Part shown: one piece after another, positions 1-58,049 of the stretch
Layout of the letters: every line of letters starts with the position of its first letter
Numbering within the stretch: the first letter of the stretch is position 1
Assembly (NCBI GenBank): GCA_030524785.1
Contig: JAUNFZ010000006.1
Span: 1 to 58,049 of the forward strand
Origin: Eubacteriales bacterium
Lineage (GTDB): Bacteria > Bacillota > Clostridia > Lachnospirales > Lachnospiraceae
Reading direction: 5' to 3'
Length of the DNA stretch: 58,049 nucleotides
Notes under the pieces: model-generated
Seen by the model: only the letters and a program-made list of their open reading frames with translations
What the model was told of the DNA's origin: nothing
Database searches by the model: none
Made by a program: the position numbers and the translations under genes

Positions 1-55
1 GAAAAATCCCCTTTCATTAGACTTGTATTTTGTCTAACAAAAGGGGTGCACTTCA
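1..55. mobile_element. Terminal fragment of an IS3-like insertion sequence
   Basis: Read on the minus strand from base 55, this begins TGAAGTGCACCCC and continues with GTTAGAC, the kind of 5'-TG terminal inverted repeat seen in IS3-family elements. It carries nested inverted repeats (CCCCTTT near 8-14 with AAGGGG at 41-46, and TAGAC/GTCTA inside). The transposase would lie outside the window. The element ends exactly inside the terminator stem of toxin copy 1: only the right half of that stem remains from base 65. Family assignment rests on the end sequence alone, so it is tentative. Confidence 0.5.
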
Positions 56-64
56 TACTGTGAA

Positions 65-252
65 TAGTTGGCGGCTATTTTCGTTTTTCCCTGAAGATCT
101 GATAACACAGACCGACAAGGGCAACAATGAAGATACTTATCTGAAAAAAGTCAGAATATGTAACGTACATTGGCAGCCCTCCTTTCTGTTTGTCCGGAGG
201 GGTCGCCCTCCGTATAAAGACAGAGGGTAGAGCCGCCTTTGCTCTCTGGTTT
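65..252. repeat. 188-bp direct repeat, copy 1 (toxin cassette)
   Basis: Identical by eye, base for base, to 14695-14882 and in the same orientation. It spans the toxin coding sequence, its ribosome binding site and leader, and the right arm of the antitoxin terminator. Similarity continues at lower identity through the promoter to about base 303. The two copies bracket the catabolic island 627-14452. Confidence 0.95.
75..170 (-). CDS. Holin-like type I toxin, copy 1
   Basis: Thirty-one residues starting MYVTYSDFF, with one hydrophobic helix (about residues 8-25) and a basic tail ending REKRK. This layout matches the small putative holin-like toxins of Firmicutes, which act at the membrane and are normally silenced by an antisense RNA. 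The ATG at 170 is set by AAGGAGG seven bases upstream; a longer in-frame start at 257 has no such site. The leader has GGAGGG and CCCCTCC arms that can fold on themselves, and the CCCTCC could also pair with the Shine-Dalgarno. It is identical to the copy at 14705-14800. Here the antisense gene appears cut by an insertion sequence, so the copy may be unprotected in cis or silenced by other means. Confidence 0.75.
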   Translation of the reverse strand: MYVTYSDFFQISIFIVALVGLCYQIFREKRK

Positions 253-263
253 CCCATGCTGCG

Positions 264-292
264 AGTATAGCATATTTGCCTTAAAACTTCAA
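264..292 (-). promoter_or_regulatory. Promoter of toxin copy 1
   Basis: On the minus strand TTGAAG (287-292) and TATACT (264-269) are separated by 17 bases, a near-consensus sigma-A promoter. The transcript would start near 257, giving a leader of about 87 bases before the toxin ATG. Confidence 0.7.
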
Positions 293-626
293 TACAACTT
301 TTTGACTAATAAAGCAACATATAAAAGGAGAACATTTAATGAGGCCTATGTAAGAATAGAAAGAATTTTAAATTATAGTAATCTGATGCGAGAACTTTGT
401 ATGGCAGTAGCCAATTCAGATGATGTAATTCAGCCTGCGGGGTCAAATAAAGAAAATTGAGAAAATAAAATGAAAAAATTCTTGCAAAAATTGACAGAAT
501 ATGATATCCTCAGAGCGTAAAACAATTAGAAAAACCGCGATAACCTGCGGACAAGAAATGGCTGCGCAGGGAGGGTTGCCTGATTTGGTGTTTACAGAAA
601 TAAAAGCGGAAGCGGGATAATCAAAC
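293..626. other. Intergenic region upstream of the first DeoR gene
   Basis: Apart from the toxin promoter on the left and the DeoR promoter/operator (467-510) on the right, I see no gene here. A ribosome-binding-site-like AAAAGGAGAAC at about 321 precedes an ATG whose frame closes after four codons, so it may be the remnant of a lost gene. Confidence 0.4.
467..510 (+). promoter_or_regulatory. Promoter and putative DeoR operator of the regulator gene
   Basis: TTGCAA (482-487), a 17-base spacer and TATCCT (505-510) form a promoter. The 41 bases 467-507 closely match 1540-1580 in front of the kinase operon, sharing AAAATGAAAAAAT, CTTGCAAAA and ATATGATA blocks. Two copies of the same promoter region in front of a DeoR gene and its neighbouring operon suggest a shared operator and autoregulation. 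Confidence 0.6.
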
Positions 627-1406
627 ATGGAATTTGAACAGATTCAGAACAGAAGAAAGAGCATTTTGTCACTGCTGCAGCTGCACAGCGTGCTCACGGT
701 AGAGGAGATATGCGATCAGCTGAAAATCACGGATTCTACAGCGAGAAGGGATATTAAGTGGTTGGAGAGCCAGAATATGATCTACCGCTTTCACGGGGGA
801 GTTTCCGCTTTAAACAATCAGTATGATGTGTTTGACGTGCGAAGCAAAAAAGCGTCAGATGCAAAAAAGAAAATTGCCCGGGCAGCCGCGCAGCTTGTGG
901 TAAACTCGGATGTTATTTTTATTGGGGGCGGCTCCACGATGTTTCAGTTTTCCAAAGCGCTGCTGGCGAGGCAGGATCTGAAAAATGTGATTGTGGTGAC
1001 ATCCACCTTTAATGTGGCGGCGCTGTTTGCAGAAAACAGAAAGTATGAGATTATTATTTTAGGCGGAAATCTGAATAAAACGGATGAAAGTATAGCTTCT
1101 AAAATGACGATTGAAAACTCAAAGACCATTAATTATACAAAGATATTTAATGGAGCGATGGGGGTGTCCGCCGACTGCGGCATTACGCAGCCTACAGCGG
1201 ATCTGGCAGAACTGGAGAGAACGCTGATGGCCCGGGCGGGCTGCAACTACCTGCTGGTAGATCATTCAAAGTTTGGCAGGGTGGGGGCGTATACCGTATA
1301 TCAGATCAGCGAGGTGGATTTGATTATCACAGACAAAGATGCATCGGTGGATATGGAAATAGAAAAGCACGCGGAATATAAAGACCGTATTTTGCAGGTG
1401 GAGTAA
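627..1406 (+). CDS. DeoR/GlpR-family transcriptional regulator
   Basis: A 259-residue cytoplasmic repressor of the DeoR/GlpR type. Residues about 6-58 form the winged helix-turn-helix, with TDSTARRDIKWLE as recognition helix, and residues about 75-235 the DeoR C-terminal sensor fold. It keeps the IFIGGGSTMFQF and LLVDHSKFGR segments that usually bind a sugar phosphate. Length is normal. The ATG at 627 has only a weak ribosome binding site (GGAAGCGGGA). It has its own promoter and is followed by a terminator at 1427-1471, so it is transcribed apart from the kinase operon it most likely controls. The effector is probably the phosphorylated product of the kinase at 1732 (inference). Confidence 0.88.
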   Translation: MEFEQIQNRRKSILSLLQLHSVLTVEEICDQLKITDSTARRDIKWLESQNMIYRFHGGVSALNNQYDVFDVRSKKASDAKKKIARAAAQLVVNSDVIFIGGGSTMFQFSKALLARQDLKNVIVVTSTFNVAALFAENRKYEIIILGGNLNKTDESIASKMTIENSKTINYTKIFNGAMGVSADCGITQPTADLAELERTLMARAGCNYLLVDHSKFGRVGAYTVYQISEVDLIITDKDASVDMEIEKHAEYKDRILQVE

Positions 1407-1426
1407 GAAGCAGATATTTAACATTG

Positions 1427-1471
1427 GCCGGAACGAAGTGCAGACAAAACACTTTGTCCGGCTAATTTTTT
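1427..1471 (+). terminator. Terminator of the DeoR gene
   Basis: GCCGGA...AAGTG pairs with CACTTTGTCCGGC across a short loop and is followed by TAATTTTTT, a typical intrinsic terminator 20 bases after the DeoR stop. Confidence 0.8.
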
Positions 1472-1539
1472 GGCGCTGAAAATAAGCGAAAGACAGGCTA
1501 AAAAGGGTTGAAAATAGAACTGAGAAAGAAATGATATAA

Positions 1540-1583
1540 AAAATGAAAAAATACTTGCAAAATTTCAAAATATATGATAGTAT
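1540..1583 (+). promoter_or_regulatory. Promoter and operator of the island 1 catabolic operon
   Basis: TTGCAA (1555-1560), 17-base spacer, TAGTAT (1578-1583). The flanking bases 1540-1580 repeat the DeoR-gene promoter at 467-507. The operon from 1732 to 14452 is likely driven from here. Confidence 0.65.
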
Positions 1584-1606
1584 TCTGAATATAAAACAGC
1601 AGAACT

Positions 1607-1640
1607 AAAACTTAGATGTTATTTCCCAAGTCTAAGTTTT
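1607..1640 (+). other. Inverted repeat in the operon leader
   Basis: AAAACTTAGA (1607-1616) is mirrored perfectly by TCTAAGTTTT (1631-1640) with a 14-base loop, just downstream of the promoter. It could be an RNA hairpin in the leader or a DNA operator. No U-tract follows directly, so a terminator is less likely. Confidence 0.5.
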
Positions 1641-1731
1641 ATATTTTACCTATGAATGACAAAATATTTTCAACATATGAAAATATTTTATAATAAGATG
1701 AAAAACTATAAGGAAAAGGAGGAATTTGAAG

Positions 1732-3255
1732 ATGGGAAGGCAGTTGATTTTGGCACACGATCTTGGAACGAGCGGGGATAAGGCATGTCTGTTTGATACG
1801 GAAGGAAATTTCCTGGCGGAAGCATACCATACTTATCCAACGTTTTATCCGGCGGAGGGATGGTTTGAGCACGACCCGCTGACCTGGTGGGAGGCGGTAA
1901 AGAAATCTTCCCGGGAGGTAGTAAAAAATGCAGGCGTTTCGGCGGAGGAGGTAAAAGCGATCTCTTTTTCCTCCCACGGTATGGGCGTAATTCCTGTAGA
2001 CCGGGAGGGCAATCTTCTGGTGGATCGTGTAATGATTTGGAACGATGCGAGAAGCACAAAGGAAGCGGCATATATTCTTGAAAAATCGGGAGAGCGCGAA
2101 CATTACGAAAAAACAGGAAACAGCTTTGATCTGGCACTCTATCCGGCGGCGAAACTTCTTTGGGTGAAACGCAATATGCCGGAGGTTTACAAAAAGGCGT
2201 ATAAGTTTTTGAGCACAAAGGAGTATCTGATCCAAAAGATGACGGGCGTTATTTCCTATACAGATTACGGTGAAGCCGGTATGAGCGGACTGTTTAATCT
2301 GAACACTCATCAGTGGGATCCCGAACTACTGGAAATTTCTGAGGTGGATGAGAGCAAGCTTTTAACTCCCACCGACGGCACCCAGGTGATGGGCGGCTTG
2401 ACTGCAGAGGCGGCAGAGGAGATGGGGCTGAAAAAAGGAACGCCGGTAGTTCTTGGCTCCTGGGATAATTATGCATGTGCCACAGGCGCAGGCGTGCGCA
2501 GCGGAAGTATGGCGGTATGTCTCGGCACAGCGGGCTGGATTGGCGTAAACCACGAAGCGCCGATTATGACAAAGGAGAATATGACAAATGTGGTATATGT
2601 AGGAAATGACACCTACTTTACCAGTATTCATTCCCATTCAGCGGGAGCATCCTACGACTGGGTGATTCAGAAGCTTTGTTCTTATCTGCAGCAGCAGGAA
2701 CATCCGCTGGCCTACGCGGAAGAACTGGCGGCGAAGGTTCCGGCGGGTTCGGATAAACTGTTTTTCCTGCCGTCTATGTTTTCGGGAAATACTTTCTATT
2801 CCAGCTCCGCTCTCTGCGGCAGTCTGGTGGGGATGAAGGTGCTCCAGGACAATGGCCATGTGATTCGGGCAGCTATGGAGGGCGTTGGATTTGACCTGAT
2901 GATGGGCGCAGATCTGTTCAGAAGCCAGGATGCAATGCCGCCTCAGTGCAATCTTATTGGCGGAGGCGCTCACAGCACTCTGTGGGGACAGATTATTGCA
3001 GACATGTTTGAATCCAGCATGATGCGTCCAAAGAATCTGCAGTATATTGGCGCTTTAGGGGCGGCCTTAATGGCAGGCGTAGGGACCGGGCTGTTTGAGA
3101 ACTTTCAGATGGCGGCTGAGATTACGAAGTCCGACAATATTTCCGTGCCTGATCCGAAGGAGACGGCGGTTTACCGGAAACTGCTGCCGGTTTACAAAAA
3201 GTTCTACGAGCAGCTCATGCCAGTCTATAAAGAGCTGCAGAATATTACACTTTAA
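1732..3255 (+). CDS. FGGY-family sugar kinase (xylulokinase-like)
   Basis: A 507-residue cytoplasmic kinase that would use ATP to phosphorylate a sugar or sugar alcohol entering by the transporter encoded next. The N-terminal FGGY domain has the phosphate-binding AHDLGTSGDKACLFD loop and FSSHGMGVI segment. The C-terminal domain has GSWDNYACATGAG and CLGTAGWIGV, the adenosine-binding part of the fold. Length is normal for xylulokinase-like members. The ATG at 1732 is preferred over a TTG two codons earlier because AAAGGAGG lies nine bases before it. First gene of a long co-directional operon. The exact substrate cannot be read from the sequence; a ketose or polyol is typical for this family. 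Confidence 0.88.
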   Translation: MGRQLILAHDLGTSGDKACLFDTEGNFLAEAYHTYPTFYPAEGWFEHDPLTWWEAVKKSSREVVKNAGVSAEEVKAISFSSHGMGVIPVDREGNLLVDRVMIWNDARSTKEAAYILEKSGEREHYEKTGNSFDLALYPAAKLLWVKRNMPEVYKKAYKFLSTKEYLIQKMTGVISYTDYGEAGMSGLFNLNTHQWDPELLEISEVDESKLLTPTDGTQVMGGLTAEAAEEMGLKKGTPVVLGSWDNYACATGAGVRSGSMAVCLGTAGWIGVNHEAPIMTKENMTNVVYVGNDTYFTSIHSHSAGASYDWVIQKLCSYLQQQEHPLAYAEELAAKVPAGSDKLFFLPSMFSGNTFYSSSALCGSLVGMKVLQDNGHVIRAAMEGVGFDLMMGADLFRSQDAMPPQCNLIGGGAHSTLWGQIIADMFESSMMRPKNLQYIGALGAALMAGVGTGLFENFQMAAEITKSDNISVPDPKETAVYRKLLPVYKKFYEQLMPVYKELQNITL

Positions 3256-3279
3256 GAGTTTCGGCGGGGAGGATTTGCA

Positions 3280-4242
3280 ATGGGAACTGAGGCAAAGAAA
3301 AAGACAAATTCCATCACAAAACTATTTGACAGCTTTAGCGAAGGCGGAGTGTTGGTGGCGCTGGTCGTACTTTGTATCGTGATCGGCTGCATCAATCCGG
3401 TATTTTTCAGCCTGAAAAATGTAATTAAGGTATTGAGACAGTTTTCATCCATCGGCATTATCGCGGTAGGAGGTGCTTTTGTCATTGTAACCGGCGGTAT
3501 TGATTTATCTGTGGGCAGCTTTATGGCTTTCGGGGCGGTTGGAACTGCGAAACTGGTTTCCATGGGTGTGGAGCCGGTCCTGGCGCTTTTGATCATGTTG
3601 GCTCTGTCTGCGCTGTGTGGGCTGCTTTCAGGGATTATTATTGTGAAACTGTCTCTGAATCCTTTTATAGTGACGCTGGCAATGATGAATATTATTTCCG
3701 GAGCCACCTATCTGATTTCAAATGGAATACCGATTGCTTTCAATAATTATCTGAATTTTTTGGGAGGCGATGCGGCAGGTATTCCGGTAGCGATTTTTGT
3801 GATGCTGATTATTATGGTGCTGGGGCATGTGGTGCTGAGCAAAACGGAATATGGGAGAAAAGTATTTGCCGTGGGCGGAAATGCCAAGGCAGCCAAACTT
3901 TCCGGGATCAATGTACATAAGGTAAAATGCAGCGTTTATGCGATGACCGCGGCGCTGGCATGTCTGACGGGAATTATTACCTGTGCAAATTTAAGCTCGG
4001 GCGATGTTTCCACGGGTTCTGGATATGAGCTGAACGTAATCGCAGCCTGCGTCATCGGCGGCTGCAGCCTGGACGGCGGACAGGGCTCTATTTTGGGTGT
4101 ATTTATTGGCGCGGCAATTCTTGGCGTTATTAAAAATGGCTTTGTGCTCCTTCGAATCCCGGCGTCCTGGCAGACGATTACCATTGGTATCGTGATCATA
4201 CTTGCCTGTGTGCTGGATCAGATCAACCGCAAGAAAAAGTGA
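3280..4242 (+). CDS. Sugar ABC transporter permease (RbsC-like), set 1
   Basis: A 320-residue integral membrane permease of the CUT2 (ribose/galactose) type, with eight to ten hydrophobic segments. The family signature region GGIDLSVGSFMAFGAVG (about residues 71-87) and the conserved NAKAAKLSGINV and CVIGGCSLDGGQGS loops are present. It starts 24 bases after the kinase with a GGGGAGG site. It would pair with the ATPase at 4253 and the binding protein at 5816. As in other CUT2 systems a homodimer probably forms the channel. Confidence 0.92.
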   Translation: MGTEAKKKTNSITKLFDSFSEGGVLVALVVLCIVIGCINPVFFSLKNVIKVLRQFSSIGIIAVGGAFVIVTGGIDLSVGSFMAFGAVGTAKLVSMGVEPVLALLIMLALSALCGLLSGIIIVKLSLNPFIVTLAMMNIISGATYLISNGIPIAFNNYLNFLGGDAAGIPVAIFVMLIIMVLGHVVLSKTEYGRKVFAVGGNAKAAKLSGINVHKVKCSVYAMTAALACLTGIITCANLSSGDVSTGSGYELNVIAACVIGGCSLDGGQGSILGVFIGAAILGVIKNGFVLLRIPASWQTITIGIVIILACVLDQINRKKK

Positions 4243-4252
4243 GGGAAATGAT

Positions 4253-5758
4253 ATGGGAGATGTGCTGTTTAAAGTGGAACATGTGTCCAAGTCGTTTCCG
4301 GGCGTGAAGGTGCTGGACGATATCAATATAGAATTGAAAAAAGGTTCCGTTCATGCGATTGTCGGGGAAAACGGCGCCGGTAAATCCACTTTTATGAATA
4401 TTGTATTTGGAGTTTATCAGGATTATGAGGGAAGGCTTTTATGGGAAGATGCGCCGGTGGAATTTGCATCGCCCCTGGAGGCTCAGGCAAAAGGAATTGC
4501 CATGGTGCATCAGGAAAATTCCCTGATCCCTTATCTGTCGGTGATGGATAATATTTATCTGGGGCATTACCCGAAAAAGGGGGCTTTTATTGACCGCCAA
4601 AGCCTGCGCAGGCAGGTGGTGAAACTGATGGAGGAATTAAAAATTGAAGGGCTTGAGCCGGAGACAAAGGTGAATACTTTGTCGGTTGCCCAGAAACAGC
4701 TTGTGGAGATTGTTAAGGCTCTGTCCAGAGACGCGCAGCTTCTGATGCTGGATGAACCAACGGCGGCGTTGACTACAAAAGAGACGCGCTGTCTGATGGA
4801 CATTATAGAAACACTCCGGCAGAAGGGCGTAGCGATTATTTATGTGTCCCACAGGCTGGAGGAAGTATTTGAGATTGCGGATGAGATATCGGTGCTCCGG
4901 GATGGATGTATGATTGTGAATATTCCAAAAGAAAAGTTCGACTATGACGAGGTGATCTATCATATGATCGGGCGGAAGCTGGAAGAATACGACGCAGCCG
5001 GGGAAGATCTGAGAGATCTCAAAAACAGCCGGGAAATTCTTCGGGTAGAGCATCTGAGCCGCAGAAACGAGCTGGAAAATATCTCCTTCGGAGCCAGAAA
5101 GGGAGAAATCCTCGGATTCGGAGGACTTGTGGGAGCAGGCCGAAGCGAGCTTCTGGAAGCAATTTTCGGATACGATCCCTATACGGAGGGGGAAATCTGG
5201 ATTGACGGCGAGAAAGTTTCCATCAGAAGTACGGAGGACGCAATTCGAAAGGGACTGGCCCTGGTTCCGGAGGAGCGCAAAATAAAGGGAATTTTTCCTG
5301 GGCTTTCCGTGATGGAGAATATTAACGTGGCATCTTACCGTGAACTGAAAAATGGAAGGCTGATCAGCAAACATAAGGAGCACGCGTCGGCGATGAAATA
5401 TGTGGAGGAATTGAAAATCCGCACCACATCGGAGATGAAGCTGGTGGGACAGCTTTCGGGAGGCAACCAGCAGAAGGCGATTCTGGCCAGATGGCTTCGG
5501 ATGAAACCGAAGGTGTTGATGCTGGACGAGCCAACCCATGGAATCGACATCGGGGCGAAGGAAGATATTTACCGGATTATACGGACTCTGGCGGCTTCCG
5601 GGACAACCATTCTTTTGATATCCTCGGAAATGCAGGAGCTGATCCGGCTAAGCGACAGAATCGTGGTAATGCGGGAAGGAAAAATTTCCGGAGTTCTGGA
5701 AAAAGAAGAAATTTCTCAGGATTCTATTATGCATTTCGCCATGGCCTACGGAGTTTAA
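4253..5758 (+). CDS. Sugar ABC transporter ATP-binding protein (RbsA/MglA-like), set 1
   Basis: A 501-residue fused tandem ATPase that powers CUT2 sugar import. Domain 1 has Walker A GENGAGKST, signature LSVAQKQ and Walker B LLMLDEPTAALT. Domain 2 has the usual degenerate Walker A GLVGAGRSE, plus LSGGNQQK and LMLDEPTHGID. The ATG at 4253 follows GAGGGAAATGAT; an earlier in-frame start inside the permease would add 17 residues of permease-overlap peptide that do not look like this family. Sits between its permease and binding protein. Confidence 0.93.
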   Translation: MGDVLFKVEHVSKSFPGVKVLDDINIELKKGSVHAIVGENGAGKSTFMNIVFGVYQDYEGRLLWEDAPVEFASPLEAQAKGIAMVHQENSLIPYLSVMDNIYLGHYPKKGAFIDRQSLRRQVVKLMEELKIEGLEPETKVNTLSVAQKQLVEIVKALSRDAQLLMLDEPTAALTTKETRCLMDIIETLRQKGVAIIYVSHRLEEVFEIADEISVLRDGCMIVNIPKEKFDYDEVIYHMIGRKLEEYDAAGEDLRDLKNSREILRVEHLSRRNELENISFGARKGEILGFGGLVGAGRSELLEAIFGYDPYTEGEIWIDGEKVSIRSTEDAIRKGLALVPEERKIKGIFPGLSVMENINVASYRELKNGRLISKHKEHASAMKYVEELKIRTTSEMKLVGQLSGGNQQKAILARWLRMKPKVLMLDEPTHGIDIGAKEDIYRIIRTLAASGTTILLISSEMQELIRLSDRIVVMREGKISGVLEKEEISQDSIMHFAMAYGV

Positions 5759-5815
5759 GCAGAGGGATGCTTAACTATATAAAACTATATTTTTTACAAA
5801 AGGGAGGAAGAAAAC

Positions 5816-6826
5816 ATGAAGAAAAGAATCGCACTTGCAATGTCACTGGCAGTAGCAGCCCAAACGATGGCAGGCCCGTGCCTGGGCGTTTCCGCAGCCA
5901 ATTATACCTATGAGCAGGTAGGCGAGGCGGAGAACCCGGCTATGGTGGAGCAGGAACCGGAGGAAGCACTGAAATTTGCTTTTATCGGCTTTGCAAACAA
6001 CTCTTACTGGGATTTGATTTATAAGGGCGTGGACGCCGCAGTGGAAAATCTGTCAGAGCATAATGTGACGGTGGACGTGATTAACCTGGGAAGCGATATT
6101 ACGGCGGATGCGATCAACAATGCACTGGATACCTGCGAGACTCAGGGATATGATGGAATCGTTTTGACCTGCTTTGTAGCGGGGTGTGAAAATTATATCA
6201 ACGCATGTGTGGATTCCGGCTGTGAAGTGGCGATTATCGGCGGCGATGCGGGAGAATGTGAACGGTTCTGCTATATCGGCCAGGATAACGCGGGCGCAGG
6301 ACAGACGGTTGCAGAAGCTATCGACGCGCAGCTTGGCGGAGAAGAAGGCGCTGAGTTTGCAGTAATCACCAGCATTTTCTCTATGACAAATATAGAGGAA
6401 AAGAGAAACGCCTGCATTGACTATCTGGAAGATAAAGGTTATGTGTGTGTTGGCTCTTACGAGGCGCACGATTCTGCAGATGAAACTTATGCAATCACGG
6501 AGCAGCTTCTTACGGCAAATCCGGATCTGAAAGCGATTTACTGCACAGCGGGCGGAACTTACGGAGCACCGAAGGCTTTGGCGGACAACGGCGCTACCGG
6601 CAGCGTATATGTGATCGGACATGATGAGACGGCGGAAAACCTGGAATACGTAAGAACCGGAGAGCTTGCCGTGATTGGACAGAACCCCACAGGTTATGCT
6701 TATGACGCATTTATTTATCTGTACAACAAGGTAGTGGCAGGCCAGGATCCGGAAGAAGAAGTGATGGCTTCTCTTTCTATGGTAATTAATCAGGACAACG
6801 TGGACGAACTGTTCCCGGCAGAATAA
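5816..6826 (+). CDS. Sugar-binding protein of ABC transporter set 1
   Basis: A 336-residue periplasmic-binding-protein-like receptor (type I fold, RbsB-like), secreted by an N-terminal signal of about 28 residues with likely signal peptidase I cleavage after GVSA. It has the two-lobe pattern of ribose/galactose binders (FAFIGFANNSYWDLIYKGVD at the start of lobe 1; VIGHDETAENL near the hinge). There is a cysteine at PC in the signal region, but proline precedes it, so it is not a usable lipobox. Last of the transporter genes and followed by a strong hairpin at 6839. A good AAAGGGAGG site precedes the ATG. Confidence 0.9.
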   Translation: MKKRIALAMSLAVAAQTMAGPCLGVSAANYTYEQVGEAENPAMVEQEPEEALKFAFIGFANNSYWDLIYKGVDAAVENLSEHNVTVDVINLGSDITADAINNALDTCETQGYDGIVLTCFVAGCENYINACVDSGCEVAIIGGDAGECERFCYIGQDNAGAGQTVAEAIDAQLGGEEGAEFAVITSIFSMTNIEEKRNACIDYLEDKGYVCVGSYEAHDSADETYAITEQLLTANPDLKAIYCTAGGTYGAPKALADNGATGSVYVIGHDETAENLEYVRTGELAVIGQNPTGYAYDAFIYLYNKVVAGQDPEEEVMASLSMVINQDNVDELFPAE

Positions 6827-6838
6827 AGCGATCATGCA

Positions 6839-6861
6839 CCGGGCTGCCGCCGGCAGCCCGG
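6839..6861 (+). other. Intercistronic hairpin after the binding-protein gene
   Basis: CCGGGCTGCC is mirrored perfectly around GCC by GGCAGCCCGG. No U-tract follows, so rather than full termination it may stabilise the 3' end of the binding-protein message or cause partial stopping before the enzyme genes. Confidence 0.7.
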
Positions 6862-6886
6862 GAATACAGGCAAAGGCGGTGAAATT

Positions 6887-7279
6887 TTGAAGATAAACCG
6901 AATCGACCATATTGCGGTCAACACAGTAAATATTGAAGAAAGCGTAAAGTATTATGAAGAAATGTTCGGCTTTAAGGAGACAAGCCGGGCGGATATGGGG
7001 AATGTGATCCTGGTATACATGGAAGTTTGTCCGGGATCTTATCTGGAATTGTTTGATTTGAAGGGAAACTGTGAAAAGGGAACTGTCCCGGAGGAAATGC
7101 AGGGGCTTCGCCACATTGCGTTCCATGTGGACGATATCAAGGCGTGGGAGAAACGGCTGAAAGAGAAAAATGCGGAATTTACCATGGAGCTTACCAGGAT
7201 GGAGCCGATTCACAAGGACGGTATTCTGATCCGCGATCCGAATGGCGTGATTGTGGAACTGAGCGCGGATTACACTTAA
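6887..7279 (+). CDS. VOC (glyoxalase/bleomycin-resistance fold) family protein
   Basis: A 130-residue single-domain protein of the vicinal oxygen chelate superfamily, most like methylmalonyl-CoA epimerase and glyoxalase I. IDHIAVNT at residues 5-12, the ELFDL region and HIAFHVDD near residues 70-77 supply the histidine and glutamate metal ligands, and IVELS closes the fold. These enzymes isomerise or epimerise small oxo-compounds with a divalent metal. The start is a TTG at 6887 after AAAGGCGGTG; no ATG is available in a suitable place. Within this operon it might act on an aldolase product or a sugar-acid intermediate (inference). Confidence 0.75.
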   Translation: MKINRIDHIAVNTVNIEESVKYYEEMFGFKETSRADMGNVILVYMEVCPGSYLELFDLKGNCEKGTVPEEMQGLRHIAFHVDDIKAWEKRLKEKNAEFTMELTRMEPIHKDGILIRDPNGVIVELSADYT

Positions 7280-7365
7280 GAGCGAAATGGGGTCCGTTTC
7301 ACAAATGTCCCGTATTTGAATTGCGGGGTGGATACAGTAAATGTAGTAGGAAAGGAAAAGAAAAA

Positions 7366-8034
7366 ATGACACCGAGAGAAGTTGCGCAGATGATCGATAT
7401 CAGCGCTGTGAGAACACATCACGGGCTGGAAGATATTAAAGAAATTGTAGCGTATGCAAAGGAGTATTCCTTTATCAATGTGCATGTGCTTCCAAACTGG
7501 ATTTCTACTTTGGCAGCCATGATTAAGGACGTGCCGGACGTGTATGTGGGAGCGCCCTGCGGGTTCCCCTCCGGAGCTCATACGACGGAGACAAAGCTTG
7601 CAGAGGCCAGACAGATGATCGCCGACGGCGTGGAAGAAATGGACATTGTAATGAACGTGGGCCGTTTCAAATCCGGCGAGTACGATTATGTACTGAATGA
7701 GTTAAAACAGATTATTGCACTGAAAAAGGATTATATGAAAACAAAGGTTCTGATCGAGCTGAACTGCTTGACGGATGAGGAACTGCCGAAGGCCTGCGAG
7801 ATCGTCATGGCGTCCGGCGCAGATTTTCTGAAGACAGGAACCGGCTGGGTTCCGGGGGACGCCAATATAGAAAGAATACGAAGAATAAAGAGCATTGTGG
7901 GAAACAACGTGAAAATCAAGGCGGCAGGCGGTATCCGTACCCGGCAGGAATTTGACCAGCTTCTGGACATTGGAGTAGAGCGCTTTGGAATCAATACCAA
8001 ATCGGCGATAGAGATTATAAAGACATTTGAGTAG
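7366..8034 (+). CDS. Deoxyribose-phosphate aldolase-like protein 1 (catalytically complete)
   Basis: A 222-residue TIM-barrel class I aldolase of the DeoC family. The three catalytic positions of DERA are intact: Asp93 (EMDIVMN), Schiff-base Lys156 (DFLKTGTG) and Lys185 (KIKAAGGIRT). Length matches bacterial DeoC. The ATG at 7366 follows AGGAAAGGAAAAG; the reading frame is open further upstream but overlaps the VOC gene. It is the first of three consecutive DeoC homologues and the only one with all three residues. The operon has no nucleoside phosphorylase or phosphopentomutase, so the substrate is probably not nucleoside-derived deoxyribose 5-phosphate (inference). Confidence 0.88.
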   Translation: MTPREVAQMIDISAVRTHHGLEDIKEIVAYAKEYSFINVHVLPNWISTLAAMIKDVPDVYVGAPCGFPSGAHTTETKLAEARQMIADGVEEMDIVMNVGRFKSGEYDYVLNELKQIIALKKDYMKTKVLIELNCLTDEELPKACEIVMASGADFLKTGTGWVPGDANIERIRRIKSIVGNNVKIKAAGGIRTRQEFDQLLDIGVERFGINTKSAIEIIKTFE

Positions 8035-8068
8035 GAGCGGGGACGCTACGATAAAGGAGGAGTGTTCG

Positions 8069-8737
8069 ATGAACGGCAAAACGGTGGAATCGCGGATTTA
8101 TGAGACGCCAAAAACGTATGACGCGGTGAAATGCCTGTGTTATGAGGCGATGGCTCTGGGGCTGAAATCAGTGCAGGTGTTTCCCTGTATGATTTCGCTC
8201 TGCAGGGAGGTGCTGAAGGACAGCGGCGTAGAAATCAACGCACTGATCAATTATCCCCACGGGGGTTTTCTGACGGAGCAGAAAATTGCGGAGGCCCAGG
8301 AAGCCGTGGAGCTTGGCGCTTCTGCGGTGGAAGTAATGAATAATACGAGAGCGGTAAAACGCCACGATTACGAATATGTATATCGGGAAATGGAGAGCAT
8401 GAAAAGGTCCCTTCCCTCTGATGTGACGGTGAAATTTATTATCGAGACAGAATATCTGACGGAGGAGGAAATGAAGGAGACGGCCAAAACGGCGGCAAAG
8501 GCAGGAATTGACTATCTCAGCACCTCTACGGGGCTGTACCATGCGCTGGACGCAAACAGAAATGATGTGGAGCTGACGGCTTCCCCGGAGGAGGTAAAGC
8601 TTTTAAAAGAGGCGTCTGAGGGTAAGGTAAAAATACAGGCTGTGGGATATATTTCGACTCCGGAAATTGCAGAAAGCCTTTTGGCGGCGGGAGCAGATAT
8701 GATTTCCACAGAATACGCTGCGGCAGTTATGAAATAG
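8069..8737 (+). CDS. DeoC-like protein 2, catalytic lysines missing
   Basis: A 222-residue DeoC-family barrel. At the three DERA positions it has Glu88 (AVEVMN) for Asp, Ser151 (DYLSTSTG) for the Schiff-base lysine and Gln190 (KIQAVGYIST) for the second lysine. Ordinary DERA chemistry through a Schiff base is therefore unlikely. It could be a pseudoenzyme that partners its neighbours, or a barrel turned to another reaction. The ATG at 8069 follows an excellent AAAGGAGGAG; a longer frame overlapping the previous gene is less likely. The gene is intact with good codon structure, so it is not decaying. Confidence 0.82.
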   Translation: MNGKTVESRIYETPKTYDAVKCLCYEAMALGLKSVQVFPCMISLCREVLKDSGVEINALINYPHGGFLTEQKIAEAQEAVELGASAVEVMNNTRAVKRHDYEYVYREMESMKRSLPSDVTVKFIIETEYLTEEEMKETAKTAAKAGIDYLSTSTGLYHALDANRNDVELTASPEEVKLLKEASEGKVKIQAVGYISTPEIAESLLAAGADMISTEYAAAVMK

Positions 8738-8752
8738 AAGGGAGTGTAAAAA

Positions 8753-9484
8753 ATGTACGATAAAGAGATGTATGAACGCGCCTGTCTGTCCCCGTTTCTT
8801 TCTTTTCTGCCCCAGGAGATTGTGGAAAAGGAAATAGAAGACGGTTTTCGTCACAATGTACGTTCTATCATTGTAGATCCCGATCAGGTATCTCTTTTGA
8901 AGGAACTGAAGAAAAAATACCCGGGATGTACGACAAGGCTTGGAATTACCGACGGCTATCCTTTCGGCGGACTCACCACAAAATCGAAGGTGCGCCAGGC
9001 GCTGTTTGCGGTGTCCGAAGGGCTGGATGAGATTGACGTTGGAATTAATATCAATGCACTGATGTCCGGCGACTGGGACGCAGTACGGGCAGATTTGAAG
9101 GCCGTGATCGACGCGGTGGACGGAAGGCTTAATATTGCACCGGTGAGCTGGCTGGTGCGCCTGTCTCTGGCAAACATTGACAGGCTGTGTGAGATGTATA
9201 TTGACCTTGGCCTTACCACACTGAAAACCAGCGCGGGACTTCACTTCGGAAATATGAAAGTGGAGCATGTGGATTATGTACATAAACATTATGGCGATAA
9301 ACTGGATATCGAGGTGGCCGGACGCTGCCGTACCAGAGAGACGGCGGAGGCTATGAGAGAAGCCGGAGCCAGCTATTTCCACATGAGCCAGTGGCGCCGA
9401 ATCTGCGGCGGAGAACAGGACTATGCCTTCGATTATGCAAAAAAAGTGGGGGCGTACAGTGAATATAAGGACAGAACAACCTGA
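8753..9484 (+). CDS. DeoC-like protein 3, one catalytic lysine replaced
   Basis: A 243-residue DeoC-family barrel. The Schiff-base lysine (Lys158 in TTLKTSAG) and Asp95 (EIDVGIN) remain, but the second lysine position is Glu187 (DIEVAGRCRT). The GITDGYPFGG segment corresponds to the phosphate-entry region of DERA. It is somewhat longer than classical DeoC. The ATG at 8753 follows AGGGAGTG. Its stop codon shares one base with the next start, so translation is probably coupled to the HAD gene. Some Schiff-base chemistry remains possible, with altered proton relay. Confidence 0.82.
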   Translation: MYDKEMYERACLSPFLSFLPQEIVEKEIEDGFRHNVRSIIVDPDQVSLLKELKKKYPGCTTRLGITDGYPFGGLTTKSKVRQALFAVSEGLDEIDVGININALMSGDWDAVRADLKAVIDAVDGRLNIAPVSWLVRLSLANIDRLCEMYIDLGLTTLKTSAGLHFGNMKVEHVDYVHKHYGDKLDIEVAGRCRTRETAEAMREAGASYFHMSQWRRICGGEQDYAFDYAKKVGAYSEYKDRTT

Positions 9485-10185
9485 TGGAGAGAAGGTATCA
9501 GCTGGTTTTATTTGATATGGACGGAACATTTATCGATTCGCGCCCTTTCCATGCCCGATTGTTTTTCGAATTTTTCAAAAAGTACTGGAAACCTGTTGAT
9601 TACGAGCGCTGCTACCGCGCAGTGGGAACGACGGTGAGAGAGCTGTTTGATCAGTGCGGGCTTCCCAAGGAGCACCAGGAAGCTTATTTTGACCTGCTGG
9701 ACGATTATTACAACAATGAGTGCACAGATCTGATTCCTATGACGAGAGCGTCGGAGGGGTTTTCCGAGCTTTTAAAATGGCTGCGCGGGCAGGGAGTAAA
9801 AACCGGCGTGGTGACAAATTCTCTGGACTGTGTTGTCAGAAAGATACTGAAATATCATGGCCTGTGGGATCTGTTTGACAATATTACGGGCGCGGATCGA
9901 AATTCAAAAGATAAAAAGGACCGGTGCAGAAAGATTCTTAACAGATATCAGATTTCTCCGGAGCATGTTTTATATGTTGGCGACACGGAGAGCGATTTGC
10001 TTCTGGCAAATGAAATGGGCTTTGACGCCTGCTTTGCAAAGACGCCGATCGCATGGTTTCAGGATGAGGAGTATATCAGAAAAGAATTGAAACCGGCCAT
10101 CACGGTGCAGTCCTATTTTGAGCTGAGAGATGTTTTGGAAAATACTGATCCATGCGTTTTCTCAGATGTTCAAATAAGTAAATGA
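9484..10185 (+). CDS. HAD-family hydrolase (phosphoglycolate phosphatase-like)
   Basis: A 233-residue HAD phosphatase. Motif I is LFDMDGTFIDS with the nucleophile and acid aspartates near residues 11 and 13, motif II is VVTNS, and motif IV is YVGDTESD. A helical cap lies between motifs I and II (subclass I). It would remove phosphate from a small sugar phosphate or phosphoglycolate-like product. It overlaps the third DeoC-like gene by one base (TGATG). Substrate unknown. In this setting it may recycle a phosphorylated side product or finish the pathway. Confidence 0.85.
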   Translation: MERRYQLVLFDMDGTFIDSRPFHARLFFEFFKKYWKPVDYERCYRAVGTTVRELFDQCGLPKEHQEAYFDLLDDYYNNECTDLIPMTRASEGFSELLKWLRGQGVKTGVVTNSLDCVVRKILKYHGLWDLFDNITGADRNSKDKKDRCRKILNRYQISPEHVLYVGDTESDLLLANEMGFDACFAKTPIAWFQDEEYIRKELKPAITVQSYFELRDVLENTDPCVFSDVQISK

Positions 10186-10196
10186 GGTGAATAATT

Positions 10197-11132
10197 ATGC
10201 TGAATGTACAGCCGGCGAAGAAGCCGACAATCTATTTTATCGGAGTGACTACGGGAAAATCGTCGATTATGCGGGTATTTCCCAAGTGGGCGCAGGCTCT
10301 GGGCCTGGATGCGGATATTAAAGGAATTGATTTTAAACCCCATTCTCCGGCAGAGGATTACCGGGAGGCGGTGGAGTTTATCAAAAACGATCCTCTGTCT
10401 CTGGGAGCGCTGGTGACGACCCACAAGATTGATCTTTATAACGCCTGCCGCGACCTGTTTGAATATCTCGATCCCTTTGCACAGAAGCTGGGAGAGATTT
10501 CAAGTATTTCTAAAAAAGAAGGGAAACTCTGCGGACACGCAAAGGATCCGATTTCCAGCGGTCTTGCTCTGGAGCGGTTTGTTCCACAAAATTACTGGAA
10601 AGATTATGACGGTGATGTGTTTCTGATGGGCGCCGGGGGAGCAGCTCTGGCGATGTCGCTCTATTTCGGACAGGAAAAAACGGGCGATGATATTCCGAAA
10701 AAGATAATTATTTCGAACAGGAGCGTTCCCCGTCTGGAATCTGCAAAAAAGATTTTAACAGGGCTGAATCCGGCGGTGAAATTTGAGTATATTCATACGC
10801 CCGCTCCGGAGGACAACGATCGTATTCTGGCAGGCTTAAAGCCCCACTCTCTGATTGTCAACGCCACGGGACTTGGCAAAGACGCTCCTGGTTCTCCCCT
10901 TACGGAGCAGGCAGAATTTCCAAAAGACAGCCTGGTGTGGGAGATCAATTACCGGGGAGAACTGGTATTTATGGATCAGGCTCAGGCGCAGGCGGAGGCA
11001 AAAAATCTTGTCATCGAGGACGGCTGGATTTATTTCATCCATGGATGGACGCAGGTAGTGGCGGAGGTATTTCATATCGACGACATCGCGTCGAAGATTA
11101 CCATGCTCAGCGAGGTGGCCAGAAACGCATAG
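10197..11132 (+). CDS. Shikimate dehydrogenase-like NAD(P)-dependent oxidoreductase
   Basis: A 311-residue protein with the two-domain layout of shikimate/quinate dehydrogenases. The N-terminal substrate domain contains ALVTTHK (the catalytic lysine motif, normally VTxPxK). The Rossmann domain has the dinucleotide loop FLMGAGGAALAM, then NATGLGKDAPGSP. The serine-rich shikimate-binding start is changed to GVTTGKSSIMR, and no other aromatic-pathway genes are nearby. A role in oxidising a sugar phosphate or sugar acid in this operon is therefore more likely than in aromatic amino acid synthesis (inference). ATG at 10197 with GAGGTG upstream. Confidence 0.75.
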   Translation: MLNVQPAKKPTIYFIGVTTGKSSIMRVFPKWAQALGLDADIKGIDFKPHSPAEDYREAVEFIKNDPLSLGALVTTHKIDLYNACRDLFEYLDPFAQKLGEISSISKKEGKLCGHAKDPISSGLALERFVPQNYWKDYDGDVFLMGAGGAALAMSLYFGQEKTGDDIPKKIIISNRSVPRLESAKKILTGLNPAVKFEYIHTPAPEDNDRILAGLKPHSLIVNATGLGKDAPGSPLTEQAEFPKDSLVWEINYRGELVFMDQAQAQAEAKNLVIEDGWIYFIHGWTQVVAEVFHIDDIASKITMLSEVARNA

Positions 11133-11152
11133 CATGGCGTATGACGTGCGCC

Positions 11153-11280
11153 GGGACGGCGGCATACAGGAGGACAACACAGAAGGCGCACGCCGGAATG
11201 GCGGCCACACAGAGAGACAGTGTAGAAAATGCGCGACAGGACGGCAGACACACAGCGGGACACGGCGAAAGTCCCGGACA
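11153..11280 (+). repeat. Three imperfect 42-44 base tandem repeats between genes
   Basis: Units start at 11153, 11195 and 11239. Each opens with GGA(C/A)(T)GGC(G/A)G, then a CACACAG-like run and a GGGACA/GAGACA box. They fill the gap between the oxidoreductase and the phosphoglucose isomerase, just before the AGGGAGGAAAAT ribosome binding site. They may be an expanded leader or a translated low-complexity stretch; no function is known to me. Confidence 0.55.
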
Positions 11281-11291
11281 GGGAGGAAAAT

Positions 11292-11867
11292 ATGAATCAG
11301 TTTGACTGGGATCACAGTTTTTTATGCGACTTTGATTTAAAAAAAGGCTTTTCCCAAAAAGCGGAAACGACGAAGCGGTATCTTTCTCAGATGAAGGATA
11401 TGTATTATGACACCGAAGCTGCCGGAAAGATTCTGGAACAGGAGGATCCGCTGATCTATGAATTTTATGAACTGGGCTGTCCCGAGCGGGCAGGAGACCT
11501 GGCCTTTGGAACAACCATTCTCTATCCCGGAAAAGTGGGCGGAGAGTACTATATGACAAAGGGCCATTTCCACACGCAGCTTGAAACGGCGGAGGTTTAC
11601 TACACGCTGAGCGGGCAGGGGTATATGGTGATGGAAAACCCCGAGGGAGATACAGTAGAGATGCCATTGGCACCGAATCAGGCGGTTTACGTGCCGAGGA
11701 GATACGCTCACCGTACAGTAAATACGGGAAATGAGCCTCTGGTGGTGTTTTTTACCTTCGCGGCGGACGCAGGGCATGATTACGGTACGATTGAGACGAA
11801 GGGATACCATAAAATGGTGGTGGAAAAAGACGGAAAACCTGTCATCGTACCAAACCCGAAGTGGTAA
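11292..11867 (+). CDS. Cupin-type glucose-6-phosphate isomerase
   Basis: A 191-residue cupin matching the archaeal-type phosphoglucose isomerase family. TKGHFHTQLETAEVYYTLSG carries the histidines and glutamate of the metal site, followed by YVPRRYAHRTVNTG with the last histidine. It interconverts aldose and ketose 6-phosphates using a divalent metal. The ATG at 11292 follows GGGAGGAAAAT; an upstream in-frame ATG runs through the repeat region and is unlikely. A dedicated isomerase here implies a hexose or analogous sugar phosphate in the pathway. Confidence 0.85.
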   Translation: MNQFDWDHSFLCDFDLKKGFSQKAETTKRYLSQMKDMYYDTEAAGKILEQEDPLIYEFYELGCPERAGDLAFGTTILYPGKVGGEYYMTKGHFHTQLETAEVYYTLSGQGYMVMENPEGDTVEMPLAPNQAVYVPRRYAHRTVNTGNEPLVVFFTFAADAGHDYGTIETKGYHKMVVEKDGKPVIVPNPKW

Positions 11868-11870
11868 ATT

Positions 11871-12830
11871 ATGGAAAAGAGAATACGGACGGTGCTGGGG
11901 GATATCCGGCCGGAGGAATTGGGATTTACCCAGTGCCATGAACATCTGCTGATACGAATGGGAAAGTCGTATGAAATCAATCCGGCGCTTTTTATGGAGG
12001 ATCCCGGGAAATCAGCCCGGGAGCTCTGGGAATACAGGCAGGCAGGGGGAACGGCAGTCGTGGATGCCCAGCCGGTGGGCTGCAGCCGGGATTCGGAAAA
12101 TCTTGTAAAAATTGCAAGAAAGACAGGCGTTCATGTGATTGCTTCCACGGGGTTTCACAAACTGCAGTTTTATGGAAAAAATCATTGGATTTATACGATG
12201 TCCGGACAGAATTTGTCGGAAGTGTTTGTAAACGAACTGCTCGGCGGCATGTATACGGACACCGACAGAGAATGGAATCCACAGCAGCAGGAAGTAAAGG
12301 CGGGAATTGTAAAAACAGCTCTTGACGCCTGCAATCTGACGGAGGATTACAGGAGGCTTTTTGCAGCCGCCGCAAGAGCTCAGAAAAAGACAGGGGCGCC
12401 GATGATGGTGCATATTGAGGCCGGAAGCTCTCCGGAAATCCTGGCGGACTTTCTTTTGGAACAGGGCGTAAAACCTGAGCGCGTGTATTTCTGCCACATG
12501 GACCGGGCGTGCAGAGAAAAAAAGACGTTTTTTCAGATACTGGAGGCGGGGATTTCTCTTGAGTTTGATACGATAGGGCGTTTCAAATATCATGACGACA
12601 AAGAGGAGATCCGGCTGATAAAAGAAATTCTGGAACAGGGCTATGAGGAGCAGCTTTTATTTTCTCTGGATACCACCCGGGAACGGTTAAAGGCTTATAC
12701 GCCGGGCGGCGTCGGACTGACGTATATTTTAAAAACCTTTCTGCCGGCGATGGGGGAAGCCGGGATTACCGGGGAACAGATAGAAAAAATTTCTGTAAAA
12801 AATCCCCGCAGAATTTTATCCTGGCAGTAA
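11871..12830 (+). CDS. Phosphotriesterase-family hydrolase (probable sugar-phosphate lactonase)
   Basis: A 319-residue amidohydrolase-fold enzyme of the phosphotriesterase group. Metal ligands are visible in order: the HxH of CHEHLL (near residue 22), the bridging Lys in AGIVKTA, His in MMVHIEAG, His in YFCHMDRA and Asp in FSLDTTR. Close relatives in other bacteria hydrolyse phosphorylated furanose lactones. Next to a dehydrogenase-like protein and a KDPG-type aldolase, lactonase action on an oxidised sugar phosphate is the natural reading, but this is inference. It starts three bases after the isomerase stop, so expression is surely joint. Confidence 0.82.
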   Translation: MEKRIRTVLGDIRPEELGFTQCHEHLLIRMGKSYEINPALFMEDPGKSARELWEYRQAGGTAVVDAQPVGCSRDSENLVKIARKTGVHVIASTGFHKLQFYGKNHWIYTMSGQNLSEVFVNELLGGMYTDTDREWNPQQQEVKAGIVKTALDACNLTEDYRRLFAAAARAQKKTGAPMMVHIEAGSSPEILADFLLEQGVKPERVYFCHMDRACREKKTFFQILEAGISLEFDTIGRFKYHDDKEEIRLIKEILEQGYEEQLLFSLDTTRERLKAYTPGGVGLTYILKTFLPAMGEAGITGEQIEKISVKNPRRILSWQ

Positions 12831-12855
12831 TTTCTGCAAAAAGGAGAGATGAGTA

Positions 12856-13482
12856 ATGGATATTAATAAAAAAATTGAAGAATTAAAAATCGTTCCGGTA
12901 GTTGTTCTGCAGGAGGAAAAGGACGCACTGCCGCTGGGAAAGGCACTGATCGACGGCGGCCTGCCGGTAGCGGAAGTAACGTTCAGGACGGCTGCGGCGG
13001 AAGGCTCTATTCGGGCTATGGCGAAGGAATATCCCGAAATGCTTGTGGGTGCCGGCACGGTAACAAATGTAGAGCAGGCTAAGAAAGCGGTGGCCGCCGG
13101 GGCCAAATTTCTGGTGACGCCCGGGTTCTCCAGGACTGTCACAGAATATGCGGTAAAATATGGTATTCCGATTTTCCCCGGGGTCTGCACTCCCACGGAG
13201 CTGATGTTCCTGCTGGAGTATGGATTGACGGTAGCAAAATTCTTTCCGGCAGCTCAGTACGGCGGCCTGGATACCATTAAGGCGCTGTCGGCGCCGTTTC
13301 CGGGAATACGTTTTATGCCCACCGGAGGAATCAACGCCGGAAATATCGGGGAATATCTGAAAAATCCCAAAATTATTGCCTGCGGCGGAAGCTGGATGGT
13401 GAAGGGCGATCTGATTGCGGCAGGGAAATTTGACGAGATCCGGCGTTTGACTGCAGAGGCAGTTAAACTGGCAAAAGCATGA
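12856..13482 (+). CDS. 2-keto-3-deoxy-6-phosphogluconate-type aldolase
   Basis: A 208-residue class I aldolase of the KDPG/KHG family, a trimeric TIM barrel. Glu40 (VAEVTFRT) is the catalytic base and Lys128 (VAKFFPA) the Schiff-base lysine; TPGFSRTV and PTGGIN bind the phosphate. It would split a 2-keto-3-deoxy sugar-acid phosphate to pyruvate and an aldehyde phosphate. No dehydratase of the EDD/IlvD type lies in the operon, so the step before it is missing or supplied by an unexpected enzyme. ATG at 12856 after AAAGGAGAGATG. Confidence 0.9.
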   Translation: MDINKKIEELKIVPVVVLQEEKDALPLGKALIDGGLPVAEVTFRTAAAEGSIRAMAKEYPEMLVGAGTVTNVEQAKKAVAAGAKFLVTPGFSRTVTEYAVKYGIPIFPGVCTPTELMFLLEYGLTVAKFFPAAQYGGLDTIKALSAPFPGIRFMPTGGINAGNIGEYLKNPKIIACGGSWMVKGDLIAAGKFDEIRRLTAEAVKLAKA

Positions 13483-13495
13483 AAAGGAATGGGAT

Positions 13496-14452
13496 ATGAT
13501 GGGATATAATGTACTGGTGACCGCCAGATCCTTTGGAACTGCCGATGGAAAGGCGCAGGAGCTTTTGGAGGCTGCGGGATGCCGCGTAAAAAAACTGACG
13601 GCCGCAGAAGGGCCTGTGACAGAACAACTGAAAAAGGAACTGCCGGAGGCCGACGCGGTGATCGCGGGGTTGGAAAGCTATGATAAGGAGCTCCTGGAAA
13701 GCGCAGGAAAGCTGAAAGTGATTTCCAGGTACGGCGTAGGCTATGATAATGTGGACGTAAAGGAAGCCGCAGATCACGGGATTGCAGTGACAATCACCCC
13801 GGGAGCAAACGGGGACTCTGTGGCGGATCTGGCAGTGGCTCTTATGCTGAGCTGCGCAAGAAATATTAATGTGATGGATAACGGCATCAAAGGGAAAAAT
13901 CAGGTGCGTCCCGCAGGCATTGAGCTGTGGGAAAAGACTCTGGGGATAATCGGCGCGGGGCGCATCGGAAAAGGAGTGGCGAAGCGCTGCACCGGATTTA
14001 ATATGAAAATTCTTTGTTTTGATCAGTATGAGGACAAAGAATTTGCAAGGGAATGTGGGGCAAGATACGTAGATCTGGATACTCTGATCTGCGAGTCAGA
14101 TTTTATCACCATACATTCGCCTCTGACCCCGGAAACAAAAAATATGATTTCCACAGAACAGTTTCGGAAAATGAAAAAGGATGCTGTGCTGATTAATACA
14201 GCCAGAGGCGGAATTGTAGATGAAAATGCTCTGTACGAGGCTTTGAAGTCGGGGGAGATCCGGGGAGCAGGGCTGGATGCAACAATGGCGGAACCGCCTT
14301 ATGAGAGCCCGCTCTGTACATTGCCCAACTGTATTCTGACGCCCCATGCGGGTGCCGCCACGAAGGAAGCCAGCAGCAAGATGAGCTATATGGCTGCGCA
14401 GAATGTGCTGGATGTCCTGACGCAGGGAACATGTAAATTTGCTGTCACGTAA
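13496..14452 (+). CDS. D-isomer 2-hydroxyacid dehydrogenase (phosphoglycerate dehydrogenase-like)
   Basis: A 318-residue NAD-dependent dehydrogenase. The dinucleotide loop is GIIGAGRIGKGV, the catalytic arginine is in NTARGGIVDE, and the catalytic histidine is in TPHAGAAT. ISRYGVGYDNVD matches the phosphoglycerate-dehydrogenase subgroup. No C-terminal ACT regulatory domain is present, so it is the short catabolic form rather than SerA. It could reduce or oxidise a 2-keto acid formed by the aldolase. Two adjacent ATGs (13496, 13499) are possible starts. Last gene of the operon, followed by a GC-rich hairpin. Confidence 0.87.
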   Translation: MMGYNVLVTARSFGTADGKAQELLEAAGCRVKKLTAAEGPVTEQLKKELPEADAVIAGLESYDKELLESAGKLKVISRYGVGYDNVDVKEAADHGIAVTITPGANGDSVADLAVALMLSCARNINVMDNGIKGKNQVRPAGIELWEKTLGIIGAGRIGKGVAKRCTGFNMKILCFDQYEDKEFARECGARYVDLDTLICESDFITIHSPLTPETKNMISTEQFRKMKKDAVLINTARGGIVDENALYEALKSGEIRGAGLDATMAEPPYESPLCTLPNCILTPHAGAATKEASSKMSYMAAQNVLDVLTQGTCKFAVT

Positions 14453-14475
14453 TACCTCTTTTACCTTATAGAACT

Positions 14476-14503
14476 GCCCGGGCCATAAGAAAACGGCCCG
14501 GGC
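14476..14503 (+). terminator. Terminator-like hairpin at the end of island 1
   Basis: GCCCGGGCC pairs with GGCCCGGGC across a ten-base loop 23 bases after the last stop. Only a short T stretch (GGTTTC) follows, so efficiency may be modest. Confidence 0.65.
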
Positions 14504-14584
14504 GGTTTCATGACGGTCAGGCAGGCATCGTTTTAATAAAATATTAAGATAAAAAATAAAAGTTCACTATAATCGGTATATGAC

Positions 14585-14613
14585 TTGACCTGAAGAACGG
14601 GATATGCTATTCT
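14585..14613 (+). promoter_or_regulatory. Promoter of the antitoxin RNA
   Basis: TTGACC (14585-14590), 17-base spacer, TATTCT (14608-14613). It points toward and against the toxin gene and would start RNA near 14620. No such promoter remains beside toxin copy 1 in the window. Confidence 0.7.
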
Positions 14614-14619
14614 ACAGAA

Positions 14620-14718
14620 AAGGGAAAGCCAGAGAAGCGGCCTACCCTTAAAGTAATTGACTGTTACTTATGAACAGCCGTCAACTATTTGCGGTAGTTG
14701 GCGGCTATTTTCGTTTTT
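14620..14718 (+). ncRNA. Putative antisense antitoxin RNA of the type I system
   Basis: About 100 bases from the promoter at 14585 to the hairpin and T-run ending at 14718. It overlaps the last codons and 3' region of the toxin message on the other strand, the geometry of known type I antitoxins such as RatA. A second small hairpin (AAGTAA/TTACTT, about 14651-14669) could serve as a pairing loop. Boundaries are inferred from promoter and terminator only. Confidence 0.6.
14676..14718 (+). terminator. Antitoxin terminator overlapping the toxin stop
   Basis: AGCCGTCAACTA pairs with TAGTTGGCGGCT around a seven-base loop, then ATTTTCGTTTTT. The same stem in reverse lies at the 3' end of the toxin message. 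In copy 1 the left arm is replaced by the insertion sequence end. Confidence 0.8.
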
Positions 14719-14882
14719 CCCTGAAGATCTGATAACACAGACCGACAAGGGCAACAATGAAGATACTTATCTGAAAAAAGTCAGAATATGTAACGTACAT
14801 TGGCAGCCCTCCTTTCTGTTTGTCCGGAGGGGTCGCCCTCCGTATAAAGACAGAGGGTAGAGCCGCCTTTGCTCTCTGGTTT
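14695..14882. repeat. 188-bp direct repeat, copy 2 (toxin cassette)
   Basis: Identical to 65-252 and in the same orientation, 14,630 bases away. Recombination between the copies would remove the whole DeoR-controlled island and leave one toxin copy. Confidence 0.95.
14705..14800 (-). CDS. Holin-like type I toxin, copy 2
   Basis: The same 31-residue peptide as at 75-170: one membrane helix, basic C-terminus, start ATG at 14800 set by AAGGAGG. Unlike copy 1 it keeps a full antisense unit (promoter 14585, RNA to 14718) and a better promoter (TTGATA-17-TATACT at 14922-14894). Its leader of about 85 bases has GGAGGG/CCCCTCC arms that could hide or expose the ribosome binding site. Expected to insert in and depolarise the membrane if overproduced (family knowledge). 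Confidence 0.78.
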   Translation of the reverse strand: MYVTYSDFFQISIFIVALVGLCYQIFREKRK

Positions 14883-14893
14883 TCCGTACCGGG

Positions 14894-14922
14894 AGTATAA
14901 CATATTCGTCATGAAATATCAA
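14894..14922 (-). promoter_or_regulatory. Promoter of toxin copy 2
   Basis: Minus-strand TTGATA (14917-14922), 17-base spacer, TATACT (14894-14899). It lies back to back with the Tad operon promoter 33 bases away, so the two transcripts diverge. Confidence 0.78.
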
Positions 14923-14954
14923 TACAACTTTTGAAAAAATAAATTCGCATACTA

Positions 14955-14983
14955 TTGACAAATAATCTTATATCATATATAAT
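14955..14983 (+). promoter_or_regulatory. Promoter of Tad operon part 1
   Basis: TTGACA (14955-14960), 17-base spacer, TATAAT (14978-14983): perfect consensus. ATACTATTGACA and TATATAAT...ACTA...TTTCTGAAAT around it recur at the Flp pilin promoter (53688-53716). It leaves a leader of about 145 bases to the ATG at 15135, in which I see no recognisable riboswitch. Confidence 0.85.
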
Positions 14984-15134
14984 TTAACTACTTTCTGAAA
15001 TATCTGTCGTTCGACAATAAATTCCAGGGAACAAAAAAACAGACATGCAAATGTTACAGCTCAGTTTTGATGCCGTGCTGGCCGTATATTATCGGCAGAA
15101 TGGGCGGAAAAATATCGTAATATAGAGGAGGTCT

Positions 15135-15638
15135 ATGAGAGAACTATTGCTGCTGCCCGTATGTGCCGGCGCGGTGCTGTGCGACATCTACGGACGGAAA
15201 ATACCGAATGTACTGACAGGCGCGGGATGGATTGCAGCCGCGGCGTATCAGTGGAGTGTGAAGGGACCTTTGGGAATGAAGGAATTTGCCGGAGGGATCA
15301 TGGTACCCTTTGTCCTGCTTGGGGTTTTGCATTACTTTCACATGATAGGCGCGGGAGATATCAAGCTTTTAATGGCCTGCGGAGGATTCTTTGGCCCGGT
15401 GGGAAGCCTGCAGTGCGTCTGCCTTTCATTTTTAATCGCGGCGGCAATGTCTCTGGCAGTGCTGGCGAGACACCACATTCTTCTGCGGCGCCTGAAGTAC
15501 TTATTTCAGTATCTGCAGGATTACCGGAAAAGCCGGAAATGGAAGCCGTACATTACACAGGGGGAGGACGCGGCGTATCTGCACTTTTCCATTCCTGTCT
15601 GTATAAGTGTGCTGCTGATGTCAGGAGGGATTCTTTGA
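15135..15638 (+). CDS. Prepilin peptidase (A24 family), Tad locus
   Basis: A 167-residue aspartic prepilin peptidase with several membrane segments. The two catalytic aspartates are Asp17 (LCDIYGRKIPN) and Asp75 (the GxGD motif GAGDIKLL). It lacks the N-terminal methylase domain, as in CpaA/TadV of Tad systems. It would cleave the leader of the Flp pilin encoded at 53884 and of the TadE-like pseudopilins. AGAGGAGGTCT precedes the ATG. First gene of the operon; overlaps the next gene. Confidence 0.88.
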   Translation: MRELLLLPVCAGAVLCDIYGRKIPNVLTGAGWIAAAAYQWSVKGPLGMKEFAGGIMVPFVLLGVLHYFHMIGAGDIKLLMACGGFFGPVGSLQCVCLSFLIAAAMSLAVLARHHILLRRLKYLFQYLQDYRKSRKWKPYITQGEDAAYLHFSIPVCISVLLMSGGIL

Positions 15639-16666
15639 AAAAACAAAAATTTGCAATTTTAGACATGGAAACAACGTATGCGCTGCATTTGATGGACTAT
15701 CTTGCAGAGCATCAGGGGACAGCTCTGGAGACCATGGTGTTTGACAGCATGGAAAGCCTGAAACATTATGTCCGCCAGAGTGCGCTTGATTTGCTGCTGG
15801 TTTCCGAGCGTATGATGTGCGATGAAATACGCCGGATGAATATCGGAAAAATTATCGTGCTTGCGGAGGGGGATGCGGCGGATACGGAAGACTGCCCGGC
15901 AGTTTACAAGTATCAGCCGTCGGACAGCCTGGTGGCTGAAGTCATGAGCTGCTATGCCTTTCAGGAGATTCCCCAGGCAAAATTTTTAAAGAAAAAGCAG
16001 ACAAAAGTCTACGGCGTTTATTCGCCGGTGGGGAGATGCGGAAAAACGTGTTTTGCACTGACGCTCGGGCAGATTCTTTCCCGCCGCCAGCCGGTGCTCT
16101 ATCTGAATCTGGAAGATTATGCGGGCTTTACAGATCTGATGGGAAAAGAGGCGCCCTCTGACTTGTCGGACGTTATGTATTTTGTAAGACAGAATCGGGG
16201 AAATATTGTGATGAAATTAAGCTCCGCCCTGCAGAAGCTGGGAGGAATGGATTATATTGCGCCCACATTTCAGGCGGCAGATCTGCGGGAGATCGACGTT
16301 GCCGAATGGATGCGGCTGCTGGACGAATTGATTGCCTACAGTCAGTATGAAGCAGTAATTCTGGATATAGGGCAGACGGTAAAAGAGCTGTTTCTGCTGC
16401 TTTCCCAGTGCCACAGGATTTATATGCCGGTCTGTACGGATATGATTTCTGAGGCAAAGATTTGCCAGTACGAGCAGCTTCTGCAGGAGATGGAGTACGG
16501 GGAGCTGCTGGAAAAAACGAAAAAACTGGTATTGCCCTTCTGCGCTGCGTCAATGCGGGGAGATTATTTTTTGGAACAGCTTGTCCAGGGGACTATGGGA
16601 GATTATGTGCGGGAACTGCTCAGACAGGAGGCGGAGGATGAATCGGAAACAGACAGAATTTTATGA
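15635..16666 (+). CDS. TadZ/CpaE-like pilus assembly ATPase
   Basis: A 343-residue protein with an N-terminal receiver-like region (about 1-110, no clear phosphorylation site) and a C-terminal MinD/ParA-like ATPase domain. The deviant Walker A is SPVGRCGKTCFAL (normally KGGxGKT), and VILDIGQ serves as Walker B. TadZ proteins place the Tad machine at the cell pole. It starts at TTG 15635, overlapping the previous stop (TTGA), with GGAGG six bases before. The following gene overlaps its 3' end. Confidence 0.8.
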   Translation: MKKQKFAILDMETTYALHLMDYLAEHQGTALETMVFDSMESLKHYVRQSALDLLLVSERMMCDEIRRMNIGKIIVLAEGDAADTEDCPAVYKYQPSDSLVAEVMSCYAFQEIPQAKFLKKKQTKVYGVYSPVGRCGKTCFALTLGQILSRRQPVLYLNLEDYAGFTDLMGKEAPSDLSDVMYFVRQNRGNIVMKLSSALQKLGGMDYIAPTFQAADLREIDVAEWMRLLDELIAYSQYEAVILDIGQTVKELFLLLSQCHRIYMPVCTDMISEAKICQYEQLLQEMEYGELLEKTKKLVLPFCAASMRGDYFLEQLVQGTMGDYVRELLRQEAEDESETDRIL

Positions 16667-17861
16667 ACTTCACGGGCGGCTGATAGAACTTCTTGATACA
16701 GCCAGAGAGCTGACCGACGAGGAAATCTATGAAAAGATAGATATTCTTCTGATGGAAAGGGAAGGCGGGCGCTGCCGCAGCTTAAGCCGCAGGGACGAAC
16801 TGCGCACAGAGCTTTTTAATTCTGTGCGCAAACTGGATATTTTGCAGGAACTGGTAGACAATGACAGCATCACGGAGGTAATGGTAAATGGCACAGATGG
16901 AATTTTCATTGAAAAAGCAGGCAGGGTGGAGAAATGGAGCAAGGGATTTGGCACAAGAGAAAAGATTGAGGATATGGTACAGTTTATTGCGGGAAAGAGC
17001 AACCGTATCGTCAACGCCACAGTTCCGATTGTGGATGCCAGGCTTGAAAACGGCGCGCGGGTAAATATGGTGCTGCCTCCGGTGGCGATCAACGGCCCGG
17101 TGATCACAATACGGCAATTCCCCAAAAATCCAATCCATATGCGCCAGCTGATTGCCTGGGGAGCCGTCACGGAGGAGGCGGTGCAGTTTCTCAGAAAGCT
17201 TGTGATTGCCGGGTACAATATTTTTATCAGCGGGGGTACGGGTTCCGGGAAAACAACATTTTTGAACGCGCTCTCTGATTTTATCCCGAAGGATGAAAGA
17301 ATCATTACCATTGAGGACAATGCGGAGCTGCAGATTCAGGGCGTGCCGAATCTGGTGCGGCTGGAAGCAAGAAAAGAAAATACGCAGGGAGAACATGCCA
17401 TCACAATCCGTGATCTGATACGGGCGAGCTTGAGGATGCGCCCGGATAGGGTGATCGTGGGAGAAGTGCGGGGCGAGGAGACGATTGACATGATTCAGGC
17501 GATGAACAACGGCCACGACGGAAGCCTTTCCACGGGCCACGGAAACAGTCCAAGGGATATGCTGGCCCGGCTAGAGACGATGGTGCTGATGGGAATTGAA
17601 CTGCCGGTTTCGGCCGTGCGCAGGCAGATTGCCTCGGGAATTGATATTCTGGTGCATCTGGGCAGGATGAGGGACAAGAGCCGGAAGGTGCTGGAGATTG
17701 TAGAAATTACCGGCTACCGGTATGAGACGGAGGAAATCCTGACAAAAACTCTGTTCGAGTTTGAGGAGGGGCGTAGCGGCGGAGAAAAGCATCTCGGCAG
17801 GCTGGTAAAAAAGGGGGAGCTGACGCAGAGGAAAAAACTGGAAAGGGCGGGATTTTTGTAA
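16638..17861 (+). CDS. TadA/CpaF-type secretion ATPase
   Basis: A 407-residue type II/IV secretion ATPase, the motor for Flp pilus assembly. Domains: an N-terminal helical part (1-70), a substrate-sensing segment with DNDSITEVMVNG, then the RecA-like core with Walker A FISGGTGSGKTTF, an Asp box IITIEDNAEL, Walker B RPDRVIVGEVRG and a His box NNGHDGSLSTGHG. The ATG at 16638 follows AGGAGGCGGAGG and overlaps the TadZ gene. Cytosolic hexamer by family. Confidence 0.93.
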   Translation: MNRKQTEFYELHGRLIELLDTARELTDEEIYEKIDILLMEREGGRCRSLSRRDELRTELFNSVRKLDILQELVDNDSITEVMVNGTDGIFIEKAGRVEKWSKGFGTREKIEDMVQFIAGKSNRIVNATVPIVDARLENGARVNMVLPPVAINGPVITIRQFPKNPIHMRQLIAWGAVTEEAVQFLRKLVIAGYNIFISGGTGSGKTTFLNALSDFIPKDERIITIEDNAELQIQGVPNLVRLEARKENTQGEHAITIRDLIRASLRMRPDRVIVGEVRGEETIDMIQAMNNGHDGSLSTGHGNSPRDMLARLETMVLMGIELPVSAVRRQIASGIDILVHLGRMRDKSRKVLEIVEITGYRYETEEILTKTLFEFEEGRSGGEKHLGRLVKKGELTQRKKLERAGFL

Positions 17862-18602
17862 ATGGATTATCGGGAGTATCACTTTACCCGCAGGGAATTT
17901 TTGAAAAATACAGCACTTTTCCTGGCTCTGGACGGAACGGTCAGCTACCTGTTTTACCGCTCCTTTCTTATCTTTGTGCTGTTTTTGCCAGGTGTAGTGC
18001 CTTTCCTTAAGGAGAGGAAAAAAGCCTGTGCAAAGGCAAGGCAGCAGAAACTTTTGTCACAGTTCCTTGACGGGATGCAGGCGGTGGAGACTGCGCTGCG
18101 GGCGGGATATTCTGTGGAAACGGCCTTCGCGCAGGCGCTTAAAGAACTGCAGAATCAATACGGCGGGACGGACGCGGATATCCTTTGGGAATTTCGGTAT
18201 ATTGCCGTGCAGCTGAATATGAACAGAAATCTGGAAGAACTGCTGAATGGACTGGCTGTTCGCAGCGGCGTGGAGGATATACGCACCTTTGCTGATATTT
18301 TTGCTGCGTCAAAACGGACCGGAGGAAATTTGATTGCAATCATACGAAATACCGTAACCTGCGCGGCCCAGAAGGAAGAAACCCGCAGGGAGATACAGAC
18401 GTGTCTGGCGGCAAAAAGACTGGAGCAGAATATTATGAGTCTGGTGCCCTGCCTGATTCTTCTTTATGTACAGGCAGTGTCTCCGGGATTTCTTGATGTG
18501 ATGTATCACAATGCGGCGGGTATACTGGTGATGAGTCTTTGCCTTGCCCTGTATGCTGCCGCCTGGGCCTGGGGAAAAAAGATTGTGAGTATCGAGGTGT
18601 AG
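17862..18602 (+). CDS. TadB-like platform protein
   Basis: A 246-residue inner-membrane platform protein with one T2SSF/GspF domain. There is a membrane segment near residues 27-47, a cytosolic helical domain with GMQAVETALRAGYSVETAF, and two C-terminal hydrophobic segments. It would sit beside TadA and couple ATP hydrolysis to pilin insertion. It begins immediately after the TadA stop. Shorter than proteobacterial TadB, as is usual for Clostridia. Confidence 0.82.
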   Translation: MDYREYHFTRREFLKNTALFLALDGTVSYLFYRSFLIFVLFLPGVVPFLKERKKACAKARQQKLLSQFLDGMQAVETALRAGYSVETAFAQALKELQNQYGGTDADILWEFRYIAVQLNMNRNLEELLNGLAVRSGVEDIRTFADIFAASKRTGGNLIAIIRNTVTCAAQKEETRREIQTCLAAKRLEQNIMSLVPCLILLYVQAVSPGFLDVMYHNAAGILVMSLCLALYAAAWAWGKKIVSIEV

Positions 18603-18615
18603 AGGTGCAGAACGA

Positions 18616-19911
18616 ATGAAAAAGATTTTTTACAGAGCGGCCTATGCGCTGCTGAAAAGAGTGGGAAGAATACAGGAAAAACGTTCCGAGGAACAGGAAT
18701 TTGAGGTGAAACGGCTGGCGCAGGCAATGATGGTAGCCGCAGCAGGAATCTGCGGGGCAGTTTTGCTGCAGACGGTCTTTTTGTGTCAGAACCATTTTCT
18801 GGAAAAGCCGGAACTTGCGCGCCCTTCAAAGGGAGAAGGGGAACGGCGGCAGGAACTTCTGGCGCAGATTGGGGACGAGGAGTATACGGAAAAAATAGAG
18901 CTCCTTTTGGCGGAACGAAAATATACCGCGCAGGAAAAGCAGGAGCTTTTGAAGGCAGCCATAAAAGAGATTGAAGAAGTGCTCTTAGGGGATAATCCCT
19001 CCGCAGATGAAGTGCGGGAGAAAGTAAATCTGCCGGAGGAGCTTCAGGAGGGCAGGGTAAAGGTGCAGTGGGGACAGGATCCCGCGGGGCTTTTGGATGA
19101 GGACGGATATATAAAAGAGGAGCTGGAAGAAGACGGCAGTTTGCTGCAGCTTAAGGCCCTGCTGGATTGTGAGGGGCAGGAAGCAATCTACGAATGTGCG
19201 CTTCATTTGCTGCCTCCTGTGTATGATGAAGCGGGGAAGCTGGGTGTGTATTTGAAAAAAGAGGTGGAAAAGGCTGACCAGGAAAGCGCTGAAAAAGATA
19301 AGATACAGCTGCCGGAAAGCATAGACGGCCGCAGAATCATCTGGAAGATACCGGGCAGCTCCGGCGCAGGGATTTGCCTTATGCTGACGGCAGCGGCGGC
19401 GATTGCGGTCTGGATGGGAAGAAAACGTGAGGTGGAAAAACAGGAACAGCGCAGGCGGCGACAGCTGATACTGGATTATTCCGACCTGCTTTTTAAGCTG
19501 AGTATGCTTTTAAATTCAGGGCTGACAATGCAGAATACTTTTTTTAAAATTGCCTTCGATTACCGAGACCGGCAGAATCGGGAGGTGCGCTATGCCTATG
19601 AGGAAATGCTGGCTGCCTGCTATGAGATGCGAAGCGGGATACCGGAGGCCCGCGCTTATGAAAACTTTGGAAGGCGCTGCCAGGAGGGATGCTATGTAAA
19701 ACTGGGCGTTATGCTGTCGACCAATCTTCAGAAGGGATCAGAGGGCCTTGCAAAGCTGCTTCAGGAACTGGCGGCATCCTCTATGGAGGAACGCCGGCAG
19801 CTTGCCAAAAAACTGGGGGAGGAAGCGGGCACCCGGCTTCTGATGCCTATGGTACTGATGCTTTTGGTGGTGCTGGTCATTCTGATGGTGCCGGCAGTAC
19901 TGGCGTTTTAG
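18616..19911 (+). CDS. TadC-like platform protein with long extra segment
   Basis: A 431-residue membrane protein. Membrane segments lie near residues 37-57, 250-270 and 408-430, with a T2SSF-like helical domain between the last two (LLFKLSMLLNSGLTMQNTF). An unusual highly charged stretch of roughly 190 residues (about 60-245) separates the first two membrane segments and would face one side of the membrane. It is the last Tad gene before the sugar operons; the Flp pilin gene that normally follows lies 34 kb away. GTG/ATG choice is clear: ATG at 18616. Confidence 0.75.
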   Translation: MKKIFYRAAYALLKRVGRIQEKRSEEQEFEVKRLAQAMMVAAAGICGAVLLQTVFLCQNHFLEKPELARPSKGEGERRQELLAQIGDEEYTEKIELLLAERKYTAQEKQELLKAAIKEIEEVLLGDNPSADEVREKVNLPEELQEGRVKVQWGQDPAGLLDEDGYIKEELEEDGSLLQLKALLDCEGQEAIYECALHLLPPVYDEAGKLGVYLKKEVEKADQESAEKDKIQLPESIDGRRIIWKIPGSSGAGICLMLTAAAAIAVWMGRKREVEKQEQRRRRQLILDYSDLLFKLSMLLNSGLTMQNTFFKIAFDYRDRQNREVRYAYEEMLAACYEMRSGIPEARAYENFGRRCQEGCYVKLGVMLSTNLQKGSEGLAKLLQELAASSMEERRQLAKKLGEEAGTRLLMPMVLMLLVVLVILMVPAVLAF

Positions 19912-19964
19912 GACGATTCTCTATTGTAATTTCAGCGCGTGGTTTGGTATAATACAAAAAATGC

Positions 19965-20020
19965 TTGACATTGTTATGTCATGCTGTTAGTATATTGATA
20001 TATCAAGTATATCAATATAC
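19965..20020 (+). promoter_or_regulatory. Promoter and palindromic operator of the GntR operon
   Basis: TTGACA (19965-19970), 17-base spacer, TAGTAT (19988-19993). A 31-base palindrome (19990-20020), 13-base arms GTATATTGATATA and TATATCAATATAC around TCAAG, covers the -10 box and start site. This is the position expected for repression by the GntR protein encoded next. Confidence 0.82.
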
Positions 20021-20047
20021 CAGAATACGTTTAAGAAGGTGAATGAT

Positions 20048-20764
20048 ATGATTGATAAGATGAGTCCGATTCCAATTTATTTTCAACTGAAAGAAAAGCT
20101 CCAGGGGCTGATTGAAGCCGGAGAACTGAAGAAGGGCGACCGAATTTACTCTGAAAATGAGCTGTGCGAGATGTATGATGTGAGTCGTATTACTGCAAAG
20201 CGCGCGCTGGACGAGCTGGTGAAGGACGGGTACATAAACAGACTTCCGGGTCGTGGCAGTTTTGTCCAGGGCAGTAAGATCGAACATCAATTGTCAAACT
20301 TCTATTCGTTTTCGGAGGAGGTTAAGAAGAAAGGCATGGTACCCTCCTCGGTGATTGTTAAACTGGAGGTGATTGAGGCCGACGAGTTTATCAGCGGAAA
20401 TCTGGGAATCAAAAAGGGTGATAAGGTGCATTACTTAAAGAGACTGAGAAAGGCGGACGACAGACTTATCGCATTGGATCGCTCTTTTATTCCCTTAACT
20501 GTCTGCAGCAGGCTGACAAAAGAGGAACTGGACAATAATTCACTGTATCAGGTACTAACTAACAAGGGTATTGTTCCGGAGAGAGCCACAGAGTATTTTT
20601 ATGCGGAAATCATCTCGGACAGGGACGCGGAGCTGCTGAATATGAAGCGTGGGCAGGCGTCTTTGAAAGTAGGCCGCAAAACTTACTGTCAGGAAAGGCT
20701 GATTGAGTATAATTACCGATATTATAAAGGACAGCAGTACAGTTATTCTGTGGAACTGAAATGA
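20048..20764 (+). CDS. GntR/HutC-family transcriptional regulator
   Basis: A 238-residue repressor with an N-terminal GntR winged helix (about 8-72; LCEMYDVSRITAKRALDEL is the recognition region) and a C-terminal UTRA ligand domain (about 88-230). UTRA members of this group often sense amino-sugar phosphates. The ATG at 20048 fits AAGAAGGTG better than the GTG three codons earlier. It heads the operon of transporter set 2 and the amino-sugar enzymes, and the palindrome in its promoter implies autoregulation. Confidence 0.87.
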   Translation: MIDKMSPIPIYFQLKEKLQGLIEAGELKKGDRIYSENELCEMYDVSRITAKRALDELVKDGYINRLPGRGSFVQGSKIEHQLSNFYSFSEEVKKKGMVPSSVIVKLEVIEADEFISGNLGIKKGDKVHYLKRLRKADDRLIALDRSFIPLTVCSRLTKEELDNNSLYQVLTNKGIVPERATEYFYAEIISDRDAELLNMKRGQASLKVGRKTYCQERLIEYNYRYYKGQQYSYSVELK

Positions 20765-20811
20765 TACCTGGCGCGGGGGCTTCCCGACATCAAACGGAGG
20801 TATTAAAGATT

Positions 20812-21759
20812 ATGAGGAAAAAATTACTGGGAACTATGATTACTGTATCACTGGCAGCTTCTGTCATTGGAACGGCAGCTCTGGCGGAAGAAGAATCAAA
20901 GAATTATGAGGGCGTAAAAATCGCTTATACCTGTCAGGATCTTACCAACACTTACTTTGTGGAAGTTGCAAACGGTGTGCAGGACCGCTGCGACGAGCTG
21001 GGAATTGAAGTGAACATTCATGACGGCAAAGGAGATATTGCAAATCAGGTAACGGCCTTCGAGAACTTTATATCGGAGGGTATCCAGGGAATTATCGTAA
21101 GCCCGATCGATCAGACCGCGCTTGTTCCATCTGTAAAAGCAGCGCAGGAAGCCGGTATTCATGTGATTTCGGGAAATCAGCTGGTAGAGGGCAGCGAGGC
21201 GTTTATCACACCTCCGGAGTATGAGTATGGCTTTATGATCGGCGAGAGAGCGGGTGAGTGGATCCGCGATGAACTGGACGGACAGGCAAAGGTAGCGATT
21301 TTTGATTATCCTGAATTGGAATCCATTATTGACCGCGGCAACGGTATCGAGGAAGGTATCCTGAGCGTAGCGCCGGATGCAGAGATCGTGGCCCGTCAGA
21401 GCGCGAACAGCACAGAAAAAGGCATGAGCAATATGGAAAATATTCTTCAGGCAAATCCGGATGTGGAAGTTGTGGTATGTGTAAACGACGCAGGCGCTCT
21501 GGGAGCATATGAAGCGATGATGGCAGCAGGAAAGGACAGCGACCGCGTGTTTATCGGCGGACTGGATGCAATTGACGAGGCGTTGAATAAGATTAAAGAA
21601 GGCGGCATTTACAGAGCAACGGTAGACATTCAGCCTTATGAGACAGGCAAACTGTTCGTGGACAGCCTGCTGGAGGTTATGGAAAACGGGCCCATCGAGG
21701 AAACGATTCAGGTTCCCATGAAAGTGGTAGACGCTTCCAATATTGACGAATATAAATAA
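20812..21759 (+). CDS. Sugar-binding protein of ABC transporter set 2
   Basis: A 315-residue RbsB-like receptor with a signal peptide of about 23 residues ending AALA before EEESKNY. There is no lipobox cysteine. Mature-lobe motifs include IAYTCQDLTNTYFVEVANGV and GIIVSPIDQTALVP. The ATG at 20812 follows CGGAGG. The gene comes first in the transporter set and is followed by a hairpin (21846-21867), which may let it be made in excess over the membrane parts. Confidence 0.88.
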   Translation: MRKKLLGTMITVSLAASVIGTAALAEEESKNYEGVKIAYTCQDLTNTYFVEVANGVQDRCDELGIEVNIHDGKGDIANQVTAFENFISEGIQGIIVSPIDQTALVPSVKAAQEAGIHVISGNQLVEGSEAFITPPEYEYGFMIGERAGEWIRDELDGQAKVAIFDYPELESIIDRGNGIEEGILSVAPDAEIVARQSANSTEKGMSNMENILQANPDVEVVVCVNDAGALGAYEAMMAAGKDSDRVFIGGLDAIDEALNKIKEGGIYRATVDIQPYETGKLFVDSLLEVMENGPIEETIQVPMKVVDASNIDEYK

Positions 21760-21845
21760 AGCGTGAATGTAGGAAACGATATAAGAGGAACATGACGTTT
21801 TATGTAAACAGGAAAAAAAGAGGCGGCGCATCAGAACGGTTTTGA

Positions 21846-21882
21846 GAAGGAACCGCCGGGTTCCTTCGCGCCGGCTCTTTTT
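21846..21882 (+). other. Two overlapping hairpins between binding protein and ATPase genes
   Basis: GAAGGAACC/GGTTCCTTC (21846-21867) is a perfect nine-base stem. GCCGG (21855-21859) can instead pair with CCGGC (21871-21875), which is followed directly by TCTTTTT. The two stems exclude each other, a layout like a terminator with an alternative fold. It may be simple partial termination after the binding-protein gene. Confidence 0.55.
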
Positions 21883-21935
21883 ATACCCTTTTTGAGCCAT
21901 TTATCGGGATAAACAAGGATAAGGCAGGTGAAATT

Positions 21936-23414
21936 ATGGCGGAGACAATCCTGGAATTAAAACATATCACGAAGAAATTTCCGGGCGTAGTAGCCCTGGA
22001 CGATGTCTCACTTGATATCAAAAAGGGAGAGGTGCACACTCTGGTGGGGGAAAACGGCGCCGGAAAATCGACGTTGATAAAAATTATCACCGGAGCGCAT
22101 AAACCGACCTCCGGAGAGTTCTGGTTTGAAGGAAAACAGGTGGAGAATAACTCGCCGTCCTACGCAAAACAGCTGGGAATAGGGGTGATTTATCAGGAGC
22201 TGAATCTGATGCCTCAACTGACAGTGGCGGAGAACATTTTTTATGGAAAAGAACTGAAAAAGGGAATCTTTCTTGACAAAAAGGAAATGAACCGCCGCTG
22301 TGAAGAAATCATATGCGATCTTGGGGTAAAAATAGATCCGCAGATGAAAGTTTCCAGGCTGTCCATTGCGGAACAGCAGATTGTGGAAATTGTAAAAGCG
22401 CTGTCGGAGGATATTAAAATTCTGATCATGGACGAACCATCGGCGCCATTGACAAACTCTGAGATCGACAAGATGTTTGAGATTGTAAAAAAACTGAAGC
22501 AAAAGGGCGTAGGAATACTTTACATTTCGCACCGCCTGGAGGAAGTATTTGAAATTGGAGATCGGGCGACCGTGCTGCGGGATGGAAAATATATTGTTAC
22601 GCTGCCGGTGGAGGAACTTGATAAGCAGAGCATGATCCGCTATATGGTGGGACGGGAACTGGGGCAGGACTATCCGGGTCCTTCATCCGAGCCGGGTGAG
22701 TGTATTTTGAAGGTGGAAAATCTGACGAACCATCGGATAAAAAACTGCAGTTTTGAGCTGAGAAAAGGAGAGATCCTTGGAATTGCCGGGCTGGTAGGTG
22801 CCGGGCGGACGGAACTTGTTCGAGCAATTTTTGGGGCGGATCCGGTGACAAAGGGAACCGTCACGAAAAATGGCCGGAAGCTTCAAATCAAATCGCCCAG
22901 GGATGGAATTTCGAACGGAATCGGACTGATCACGGAAGACAGGAAAAATCAGGGGCTTCTTCTGAACAAACCGATTGACTACAATACGACCTACGCCAGT
23001 ATGGATAAGGTCTGCAGAGCAGGCGTCATTGATTTTAAGAAAGAAAAAGAAATGGCAGAGAAGTATATGAAAGCCATGGACATCAAAGCATATGATAAAT
23101 CCCAGAAGGCGGGAACCCTCTCCGGCGGGAATCAGCAGAAGGTTGTTCTTGCAAAATGGCTGGCTACCGACTCGGACATTTTGATTTTTGACGAGCCTAC
23201 CAGAGGCATCGACGTAGGAGCAAAGGCAGAGATATACCTGCTGATGCGGGAGCTTGTGGAAAGTGGGAAATCCATTATTATGATATCCTCGGAAATGCCG
23301 GAACTTTTGGGAATGAGCGACAGGATTCTGGTAATGCACGAGGGGCAGATTAAGGGAACGCTGTCCAGAGAGGAAGCCACCCAGGAACAGATCCTGTACC
23401 TGGCTACATTGTAA
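21936..23414 (+). CDS. Sugar ABC transporter ATP-binding protein, set 2
   Basis: A 492-residue tandem ATPase of the RbsA/MglA type. Domain 1: GENGAGKST, LSIAEQQ, MDEPSAPLT. Domain 2: GLVGAGRTE (degenerate Walker A), LSGGNQQK, FDEPTRGID. ATG at 21936 after GGCAGGTG. Functions with the permease at 23450 and the binding protein at 20812. Confidence 0.93.
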   Translation: MAETILELKHITKKFPGVVALDDVSLDIKKGEVHTLVGENGAGKSTLIKIITGAHKPTSGEFWFEGKQVENNSPSYAKQLGIGVIYQELNLMPQLTVAENIFYGKELKKGIFLDKKEMNRRCEEIICDLGVKIDPQMKVSRLSIAEQQIVEIVKALSEDIKILIMDEPSAPLTNSEIDKMFEIVKKLKQKGVGILYISHRLEEVFEIGDRATVLRDGKYIVTLPVEELDKQSMIRYMVGRELGQDYPGPSSEPGECILKVENLTNHRIKNCSFELRKGEILGIAGLVGAGRTELVRAIFGADPVTKGTVTKNGRKLQIKSPRDGISNGIGLITEDRKNQGLLLNKPIDYNTTYASMDKVCRAGVIDFKKEKEMAEKYMKAMDIKAYDKSQKAGTLSGGNQQKVVLAKWLATDSDILIFDEPTRGIDVGAKAEIYLLMRELVESGKSIIMISSEMPELLGMSDRILVMHEGQIKGTLSREEATQEQILYLATL

Positions 23415-23449
23415 TTTTGCTATTAACGACTTCAAGGAGGAATCTTTCT

Positions 23450-24412
23450 ATGAACGGTCAAAAATCTGATAAAAAGCGGCATAATATGTCGCAGTTTGCC
23501 ATTTGGATTGCCCTGCTGGCTATGCTGATCTTCTTTTCTGTGACAACAAAGGGCTTTCTTACTTCCACAAATATATTTAACGTGCTGCGGCAGGTGGCGG
23601 TAAACGGAATCGCCGCAGTGGGGGCTACGATGGTAATTATCACAGGAGGAATCGATATCAGCCAGGGAGCAGTCATGGGCGTTGCGTCTGTGGGCTGCGC
23701 TATGATGATTAATCAGGGCATACATCCGGCTTTGGCGGTGCTGCTCTCTCTGATACTGGGGCTTGTGATTGGCATATGCAACGGATTCTTTGTATTTGAA
23801 ATCAATCTGCCGCCGATGATCGCTACCCTTGGCGTATCTACGGTGCTCCGGGGCGTGGCCTATATTATCTCCGGCGGCCTTCCGGTTTATGGTCTCCCGG
23901 AATCCTTTACGGTGATAGGACAGGGATATCTGGGCCCGATTCCCGTACCGGTTATCATTATGATCGTGTGCTTTATCTTTGGGTATTTCCTGCTGGAACA
24001 TACCGCCTTTGGAAGATATATTTACGGCGTGGGAAGCAACCGCGAAGCATCCAGATTAAGCGGTGTAAACATACGGAAAATCTATTACGGCGTATATGCG
24101 CTGTGCAGTTTTCTGGCAGCGCTGGCAGGAATCGTGCTGTTAAGCCGTGTAAACAGCGGCCAGCCAAAGGCCGGCGAAAATTACGATATGGACATCATCA
24201 CGGCGGTCGTATTGGGCGGTGTGAGTACCACCGGAGGCGAAGGAAAGATTGTGAATGTAATTGTAGGACTTTTGCTAATCGGGGTTGTGCTGAACGGCAT
24301 GGTATTGATGAATATTTCCGATTACTATCAGCGCGTGGTAAAGGGCGCCGTATTGCTGCTGGCTATCAGCTATGACAAACTGAGCCAGATGAAATCTCAG
24401 AAGACGGCATAA
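23450..24412 (+). CDS. Sugar ABC transporter permease (RbsC-like), set 2
   Basis: A 320-residue CUT2 permease with about eight to ten membrane segments. Conserved loops ITGGIDISQGAVMG, SNREASRLSGVN and VLGGVSTTGGEG are present. The ATG at 23450 is chosen for AAGGAGG nine bases upstream. It ends 27 bases before the epimerase gene, so transport and metabolism are one operon. Confidence 0.92.
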   Translation: MNGQKSDKKRHNMSQFAIWIALLAMLIFFSVTTKGFLTSTNIFNVLRQVAVNGIAAVGATMVIITGGIDISQGAVMGVASVGCAMMINQGIHPALAVLLSLILGLVIGICNGFFVFEINLPPMIATLGVSTVLRGVAYIISGGLPVYGLPESFTVIGQGYLGPIPVPVIIMIVCFIFGYFLLEHTAFGRYIYGVGSNREASRLSGVNIRKIYYGVYALCSFLAALAGIVLLSRVNSGQPKAGENYDMDIITAVVLGGVSTTGGEGKIVNVIVGLLLIGVVLNGMVLMNISDYYQRVVKGAVLLLAISYDKLSQMKSQKTA

Positions 24413-24439
24413 TCAGGAAAAAAGAAAAGGAGACGAACT

Positions 24440-25147
24440 ATGCGTATAGAAGAACTAAAAAAAGGATTGATTGTATCCTGTCAGGCAACGTCTGAGGAGC
24501 CGATGCGGGAAAGTTCCATTATCGGAAGGTTTGCGCTGGCAGCTCAGATGGGCGGAGCGGTAGGGGTACGCATCAACGGCGTTGCCGATATTCTGGCCTC
24601 AAAACAACTGGTACATATTCCGGTGGTGGGTCTGATTAAACATGTATATCCCGGATATTGGAGCTATATTACGCCAACCCTTCGGGATGTGGAAAGTGTC
24701 TATATGACAGGGGCCGAAATTGTGGCGGTGGATGTGACAAAACTGCCGAAACCTGAGGGAAAAACTGCCCGGGAGCTTATACGCCAGATTAAAAAAGAAT
24801 TTCCCGATATTCTTCTGATGGGAGACGTGTCTACCCTTGAGGAGGGAATTGCGGCGGAGGCGGAAGGATGCGACCTGGTATCATCCACTCTGGCGGGCTA
24901 TACAGAGTATACCCGTAACTATGAGGATAACAGAATTATTGAGCTGCAGGATCCTGATATCGAGCTGGTGGCTGCCCTTACACAGAAAGTGAAAATTCCT
25001 GTGGTAGCGGAGGGAAGATACTGGGACGATACACTGGCTTCCAGAGCGTTTCAGGCAGGAGCCCACAATGTGGTAATCGGCGCAGGAATTACAAGACCTC
25101 AGATCATCACGCAGAAAATTGTAAACAATATTCAGAAGTATCTGTGA
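24440..25147 (+). CDS. nanE: N-acetylmannosamine-6-phosphate 2-epimerase
   Basis: A 235-residue TIM-barrel epimerase of the NanE family. VSCQA(T) at the N-terminus, GAVGVRINGV, PVVGLIKHVYP, VAVDVTKLPKP, and VVAEGRY in the phosphate/active-site region are all family marks. It converts ManNAc-6-P to GlcNAc-6-P. It is followed by a ROK kinase that could make ManNAc-6-P, as in NanK-NanE pairs. No sialic acid lyase (NanA) is seen, so free ManNAc or a related amino sugar may be the imported substrate (inference). Confidence 0.9.
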   Translation: MRIEELKKGLIVSCQATSEEPMRESSIIGRFALAAQMGGAVGVRINGVADILASKQLVHIPVVGLIKHVYPGYWSYITPTLRDVESVYMTGAEIVAVDVTKLPKPEGKTARELIRQIKKEFPDILLMGDVSTLEEGIAAEAEGCDLVSSTLAGYTEYTRNYEDNRIIELQDPDIELVAALTQKVKIPVVAEGRYWDDTLASRAFQAGAHNVVIGAGITRPQIITQKIVNNIQKYL

Positions 25148-25174
25148 CGGAAAGCGGCAGTGAGGTGACATGAA

Positions 25175-26137
25175 TTGGCGGTAATCGGGATTGATACGGG
25201 TGGAACGAAAATTGCCGGTGCCCTGATGGATGAATCGGGAAAAATTTTGAAAAAAATGCGGCTGCCGAATACGGGACGCACCGGCGGGTCTATCATGGAT
25301 GCCTATCGGTGCATCATAAGGGAGCTGGGCAAGGACGCAGAGTATGAGGCTGTGGGTATCGGCGCCGGCGGGCGCATCGAGGAACACAGCGGAAAAGTGC
25401 TTTATGCGGTAGAGATTTATAAAGATTATATTGGATTGGAAATCAAAAAGATACTGGAGCAGGAGTTTGGAAAACCAGTATTTGTAACAAACGATTGTCG
25501 GGCCGGGCTTTTGGGGGAAGTCTGGCTTGGAGCTGCAAAAAATTACCAAAAAGTGCTGGCGCTGATCCTGGGAACCGGCGTGGGAGGCGGCGTATTTTAT
25601 GACGGCGTACTCCTGGACGGCAGCAGGGGTGGTATGGGCGAATTTGGCCATATGATTCTGCATAACGGCGGGCGCCTCTGCGCCTGCGGGCAGAGAGGGT
25701 GCGCGGAACAATATCTTTCAGGCACGGCTCTCTGGCAACGGTATAATGAAAGGGTAGCTAAAGCGGATGACGTTGGGAAAAGGGTGGGAATGAAGCAGGG
25801 GGCAGAGACCAAAATTTCTTCGGGATATGATTTCTTTAAAAGGCAGTCGCAGGGGGACAGCCTGGCAGGGGAAATTCTGAAAGAATTTACGGAGGATCTG
25901 GCGGTCTGCCTTGTGAATCTGGCAAATGCCTTTGATCCGGATGCGTTGCTGATCGGCGGCGGCCTGATTGATACCCGTGAAATATGGTGGGATGAGATGA
26001 AGCAGACTTATATTTCTCTGGGAAATCTTTATGTGAAACACATTCCGCTTTTGGCGGCGGCCTATGGAAACGATGCGGCACTGGCGGGAGCGGCAAAATT
26101 TGCCCTGGACGGACTGAGGCGAAATCGCGGCCAGTAA
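25175..26137 (+). CDS. ROK-family sugar kinase (probable ManNAc kinase)
   Basis: A 320-residue kinase. ATP-binding GIDTGGTKIAGAL opens the protein; catalytic DCRAGLLGE, the second phosphate loop LGTGVGGG, and the ROK zinc motif CACGQRGCAEQ follow. It starts at TTG 25175 with GAGGTGA upstream; the ATG at 25170 is out of frame. Beside nanE it most likely phosphorylates N-acetylmannosamine at C6, but glucokinase-like action is possible. Confidence 0.85.
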   Translation: MAVIGIDTGGTKIAGALMDESGKILKKMRLPNTGRTGGSIMDAYRCIIRELGKDAEYEAVGIGAGGRIEEHSGKVLYAVEIYKDYIGLEIKKILEQEFGKPVFVTNDCRAGLLGEVWLGAAKNYQKVLALILGTGVGGGVFYDGVLLDGSRGGMGEFGHMILHNGGRLCACGQRGCAEQYLSGTALWQRYNERVAKADDVGKRVGMKQGAETKISSGYDFFKRQSQGDSLAGEILKEFTEDLAVCLVNLANAFDPDALLIGGGLIDTREIWWDEMKQTYISLGNLYVKHIPLLAAAYGNDAALAGAAKFALDGLRRNRGQ

Positions 26138-26160
26138 AACAGATATTGGAGGATATAATA

Positions 26161-27204
26161 ATGTATATCATACTGAATGAAATAAAAGACCAGTTTTTTG
26201 CTCTGGAAAAGACAGTAAAAAAAGTAAAGGAGATGGAGGCGCCGCTGACGGAACAATTTATGGGGGCGAAAAAAACAGTGATTTTCGGTTCGGGTTCCAG
26301 CTACCTTTTGGCGAAATCCATGGCGGCGCAGCTGATGCAGCTGGCGGGGATTCCCTCATATCCTGTGCCGGCGGGGGATTTCCTTGTACAGCCTGAGGAT
26401 TATGCGAAAGCAGTCAGAGGCGCTCTGGTGGTTACGATTTCCCGCTCCGGAAGCACCAGCGAGATTATTATGGCGGTGAAAAAAGCCAAAGAGATGGGAG
26501 CTCTGGGATGTGTTTCCTACTGTGCTGTGGAAAAGGCAGAGATATCTGCCCTGAGTGATCTCGACGTGGAGCTTCCCTGGTGCTTTGACGCATCAGTCTG
26601 CCAGACCAGAACGGTTACAAATCTCTATGCGGCGCTGCTTTTAACAGCGGCCCTCTGCGTAAAGGAGAAAAAGATCATTTCCAGCCTGGAAAGGGCGCCA
26701 AAGCTTTTTGAGAAATACTGCGGGACATACGATACGGTATTTGAGGATATCGGCCGCTATGCCTGGAACCATGCGGTAGTCCTGGCGGACAGCAGCGTGG
26801 CGGGACTGGCGGAGGAGGGCGCTTTGGCCTTTAAAGAAATCTGCCAGATGAACTCTAATTTTTACCATGTGCTGGATGTAAGGCATGGTCCCATGGTGAT
26901 GGTGAATAAAGATACGCTTGTGATTGTATTTGCAGCCGGGCAGAATAAAAAGCTTCTGCAGGAGCTGATAAAAGATATACAGAAAAAGGGCGCTCTTTGC
27001 GTGGTGTTTGACTGCGGAATGGACAGGGAAGTCGGGGAGGAGATCTGCATCAATCTGCCAAAGGAACTGGATAGCCGGGCGGCGGCTCTGTTTATGATGT
27101 ATGGAATCCAGCGTCTCACCTATGAAAAAGCGATGCGCAGGCGGGTGAATCCGGACGCGCCGGATGGCCTGGACGCCTGGATTAAACTGGAAGAAGTGTT
27201 ATAA
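26161..27204 (+). CDS. SIS-domain sugar isomerase/deaminase
   Basis: A 347-residue protein with two SIS domains like the isomerase half of GlmS and like AgaS/FrlB-type deaminases. The phosphosugar loops are FGSGSSY and ISRSGSTSE; FKEICQM and RHGPMVMV lie in the second domain, as in GlmS. It would deaminate an amino-sugar phosphate to a ketose phosphate. The ATG at 26161 follows TTGGAGGATATAATA. With NanE but no NagA deacetylase in the operon, either a distant NagA is used or the true substrate is not acetylated. Confidence 0.82.
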   Translation: MYIILNEIKDQFFALEKTVKKVKEMEAPLTEQFMGAKKTVIFGSGSSYLLAKSMAAQLMQLAGIPSYPVPAGDFLVQPEDYAKAVRGALVVTISRSGSTSEIIMAVKKAKEMGALGCVSYCAVEKAEISALSDLDVELPWCFDASVCQTRTVTNLYAALLLTAALCVKEKKIISSLERAPKLFEKYCGTYDTVFEDIGRYAWNHAVVLADSSVAGLAEEGALAFKEICQMNSNFYHVLDVRHGPMVMVNKDTLVIVFAAGQNKKLLQELIKDIQKKGALCVVFDCGMDREVGEEICINLPKELDSRAAALFMMYGIQRLTYEKAMRRRVNPDAPDGLDAWIKLEEVL

Positions 27205-27214
27205 AAACGTTTTT
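27203..27214. promoter_or_regulatory. LacI-type operator, upstream copy
   Basis: The 12-base palindrome AAAAACGTTTTT overlaps the stop codon of the SIS gene, about 207 bases before the LacI gene. The same core lies in the 28-base palindrome at 28719-28746. Confidence 0.5.
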
Positions 27215-27253
27215 CGAATAGGAAGTGGATAACAAAATACGCAGATTTTCAAG

Positions 27254-27295
27254 GTTGGATGCTCGATATGAGAGTGTCCAACTTTTGCATTTTTT
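27254..27295 (+). terminator. Terminator of the GntR operon
   Basis: GTTGGA (27254-27259) pairs with TCCAAC (27277-27282), followed by TTTTGCATTTTTT. It separates the amino-sugar operon from the LacI gene. Confidence 0.65.
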
Positions 27296-27420
27296 CAAAA
27301 AAACATAAAAATTTTTATAGATTTTTATAAAAAAGAATGATATAATTTCGGCAAAAAGTTTGAGTCGCCGTGCGGGGTCTTGGGTATCATGCAGATACCG
27401 GCGGCTTGGAGGAGAACAAT

Positions 27421-28479
27421 TTGCAGGATACAATAACAAAAACAAAAGAGACGGTGCGTAAACAGGCGTCTATTACAGATGTAGCCCGGCTGGCAGGCGT
27501 ATCGGTGGGAACCGTTTCCCATGCGCTTAACTCGGTGGGGTATGTAAAACAGGAGACGAAGGAAAAAATTTTAAGGGCGGCAAAGGAATTAAATTATGTT
27601 CCCAACCGTGCCGGGCGGATTTTGAAAACGAGCCAGACCAAACTGGTTATGCTGGCCATTCCTGATACATCAAACGAAATCTATTTTGGCATGATCGAGG
27701 GAGTTCAGAACGAAATCAAGGCTTTGGGGTATTCCCTGCTTTTGTACTATACCAACGGCGAGATGGAGGGAGAGCTCCATGCTGTGAAGCTTCTGCAGGA
27801 ACGGGTAGTGGACGGGTTGATTATGGTTCATTTTTCCTATGATCCTGTGCTGCTTGGGGAGATTGAACGCTGCTCGCAGCCTGTGGTTCTGCTTGGCATG
27901 TGCAATCATCTCTGGGCAGAAAAGGGATATGGATTTGATACGGTTTCAATTGACGTATACAGCGGAATTTATTCGGCAGTGCGCCATTTAATTAAAATTG
28001 GCCATCGAAGAATCGGTTATCTGGCGGGAAGAAAGGATACGGAAGTTTACCGGCAGCGTTTTGAAGCTTACCGGGATGCGCTGAAGGACTCCGGCATTGA
28101 ATACCGGGAGCAGTATGTATACTGGGGCGATTGGACGCAGATGGGCGGATACAGCGGCGGAAGGATACTGTATCAGATGCAGGAACGGCCGACAGCAATC
28201 TGTGCTTCTAACGACCTTCAGGCGATTGGGTGCTGGGAAGCTGTCTCTGATCTGGGGGGAAAAATCCCCAAAAATATTGCCCTGACCGGGCTGGACAATT
28301 TGAACATCTGTAAAATTTTGGGAATTACCTCCTTCGATATGAAAGAGAATATGATGGGGACAGAAGCGGCCAGACATCTGATGGCAAGGCTTGGAGGAAG
28401 CCGTGGGGACTACCAGAACCTGTATTTCCGGCCGGAACTGCAGGTACGGGACAGCAGCCTGTATACCAGAGAGGCATAG
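27421..28479 (+). CDS. LacI-family transcriptional regulator
   Basis: A 352-residue LacI repressor. Residues about 15-64 are the DNA-binding domain (ITDVARLAGVSVGTVSHALN, then the hinge start NYVPNRAGRIL). The rest is a sugar-binding type I fold with SIDVYSGIYSAVRHLI and TGLDNLNICKI. The start is TTG 27421 with GGAGGAG six bases upstream; the frame is open 17 codons further, but no good site is there. It lies directly before transporter set 3, whose promoter carries a large palindrome with the core AAAAACGTTTTT. Confidence 0.88.
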   Translation: MQDTITKTKETVRKQASITDVARLAGVSVGTVSHALNSVGYVKQETKEKILRAAKELNYVPNRAGRILKTSQTKLVMLAIPDTSNEIYFGMIEGVQNEIKALGYSLLLYYTNGEMEGELHAVKLLQERVVDGLIMVHFSYDPVLLGEIERCSQPVVLLGMCNHLWAEKGYGFDTVSIDVYSGIYSAVRHLIKIGHRRIGYLAGRKDTEVYRQRFEAYRDALKDSGIEYREQYVYWGDWTQMGGYSGGRILYQMQERPTAICASNDLQAIGCWEAVSDLGGKIPKNIALTGLDNLNICKILGITSFDMKENMMGTEAARHLMARLGGSRGDYQNLYFRPELQVRDSSLYTREA

Positions 28480-28506
28480 ACCACGAAAGGAATAAAAGAG
28501 CTTAGC

Positions 28507-28551
28507 AAACAGCCGGGCGGGTTTTCTTTGGAAAATCTTCCGGCTGTTTTT
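28507..28551 (+). terminator. Terminator of the LacI gene
   Basis: AAACAGCCGG pairs with CCGGCTGTTT across a 23-base loop, followed by TT; strong intrinsic terminator 28 bases after the stop. Confidence 0.78.
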
Positions 28552-28685
28552 GCGGGCTGGAACAGAGACTGTGGCACAAAAATTTGCAAAAATGTTTAAA
28601 CGTTTTTCTTTAAAGAAAAAACTGATATTAAAATTTTAGAAAAAATGCACAAAAACTAAAATAAAATATTGTTTAAAATATCATA

Positions 28686-28746
28686 TTGAAATAGAAAAAT
28701 TATAGTGTATAATAAAAATTAAATATAAAAACGTTTTTATATTTAA
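28686..28746 (+). promoter_or_regulatory. Promoter and 28-base palindromic operator of transporter set 3
   Basis: TTGAAA (28686-28691), 16-base spacer, TATAAT (28708-28713). Bases 28719-28746 are a perfect 28-base palindrome centred on ACGT with core AAAAACGTTTTT (28727-28738), covering the transcription start. A related half-like site (TTTAAACGTTTTT) lies at 28595-28607. This is an ideal repression site for the LacI protein encoded just upstream. Confidence 0.82.
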
Positions 28747-28771
28747 AGAAAAAAGTGAAAGGAGAACACTT

Positions 28772-29788
28772 ATGAAGAAAAAATTAGTATCCCTGATTCT
28801 GACAACGGCTATGGCAGCCACCATGATTGCAGGAAGCGTAATGGCTGAGGAATCCTTCAATCCGGACACCGAGACGGATACCATTCCCTATGACCAGCTG
28901 GAAGAACAGTTCGGTCCCGTTGCGGATCTGGAACTGCCGGAGGAAATTTCCATGGGCGGTATCCTGAAAAATCAGGCAAACGAGTTCTGGCTGGCTCTTG
29001 GAGACGGTATGACCTCCTATGCGGAAGAAAACGGAGCTTCAATCGACATCCAGGCGACCAGAACAGAAACAGATACTGCCGGACAGCTTTCTATCGCAGA
29101 GACCATGCTTCAGAATGAATACGACGCGCTGATTCTTTCCCCGTTGACAAACGAGTGTCTTGACTCTGCGGTTGCCACGGCGAAGGAAAGCGGTATTCCT
29201 ATCGTCAATGCAAACTGCGAGTATGTGGCGGATGCGGACGTATTTGTCGGCGGCCTGCAGATTGAAATCGGACACAAAGCGGCGGATTATATCGCAGAGA
29301 AAATCGGCGAGGCCGGTAAAGTTGCGATTATTGAAGGCGTTTCCGGTACGTTTACCTCTATCCAGCGTGTAAACGGATTTAACGAGCAGATTGCAAACTA
29401 TCCTGATATCGAAGTTGTAGCCAGCGTTCCGGCAGATTACGAAATGGAAAAAGGTATGAACGTTGCAACGGATATCCTGACACAGAACGACGATATCGCA
29501 GCTATCTATTGCTGCAACGACAACATGGCACTGGGCGCAGTGGAAGCTCTGAGAGCTGCCGGCAAACTGGGCGAAGTTGTTGTAATCGGCGTGGACGGAA
29601 CAGGCGACGCATACAAATCCATCCATGCAGGAGAGCTGAATGCAACGGTTGACCAGTTCCCCGCAGTAAACGGCGAGGTTGCGGTAGAAGTGGCGTTAAG
29701 ACTGATGGCCGGACAGGAGATCCCGCGTGTGGTAAGTACTCCGATCGAAGTTGTCGATGCAGACAACGCGGCAGAATTTGATAAGTAA
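28772..29788 (+). CDS. Sugar-binding protein of ABC transporter set 3
   Basis: A 338-residue RbsB-like receptor. The signal peptide of about 24 residues ends SVMA before EESFNPD, with no lipobox cysteine. An acidic linker of about 40 residues precedes the first lobe (MGGILKNQANEFWLALGDGM). VIGVDGTGDAYKSI marks lobe 2. The ATG follows GTGAAAGGAGAAC. It is first in its operon and followed by a long hairpin at 29865-29907. Confidence 0.9.
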   Translation: MKKKLVSLILTTAMAATMIAGSVMAEESFNPDTETDTIPYDQLEEQFGPVADLELPEEISMGGILKNQANEFWLALGDGMTSYAEENGASIDIQATRTETDTAGQLSIAETMLQNEYDALILSPLTNECLDSAVATAKESGIPIVNANCEYVADADVFVGGLQIEIGHKAADYIAEKIGEAGKVAIIEGVSGTFTSIQRVNGFNEQIANYPDIEVVASVPADYEMEKGMNVATDILTQNDDIAAIYCCNDNMALGAVEALRAAGKLGEVVVIGVDGTGDAYKSIHAGELNATVDQFPAVNGEVAVEVALRLMAGQEIPRVVSTPIEVVDADNAAEFDK

Positions 29789-29864
29789 GTTGCTGTATGC
29801 TGGTTTCAGGCGTATCACCATAAAAGAATGACATCAGAGGAGAGACAGCGGTAGGAATAGGTGT

Positions 29865-29907
29865 AAGGCGCGGACTGTAAAGCTGTGAGCCGAGCAGTGC
29901 GCGCCTT
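29865..29907 (+). other. Long intercistronic hairpin after the set 3 binding protein
   Basis: AAGGCGCG pairs with CGCGCCTT, extended inside by ACTG/CAGT past one G-G mismatch. No direct U-tract. Likely a message-stabilising or partial stop structure between the binding protein and the ATPase. Confidence 0.6.
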
Positions 29908-29953
29908 AAGCAGCTTTTGGCCTCAATATTTATTTAAGAACGCGGGTGGGGAA

Positions 29954-31456
29954 ATGAATTTATCTAATGAAATTATTTTGAAGATGGAACATATCAGCAA
30001 AAGTTTCGGGGCGGTACAGGCGTTAGACGACGTCCACTTTGAACTGCGCAAAGGTGAGATCCATGCGCTGGTGGGAGAAAACGGCGCAGGTAAAAGTACA
30101 TTTTTAAATATTATGTCAGGAAACTACAGGCAGGACAGCGGCGAAATTTATCTGAACGGAGAGGCGGTGCAGTTTAGGACGCCCCTGGCGGCCAAGGAGA
30201 AGGGCATAGTTAAGGTACACCAGGAGCTGCAGCTTATCCCGGAAATCTCCGTTGCGCAGAATATGTTTCTTGGAAATGAAATCACGGGCAGGTTTGGAAC
30301 CATCAATTTTAAAGAGATGGAAAAGAAGTCCAACGAAATGCTGAAAATGCTCCATGCAGGATTTGACAGCAGTGTGATTACAAAAACGTTGAGCACTGCG
30401 CAGCAGCAGATGGTGGAGATTGCCAAGGCACTGCTGAACGACTTTAGCGTATTGGCTCTGGACGAGCCCACTGCCAGTCTGACCAACAAGGAGATTGACG
30501 AGCTTTTTAAGATTGTAAAGGAGCTGCAGAGGCAGGGGAAATCGATTATTTATATTTCCCACAGAATGGATGAAATTTTTGAAATTTGTGACAGAGTAAC
30601 TGTTTTCAGAGACGGAAAGTACATCGACACGGTAAATGTCAGCGAGGTAGATTCGCCTGCGCTGGTGAAGATGATGGTTGGCCGGGATATCGGCAGCGAG
30701 AACTATCATACGGATAAACCTGTAAGCGAAGACACGATTCTGGAAGTAAAAAATCTTACAGGCGGCAATGATCGATTTGAAAATATTAGTTTCAGCCTGA
30801 AAAAAGGCGAGATTCTGGGGCTGGCGGGACTGGTGGGCGCCGGCAGGACGGAGCTGGTAAGAGCTATTTTCGGCGCGGACACAGTAAAGAGCGGAGAAAT
30901 TTTTCTGAAAGGAAAGAAAACGGCAATCACCTGCCCGAAGGACGCCATGGATAACGGCATTATGCTGATTCCGGAGGACAGGAAACTGCAGGGATTTGTT
31001 CCGGGGCTTACAAATACAGCCAACGTGGCGCTGAGCAACCTGGACAAATACAGGAAAAACGGTGTTTTGAATTTTTCTTATATGGATCGGCAGGTAAAAG
31101 AAATTACGGACAAGCTGAACGTGCATCCGAAGGATAACCATCTTCGGACAAGCCAGCTTTCCGGCGGCAACCAGCAAAAAATTGTGGTGGCGAAAGCTTT
31201 GAATGTAGAGCCGGAGATATTGATTCTGGACGAGCCCACAAGGGGAATCGACGTAAATGCAAAGCACGAAATCTATGAGCTGATCCGGCGTCTGGCGGAC
31301 GATGGCAAATCCATTATTCTGATATCTTCAGAACTTCCGGAAGTACTGAAGCTCAGCGACCGGATTCTGGTGATGTATGAAGGAAAGATGACCGGCCAGC
31401 TTTCCGGCAGAGAAGCAACCGAAAATGATGTTATGCAGTATGCGGTAGGAGGCTGA
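29954..31456 (+). CDS. Sugar ABC transporter ATP-binding protein, set 3
   Basis: A 500-residue tandem ATPase. Domain 1: GENGAGKST, LSTAQQQ, LDEPTASLT. Domain 2: GLVGAGRTE, LSGGNQQK, LDEPTRGID. The ATG at 29954 after GGTGGGGAA is preferred to an upstream GTG/ATG that would begin inside the hairpin. Partners are at 28772 and 31462. Confidence 0.93.
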   Translation: MNLSNEIILKMEHISKSFGAVQALDDVHFELRKGEIHALVGENGAGKSTFLNIMSGNYRQDSGEIYLNGEAVQFRTPLAAKEKGIVKVHQELQLIPEISVAQNMFLGNEITGRFGTINFKEMEKKSNEMLKMLHAGFDSSVITKTLSTAQQQMVEIAKALLNDFSVLALDEPTASLTNKEIDELFKIVKELQRQGKSIIYISHRMDEIFEICDRVTVFRDGKYIDTVNVSEVDSPALVKMMVGRDIGSENYHTDKPVSEDTILEVKNLTGGNDRFENISFSLKKGEILGLAGLVGAGRTELVRAIFGADTVKSGEIFLKGKKTAITCPKDAMDNGIMLIPEDRKLQGFVPGLTNTANVALSNLDKYRKNGVLNFSYMDRQVKEITDKLNVHPKDNHLRTSQLSGGNQQKIVVAKALNVEPEILILDEPTRGIDVNAKHEIYELIRRLADDGKSIILISSELPEVLKLSDRILVMYEGKMTGQLSGREATENDVMQYAVGG

Positions 31457-31461
31457 ACAAA

Positions 31462-32400
31462 GTGAAAAAGTTATTGAAAAATCCAAATGTCTCAAGAAAG
31501 TTTGGGATCGTTGCCAGCTTACTGGCGTTGATGCTTATCTTTACCATGCTGACGAATAAATTTTTGTCTGTCAGCAATTTCCTGAATATTTTGCAGCAGG
31601 CGGCAATTAACCTCTGCGTGGCAGTGGGCATGACCTTCGTAATTATTACCGGGGGAATCGATCTTTCGGTGGGATCTGTGATGGCGCTGAGCGGTATGAT
31701 TATTGCAAAAATCATGGACGGCGGGATGACGCCGGCTGTGGCGGTGCTGATCGGACTGGCGGCGGGGGTACTGCTTGGAGGACTGAATGGACTGATGATT
31801 GCAAAGATGAAGCTGCAGCCCTTTCTTGTCACGCTGGGCACTATGAGCGCCTACCGGGGAATTACGCTGATTATTTCCGACGGCCTTCCGGTGCGAGGAT
31901 TTTCCAGCGCTTACGTAAATTTCATGAATTCCCTGAACGGATTAATTCCGCTTCCGATTATTATTTCGCTGATTCTGGCGTTTGCGGCGCTGATTGTTCT
32001 GAGATACTTTAAATTCGGACAGTACTTGTTCGCCCTGGGCGGAAACGAGGAGGCGACCAGGCTCTCCGGCATTAATACGGCGAAAATGAAAATCATGACG
32101 TATGCTTTCAGCGGGTTCTGCAGCGCGCTGGCGGCAGTGATCTTTCTTGGAAGGCTGGGAGCGGCAGATCCCCAGGCGGGAAACGGATATGAAATGAATG
32201 CGATTGCGGCGGCCGCCATTGGCGGAGCGTCCCTGGCAGGAGGCAAGGGCAGTATCGTCGGAACTATTATCGGATGCCTGATTCTTCAGACGCTCAATAA
32301 CGGGCTGACGCTTCTGAACGTGCAGTCCTTCTATCAGACTTTTGCGATTGGCGTGATCGTTCTGATTGCAACCATGATTGACCGCTATTCTTCAAAATAG
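31462..32400 (+). CDS. Sugar ABC transporter permease (RbsC-like), set 3
   Basis: A 312-residue CUT2 permease with ITGGIDLSVGSVMALSG, GNEEATRLSGIN and AIGGASLAGGKGS loops. The start is GTG 31462; its ribosome binding site AGGAGG is inside the end of the ATPase gene, so translation is closely coupled. Confidence 0.92.
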   Translation: MKKLLKNPNVSRKFGIVASLLALMLIFTMLTNKFLSVSNFLNILQQAAINLCVAVGMTFVIITGGIDLSVGSVMALSGMIIAKIMDGGMTPAVAVLIGLAAGVLLGGLNGLMIAKMKLQPFLVTLGTMSAYRGITLIISDGLPVRGFSSAYVNFMNSLNGLIPLPIIISLILAFAALIVLRYFKFGQYLFALGGNEEATRLSGINTAKMKIMTYAFSGFCSALAAVIFLGRLGAADPQAGNGYEMNAIAAAAIGGASLAGGKGSIVGTIIGCLILQTLNNGLTLLNVQSFYQTFAIGVIVLIATMIDRYSSK

Positions 32401-32466
32401 GCAGTCATTCGGCTATGCGTCAGACGTCAAAAAATATATCCCAGGAAGGGCGAAAGGAGCAAAACT

Positions 32467-33660
32467 ATGGAAAATTTAATTCGCGAAACATTTAAAGCTG
32501 GAAACGGTATTTTTAAAATGGTGCCAAATTTTATTCCTGTAAAATTCGGCGCGCCGGGACGCCGTTTAAAAATTCATCCAGATGATTATTTCAAATTCGG
32601 CGCAGACTCGGGAACCATTATGGAGCGGTGGTTCTGTGCGGTACACAACACCCGCAGCAAGAATCCGAAGCGCCCGGATCAGGGCCTGAGCTATGTAATC
32701 TCGGAGAACGGAGAAACTTTTCTGTTCAGGGACGCGGTGGCGGAGCTGAAAGAAGAACTGATTGGCAGCGAACTGCAGGAAAAATACGGAACGTTTCCGG
32801 TATTTTCCAAGATCTTTGATTACGAGACGCCGCTGTATTTCCACTTCCATCCAGAAACAGGCGTTGCGAAGAACGTGGGGTGCCAGGCGAAGCCGGAGTG
32901 CTATTATTTTCCGCCGCAGCTGAATAATTACGTGGGCCGCCGCCCGTCTACTTATATGGGCTTCAACTCTGATGTGACAAAGGAACAGGTCAGAGAATGT
33001 ATCGCCCACTACAGTGACTACGACACTCATATTACCAGCCTTTCCAGGGCCTTTGATCTGGAAATCGGCACCGGATGGTATATTCCGGCGGGCGTACTTC
33101 ATGCGCCGGGCTCCCTTTTGACTTACGAACCCCAGTGGGGAACCGACTTAAACTGCGTGCTGGAAAATGTGGTGTGCGGCGAAGTGTTCGGGGAGAACTA
33201 CAGAAATGATATTGTTCCGGAAACGGAAGAAAATAAAGTGGACTACATCATGAACGCCATTGACTGGGAAGCAAACTTTGATCCCGACTTTAAGAAAACG
33301 TATTTCCGTCCTCCGGTAAAGCTTCCGAAGACGCAGGAGGGACTGATTGAGAAATGGGTCTGCTATGGAAATGACTACATTACCGCCAAGGAAGTGACCA
33401 TTCTTCCGGGCAGCGAGGTGGTGCTGAAAGATAAGGCTGCCTACGGCGCATTTATTGTGCAGGGCTTCGGAAAATTCGGCGGTTTCCATGCGGAGGCAGT
33501 CAACATGATGCGCGTGGGCGATCAGACTGCGGATGAATATTTTGTAAGTAAAGACAGCGCGGACAAAGGCGTGCGTATTGTGAACAACAGCCAGGTGGAG
33601 CCTATGGTAATTCTGCAGCATTTCGGGCCGGATAATGCAGTGTACATAGAGCAGGCATAA
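32467..33660 (+). CDS. Mannose-6-phosphate isomerase-like cupin protein
   Basis: A 397-residue protein with the cupin layout of type I phosphomannose isomerase-like proteins. LYFHFHPETG and GWYIPAGVLHAPGS supply metal-binding histidines and glutamate, followed by a second cupin-like half (EVTILPGSEVVL). It probably isomerises a sugar or sugar phosphate brought in by transporter set 3, with which it shares the LacI-type promoter. No kinase lies in this operon, so it may act on a free sugar or rely on a kinase elsewhere (inference). ATG with CGAAAGGAGC upstream. Confidence 0.72.
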   Translation: MENLIRETFKAGNGIFKMVPNFIPVKFGAPGRRLKIHPDDYFKFGADSGTIMERWFCAVHNTRSKNPKRPDQGLSYVISENGETFLFRDAVAELKEELIGSELQEKYGTFPVFSKIFDYETPLYFHFHPETGVAKNVGCQAKPECYYFPPQLNNYVGRRPSTYMGFNSDVTKEQVRECIAHYSDYDTHITSLSRAFDLEIGTGWYIPAGVLHAPGSLLTYEPQWGTDLNCVLENVVCGEVFGENYRNDIVPETEENKVDYIMNAIDWEANFDPDFKKTYFRPPVKLPKTQEGLIEKWVCYGNDYITAKEVTILPGSEVVLKDKAAYGAFIVQGFGKFGGFHAEAVNMMRVGDQTADEYFVSKDSADKGVRIVNNSQVEPMVILQHFGPDNAVYIEQA

Positions 33661-33734
33661 AGCTGCGAGCGGGCAAATCCAAATGCCGGCGGCTGAAAAT
33701 GAGGTCTCTAAAGTGAAAAATTGACTGAAATGTG

Positions 33735-33779
33735 CGGGAGAGAAGGCGCTGAGTTTCTTAAAAACAAGCCTCTCTCCCG
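33735..33779 (+). terminator. Terminator between convergent genes
   Basis: CGGGAGAGAAGGC pairs with GCCTCTCTCCCG with one bulged base; TATTTGATTTTT follows. It ends transporter set 3 and may also serve the gene on the other strand. Confidence 0.75.
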
Positions 33780-33845
33780 TATTTGATTTTTGTGAAGCGG
33801 GGCTATTTTTCGGGTGACTGGTTTGATGTTCCATTTGGCTGATTA

Positions 33846-35120
33846 TTAAAATAATTCTACACGACCAAGCAGCAGGTCAATCAGATTGCAATGGAAAATT
33901 CCGTTGTCGTCATAGAAGTTATGAGGAATATCCATGCGGACAATGATTTTTTTGAAAAAGTCTTTTGTCAGCATTAATGATGCAAGCTCAGAGGCTTCTT
34001 TTTTAGCTGTATCCATCTGGAAAGCTGACTGGATGTAGATTTTTTTATCTGCATCGTTTACAACGAAGTCAATTTCTCTCTGTGTATTTGCACCATCGGT
34101 ACGGTCGGTCACAACACCAACATCAACGGAATATCCCCGGCGCAGAAGTTCGTTGTAAATAATGTTCTCCATAATGTGGCCGGGGTCGTACTGCCGATAG
34201 TTCAACCGGGCATTACGAAGGCCGATATCCGTGTAGTAGTATTTGTTCGGATATTTAAAATAGGTTTTTCCCTTCACATCATAGCGCTTTGCCATCGAAA
34301 TAAGAAACGAATCAATGATGTGCTGTACATAGTTTGAAACCAGAATGGAATTAACCTTTTCGTTCTTCATACTGGTAAGCGTATTGGCAATATTTGTAGG
34401 ATTGGTCAGGGAACTGATCTGTGAAGCAAGGAAATCCAGAATATCATTCAGAATATCCTCACGCTCTATGCCATTACGCTCTACGATATCCTTTATATAC
34501 AATTCGCTGTACAGAGAGGACAGGTAATTCTTTTTATCCTTTTCATCTATTAATGCCAGCAGACGTGGCATGCCGCCGTAAAGCATATAGGTGTCCAGAA
34601 CCTTTCGCTCATCACCGCCTGTATGAGAGTAGAATTCTTCAAAGGACAGAGGGAATACATGGATTTGGGTGGCACGACCACGGAATTCTGTGGCAATGTC
34701 CTTAGACAGTCCTTTTGAGTTACTGCCAGTCACATATACATCCAGATTCTTATATGCTTTGAGTTCGTTCAGCATATCATAAATAGAAACCTCAATCCCA
34801 CCGTTTTCTTTATCAATAACCCTGGCGGTGAGCTGAACCTCGTCAATGAAAAGGAAAAATTTCTCAGTCTTTTTCTCTGCAACAAGATCCTCGACATATT
34901 CGCAAAGTGTAATTGGATTTCTGAATTTATAATAGCGTCTTTGGTCCAATTCAATTTTTATGATGTGGTCTTCCTGAATTCCCTGTGAGAGAAGGTACTC
35001 ATAAAATAAGTCAAACAGCAATACCGATTTTCCGCAGCGGCGGATACCGGTAATTACTTTGACATCGCCGTTCCACATGTTATGAATCATGCGATTTAAA
35101 TACGAATCTCGTTTAATCAT
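33846..35120 (-). CDS. AAA ATPase of the AAA_14/DUF4143 type
   Basis: A 424-residue protein. The N-terminal ATPase has Walker A ITGIRRCGKSVLLF and Walker B FFLFIDEVQ; VYVTGSNSKGL is the sensor region. The C-terminal part matches the DUF4143 layout (YYTDIGLRNARL, DFVV with a nuclease-like acidic pattern). Members are common, often solitary, and of unknown function. The ATG at 35120 with GAGGTG upstream is preferred to a GTG three codons earlier. It faces the operons on both sides, has its own palindromic promoter, and is not an obvious part of sugar use. Confidence 0.82.
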   Translation of the reverse strand: MIKRDSYLNRMIHNMWNGDVKVITGIRRCGKSVLLFDLFYEYLLSQGIQEDHIIKIELDQRRYYKFRNPITLCEYVEDLVAEKKTEKFFLFIDEVQLTARVIDKENGGIEVSIYDMLNELKAYKNLDVYVTGSNSKGLSKDIATEFRGRATQIHVFPLSFEEFYSHTGGDERKVLDTYMLYGGMPRLLALIDEKDKKNYLSSLYSELYIKDIVERNGIEREDILNDILDFLASQISSLTNPTNIANTLTSMKNEKVNSILVSNYVQHIIDSFLISMAKRYDVKGKTYFKYPNKYYYTDIGLRNARLNYRQYDPGHIMENIIYNELLRRGYSVDVGVVTDRTDGANTQREIDFVVNDADKKIYIQSAFQMDTAKKEASELASLMLTKDFFKKIIVRMDIPHNFYDDNGIFHCNLIDLLLGRVELF

Positions 35121-35160
35121 TTTGGCCACCTCATACTTATGACAATTACGTCGCTACTTT

Positions 35161-35196
35161 ATGGTATAGTATACCATGAATTTTTCAAATTATCAA
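35161..35196 (-). promoter_or_regulatory. Promoter with 17-base palindrome of the AAA ATPase gene
   Basis: Minus-strand TTGATA (35191-35196), 17-base spacer, TATACT (35168-35173). ATGGTATAGTATACCAT (35161-35177) is a perfect palindrome over the -10 box, so a dimeric repressor may bind there. No regulator gene is adjacent in that orientation. Confidence 0.7.
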
Positions 35197-35229
35197 TAGC
35201 GCCAATTGCTTGAAAAATCGGCTATAAGC

Positions 35230-36030
35230 TTACTTCTCCGGGGCGTTGAAATGTTCCTCTATGCAGGCGCTGGCAGGGTCTACAATCAGAATTTCCTTTC
35301 CGAGAGCCGCAGCTTCCCGCACGCTTTTTTCCGGCGCTTTGTTATCGGTAATGATAATATCCAGGGCGCCTAAAGGGATGCTGTTGCAGATGGAGCTGAC
35401 ATTCCATTTGGAATGATCCAGCAGCAGGATGCGGCGGCTGGCGATGGAAGCCAGAGCGCGCTTGGTAGTCGTCATGGTCTGAGAGTGTTCGAAGGCTCCT
35501 CCCGGCACCTGAAAAGAACGGCAGGAAAGAAAGGCCAGATCTACCTGATACTTCTGGAGTGCGTTTGAATCTTCCAAAAGCAGCGTGCGGTTGCTGTGGT
35601 GGAGAAATCCGCCGGGAAGAAGCACCTGCACATCTTTCTTTGAGGAGAGAGACAGGGCCGCAGTCAGGCTGGGGGTAATGACAGACAGAGGAAGCCCCTC
35701 CGGGAGCTGTTCTACAAGCTGCTGGATTGTGGTGCCGGAATCCAGACAAATGCTGGCACCGGGCTGGAGATAGGTCAGAGCCGCATGGGCGATGGCCTTT
35801 TTTTCGTGGGCATTTTCCTGGGTCTCCACATAGTAATCCGTGGACTTGGCAGGGGAAAGCAGATAAGCGTAACCATGCTCCCTGCGTACAAATTCCTTTT
35901 TCTGAAGTTCATCCAGATTGCGCCGGACCGTCATTTCGGTACAGCCAAGCTTTTCCGCCAGTTCTTTTATGCTGATCACATTCTTTTTTTCCATAATTTC
36001 AATAATTTTCGCGTGTCTTGTAAGATTCAT
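35230..36030 (-). CDS. DeoR-family transcriptional regulator, second
   Basis: A 266-residue DeoR/GlpR repressor with helix-turn-helix at about 18-45 (IKELAEKLGCTEMTVRRNLD), then a sensor domain with ICLDSGTTIQQL and LLLDHSKWN. The ATG at 36030 follows AGGAGGCACC. It is transcribed away from the split transketolase genes, with 287 bases between them containing repeated A-rich boxes, so it probably controls them and itself. Confidence 0.88.
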   Translation of the reverse strand: MNLTRHAKIIEIMEKKNVISIKELAEKLGCTEMTVRRNLDELQKKEFVRREHGYAYLLSPAKSTDYYVETQENAHEKKAIAHAALTYLQPGASICLDSGTTIQQLVEQLPEGLPLSVITPSLTAALSLSSKKDVQVLLPGGFLHHSNRTLLLEDSNALQKYQVDLAFLSCRSFQVPGGAFEHSQTMTTTKRALASIASRRILLLDHSKWNVSSICNSIPLGALDIIITDNKAPEKSVREAAALGKEILIVDPASACIEEHFNAPEK

Positions 36031-36317
36031 GGTGCCTCCTGAAATTCGGTTATCACTGTGGTGTCGGTCTGCGTTTAAGGTAAGTATAGAATATTTTCAA
36101 ACAAAAAGCAATAAAAACAGGAAAAAATGTGCGATAAAGAACGAAAACGCCCACTAAGCCCAGCGGGAAATTTTAAAAATGTTTGAAAAAGAACATAAAA
36201 AGAACAAAAAACGAAAAAAGATATTGACAAATGATTTATATAGCACTATAATGAGCTTAGAAAAAAGAAATCGGAACATTAAAATTAAGTTTTACACAGG
36301 GCAGGGAGGGCCAGGAT
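36031..36317. promoter_or_regulatory. Divergent control region: transketolase promoter and A-rich boxes
   Basis: For the plus strand TTGACA (36224-36229), 17-base spacer, TATAAT (36247-36252) is a perfect consensus promoter. Upstream, boxes of the form AAAGAAC followed by A-rich bases occur near 36136, 36187 and 36200, similar to direct-repeat operators of DeoR proteins. I could not place the DeoR promoter itself with confidence. Confidence 0.6.
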
Positions 36318-37151
36318 ATGAGTTTATCAGCAGAAAAGAAAAAGGAATTGATGCTGCGCGCAGCGGATATCCGGGAAAAAACAGTGGAGATCATTATCAG
36401 CGGAAACGGCGGCCACATCGGCGGCGATCTGTCTGAGACAGATGTTTTAGTGAATCTGTTTGATCTTATGAAGCACGATCCGAAAAATCCCAAATGGGAG
36501 GGCAGAGATTACTTTGTTTTGAGTAAGGGCCATTCGGCGGAAGCTTATTACGCGGTTTTGAATTATTACGGATATGTTTCCCAGGAGGAGCTTGATCAGT
36601 TTGGAAAGCTGGGGGCAAAGCTGGGCGGACATCCCACAAAGAAAGTAAATGGCGTGGAGGCGAATACAGGATCCCTCGGACATGGTCTTGGACTGGCAAC
36701 CGGCATGGCGCTGGCACTGAAAATGAACAAAAAGTCCAATCGTGTCTATGTTCTGACCGGCGACGGCGAACTGGCAGAAGGCAGTAACTGGGAAGCGGCG
36801 ATGTCCGCAGCAAAATTTGGCCTTACAAATCTTACCTGGATCATCGACCGGAATCATTTGCAGATCAGCGGAAGCACCGAGGATGTAATGCCTCTGGAAA
36901 ATTTGCATGCAAAGGCAGAAGCCTTTGGCTTCCAGGTAATCGAGATTGACGGTCATGACCACGATGCCATCAGGGAAGCGCTGGAAAGCAGAACCGAAGG
37001 GAAACCGACTTGCGTGATTGCGCATACGACAAAGGGCAAAGGCCTCTACTGCGCGGAAAACCAGGCAGGATGGCATCACAAGACGCCTACGATGGAACAG
37101 TTTGAAAAGATGAAAGCAGATATGGCAGAGTATAGAAAGGAGCTGGCGTAA
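36318..37151 (+). CDS. Transketolase, N-terminal (thiamine-binding) subunit
   Basis: A 277-residue protein equal to the first third of transketolase. GNGGHIGGDLS, TGSLGHGLGLATGMALA and the thiamine diphosphate motif GDGELAEGSNWEAA are seen. It would pair with the subunit encoded next to transfer a two-carbon unit between sugar phosphates. Such split transketolases include the apulose-4-phosphate enzyme of D-apiose catabolism (AptA), which fits the kinases downstream, but a plain transketolase is possible. ATG after GGGAGGGCCAGGAT. Confidence 0.88.
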   Translation: MSLSAEKKKELMLRAADIREKTVEIIISGNGGHIGGDLSETDVLVNLFDLMKHDPKNPKWEGRDYFVLSKGHSAEAYYAVLNYYGYVSQEELDQFGKLGAKLGGHPTKKVNGVEANTGSLGHGLGLATGMALALKMNKKSNRVYVLTGDGELAEGSNWEAAMSAAKFGLTNLTWIIDRNHLQISGSTEDVMPLENLHAKAEAFGFQVIEIDGHDHDAIREALESRTEGKPTCVIAHTTKGKGLYCAENQAGWHHKTPTMEQFEKMKADMAEYRKELA

Positions 37152-38086
37152 TGGAAAAGGCAACATGCAGAGGAGCGTTTTCTGAAAAAATTTTGCAGGA
37201 AGCAAAGAAAGATAAGGATATCATTGTGGTATGCACCGACTCCAGAGGTTCCGCCTCTCTTGGAAGCTATCCGGAGGAGCTGCCGGAGCAGTTTGTGGAG
37301 ATGGGCATTGCAGAACAAAATTCTGTGACGGTATCCGCAGGTATGGCTGCTATGGGCAAAAAGGTATACGCTATCGGCCCGGCAAGCTTTTATAGCATGC
37401 GTTCTGCTGAACAGGTAAAGGTGGACGTGGCGTATTCCCACAACAATGTAAAGATTATCGGTATCAGCGGAGGCATCAGCTACGGCGCCCTGGGAGCAAC
37501 ACACCACTCTCTGCAGGACATTGCCCTGATGCGGGCGGTTCCGGATCTGATTGTGGAGATTCCCTCTGATGCAAATCAGATGAAAGGTCTTGTAGACGCA
37601 TTTCTTAAGGACGAGACTCCGGCGTATGTGCGTATCGGCAGAGGCGCAGTTCCGGTGATCTACCCTGAAGACGTGAAAGTAGAGATTGGTAAAGCCGTAA
37701 AATGGGGCGACGGCAAAGACGTAGGCATCATAGCCTGCGGCCAGATGGTCTACCGCGCTCTGGATGCGGCAAAGCTTTTAGAGGAGCAGGGCATCCATGC
37801 CACCGTTCTGGATATGCACACCATCAAACCGCTGGATGAAGCGGCGGTACTCAGCCTGGCCAGTGAGTGCGGATGCATCCTGACCGTAGAGGAGCACAGC
37901 ATCTATGGCGGTCTGGGCGGCGCTGTGGCGGAAGTGCTGGCGGCAAACAAGCCAGTGCCTATGACAATTGCAGGTATTCCTGATGCGGACGTACCAAACG
38001 GCGGAGACGCAGAAGTATTTACGCTGCTTGGACTGGATGCGGCGGGCATCTGCGAAAAGGCAAAAGCGCTGCTTGAGAGAAAGTAG
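37151..38086 (+). CDS. Transketolase, C-terminal subunit
   Basis: A 311-residue protein covering the pyrimidine-binding and C-terminal domains of transketolase. EMGIAEQNSVTVSAGMA carries the glutamate that activates thiamine diphosphate, and THHSLQDIALMRAVP follows. It overlaps the first subunit by one base (TAATG). Together they use ketose phosphates such as those the DhaK-DhaL kinases could make. Two terminator-like hairpins follow at 38118-38217. Confidence 0.88.
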   Translation: MEKATCRGAFSEKILQEAKKDKDIIVVCTDSRGSASLGSYPEELPEQFVEMGIAEQNSVTVSAGMAAMGKKVYAIGPASFYSMRSAEQVKVDVAYSHNNVKIIGISGGISYGALGATHHSLQDIALMRAVPDLIVEIPSDANQMKGLVDAFLKDETPAYVRIGRGAVPVIYPEDVKVEIGKAVKWGDGKDVGIIACGQMVYRALDAAKLLEEQGIHATVLDMHTIKPLDEAAVLSLASECGCILTVEEHSIYGGLGGAVAEVLAANKPVPMTIAGIPDADVPNGGDAEVFTLLGLDAAGICEKAKALLERK

Positions 38087-38117
38087 AATAAAAGAGTAAG
38101 TAAAGGATAGGAAACAG

Positions 38118-38217
38118 ACAGCGCCGGGAACTCCGGCGCTGTTGGTGTAAAAAGTTTACAAACAGAGACATATTGAGAGCAAGCAGGTACTGCATAAAGC
38201 GGAGCCTGCTTTTTTTA
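38118..38217 (+). terminator. Two hairpins ending the transketolase operon
   Basis: ACAGCGCCGG/CCGGCGCTGT (38118-38142) is a perfect ten-base stem without U-tract. AGCAGG/CCTGCT followed by seven T's (38181-38217) is a standard terminator. The rest of the gap to 38363 is A/T-rich; I cannot place a convincing promoter for the next operon in it. Confidence 0.75.
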
Positions 38218-38363
38218 TGCCTTTTTCTTCTGGAAAAAGTGCACTCAATATAAAGGAAGTGAGTTTTGATTTTTCTTGAAAATGTTAAACTTTTACTAAA
38301 GAGACAGACAAAATAAATTATCCCAGAATATTGTGTAAAGAAACTGCTATGGGAGGAGAGAGA

Positions 38364-39854
38364 ATGAGAGAATCGGATTATGTTTTAAGCCTGCGGCATA
38401 TCAGCAAAAGTTTTCCAGGAGTGAAAGCATTAGATGATGTGTGCATTGATGTGCGTAAGGGAACAACACATATTCTTATCGGTGAAAATGGAGCCGGAAA
38501 ATCTACGCTGATGAAAATTCTTGATGGAATTTACCGAATGGATGAGGGAAGTATTTTGCTGGAAGGAAAAGAAGTGAAGATTGAAAATCCGAAAGCAGCG
38601 TTTCAGATGGGAATTTCCATGATTCATCAGGAACTGAATTTTTTTCCAGATATGACGGCGGAACAATACTTTTTTCTGGAAAACGAACCGCAAAAGTTTA
38701 GAGGCTGGGTAGATTGGAAAACAATTCGGGAAAAAATGACAAAGCTGCTGAAGGAGGAGGGGGTTCAATATAAGGCTTATACAAGAATCAGAGACCTCTC
38801 CGTGTCGGATCTTCAATTATTGGAAATTATGAAGGCTACTTACTCTGGAGCGAAAATTATCATCATGGATGAGCCGACATCGGCGGTGTCGGAAAAGGAT
38901 GCGAAACGGCTGTTCGAAAAGATTGAGAAGCTTAAAGCAAAAGGAGTAACAGTCATTTATATTTCCCATAAGATGGATGAAATTTTTGAAATCGGGGATT
39001 ATATCACCGTTTTACGGGATGGGAAAACGATTGAAACACGCAGTACAAAAGAATTTACAAGGGATGAAGTAATTGAGCTGATGGTTGGGCGACCAGTAGA
39101 TCATGCTTATCCAAAAGAACAGATTCCTATAGGCGAGGTACTGTTTGAAGCAAAAGATTTTACTGCGGAGGGAAAATTTCATGATGTGAATTTTCATATT
39201 TGCCGGGGTGAAATTGTAGGGTTTGCAGGACTTGTGGGAGCGGGAAGGACAGAGGTTATGCGTGCTGTTGTGGGATTGGATTCTCACAAGAGCGGCCAGC
39301 TGATATTTAAAGGAAAATCATTTCAGGCAAAAAACATTGCCGACGCAGGAGAACAGGGAATTTTAATGGCTTCAGAAGACCGGCGGCGGTATGGGTGTGT
39401 GGCTATGCGGTCTGTCCAGGAGAATATTGCATTACCGAATTTGAAACATTTTTCAAGGTTCACTTTTATCAGACATAGACAGGAAGGAAAAGAATGTGCT
39501 GAAAGGATAAAAGAACTAAATGTGAAAACGCCGTCTTTAAAAACGTTGATTGTGAATTTAAGCGGCGGAAATCAGCAAAAAGTGATTCTTGCAAGGATTT
39601 TGGTAGCTAATCCTGATTTACTGATTTTAGATGAACCTACGCGAGGAATAGACGTAGGCGCAAAATATGAAATTTATAAGATTATGACGGAAATAGCCAG
39701 ACATGGGGTAGGAATTATTATGGTATCCTCGGAGCTTCCGGAGCTAATTGGAATGTGCGACAGAATGTATGTAATGCGGGAAGGTACCGTTGCCGGGGAA
39801 CTGGCAAGGGAGGAGATGACCCAGACAAATGTGATGCGCCTGGCAGCCAATTAA
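38364..39854 (+). CDS. Sugar ABC transporter ATP-binding protein, set 4
   Basis: A 496-residue tandem ATPase. Domain 1: GENGAGKST, DLSVSDLQ, MDEPTSAVS. Domain 2: GLVGAGRTE, LSGGNQQK, LDEPTRGID. The ATG at 38364 follows GGGAGGAGAGAGA. First gene of a long operon to 53579. Base composition from here on is visibly more A/T-rich than in the preceding sugar operons. Confidence 0.93.
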   Translation: MRESDYVLSLRHISKSFPGVKALDDVCIDVRKGTTHILIGENGAGKSTLMKILDGIYRMDEGSILLEGKEVKIENPKAAFQMGISMIHQELNFFPDMTAEQYFFLENEPQKFRGWVDWKTIREKMTKLLKEEGVQYKAYTRIRDLSVSDLQLLEIMKATYSGAKIIIMDEPTSAVSEKDAKRLFEKIEKLKAKGVTVIYISHKMDEIFEIGDYITVLRDGKTIETRSTKEFTRDEVIELMVGRPVDHAYPKEQIPIGEVLFEAKDFTAEGKFHDVNFHICRGEIVGFAGLVGAGRTEVMRAVVGLDSHKSGQLIFKGKSFQAKNIADAGEQGILMASEDRRRYGCVAMRSVQENIALPNLKHFSRFTFIRHRQEGKECAERIKELNVKTPSLKTLIVNLSGGNQQKVILARILVANPDLLILDEPTRGIDVGAKYEIYKIMTEIARHGVGIIMVSSELPELIGMCDRMYVMREGTVAGELAREEMTQTNVMRLAAN

Positions 39855-39926
39855 GATTATGCAATGGTATAAGGACACGCTGCGCTCAGAGAAATAATAA
39901 AGGAAGGGAAGGGAGCGAAGGAAAAA

Positions 39927-40895
39927 ATGAAAGAAAAGCAAAGGATAGGGTCTGCGTTCAGGAATCTGAAGGAACGGTTTGAACTGACGGGAATTATATT
40001 GATTTTGTTATTGATTATTGTAATCAGTACCTGCCTGAGCGATAAGTTTTTAAAACCGGTAAATATATTTAATATTTTGCGCCAAAGTAGTGTTACAGCA
40101 GTTTTGGCTTACAGTGAGACGCTTCTCATTATTATGGGATGTATTGATTTAAGTGTTGGTTCTATTGCAGCGTTAGGTGGCATCTTCGGCATTATGGTAT
40201 ACGCGTCTACAGGAAATATGTTGCTGGCGGTTCTGGCAGCAATTCTTACAGGCGGCGCTATAAGCTTTGCAGCCAGTCTGTTTATTGCTTTTCTGGATGT
40301 GCCTCCCTTCATTGCTACCCTGGCTTCAAATCTTGTAGTGAGAGGATTTGTATATGTAGTGACAAAGGGACAGCCGGTGGTTCCGGAAAGTGGATTCAGC
40401 AATTTTGGACAGGGAACATTTTTTGGATTTTTGCCGTATATAGTGGTGGCAATGTTTATTGTGGCAATTGTTATATATATTATCATGCATCATACCACTC
40501 ATGGAAGAAGGATTTATGCAGTGGGCGGCAATAAGGAAGCAGCAAATGCCAGCGGTGTAAATGTAGGAAGGGTAATTATTATTACATATATAATCAGTGG
40601 CATGCTTTGCGGTCTGGCAGGGATTATGACAGTGAGCAGGGTAAATTCTGGTATGCCGACCACAGCACTTGGCTATGAAACAGACGCTATTGCAGCAACA
40701 GTAATTGGCGGGACTTCCTTTACAGGAGGTGTAGGGAACCCCTGGGGGACAGTAATCGGGGCGTTTATTATAGGAATTATCGGAAATATTCTGAATCTTA
40801 TGGGCGTGTATTCTTATGTACAGGATATTTTTAAAGGTTTGATTATCCTTATGGCAGTGGTAATTGATTTGAGAGGAAAGAGGCGAAAAAATTAG
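39927..40895 (+). CDS. Sugar ABC transporter permease (RbsC-like), set 4
   Basis: A 322-residue CUT2 permease. IMGCIDLSVGSIAALGG replaces the usual ITGGIDLS, and NKEAANASGVN and VIGGTSFTGGVG are present. About eight to ten membrane segments. ATG at 39927 with GAAGGAAAAA. Lies between its ATPase and binding protein. Confidence 0.92.
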   Translation: MKEKQRIGSAFRNLKERFELTGIILILLLIIVISTCLSDKFLKPVNIFNILRQSSVTAVLAYSETLLIIMGCIDLSVGSIAALGGIFGIMVYASTGNMLLAVLAAILTGGAISFAASLFIAFLDVPPFIATLASNLVVRGFVYVVTKGQPVVPESGFSNFGQGTFFGFLPYIVVAMFIVAIVIYIIMHHTTHGRRIYAVGGNKEAANASGVNVGRVIIITYIISGMLCGLAGIMTVSRVNSGMPTTALGYETDAIAATVIGGTSFTGGVGNPWGTVIGAFIIGIIGNILNLMGVYSYVQDIFKGLIILMAVVIDLRGKRRKN

Positions 40896-40970
40896 AACGC
40901 TTGAGTTGTGTGTAAAACACATATCTACTGGTATGTGAAAAATATAAAATTTAAAGGAGGAAGAAGAAAG

Positions 40971-41966
40971 ATGAAAAGAAAACTGAGGAACGCATTAATG
41001 ATGACAGGTATTCTGGCGCTTGTATTTGCATCTGCCGCTTTTGCAGAGGAGGCAGATCCTGGAACAGAGACGGCAGTATCTGAGACTGAAGTGAATGTGA
41101 TTGACACGGAGCCCGGGACGGCTGTATATGTGGGCAGAGCGCTCAGTGATCCTTTTTGCACAAAACTGGGAAATCGGTTTGCGGAAATGATGGAAACCTA
41201 TTATCCGGATTGGGAATGTATTGTGCTGGACAGTGAAAATGATCCGGAAAAGGAAGCTACAAATTATGAAACATTGCTGACTACGCTGGAAGAAGGAGAC
41301 GTGGTTTTAGTTACTGTATTATCGGGAACGGATACAAAACCATATATTCAGAGACTGAAAGATGCAGGAATCGTCGTGGTTTCCATTAATATTACGGCAG
41401 ACGGATTGTGTGCCGCGACAGTTGCAAAAGATTATGACATGGGATATCTGGTAGGTGCTTATGTAAGAGATAATGCACCGGATGACACAAAAATTGCCAT
41501 GATGAACGGAGATTCTGGTTACCAGCTTAGTTTTGAACGTCGGGATGGAATGGTAGCTGCTATTGAAGAACGGGAAGATCTGGAAATTATTGTAGAGCAG
41601 GATTGTAAGTTTGACAAGACTACGGGCATGGAGACAATGGAGGACTGGCTGCAGCTCTATGGAGATGAAATTGGAGCAGTAATCGGAGGAAATGACGGTA
41701 TGGTGCTGGGAGCCATCGAAGCGTATAAGAGCGGCGGTTATTCTCTGGACGGAAAACTTTTTGTAGGAATTGACGGTCTGGCAGATGCTTGTACATCAAT
41801 TGAGAACGGGGAACAGACAGCCAGTATTCTGCAGGATGCAAACGCCATGATTGGAGTAGGGCTGGAGTTGGCTATGCGTCAGGTTGCCGGCGAGGAAGTA
41901 GAACAGACAGATTATTATACGGACAGTGTAGTAATTACCAAAGAGAATGTAGCGCAGTATAAATAG
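40971..41966 (+). CDS. Sugar-binding protein of ABC transporter set 4
   Basis: A 331-residue RbsB-like receptor. The signal peptide of about 25 residues ends AAFA before EEADPGT, with no lipobox. An acidic linker precedes the first lobe (VYVGRALSDPFCTKLG); FVGIDGLADAC is the hinge region. It is quite different in sequence from the binding proteins of sets 1-3, so another ligand is likely. ATG after AAAGGAGGAAGAAGAAAG. Confidence 0.88.
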   Translation: MKRKLRNALMMTGILALVFASAAFAEEADPGTETAVSETEVNVIDTEPGTAVYVGRALSDPFCTKLGNRFAEMMETYYPDWECIVLDSENDPEKEATNYETLLTTLEEGDVVLVTVLSGTDTKPYIQRLKDAGIVVVSINITADGLCAATVAKDYDMGYLVGAYVRDNAPDDTKIAMMNGDSGYQLSFERRDGMVAAIEEREDLEIIVEQDCKFDKTTGMETMEDWLQLYGDEIGAVIGGNDGMVLGAIEAYKSGGYSLDGKLFVGIDGLADACTSIENGEQTASILQDANAMIGVGLELAMRQVAGEEVEQTDYYTDSVVITKENVAQYK

Positions 41967-42013
41967 TAAATGGAAAACAGACAGCCTGTGAACAGGGCAG
42001 GAAGGCGGAAAAA

Positions 42014-42916
42014 GTGAAGATTGGCATAGAAAGTTTTACGATAATGGACGATTTTTATGAAGATTTTTACAAGACTTTGAAAAAAGTGGAAAACCTGGGA
42101 CTTCATTATGTGGAATGGATTGCGAAACTTCATGGAAAAGAAGATTATGGACTGGGCCTGGGGCTTTCGCCCCAGGAGGCAGCCAGGGCTTTTTCGGATT
42201 ATGGCATGAAGCTGCAGGGTGGAATATTGTGGCTTCAAACGCCGGAACTTCATAAAAATATGATCTTTGACTATGATGAAATGCAGAAAGTGATAGATTG
42301 GTATGCTGAAGCGGGATGCACCCACATTGGTCTTGCCGGTGATTGGTTTGTGAATGAGGAATTTTTTAAGAGACGTATGGAAGCATATAATGAGCTGGGC
42401 AGACGATGCCAGGATGCAGGTATGGTATGGACTTATCATAATCATTTTCACGAACAGCAGAAAATTAACGGAAAATCTGTGCTGGAGCTGATGGTAGAGT
42501 ATACGGATCCTGACAGTGTGGGGTTTGACTGGGATGTATACTGGGGCGTAAGAGGACTGGTGGATCCGGTGGAAAATATTAAAAAGCTTGGAAGCAAAAT
42601 TAAGTGTATGCATTGTAAAGATTTTCCGTTTAGCAGACTGGATTCTATCAATATTGTAAAGGAGCTACCGGAAGATGAACTGGTCAGCTGGGAAAATGAA
42701 AATAAGTTTGCTGCATATGAAATGGTAGTGCCGGAAGATTTTATTGAGGTTGGTAAAGGCATTATTAAGTGGCAGGAAGTGATTGATGCGGCAAATGAGA
42801 TTGGTATACCTTACATGTATATTGAGCAGGATTATACACAATATGCGGATAAGTTTGAAAGTCTTGCCGCATCAAGGGATTATCTTTTTCATCTCAAAGG
42901 ATTAGAAGTGAGATAA
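42014..42916 (+). CDS. Xylose isomerase-like TIM-barrel sugar isomerase/epimerase
   Basis: A 300-residue AP-endonuclease-2/xylose-isomerase-like barrel. Metal-site segments occur in order: YHNHFHEQ (about 140), FDWDVYWG, MHCKDF and YIEQD near the C-terminus. Such proteins isomerise or epimerise free sugars or sugar acids. In an operon with a DhaK-DhaL kinase near a split transketolase, D-apiose isomerase is one candidate function (inference). The start is GTG 42014 with GGAAGGCGGAAAAA. Confidence 0.82.
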   Translation: MKIGIESFTIMDDFYEDFYKTLKKVENLGLHYVEWIAKLHGKEDYGLGLGLSPQEAARAFSDYGMKLQGGILWLQTPELHKNMIFDYDEMQKVIDWYAEAGCTHIGLAGDWFVNEEFFKRRMEAYNELGRRCQDAGMVWTYHNHFHEQQKINGKSVLELMVEYTDPDSVGFDWDVYWGVRGLVDPVENIKKLGSKIKCMHCKDFPFSRLDSINIVKELPEDELVSWENENKFAAYEMVVPEDFIEVGKGIIKWQEVIDAANEIGIPYMYIEQDYTQYADKFESLAASRDYLFHLKGLEVR

Positions 42917-42945
42917 AACGAACTGTAAAGATGGAGGACGTAAAG

Positions 42946-44070
42946 ATGAATGTGACAGAAAAAAGAAAAACAGTGAATATTGCATTGATAGGCTGCGGCT
43001 TTATGGGCAAGGAACATTCCAAAGCCTGGTCCCTTGCACCTGTAAGCTGCCCGGATATTGAGGCTACTCCGGTAAAGAAAATTTTGTGTGATGCCTTTCC
43101 AGGTGCAGCCGAAGAAAAAGCGAGGCTGTGGGGATATGAGGAGTACTGTACGGACTATCGTGAGATTTTAGAAAGAGAAGATATTGATATTGTAGATATC
43201 TGCACACCGGCGCCGAGTCATGCGGACATTGCCATAGAATGTATAAAAGCAGGCAAATTCGTGGCATGTGAAAAGCCGCTGGTGTTAAACAGAGCAGATG
43301 GAGAAAGAATTTTGCAGGCAGTGAAAAAGTATAAGGGAAGAACAGCCACTTGTTTCAACAAAAGAAGATGGCCGGCAGTTGAGTTTGCCAGACAGCTGAT
43401 CAAGGAAGGAACGATTGGAGACATTTATCTTTACAATGGGAGATATGTGCAGGATTGCTTAAGTGCTATTGCCAACAGAGGACCGCAGTCGTCTGGAGGA
43501 GGTTTCGCAGATTCTGGAAGTCATATTTTGGATATGTGCAGATATATTCTGGATGACCATTTTGATGCAGTAGTAGCCAGGACTTATCAATTAGACCCGG
43601 ACGGCAGGAAGGGAGAAGTGTCGAAACGGGTAAATGAGGAAGAATGTTTTGCTTTGGTACTGGCTCAGATGAAATCAGGTATTACTGCTTCTCTTTATGA
43701 GACATATGCGTACAGTGGGACAGGTGAGGATATTTCTTTTGAAGTGCTGGGTTCCAGAGGAAGTATGCGGTGGTCGGGAGCGAATCCGTCTGTATTTCAG
43801 CTTTCCATAAAAGATGGAGATAACCGAACAAATGGATTCCGTAATATTTTAATGGGACCGGAGCATCCATATGGAAACAGTGTTCCTGTTCTTCCGGGAT
43901 TTGGCGTTGGAGTAGCAGACAATATGTCTTTCCAGGCATATGAGATCGTCAATGCATACTGCAGGAACTATGATTATAATCCGAATTTTGAGGATGCATG
44001 GGAAATCATAAAGGTATGCGATGATATTCGGACTTCCGAAAAAATGAAACAGTGGGTGAAATGTTGCTAA
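42946..44070 (+). CDS. Gfo/Idh/MocA-family oxidoreductase
   Basis: A 374-residue NAD(P)-dependent oxidoreductase. The Rossmann loop is IALIGCGFMGKEH, the family lysine motif is ACEKPLVLN, and GGGFADSGSHILDM carries the conserved catalytic-site histidine. It would oxidise a hydroxyl of a sugar, polyol or sugar acid. The ATG at 42946 is chosen because GGAGGA at 42933 is a ribosome binding site, although it overlaps an earlier ATG. It follows the TIM-barrel gene by 29 bases. Substrate unknown. Confidence 0.85.
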   Translation: MNVTEKRKTVNIALIGCGFMGKEHSKAWSLAPVSCPDIEATPVKKILCDAFPGAAEEKARLWGYEEYCTDYREILEREDIDIVDICTPAPSHADIAIECIKAGKFVACEKPLVLNRADGERILQAVKKYKGRTATCFNKRRWPAVEFARQLIKEGTIGDIYLYNGRYVQDCLSAIANRGPQSSGGGFADSGSHILDMCRYILDDHFDAVVARTYQLDPDGRKGEVSKRVNEEECFALVLAQMKSGITASLYETYAYSGTGEDISFEVLGSRGSMRWSGANPSVFQLSIKDGDNRTNGFRNILMGPEHPYGNSVPVLPGFGVGVADNMSFQAYEIVNAYCRNYDYNPNFEDAWEIIKVCDDIRTSEKMKQWVKCC

Positions 44071-44083
44071 AGAGGATAGATAC

Positions 44084-45274
44084 ATGGTGGCGAGGGAAAG
44101 ACTAGATCAATTATTAGAGAATTTTATATCAGAAGGGGTTCCTGGTTGCAGTCTGGCAGTGAGTTATAAAGGAAAGATTGTTTATACTGGATACCGAGGG
44201 GTTTCACGGATAGAGGATCAGAAGAAGGTAGACGAACATACAGTTTATCGAATCATGTCCTGTACCAAGAATGTAACTTCAGTGGCGATTATGAAGCTGT
44301 ATGAAGAAGGACGTCTGCTATTAAATGATTCATTGGGGAATTATCTTCCGTTTTTCAGAGACTGCTCTTATCAGACGTTTAATCCTGCCAATGAGCGGAT
44401 TATCAGAAAAATCAGCAAACCAATAACGATAAAGGATCTCATGATGATGACTTCAGGGATTCCCTATGGTGGAAAGGGTTCTTTTACTGCCAGTGAATAT
44501 TTGGAAAAAATTGGCGATATTTATGCGCCGTCCACCATGGAACTGGCAGAAAGAATCAGTGAAATTCCGCTTCAGTTTGAACCGGGAACTCACTGGCAGT
44601 ATGGAATGGGATATGATGTGCTGGGAGCAGTGGTAGAATCAGTATCCGGAAAAAAATTTGGGGAATACTTAAAAGAAGAAATTTTTGATCCGCTGGAAAT
44701 GAAGCATACCGGGTTTGTTTGTACCAGAGAAATGGAAGATAATCTGGCATGGCCATACAATTTGTCTGAAGAAGTTCCTTTTCACGACGAAACAGAACCG
44801 TTAATCCGGGAGCGGAGCCATCGAAAAGCAGAATTGGGAGGAGCTGGGTTATACTCCACGTTAGATGACCTTATCCGGTTTGCAGGAATGTTGGGGCAGG
44901 GGGGAATCTGGAATGGAAAACGTATTCTCAGCAAGAATACAGTAGATTTGATGCGAAAAAACCATTTAAAAGGGCAGCCGATGGAAGACTTCCGGATTAT
45001 GGCAAGAGATGCTTATCCTTGGTATGAGGGATATGGGTGGAGCTTGTGCGGAAGAACGCTGATGGACTGCCAGGCAGCAGGAAGTAATGGATCGGTAGGA
45101 GAGTTTGGATGGTGCGGAATGTATGGCACCTATCTTTTGGCAGATCCGGAAAAAAATCTGGGAGTGGCTTACATGCAGCAGACGTTTCCTGTAATCGGAG
45201 GAAAGCAGGATTACTGTCATCCAAGAGTCAGAAATGTTGTGTATGCTCTTTTAGATGAATGGGAAGAATTATAG
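44084..45274 (+). CDS. Serine hydrolase of the beta-lactamase/EstB type
   Basis: A 396-residue class C beta-lactamase-like serine hydrolase. The SxxK motif is MSCTKNV (about residue 63), the tyrosine motif WQYGMGYDVLG (about 167), and a glycine-rich GGAGLYSTLDD segment follows. No signal peptide is evident, so it acts in the cytoplasm, more like an esterase or acyl-transfer enzyme than an antibiotic-resistance enzyme. Inside a sugar operon it may remove an ester group from the imported compound (inference). ATG at 44084. Confidence 0.82.
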   Translation: MVARERLDQLLENFISEGVPGCSLAVSYKGKIVYTGYRGVSRIEDQKKVDEHTVYRIMSCTKNVTSVAIMKLYEEGRLLLNDSLGNYLPFFRDCSYQTFNPANERIIRKISKPITIKDLMMMTSGIPYGGKGSFTASEYLEKIGDIYAPSTMELAERISEIPLQFEPGTHWQYGMGYDVLGAVVESVSGKKFGEYLKEEIFDPLEMKHTGFVCTREMEDNLAWPYNLSEEVPFHDETEPLIRERSHRKAELGGAGLYSTLDDLIRFAGMLGQGGIWNGKRILSKNTVDLMRKNHLKGQPMEDFRIMARDAYPWYEGYGWSLCGRTLMDCQAAGSNGSVGEFGWCGMYGTYLLADPEKNLGVAYMQQTFPVIGGKQDYCHPRVRNVVYALLDEWEEL

Positions 45275-45290
45275 AAAGAATGAAAATATT

Positions 45291-47027
45291 ATGCTGAGAA
45301 AGTTAATTAATACTCCGTCCTACAAGGTGGAGGAGATGCTGGAAGGATATGCAGGCGCTTTTCCTGACTTTTATGAACTTCATCCACAGGTAAAGGGGAT
45401 CCTTTACAAAAACAGACGGAAAGGCAAGGTAGTGCTGGTATGCGGCGGCGGAGCAGGCCATGAGCCCATGTCTATTGGATTTGTGGGCCAGGGGCTTGCT
45501 GATGCGGCGATATGCGGAAACTTATATAATTCTCCGGATGCGGACAGTATTTATCAGGTTGCAAAGGCAGCGGAATCGGGGAAAGGTATTTTGTTCCTGT
45601 ATGGGAATTACATGGGCGATAAAATGAATTTTGATGCGGCAGAAAAAAGACTGAAAGCGGAAGGAATTGCCGTTGGCCATTTTTGCGTCCACGATGATAT
45701 TGCATCAGCTCCTGTGACGAAAAAAGAAGAACGTAGAGGAATTGTTGGAGGAGTTTTTCTATACCGGATAGCTGGTGCTGCCAGTGATGCCGGTATGGAA
45801 TTAGAAGAAATCCTTGCACTTTTGGAGCGGGAAGGCAATAGGGTATGGAGTGTTGGAGCTGCGATTACAGACCGGCATAGAGATATCAGGAAAAGTGCGG
45901 CAGACCATAATTCTGAGAAAGTACATGTGGAGTATGGAATAGGGCTTCATGGAGAATGTGGAATTTTGTCTATGGAATTATCCAGTGCAGATGAATTAGT
46001 GGATAAGATGTACAGCCAGATTATGGATGAGGCAGATATTCAAAAAGACAGCGAAGTATGTGTCCTGGTGAATGGCCTGGGAAGTATTTCTTATATGGAA
46101 TTATCCATTGTTTTTCGAAGGGTGAAACAATTGCTGGAAGGAGACGGCATCAAAATATACGATGCAGATATGGATAACTATTGCTCCAGCTATGAGGCGG
46201 AAGGGTTTTCACTTGCATTGTTTAAAATTTCGGATGAAATAAAGAAGTTTTACAATGCACCCTGCTATAGCCCCTGCTATCACCACAGAGTAACAGACCG
46301 GGAAAGAGAGTATGGCAGGAGTATGGCGGTTCTGCCAAGAAAAACAGAAGAAAGCGACGGAGAATTTTATAAACCAGCCGGGGAAAAGACGAAAATTAGA
46401 AATGAAATAACAATGGAGCAATTTAGGGATATGATGCTCTATATGGCGAAGCGCCTGATCGGGGAGGAAGAATATCTGTCAGAGCTGGACAGTATATTTG
46501 GAGACGGGGATCATGGAATATGCATTGCAAATGGCATGAGGCGGGCCAGTAAGCAGATGATGACGCTGACGCAGGAACAGAAACCCGAGGATGTCTGCGA
46601 AGCTCTCAGCACTGCTATGATGCTGATTGGAGGTGCTTCCGGAGTTTTCTATGGAACCATCTTTAAAGCAGCAGCCAGAACTATTGAAGGAAAGCGTGTT
46701 TTGAACACGGCTGATTTTGCAGAGATGTGGGGAATGTCTTTGGCAGCGCTTATGGAGAAAGGACATGCCCAAAAAGGAGATAAGACCATGGTAGACGCTT
46801 TGGCGCCTGCGGCGGAGTGTCTGGCAGAGAATAAAGAAAAAGAGTTCCCGGAAATACTTTCGCTGGCAGAGAAAGCAGCAAAAAAAGGGATGTTGAATAC
46901 GAAAAAAATGGCGGCAAAATTTGGGAGAGGGAAATTCCTGACAGAGAAGGCATATGGATGCCAGGATGCCGGAGCTACTACTATTTGGATTATGTTCAGA
47001 AGTATGCGTGAATATTTGGAATGCTGA
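45291..47027 (+). CDS. DhaK-DhaL fusion kinase 1 (dihydroxyacetone/ketose kinase)
   Basis: A 578-residue ATP-dependent kinase. DhaK domain (1-330): VCGGGAGHEP and the substrate-binding histidine in GIGLHGECG, which forms a hemiaminal with the ketone. DhaL domain (about 375-575): ATP site FGDGDHGIC and GASGVFYGT, then GDKTMVDAL. Fusion kinases of this family phosphorylate dihydroxyacetone, L- or D-erythrulose or D-apulose. The ATG at 45291 has a weak GAAAGAATG site; another in-frame ATG at 45255 overlaps the hydrolase gene. Its 3' end overlaps the regulator gene. Confidence 0.9.
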   Translation: MLRKLINTPSYKVEEMLEGYAGAFPDFYELHPQVKGILYKNRRKGKVVLVCGGGAGHEPMSIGFVGQGLADAAICGNLYNSPDADSIYQVAKAAESGKGILFLYGNYMGDKMNFDAAEKRLKAEGIAVGHFCVHDDIASAPVTKKEERRGIVGGVFLYRIAGAASDAGMELEEILALLEREGNRVWSVGAAITDRHRDIRKSAADHNSEKVHVEYGIGLHGECGILSMELSSADELVDKMYSQIMDEADIQKDSEVCVLVNGLGSISYMELSIVFRRVKQLLEGDGIKIYDADMDNYCSSYEAEGFSLALFKISDEIKKFYNAPCYSPCYHHRVTDREREYGRSMAVLPRKTEESDGEFYKPAGEKTKIRNEITMEQFRDMMLYMAKRLIGEEEYLSELDSIFGDGDHGICIANGMRRASKQMMTLTQEQKPEDVCEALSTAMMLIGGASGVFYGTIFKAAARTIEGKRVLNTADFAEMWGMSLAALMEKGHAQKGDKTMVDALAPAAECLAENKEKEFPEILSLAEKAAKKGMLNTKKMAAKFGRGKFLTEKAYGCQDAGATTIWIMFRSMREYLEC

Positions 47028-48610
47028 CAATATTTTTAATAGAGGACAAAGAAAATACAAGCAGACAGGCTGCAGATTTAATAAGAGAGGCTGGTTATGA
47101 ATATGTGCCCTGCAATTGGAACAGCCGGTTGACAGTTCTGAGCGATATTGAGATAAACAGACCGGATATCGTATTGTTCTGCGCAAGTATAAAAGAGGAT
47201 ACTTTTGGAGTGACAGAATTTCTCAGGGAAATTCGTATTGTCAGTCCATCTTCTCAGATACTGGTAGTGTCAGAAAATCACAGCGTGAGGGTATGCGATA
47301 TAGCGATTGACGGTGAGGCAGACTGGGTTCTGAGCCTGGAGGAGGCGGAGCAGCTTCTTGAGAAAGTTCTTCATAGAATGGAGCGGAAGAAGCAGAAAAT
47401 CTCAAAGAATCATGCGGAAATGAAACAATATTTATTTGCTGCATTTGTAAAAGAGAAAAACAGGTTAAGCCGTGATGAATACCGCGAACTGTTTGGAAAT
47501 TATGAAAAGGAACCGCTGTTTCAGATTGTTATTGTTCATGTATTGCCTCCATACAGAAAAAGGAATCTGCTTGATGAGAATAATATCGCTACCATGAAAG
47601 GGAGCAGTATTCTGGAAGAACATCTGAAAAGGGTAGACAAATATCTTTTGGCGAAGGACAGGCTGGACATAATTATCTGTTTGATAGGAAGCGGAGAGGA
47701 ACTGCAAAATGCAAGACTTCAGTTAAATCAATATTTAAGGGATATGCAGGAAATGAATGTGACGCTGACCAGAGCGGCGGCCTGGGTGAGTTTAGGGAAA
47801 ACTGTGGAACGGACAGAAGATATTCCAGATAGTTATGCTTCGGCGTGTGCTCTTTTAAATGCCAGATTTTTTGGAGAAAGTATTAGTCTGTTGGAAGCAA
47901 AAACGGAAGATGGGACTACAAAAGAAAGCGAATTTAAAGAGCAGTTTTGGATTTATGATGTGAGAAAAACGCTGGCAAATGCATTGGAAATTTTAGATGA
48001 AAGGGTAATTCATCGGACGCTGATGCAGTTAAAGAGTAATCTTGTCAGTGCGGTAAATTTTCAGGCAGAGGATGTGTATGTTATTTATAAAACACTGGTA
48101 TCCGTGTTTTTGAAAGAATTGGAAAGCAGGGAAATTGACTTGTCAGAGCACTTTATTCATTATGACTCTTTACTGAGAGAATATGACTTTTTTTGGAACC
48201 TGGACGATTTATTTGGTAATTTGGAGAGGCTATATCTGGAGGGAATCCGTATCCTGAAGGAAAAAGAAGAAAACAGTGCGCCTTCAGCGATTGTTCAAGC
48301 GAAAAGCTATATCAGAGCATACTTTAATATGCCTTTAACACTAAAAGAAGTCAGTGATTATGTGGGGATGAATGAACACTATTTTTCTGATTATTTCAGT
48401 AAATATATGAAAATGACATTTAAGCAGTATTTGACAGAACTAAGGATCAGATACTCCAAACAGCTGCTTTTAGACCGAAGGTATTCTATGGAAGATATAG
48501 CGGAGGCAATAGGGTATAATGACGTGAAATATTTTTTTCGGGTATTTAAGCGCGTGACCGGTATTACACCAAAAGAATACAGAACAAAATATTACGTGAA
48601 AGGCGTTTAA
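47021..48610 (+). CDS. AraC-type response-regulator-like protein with degenerate receiver
   Basis: A 529-residue regulator. N-terminal receiver-like domain (1-120), a long central linker (about 130-420) as in YesN-type regulators, and a C-terminal AraC double helix-turn-helix (about 430-525; LKEVSDYVGMNEHYFSDYF and IAEAIGYNDVKYFFRVF). The receiver keeps the acidic start (LIEDKE), but the phosphorylated aspartate is Cys54 (DIVLFCA). No sensor kinase lies in the window. It probably regulates this operon without classical phosphorylation. ATG at 47021 overlaps the kinase gene by seven bases. Confidence 0.82.
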   Translation: MLTIFLIEDKENTSRQAADLIREAGYEYVPCNWNSRLTVLSDIEINRPDIVLFCASIKEDTFGVTEFLREIRIVSPSSQILVVSENHSVRVCDIAIDGEADWVLSLEEAEQLLEKVLHRMERKKQKISKNHAEMKQYLFAAFVKEKNRLSRDEYRELFGNYEKEPLFQIVIVHVLPPYRKRNLLDENNIATMKGSSILEEHLKRVDKYLLAKDRLDIIICLIGSGEELQNARLQLNQYLRDMQEMNVTLTRAAAWVSLGKTVERTEDIPDSYASACALLNARFFGESISLLEAKTEDGTTKESEFKEQFWIYDVRKTLANALEILDERVIHRTLMQLKSNLVSAVNFQAEDVYVIYKTLVSVFLKELESREIDLSEHFIHYDSLLREYDFFWNLDDLFGNLERLYLEGIRILKEKEENSAPSAIVQAKSYIRAYFNMPLTLKEVSDYVGMNEHYFSDYFSKYMKMTFKQYLTELRIRYSKQLLLDRRYSMEDIAEAIGYNDVKYFFRVFKRVTGITPKEYRTKYYVKGV

Positions 48611-48670
48611 AACGTATTGGAAGCAAAAAACGATATAGCAATTTGAAAACAGAAAAGGGGGCGGAATAAA

Positions 48671-49732
48671 GTGAAAGCTGCAGTGTATGAGGGAAATCAT
48701 CAGATTACGATAAAAGAAGGGCGCATCGTGACGCCAAAAGAACATCAGGTGCGTCTTGAAATTGCATATTGCGGGATCTGCGGTTCAGATCTCCATATAT
48801 TAAATGGAACAGAAGATAAGAGAATGAAACTGCCGTCTATTATCGGCCATGAATGTTCGGCGATAGTGGCAGAAACAGGAGCTGGGGTAACGAATTTAAA
48901 AAAGGGCGATCATGTGGTAGTGATGCCGGTAAAGGCATGCGGTGTTTGCAGAGCATGCAGAGAAGGCTTTGGTCATGTCTGCGCTAATCTGCAAGTTCGG
49001 GGAATTGAGACAGAGGGGGCGTTTCAATATAGCTGGACAGTAGATGCAGATGCGGTAATTAAGATTCCTGATTCTTTGGATTTAAAATTAGCTGCACTGG
49101 CAGAACCGTTATCTATTTGCTGTCATGTGGTGAAACGGGGAGGAGTAAAAGCCGGCGATTATGCAGTGATTATTGGAGGTGGTCCAATTGGGCTTATGAC
49201 AGCATTAGTTGCAAAGTCACAGGGGGCCCGGACAGTAATTTCAGAGGTGAACAGAAATCGTCTGAAAAAGGCCAGGGAATTGGGAATTACAGCGGTGAAT
49301 CCGATAGAAACGGATATCAGAGAATATGTGCTTCAGGCCACAGATGGTTCAGGCGCAGAGGTAGTATTTGAGACTTCTGGTTCCCAGGCAGGAGTAGAAA
49401 CAATGGTGCTTCTTCCCAAAGTAAGAGGAAAGATAGTACTTGTGGCCATTTATGGAAAGCCGATGACAGTGGATTTGAAACAATTGTATTGTTATGAGAA
49501 AGAAATAACTACTTCCAGGATGCAGGAAAAGGAAGATTTTGAAAAAGCGATTGATTTATTGAATAGAAAAGAATTTGATGCTTACAAAATGATTACTTCT
49601 GTATTACCTATTACTGAAATTATGCAGGGATTCCAGCGATGTGCCGACCCGGAGGGAAAAGAAGTGAAGGTAATGATAGATTGCCATATGAATGAAAAAC
49701 CTAGGCAGGAAACGACAAATATAAAAAATTGA
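48671..49732 (+). CDS. Zinc-dependent medium-chain alcohol/polyol dehydrogenase
   Basis: A 353-residue MDR enzyme. The catalytic zinc site is CGICGSDLHIL and GHEC; structural zinc cysteines are in CGVCRACREGFGHVC; the dinucleotide loop is IGGGPIGLM. It would oxidise a sugar alcohol to a ketose, for example threitol or erythritol to erythrulose, supplying substrate to the DhaK-DhaL kinases (inference from neighbours). The start is GTG 48671 with GGGGGCGG upstream. Confidence 0.87.
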   Translation: MKAAVYEGNHQITIKEGRIVTPKEHQVRLEIAYCGICGSDLHILNGTEDKRMKLPSIIGHECSAIVAETGAGVTNLKKGDHVVVMPVKACGVCRACREGFGHVCANLQVRGIETEGAFQYSWTVDADAVIKIPDSLDLKLAALAEPLSICCHVVKRGGVKAGDYAVIIGGGPIGLMTALVAKSQGARTVISEVNRNRLKKARELGITAVNPIETDIREYVLQATDGSGAEVVFETSGSQAGVETMVLLPKVRGKIVLVAIYGKPMTVDLKQLYCYEKEITTSRMQEKEDFEKAIDLLNRKEFDAYKMITSVLPITEIMQGFQRCADPEGKEVKVMIDCHMNEKPRQETTNIKN

Positions 49733-49754
49733 AAATCGAAAGGAAAGATTGTAA

Positions 49755-50546
49755 ATGGACGAACGGATAAAAATAAAAATCTTAGATTTGGGTGAAATTA
49801 CATGCCGTAAAAAAGAACTGATACAGACAGATTCCGAGGAAGCAATGATTTTGTCACCGATGGAAGCAGTACTGATTTATCATCCGGAGATAGGATATAT
49901 TTTGTATGACACCGGGAATGATCCTCAATGGGCACTGTCCTATACGGAGTCTATACGGGAAATATATCCTGTAACGAGAACCGTGAGTATAGAGGATGCT
50001 TTACAGAAGGAAAATTTAACCGTGGAGGACATTGATGTACTTATTCTTTCTCACCTTCACTTTGATCATGCGGGTGGGCTGAAGTTTTTCTCTAATACAA
50101 AAGCCGGCAGGCAGGTTATCGTATCGGAAGACGAATACAAAGATGCGATAAAAGAAATTGAGAAAAGCCCCGAACGTAATAAAGGAGCTTATATTGGGAA
50201 ATTATTTTATCAGTTGCCTGGAATTGAATTTAAAACGATCAGCGGACAGGCAGAATTGGCAGAGGGGATTACACTATTTGTACAAAAATGTCATACGGCA
50301 GGTGTAGTAGGAATGATTGTTGAATTGCGGGATAAAACAGTATTATTTACCGGTGATACTGTGTACCTGAAGGAAACTTACGAAAAAGAACTTCCGCCAG
50401 GCGGGGGGATCAATAAAACTCAAAAAGAGTTTTTTGATAATCTGAAGGTTCTTAAAAAGATGCAGAAAGAGCAGAAGGCAGAAATGTTTTTTGGACATGA
50501 CTACGAGCAGGCAAAAAAATGGCAGGCTTTTGGCTGGGTGGAGTAG
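49755..50546 (+). CDS. Metallo-beta-lactamase-fold hydrolase (lactonase-like)
   Basis: A 263-residue MBL-fold protein close in layout to AHL-lactonase-type enzymes. LSHLHFDHAGG is the HxHxDH metal motif, followed by KCHTAGV, FTGDTVY and FFGHDYEQ with the remaining ligands. It may hydrolyse a sugar lactone made by the dehydrogenases of the operon; a quorum-quenching role is less likely from context. ATG at 49755 after AAAGGAAAGATTG. Confidence 0.8.
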   Translation: MDERIKIKILDLGEITCRKKELIQTDSEEAMILSPMEAVLIYHPEIGYILYDTGNDPQWALSYTESIREIYPVTRTVSIEDALQKENLTVEDIDVLILSHLHFDHAGGLKFFSNTKAGRQVIVSEDEYKDAIKEIEKSPERNKGAYIGKLFYQLPGIEFKTISGQAELAEGITLFVQKCHTAGVVGMIVELRDKTVLFTGDTVYLKETYEKELPPGGGINKTQKEFFDNLKVLKKMQKEQKAEMFFGHDYEQAKKWQAFGWVE

Positions 50547-50563
50547 GAAAAGAGGAAATACAT

Positions 50564-52342
50564 ATGAGCAGAAAGATTATAAATCATCCAGATTGCGTAA
50601 TAAATGAGATGATGCAGGGTTTTGTTGAAGCATTTGGAAAATATTATGAGAAACATCCTCAGGTAAATGCGGTTCTTTCCAGATACAGGAGGAGGGATAA
50701 AGTGGCTCTGGTAGTCGGGGGAGGCAGTGGACATGAGCCTATGTTTTCAGGATTTGTAGGCGAAGGATTGGCAGATGGGGCTGCTTGTGGCAATATTTTT
50801 GCATCTCCAGATCCCAATACAGTCTATCAGACGGCAAAAGCAGTTTCCCAGGGCAAGGGAGTTCTATTTGTTTATGGATGCTATGCTGGGGATAATCTGA
50901 ACTTTGATATGGGAGAGGAATTTTTAAAGGAGGCAGGGATAGAGACCAGGCATGTACGGGTATGGGATGATGTGGCATCCGCGCCCAGGGATCGTATAGA
51001 AGACAGGAGAGGAATTGCGGGAGACGTGTTTGTGATTAAGATAGCCGGCGGTGCATGTGACGCAGGTATGAATTTGGAAGAAGCAGCCCGCATCACGGAA
51101 AAAGCACGCGATAATACCTACAGCATTGGAATTGCCACAGCACCGGCTCAATTGCCGGGAGTAGAAAAACCCATTTTTGAATTAGGGGAAGGAGAAATTG
51201 AATATGGTATGGGAATCCATGGAGAAAGAGGAATTTTGCGTACCAGTTGGCAAGAAGCAGATATTCTGACAGAAAAAATGTACGTTCAATTAATGGAAAA
51301 TGCCGAAATTAAAGCGGGGGAGGAGGTTTGTGTACTCATCAACGGCTTAGGTTCCACAACGCTGCTGGAGTTATCCATTATATACCGCAAGGTGAAAGAA
51401 CTTTTAGATAAAGATCAGATCATTGTATATGATTCTGATTTAAATAGCTACTGTACCAGCCAGGAAATGGGAGGATTCTCTATTTCTTTTCTGAGGCTGG
51501 ATAATGAGCTGAAGAAGTATTATGATATGCCCTGCCGAAGCCCATTTTATACCAGAGGGGTGTGGAAAGAAGAAAAGGAGCGTTTAGTTTCCACACTGAA
51601 AGAAAGTGAACGTTACACCGTGTCTGGAGGAGAGAAAGAATTACTGCGGGAAAAGACTTCAGAAATAGGCGGAACTGATAAACATACGGTCAAAAGCGAA
51701 GAAAATATAACAGGCAAGCTGTCTGCCCGGGCAGCCAGAAATATGCTGCTTTATGTTGCAGAAAAAATGATTGGTGAAAAAGATTACCTGACAGAGGTGG
51801 ACAATGCTGTAGGGGATGGAGATCATGGCATTGGTATGGCTGGAGGAATGGAAAAGGTAAAGCAGGTACTTTCTGCGATAAGCGAACCCCGAAGTGTATG
51901 TGAAGTATTTGATAAAGCTGGAAAAGCGATGCTTTTTTCTATGGGCGGAGCATCAGGAGTGATTTTTGGAAGCATGTTTTATGGGGGAGTCAGCGAGATG
52001 AAAGAGAAAGAGGCTTTAAGCGCTGCGGATTTTGCAAAAGCGTTCAGAAAAAGTCTGCAGACCATTAAAGAACGCGGGAAAGCGGAGGTGGGTGATAAAA
52101 CAATGGTAGACGCGTTGGAACCTGCTGCAGAGGCAATGGAAAAAGCGGCGGACCGGGGCTTTATAGAGATGCTAAAAGCAGCGGAAGCAGCGGCTAAACA
52201 GGGCATGGAGAACACGAAACACTATCGTGCAAAGTTTGGAAGGGCCAAATCTTTAATGGATAGAGCCATTGGATATCAAGATGCAGGGGCCACTTCCGTC
52301 TGGCTGATTCTTCAGGGAATGCGTGAATTTGTGGAAGGGTAG
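50564..52342 (+). CDS. DhaK-DhaL fusion kinase 2 (probable erythrulose kinase)
   Basis: A 592-residue kinase of the same build as the protein at 45291. DhaK: VGGGSGHEP and GMGIHGERG (substrate histidine). A linker of about 50 residues is followed by DhaL: AVGDGDHGIG, GASGVIFGS, GDKTMVDAL. The two proteins differ clearly in sequence, so they probably have different substrates. This one is followed directly by a TIM and an RpiB paralogue, the set used to turn L-erythrulose 1-phosphate to D-erythrose 4-phosphate in known tetritol pathways. ATG at 50564. Confidence 0.9.
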   Translation: MSRKIINHPDCVINEMMQGFVEAFGKYYEKHPQVNAVLSRYRRRDKVALVVGGGSGHEPMFSGFVGEGLADGAACGNIFASPDPNTVYQTAKAVSQGKGVLFVYGCYAGDNLNFDMGEEFLKEAGIETRHVRVWDDVASAPRDRIEDRRGIAGDVFVIKIAGGACDAGMNLEEAARITEKARDNTYSIGIATAPAQLPGVEKPIFELGEGEIEYGMGIHGERGILRTSWQEADILTEKMYVQLMENAEIKAGEEVCVLINGLGSTTLLELSIIYRKVKELLDKDQIIVYDSDLNSYCTSQEMGGFSISFLRLDNELKKYYDMPCRSPFYTRGVWKEEKERLVSTLKESERYTVSGGEKELLREKTSEIGGTDKHTVKSEENITGKLSARAARNMLLYVAEKMIGEKDYLTEVDNAVGDGDHGIGMAGGMEKVKQVLSAISEPRSVCEVFDKAGKAMLFSMGGASGVIFGSMFYGGVSEMKEKEALSAADFAKAFRKSLQTIKERGKAEVGDKTMVDALEPAAEAMEKAADRGFIEMLKAAEAAAKQGMENTKHYRAKFGRAKSLMDRAIGYQDAGATSVWLILQGMREFVEG

Positions 52343-52351
52343 GGAGGCACC

Positions 52352-53137
52352 ATGAAGAAATTATATTTTGGGTCTAACTTAAAGATGTATAAGAATATCA
52401 GAGAGACGACAGATTATCTTATACGCCTGCAGAAGCTGACACAAGACTTAGAACATGAAAAAATTACGCTTTTTATTATTCCGTCATATACATCTTTGGA
52501 TCGGGCTTCCGGTATTACGGATCAGAATCAGATCATGCTGGGAGCGCAGAATATGTGTTGGGAAGAAGTGGGGCAGTTTACAGGAGAAATATCGCCTTTG
52601 ATGCTGCAGGAGCTTGGAATTAAAATAGTAGAATTGGGACACTCGGAACGGCGCCATATATTTGGGGAAACCAATGAAATAATAGGTCAAAAAGTGAAAG
52701 CAGCTCTGGAACATGGTTTTATAGCGTTGCTGTGCATTGGCGAGACAGGAAAAGAAAAACAGTGCGGCATCAGCGATGAAATCCTAAGAATCCAATTGAA
52801 GACGGGACTTTCCAAGGTTTGTGAAGAAGAACTAGATAAACTCTGGATTGCTTATGAACCTGTATGGGCTATCGGAGTAAACGGACTTCCAGCTTCCTCA
52901 GATTATGCTCAGGAAAAGCACCATGTGATTAAAAATATACTTCAGGAACTTTTTGGAGAACCAGGAAAAGCAGTTCCTGTATTGTATGGGGGAAGCGTAA
53001 ATCTGGAAAACGCCGGTGGATTAATTCAGCAGCCGGACATTGACGGATTGTTTGTAGGACGGAGCGCATGGGATGCGGAGAAATTCAATCAATTGATCAG
53101 GGATGCTACGGAAGCTGTAAATATGGAGGTGAGCTGA
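52352..53137 (+). CDS. Triosephosphate isomerase paralogue (probable erythrulose-phosphate isomerase)
   Basis: A 261-residue TIM barrel with the TIM catalytic residues: Asn9 and Lys11 (GSNLKMY), His in ELGHSERRH and Glu in AYEPVWAIG. The loop-6 region AIGVNGLPASSD differs from the canonical AIGTGK form. TIM paralogues beside DhaK-DhaL and RpiB genes are the L-erythrulose-1-phosphate isomerases of erythritol/threitol pathways (LerI). A housekeeping TpiA in this position is less likely. ATG after AGGGAGGCACC, ten bases after the kinase. Confidence 0.85.
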   Translation: MKKLYFGSNLKMYKNIRETTDYLIRLQKLTQDLEHEKITLFIIPSYTSLDRASGITDQNQIMLGAQNMCWEEVGQFTGEISPLMLQELGIKIVELGHSERRHIFGETNEIIGQKVKAALEHGFIALLCIGETGKEKQCGISDEILRIQLKTGLSKVCEEELDKLWIAYEPVWAIGVNGLPASSDYAQEKHHVIKNILQELFGEPGKAVPVLYGGSVNLENAGGLIQQPDIDGLFVGRSAWDAEKFNQLIRDATEAVNMEVS

Positions 53138-53138
53138 A

Positions 53139-53579
53139 ATGAAAATTGCAATAGGCTGTGATCCTAATGCACAGAAAGAAAAAGAACAGATTATACAATA
53201 CATAAAATCAAAGGAGTATGGCGAAGTGGATGACTTTGGGAGTGAAGACCCGATCTACGCGCATACTGCCATTAAAGTGGCGGAGGCGGTGGCGTCTCAT
53301 AAATATCAACGGGGGATTCTGCTGTGCGGCACAGGTATTGGGGTGTCTATAGCTGCCAATAAAGTGCGTGGAGCATACGCCGCTTTGGTAACGGATGTTT
53401 ATTCGGCGAAGCGTGCAAGACTTAGTAATGATGCTAATATTATGTGTATGGGTGCTTTCACCACCGGCTCCAAAGTGAGGGAGGAATTAGTAGACGCTTT
53501 TTTGGAAAATGAGTTTGAAGAAAGCTCCCCATCACAGCCAAAAGTGGATGCTTTTAGAGAATATGACGAAGCACGATAA
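53139..53579 (+). CDS. RpiB-family isomerase (probable tetrose-phosphate isomerase)
   Basis: A 146-residue RpiB/LacAB-type isomerase. Catalytic Cys63 lies in LLCGTGIGVSIAANK. The usual HNxAN motif is SNDAN, with Ser96 in place of the histidine thought to open the sugar ring in ribose-5-phosphate isomerase B. A four-carbon phosphate does not form such a ring, so the change fits D-erythrulose 4-phosphate/D-erythrose 4-phosphate isomerisation (inference). It begins one base after the TIM paralogue stop and is the last gene of the operon. Confidence 0.85.
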   Translation: MKIAIGCDPNAQKEKEQIIQYIKSKEYGEVDDFGSEDPIYAHTAIKVAEAVASHKYQRGILLCGTGIGVSIAANKVRGAYAALVTDVYSAKRARLSNDANIMCMGAFTTGSKVREELVDAFLENEFEESSPSQPKVDAFREYDEAR

Positions 53580-53585
53580 TTTCCC

Positions 53586-53637
53586 GGATACTGTCTGAGG
53601 TTTTTCTGAACGGATGCCTGGGCAGTATCCCTTTTTT
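53586..53637 (+). terminator. Terminator closing the sugar island
   Basis: GGATACTG pairs perfectly with CAGTATCC, followed by C and six T's. It lies between the last sugar gene and the Flp promoter. Confidence 0.75.
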
Positions 53638-53687
53638 CGGCATTATGTGGGGCGCAAGACAAATTACAAAATAGACATCATATACTA

Positions 53688-53716
53688 TTGACATTGCATC
53701 TCAAATAATATATAAT
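53688..53716 (+). promoter_or_regulatory. Promoter of Tad operon part 2 (Flp pilin)
   Basis: TTGACA (53688-53693), 17-base spacer, TATAAT (53711-53716): perfect consensus. ATACTATTGACA and TATATAAT..AACTA.TTCTGAAAT match the part 1 promoter at 14955. A leader of about 160 bases with small stems (GCCG/CGGC, CAGG/CCTG) reaches the pilin start; no known riboswitch recognised. Confidence 0.85.
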
Positions 53717-53883
53717 ACAACTATTCTGAAATTCAAAACTTCTGCCGTATCGGCAAAAAATCCAGATGTTTAGCTTTGATATCAACCGATCCGAAGCAGG
53801 CCTTAAACCTGTTTGGATATAAAAAGTGCAGACGTGTTTGGCCATATTGGCGATATGCTGTGCGAAGAAAGGAGGTGAAGCTT

Positions 53884-54054
53884 ATGGTGAGGTTCCTCAG
53901 AAGATTTCATGAGGAGGAAGATGGAATCGGAACGGTGGAAATTATTTTAATTCTTGTGGTTCTCATTGGTCTTGTAATCATTTTCAAAAATCAGCTTACC
54001 AGTCTGGTAAACAACATCTTCAGAAAAATTGTAAGTCAGAGCAACAGCATTTAA
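53884..54054 (+). CDS. Flp-type major pilin
   Basis: A 56-residue prepilin. A short basic/acidic leader ends EEEDG; cleavage after Gly14 leaves IGTVEIILIL with glutamate at mature position 5, the rule for prepilin peptidase substrates, followed by one hydrophobic helix. The ATG at 53884 follows a near-perfect AAAGGAGGTGA, so high expression is expected; longer in-frame starts lack such a site. It should be processed by the A24 peptidase at 15135 or 56516 and assembled by TadA/B/C. Confidence 0.9.
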   Translation: MVRFLRRFHEEEDGIGTVEIILILVVLIGLVIIFKNQLTSLVNNIFRKIVSQSNSI

Positions 54055-54076
54055 AGGAGGGAAGGATTAGAAAAAA

Positions 54077-55612
54077 ATGAAAAGGTATTATGGAAAAGGG
54101 GCGATCACGGTATTTTTAAGCCTGATCGGCGTGCTGTTTTTGTCCCTTCTCTGTACTGCCGCGGAGTCTGCAAGGATTCAGGGCTGCAGGGCGAAAGCGG
54201 CTGCAGCTCTGGATATGGGGATGTTTTCTGTTATGGGGGAATTTGAAAGGGAACTCTTAGATCATTATGATGTCTTTTTGCTGGACGGAGCGGCGGGAAC
54301 AGAAAGCTACAGCTTGGATAAGGTGAGTGAGGTTCTTCGTGAATATATGGAATACAACGTGGATCCAAATAAGGGAATGTGGCTGAAGGGCTTCGATCCT
54401 TTTACCTTGAAGATGGACACGGCAAATATAACCGGTGTTTCCCTTGCAACGGATGGGAAAGGCGCGGCTTTTTACCAGCAGGCAGTAGGATTTATGAGAG
54501 AAAACTTAGGAACGGAGCTGGCAAGTGCGCTGATAGAACGTATGCAGGAAGGAAAACAGCTTGAGGAAGCCGGAGAACTTTATGAAAAGCGGAACAACAG
54601 CATTACAAAAGAGCTGGCGCAGTTGGAGGAGCAGCAGAAAAAGCAGGAACAGGAGGAAAGAGAAAAGGCGGAGCAGAATGGACAGACAGAAAACCAGGCT
54701 GCAGAGGAGGCGCCGAAGGTGCCGGAATCCAAAAATCCGTTGAGTGTGATAAAAAAATTAAAAAAGAAAGGAATCCTGGCACTGGTGCTGGATGATGGCG
54801 TAGAGATATCTGAAAAGGAACTGCCTTCAGGAAGCCCCTCCGGACGAAATTGTCAGAAAGGCAATCTCCCGGTAGAAAAAACATACGGCGGCTTAATTGA
54901 CGATTTGATTTTTCAGCAGTACCTTTTTGAGCATTTTTCTCTTTTTACAGATAAAGAAAAAGAAGGGGTACTGGATTATGGGCTGGAGTATGTTCTGTGC
55001 GGGAAAAAGAGTGATCTTAAGAACCTAAAGGGCGTTGTGAACCGGCTGCTTTTGATGCGGGAGGGAGCTAATTTCCTTTATCTGGCCGCAGACAGTACAA
55101 AAATGCAGGCCGCGAACGCTTTGGCGGCACTGCTGGTGGGAGCAATTCCACTGCCCGGTTTGGTTACTGTCACCGCCTATGCCCTGCTTTTGGCCTGGGC
55201 CTACGGGGAAAGCCTGCTTGATGTGCGGGAACTTCTGGCAGGCGGCAGAATACCGGTGAAAAAAACTGAGAGTACCTGGAGACTGCAGCTGTCTTCTCTG
55301 GCTGATTTGCCGGCGCTTTTAAAAAGCGCAGACGGTTCTTCAAAGCAGGGGTTGTCCTATGCCCAGTATCTGCAGATGCTGTTTGCAGTAAGCGGAAAGG
55401 GAAATTATGCTATGAGGGCGCTGGACTTAATAGAGGGCTATATGAGGGCACGTCCGGCCACTGCGGCATTTCGGGCAGACCATGCGATAAGCAAAATAAA
55501 AGCGGAGGCCGGGTATACGATCCCGCCGCTGTTTCTTCGGGTTTCCGCTGCGTTTTTGAAAACAGGAAAAATCACTCAAAATTACCAGGCTCAGGGAGTG
55601 TTTGGATATTAA
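54077..55612 (+). CDS. DUF5702-like Tad-locus membrane protein
   Basis: A 511-residue protein with an N-terminal pseudopilin-like helix (GAITVFLSLIGVLFLSLLC, about 8-27), a long extracytoplasmic region with a glutamate/glutamine-rich coiled segment (about 170-230), and a hydrophobic stretch near 350-375. Lachnospiraceae Tad loci usually carry such a protein after the pilin. Its role in pilus biogenesis is unknown; it may be a minor component or assembly factor, like TadG. ATG at 54077. Confidence 0.72.
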   Translation: MKRYYGKGAITVFLSLIGVLFLSLLCTAAESARIQGCRAKAAAALDMGMFSVMGEFERELLDHYDVFLLDGAAGTESYSLDKVSEVLREYMEYNVDPNKGMWLKGFDPFTLKMDTANITGVSLATDGKGAAFYQQAVGFMRENLGTELASALIERMQEGKQLEEAGELYEKRNNSITKELAQLEEQQKKQEQEEREKAEQNGQTENQAAEEAPKVPESKNPLSVIKKLKKKGILALVLDDGVEISEKELPSGSPSGRNCQKGNLPVEKTYGGLIDDLIFQQYLFEHFSLFTDKEKEGVLDYGLEYVLCGKKSDLKNLKGVVNRLLLMREGANFLYLAADSTKMQAANALAALLVGAIPLPGLVTVTAYALLLAWAYGESLLDVRELLAGGRIPVKKTESTWRLQLSSLADLPALLKSADGSSKQGLSYAQYLQMLFAVSGKGNYAMRALDLIEGYMRARPATAAFRADHAISKIKAEAGYTIPPLFLRVSAAFLKTGKITQNYQAQGVFGY

Positions 55613-55631
55613 TATGGGGAGGTGTTTGAAA

Positions 55632-56531
55632 ATGTCCTTTTTGTGCAGAAAAATATGTGGAAATCGAAAAAATAATTTAAATCAGCGAAAGGTTTCAGCG
55701 GGTCTCCTGGCAGAGCGCCTTTATCCTTACGGTGCAAAGAGGGCATTTTCGGGCTCTATGACCCTGGAGGCGGCCTGCGTTGTGCCCTGGTTTCTGTTTG
55801 CTATGCTGGCCATGATGCAGTTTCTGAAAATCATCACAGTGTCGTCGGCGGTGCTGGCAGGAATGAACGACACGGCGAAGGATATGGCGGTTTATGCATA
55901 CATAAGAGAACTTGGCGCCGGCGCAGAACAGGGAGTTGCTTCAGAATTGCTGACCGGCGGGATATCCGCCGCATATGCAAAGGGAAAAGTGGAAAAGAGG
56001 GCGTCCTTTAAGGCTTCAGACGGAACGCTTCATCTCTGGAAATCTTCCTTCACGGGAGAACGCATAATTGACCTGGCGGTAACGTATGAGGCTAAAAATA
56101 CATATACGCTGCTGCCGGTGCCAAAGGTAAAGTCAGCTCTGAGGGCACGGGTTCGGGCATGGACGGGCCGCGACGGGAACGGAAGCGGGAGCGGTCAGGA
56201 GGAGCAGGATGGCGAGGGTGAACAGGAAGAAACAGTATTTGTGACGGAAACAGGCCATGTTTATCATAAAGACGAAAATTGTACTCATATCCGATTGTCC
56301 ATTCACAGTGTATCGAGAGAGCATGTAGCTCATTTGCGAAATGAGTCGGGCGGAAAGTATCACGCCTGCGAACGATGCGGCGGCGGAACGGGAAGTACGG
56401 TGTATATTACAGACTACGGGGACAGGTATCATTCTTCGGCGGGATGCAGTGGATTGAAAAGAAGCGTTTTAAGCGTACCTGTTTCAGAAGTAAAGGATTG
56501 GAGGGCATGTTCAAAATGCGGTGGTTCATGA
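55632..56531 (+). CDS. TadE-like pseudopilin with tandem C-terminal Cys/His modules
   Basis: A 299-residue protein. N-terminal pseudopilin segment SGSMTLEAACVVPWFLFAML, with the glutamate at the +5-type position, then an extracytoplasmic domain. After a Gly/Glu-rich linker (about 185-205) two similar modules of about 45 residues follow, each with V(F/Y)(V/I)T, a YH pair, a single Cys and a closing CxxCGG (ACERCGG, ACSKCGG). The arrangement resembles small zinc sites of the Ada N-terminal type. The ATG at 55632 follows GGGGAGG; upstream starts are weaker. Confidence 0.72.
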   Translation: MSFLCRKICGNRKNNLNQRKVSAGLLAERLYPYGAKRAFSGSMTLEAACVVPWFLFAMLAMMQFLKIITVSSAVLAGMNDTAKDMAVYAYIRELGAGAEQGVASELLTGGISAAYAKGKVEKRASFKASDGTLHLWKSSFTGERIIDLAVTYEAKNTYTLLPVPKVKSALRARVRAWTGRDGNGSGSGQEEQDGEGEQEETVFVTETGHVYHKDENCTHIRLSIHSVSREHVAHLRNESGGKYHACERCGGGTGSTVYITDYGDRYHSSAGCSGLKRSVLSVPVSEVKDWRACSKCGGS

Positions 56532-56941
56532 AGGCAATTCCACTGGTGTATCTTGCCTGGGCAGCCGGCCGGGATATTCGGCAGCGCACTGTGTCTGTGA
56601 GAGGGGCGATCATTTTTGCTGCCGCAGGTGTGCTGCTGCATATGATACTGAATGATGCCCCCGCAGACTGGATGCCGGGCATACTGCCGGGAGGCGCTCT
56701 GATTGCCGTGGGCTTTATGACCCGGGGCGCTGTCGGTTATGGGGATGGTATGGCTATGGCTGTGACAGGCCTGTATCTTGGGGGTTTTGGAGCTGTCTCT
56801 GTGCTTGGCACAGGATTAATGCTTACATTTCCGGTGTCTCTTTGGATGATTGCGGTAAAAAAAGCAGGACGGAAGGAGAGCCTGCCTTTTCTCCCGTTTT
56901 TGCTGGCAGGGTATATGGTATGGCTGATTCTGACACCGTAA
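56516..56941 (+). CDS. Second small prepilin peptidase (A24 family)
   Basis: About 141 residues, multi-pass membrane. The catalytic aspartates are Asp20 (AAGRDIRQRTVS) and Asp77 (the GxGD motif GYGDGMA). Shorter than the peptidase at 15135. GGAGGG at 56500 fits the ATG at 56516; an ATG at 56507 is too close to it. It overlaps the previous gene. It may process the TadE-like pseudopilins rather than the Flp pilin (inference). Confidence 0.78.
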   Translation: MRWFMKAIPLVYLAWAAGRDIRQRTVSVRGAIIFAAAGVLLHMILNDAPADWMPGILPGGALIAVGFMTRGAVGYGDGMAMAVTGLYLGGFGAVSVLGTGLMLTFPVSLWMIAVKKAGRKESLPFLPFLLAGYMVWLILTP

Positions 56942-56968
56942 GGAGATATGGAATGAGGAGGAACGTGA

Positions 56969-57430
56969 ATGAAACGTAAAAGAAAACAGGAATTGAAGGG
57001 AAGTTATACAGTTGAAGCGGCTCTGCTGATGGGAATTTTGATGCCCGTGCTGGTAGGAATTATTTATATGGGGTTTTATCTTCACGACAGGGCTTTTGCA
57101 CAGGCGGCGGCTCATGAGGCGGCAGCCTGCGCAAGTCTTGCGAGGGAGGACAAAAGTACAGATATATCGTCGGGCGCACAGAAATTAGTAAAGGGAAGGA
57201 TGCTGGGCACAAGGGGGATGACGGCTTCAGTATCTGCCGGAACAAAAGAAGTGACGGCGGCGTATGAAGGCAATTTTCAGATTCCGGGAATGACAGCGAG
57301 CCTTTTTGGCACAGGAGGATTGCGTATTCGGACGGCTGTCGTACTGTCTCTGGAACGTCCATCCAAAAGAATACAGAAAATCAGAGGGGCAGTGAAGGTG
57401 ATAAATTCGATCAGGAGGAAGCGTGAATGA
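56969..57430 (+). CDS. TadE-like pseudopilin
   Basis: A 153-residue protein with a basic leader and the pseudopilin segment KGSYTVEAALLMGILMPVLV (Gly, then Glu at about +5), then a small extracytoplasmic domain with Gly/Ala/Thr-rich sequence. Probably a minor pilin in the Tad fibre. ATG at 56969 with GAGGAGGAACGTGA. Shares ATGA with the next gene. Confidence 0.8.
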   Translation: MKRKRKQELKGSYTVEAALLMGILMPVLVGIIYMGFYLHDRAFAQAAAHEAAACASLAREDKSTDISSGAQKLVKGRMLGTRGMTASVSAGTKEVTAAYEGNFQIPGMTASLFGTGGLRIRTAVVLSLERPSKRIQKIRGAVKVINSIRRKRE

Positions 57431-58049
57431 AGCTGTCTTATAAGAGAGATATGACACATAATTATATGGTGCCGGATATTGCGGGAGGCGTTTGTGAGGA
57501 GGACTACCGGATCCGAATGTTGTTGGAAAATCACATTCTGGGGCTGCTTCCCTGCAGCCTTAAAAAGGTAAACTGTCAGACAATGTTCTTCTTTGACATT
57601 ACTTCAAAGCAGTCCATGGAACATATTTATGAAAAGGGAAAGATGAGTGCGGAGGACATCCGTATATTTTTAAGAGGGCTTCATCTTGCGCTGAAGGAGC
57701 TGAAAAAGTATCTTTTAGATACGGACCGGTTGGTTCTGGAACCTCAGATGATTTATATGGATATAGAAAGCCGGGAACCAGCCTTTTGCTATTTGCCTTC
57801 GTATCAGCAGGAAATCACACAGTCCTTTCGGGAGATAGCGGGATATATTCTGGAACATCTGGATCCGGAGGATGAACAGGCAGTGCTCCTTGGATATGAG
57901 CTTTACAGAAGGGCGGGAGAGGAAAATTATAGTTTGGAGCAGCTTTTAAAGCGGTTAGGCAGTCCGATACAAGTGCAGCGTGCGCAGAGCGGAGCAGAAC
58001 CGGAGCGAACGCCTTATATGCAGGACAGGGCAGAAGCGGAACGAGCGTA
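57427..58049 (+). CDS. DUF6382-like Tad-locus protein, partial at window end
   Basis: The first 207 residues are seen (MKLSYKRDMTHNYMVP onward); the frame is still open at the last base. Its N-terminal domain matches the type found at the end of Lachnospiraceae Tad operons, often followed by an FHA domain, which would be off-window. The body has no signal peptide, suggesting a cytoplasmic regulator of the machine. It overlaps the previous gene by four bases. Confidence 0.7.
   Translation, partial: MKLSYKRDMTHNYMVPDIAGGVCEEDYRIRMLLENHILGLLPCSLKKVNCQTMFFFDITSKQSMEHIYEKGKMSAEDIRIFLRGLHLALKELKKYLLDTDRLVLEPQMIYMDIESREPAFCYLPSYQQEITQSFREIAGYILEHLDPEDEQAVLLGYELYRRAGEENYSLEQLLKRLGSPIQVQRAQSGAEPERTPYMQDRAEAERA

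Follow-up and report, generated by a model that had tools for sequence, protein, structure and literature searches.

A Tad/Flp pilus locus in two blocks, each preceded by a tad-type promoter-like site, on a Lachnospiraceae contig

RESULTS

The window, that is, the whole stretch of DNA analyzed here, is one entire contig of 58,049 bp from a draft genome (G000), and it carries two blocks of tad genes, all on the plus strand and free of internal stops. The left block encodes the TadV prepilin peptidase (positions 15135 to 15638; Peptidase_A24, PF01478, 46.3 bits), TadZ (15632 to 16666; TadZ-like_ARD, PF21194, 22.9 bits, below the cut-off of 27.4, with 51 to 66% identity to the tad loci of G003, G005, G006, and G007), the TadA ATPase (16581 to 17861; T2SSE, PF00437, 180.1 bits, the only match over the cut-off to this family in the whole genome), and the paired platform proteins TadB (17862 to 18602; T2SSF, PF00482, 23.1 bits, just below the cut-off of 25.2, with 63 to 68% identity to TadB of six congeners and 74% to a partial piece from G002) and TadC (18616 to 19911; PF00482, 27.5 bits, over the cut-off), which is the last gene of this half. 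The right block begins with a whole Flp pilin gene (53884 to 54054; Flp1_like, PF16982, 88.1 bits, 74 to 88% identity to seven congeners), followed by genes for a DUF5702 protein (54077 to 55612; PF18960, 290 bits), a protein in the minor-pilin position (55602 to 56531) whose place is conserved in the tad loci of relatives and for which a Pfam search gave no match, a second A24-type peptidase (56375 to 56941; PF01478, 22.3 bits, below the cut-off of 26.5), a TadE-like protein (56969 to 57430; PF07811, 37.7 bits), and the first part of a DUF6382 protein (57427 to 58049; PF19909, 187.9 bits), which is cut by the contig end. The profile matches thus bear out the sequence-only reading, which had placed the end of the TadV-Z-A-B-C genes at 19911 and the start of the flp block at 53884 on the same strand. 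A TadA-type ATPase, two platform proteins, a Flp-type small pilin, a TadV prepilin peptidase, and a TadE-like minor pilin are all present, and about 34 kb of other genes lies inside what would otherwise be one contiguous Tad/Flp locus.

Another contig of this genome, C55, begins with a matching C-terminal part of DUF6382. This part is followed there by a PNP_UDP_1 (MTAN-like) gene, one more open reading frame (ORF), and genes for glucose-6-phosphate isomerase, a 2-hydroxyacid dehydrogenase, and an FGGY kinase. For all five, matches stand in the same order (42 to 93% identity) in the intact G007 and G005, and the pilin half therefore still lies at its ancestral place.

The genes between the halves form three sugar modules. 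The first (20039 to 27204, plus strand) has NCBIfam matches to a GntR regulator, a ribose-type ABC transporter, a NanE-like epimerase, a ROK kinase, and an SIS-type protein, and the second (27370 to 33660, plus strand) to a LacI regulator and an allose/ribose-type ABC transporter, with one further ORF. The third starts on the minus strand at 33846 with an AAA/DUF4143 ATPase and a DeoR-type regulator, and its remainder, on the plus strand up to 53579, holds transketolase halves, an ABC transporter, dehydrogenases, an AraC regulator, two DhaK-DhaL kinases, triose-phosphate isomerase, and RpiB. Twenty-nine main ORFs were chosen at 20039 to 53579 and all were compared with NCBIfam at an E value threshold of 1e-20; 25 match transporter, enzyme, or regulator families, mostly below the curated cut-offs, so no substrates were assigned. 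Pfam, applied to the other four, gave AAA_14/DUF4143, a xylose-isomerase-like TIM barrel, and an AraC regulator for three of them and no match for the ORF at 32467 to 33660. As the sequence-only reading had held, no pilus gene was recognized among the 29.

An integrase, transposase, or relaxase was likewise not recognized among these ORFs, and the two junctions of the window share no stretch of at least 11 bases; at the thresholds used, the region 20039 to 53579 thus lacks the integrase or transposase and the end repeats of a mobile element. Integrase-bearing inserts do occur elsewhere: G011, G160, and G174, from three other genera, have an insert within flp with two Phage_integrase proteins and an adjoining DUF6262 protein. 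In the window, unlike these, flp is whole, which rules out a mobile insertion into flp, and a mobile element inserted between TadC and flp is, given these observations, quite unlikely.

A promoter-like site with a perfect match to the consensus (TTGACA-17-TATAAT, 12/12) lies upstream of TadV at 14948 to 14983 on the plus strand. A second, also 12/12 with a 17-nt spacer, lies upstream of flp at 53681 to 53716 (plus strand), between that gene and a terminator-like hairpin with a T run 3' of RpiB (53586 to 53630, plus strand; -22.5 kcal/mol, z -2.3, 3 of 200 shuffles as good). The spacer between TadC and the GntR gene (19912 to 20038, plus strand) holds promoter-like sites; a terminator was sought there and none was found, so transcription may run on from TadC into the GntR module.

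A promoter model (R1) was run on the 8 whole genomes of the genus, scoring being limited to the 150 best candidates from a first look at each genome. Nine of the 64 listed matches had E values below 1e-7, eight of them being training sites and the G001 site not, and the next best was 6e-4. The strong matches lie only at tad genes: six are upstream of TadV (G000, G001, G003, G005, G006, and G007) and three upstream of flp (G000, G003, and G006), so that the intact G001, G005, and G007 have one each and the split genomes two each. Among the candidates thus scored, no strong tad site was found in G002, where 24 kb of contig precedes TadA, or in G004, whose contig opens within TadA. With a matrix built on five TadV sites alone, the three flp sites score 29.6, 38.6, and 38.4; across 1.31 million positions, nothing else scores above 23.6, a value reached some 300 bp upstream of the G201 TadV gene. 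No tad-type site was found in the TadC-flp spacers (39 to 132 bp) of the five intact loci. In all three split genomes, then, flp has its own promoter-like site, closely similar to the TadV one.

The flp leader of the window aligns with its own TadV leader with a score of 45 (shuffles 25.1, standard deviation 5.0; 0 of 300 as good); for an unrelated pair, the G005 TadV leader and the TadC-GntR spacer of the window, 3 of 300 shuffles were as good. Between the window flp leader and the G005 TadV leader no alignment was seen, 212 of 300 shuffles scoring as well. In the promoter core, the flp site of the window is identical to its TadV site at 34 of 48 positions and to the flp site of G003 at 35 of 48. 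Small dyads on the plus strand occur in the TadV leader (TGTCGTTCGACA, 15005 to 15016; z -1.2) and in the flp leader (TGCCGTATCGGCA, 53743 to 53755; z -1.1); neither fold is significant alone, and as stable folds they were rejected, being no better than shuffles.

We compared the window with the other genomes of its genus (GTDB, near Marvinbryantia; 8 genomes including G000) and with 108 comparable genomes of the family. The uninterrupted locus that the sequence-only reading proposed to look for in relatives exists: TadC adjoins DUF5702 in 5 of the 8 genus genomes and in 97 of the 108 family genomes, and the split state is therefore derived. Nor are all close relatives equally split. Only two of the seven other congeners are, the single-contig genome G003 and G006, with a gap of about 14 to 15.5 kb, different sugar genes, and an inverted flp block, their order being that of the window plus one inversion. 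Cargo common to the window and these two is limited to LacI-type proteins of about 30% identity. Site-specific inversion was rejected, as no inverted match of at least 10 to 11 bases was found between the flp-block ends (window/C55, G003, and G006). The blocks are also apart or reordered, with flp whole, in four other genera (G023, G075, G092, and G231).

The window tad proteins form a branch of ordinary length in the tad-protein tree, which rejects a clade of the window, G003, and G006 (AU P = 0.018). The left-block tree agrees (0.021), and the clade is not rejected by the right-block tree (0.073) or by rpoB (0.29). Set against the six TadV sites, the flp sites of the three split genomes have seven alignment columns in common, the most of all 84 possible triplets (next, 4). 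Four of these columns are gapped in all but two or three of the six TadV sites. These flp sites group at 70% bootstrap.

DISCUSSION

Our results suggest that a single tad operon was broken where the machinery genes meet the pilin genes and that the pilin half took or kept a tad promoter, which we consider likely. The left product of this division would be the assembly machinery, TadV-Z-A-B-C, and the right product the genes from Flp to DUF6382, which encode the pilin and minor proteins. Because a promoter-like site resembling that of the tad operon lies before the pilin half, both halves could be transcribed from like predicted promoters despite the sugar cassettes between them, and both promoters presumably work and respond alike. 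The second promoter may have been copied from that of TadV, for instance, if the locus was duplicated in tandem and each copy then lost a different half. Because flp has this near-copy of the operon promoter, pilus production probably continues. The promoter likeness could also reflect selection for a single regulator instead of copying, since the flp core of the window is nearly equally close to its own TadV core and to the G003 flp core, and since its leader does not align with the G005 TadV leader.

Two histories of the proposed division compete. One split in an ancestor within the genus, in which a promoter-bearing pilin block was detached, different cassettes were gained later, and the block was inverted in G003 and G006, is quite possible, if short of probable. 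The promoter columns shared by the three flp sites and their grouping, together with an arrangement in G003 and G006 that is one inversion from that of the window, speak for it; the AU tests of all tad proteins and of the left block speak against it, and it needs re-joining or exchange between species because the intact G001 and G007 fall within the group. A split that occurred twice at the same junction, independently in the window lineage and in the ancestor of G003 and G006, with a tad-type promoter and sugar cassettes gained each time, would agree with those AU tests, with the differing cargo, and with the separated or reordered blocks of the four other genera, but not with the common promoter columns, and we hold this account, too, to be credible without calling it probable. 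That the contig is chimeric and the halves truly adjacent is very unlikely: this is a single draft assembly (114 contigs, 92% complete, 3.7% contaminated), but its junctions share no stretch of at least 11 bases, its right flank goes on as in relatives, and the site before flp is one seen elsewhere only at tad loci, including at flp of the single-contig G003, so that flp stands apart from TadC regardless of the sequence further upstream. The sequence-only reading had offered insertion or rearrangement; division of one ancestral locus stands and may have come about by either, no integrase, transposase, or shared repeat having been found at the junctions. The further proposal of that reading, coregulation of adhesion and sugar use, is unsupported for the flp half, because flp is set off from the last sugar gene by the hairpin and a separate tad-type promoter site and because the sugar modules hold their own GntR, LacI, DeoR, and AraC regulators.

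More tentatively, and with some doubt on our part, the Tad pilus of this genus may exist in two lasting forms. The intact form (G001, G005, and G007) would have a divergent Peripla_BP_3-GGDEF gene, for a sugar-sensor-like diguanylate cyclase, beside the operon, and the split form (G000, G003, and G006) would be without it. In the latter, the link between the machinery and pilin operons would be a duplicated promoter specific to tad, whose leader has a small covarying dyad; the pilin operon would be able to invert, and the gap would accept varying sugar cassettes. From this turning and varying cargo, the TadC-flp junction would be a tolerated break point that rewires pilus control.

The window illustrates a place where a Tad operon can be cut with no gene broken, and the second promoter of the same kind suggests a route to expression of both halves. 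Such loci, in gut bacteria whose pili seem little studied, provide a natural experiment on whether transcription of the pilus machinery must be coupled to that of the pilin.

Tad loci are described as almost always a single locus (PMC6668835). The window resembles the single-locus Gram-positive Tad (type IVc) operon in the gene set and order of intact genus and family loci (TadV-Z-A-B-C-Flp-DUF5702-...-A24-TadE-DUF6382), but differs in that some 34 kb separates its two blocks and a tad-type promoter site precedes each of them. Micrococcus luteus (PMC4322843) also has tad genes in two places, both clusters being required for one function, transformation; however, each of its clusters has its own tadA-B-C and tadE/F-tadG-type genes, whereas in the window one set is divided. 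A literature search at the level of listings found no paper on this Tad operon split, and the tad-type promoter-like site at flp in three split genomes appears to be new. Also close to the window are G003 and G006, in which sugar genes likewise part TadC from an flp with the same kind of promoter site, although their gap is shorter, their sugar genes are others, and their flp block is reversed.

RESULTS

The genome that holds the window is a 2.75-Mb draft of 114 contigs, of which the window is one complete contig of 58,049 bp. Its Tad locus lies in two pieces, both on the plus strand: TadV-TadZ-TadA-TadB-TadC at 15135-19911, with all genes open, and Flp-DUF5702-(conserved ORF)-A24-TadE-DUF6382 at 53884-58049, also open, with DUF6382 cut by the contig end (matches of TadZ, TadB and the second A24 protein fall below the Pfam cut-offs, and these names come from place and likeness to relatives). 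Because contig C55 of the same genome opens within a repetitive part of DUF6382 and continues with the neighbors that follow DUF6382 in intact relatives, the window contig seems to terminate at a repeat rather than at the split. The two junction spacers have no stretch of 11 bases in common.

The 29 main ORFs between the pieces form three modules with their own regulators: GntR with a ribose-type ABC system and amino-sugar-type enzymes; LacI with an allose-type ABC system; and a large third module comprising DeoR and AraC regulators, transketolase halves, an ABC transporter, dihydroxyacetone kinases, triose-phosphate isomerase and RpiB. Most of these matches are below curated cut-offs, and the sugars are hence left unassigned. 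Of 10 ORFs scanned on the left flank, 5 have matches to families of sugar transport or catabolism (E 1e-60).

Within the genus (eight genomes, the window's included), TadC and DUF5702 adjoin in G001, G002, G004, G005 and G007 and are separated in the window's genome (G000), G003 and G006. The flp block is reversed in G006, and the ORFs between it and TadC (8 of 8 scanned) encode a LacI regulator, a solute-binding protein, two permeases, a family-2 glycosyl hydrolase, D-lyxose isomerase, and MatE and EamA transporters; seven of these eight genes are closely matched in G003. In G003, a PDDEXK_2 transposase-family gene (L064:4185-5153) lies between the sugar genes and a reversed flp block. G002 has a break farther to the left, its TadB match starting at residue 99 and its TadA being on a different contig. 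Upstream of this cut gene are nine ORFs (L071:64-8948), five of which, as read by eye, open with a zinc-ribbon-like CxxC motif.

Two alignments were each run against 250 genomes of the family, and the best 150 matches per alignment, a selection biased to closer relatives, were considered; TadC and DUF5702 are adjacent in 97 of the 108 genomes with both genes among the matches listed. The 11 others comprise uninformative cases (G162 and G154, both matches at contig ends; G146, TadC at a contig end), genomes with inserts within flp (G011, G160 and G174), genomes with blocks reordered or on separate contigs and flp whole (G023, G075, G092 and G231), and the window's, where flp is likewise whole. 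As a control, TadA is near TadC in 73 of 79 genomes, a set picked to contain 10 of the 11 non-adjacent genomes (G000 left out), so that its rates are not population rates; the exceptions are five genomes with a truncated TadA match and G002 with its cut TadB. In the samples examined, separations that spare the genes occur at the TadC-flp boundary, and none was seen between TadA and TadC.

A TTGACA-17-TATAAT site with conserved spacer lies upstream of TadV, and a second site of this type lies upstream of flp in the window, G003 and G006; none was found before flp in the five unsplit congeners. A sequence-only promoter model, trained on eight tad sites and run on the eight whole genomes with the best 150 candidates from a first look scored per genome, gave 64 matches, nine of them at E < 1e-7 (six before TadV and three before flp). 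Eight of the nine are training sites; the ninth, in G001, is outside the training set and lies between a divergent Peripla_BP_3-GGDEF gene and TadV. Among those candidates, no tad-type site was found in G002 or G004. With a matrix built from the TadV sites alone, the flp sites score well above all other DNA compared. The window's flp leader aligns to its TadV leader past the promoter (0 of 300 shuffles as good); other leader pairs gave mixed results, one unrelated pair reaching 3 of 300. A hairpin and T run stand 3' of RpiB, ahead of the flp promoter; no terminator was found 3' of TadC, and promoter-like sites alone were seen before GntR.

DISCUSSION

Transcription of the machinery genes and of the pilin genes of the window probably starts separately, at two similar predicted promoters. 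This arrangement could plausibly have arisen if the tad locus, or its promoter region, was first duplicated and opposite halves were then lost.

Seven alignment columns set the three flp sites apart from all TadV sites, and no other triplet among the nine sites has as many. By eye, two of the seven are both sides of one leader-dyad pair, T-A in the TadV sites of G001 and G005 and C-G in the flp sites. These shared columns, the dyad pair included, favor a single origin of the split. The tad-protein tree disfavors a clade of the window's genome, G003 and G006 (AU 0.018 for all genes, 0.021 for the left piece and 0.073 for the right); rpoB, at 0.29, does not reject this grouping.

The Peripla_BP_3-GGDEF gene is divergent from TadV in the intact G001, G005 and G007 (L143, L144 and L145); at E 1e-40 the remaining five congeners, split or unsplit, gave no match to it, and pilus control may thus differ between the intact and split forms. 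In the G007 protein, GGDEF scores 115 bits and Peripla_BP_3 78 bits, and no LacI head was found.

In three other genera, flp is interrupted at the same codon by inserts of ~27-64 kb (L081/L082 in G174, L083/L084 in G160 and L076/L077 in G011), each with two Phage_integrase proteins and one DUF6262 protein directly beside the 3' piece of flp, which looks like a candidate attachment site. TadA matches end at about profile position 273-301 in 5 of the 79 genomes (G011:C16, G160:C1, G177:C1, G179:C34 and C87, and G080:C52), with the remainder of tadA ~14 kb off in G011 and ~18 kb off in G160; integration may also recur at tadA, as a second such site. The integrase pair and DUF6262 protein at the flp inserts form a set that may resemble TnpA/B/C of Tn554.
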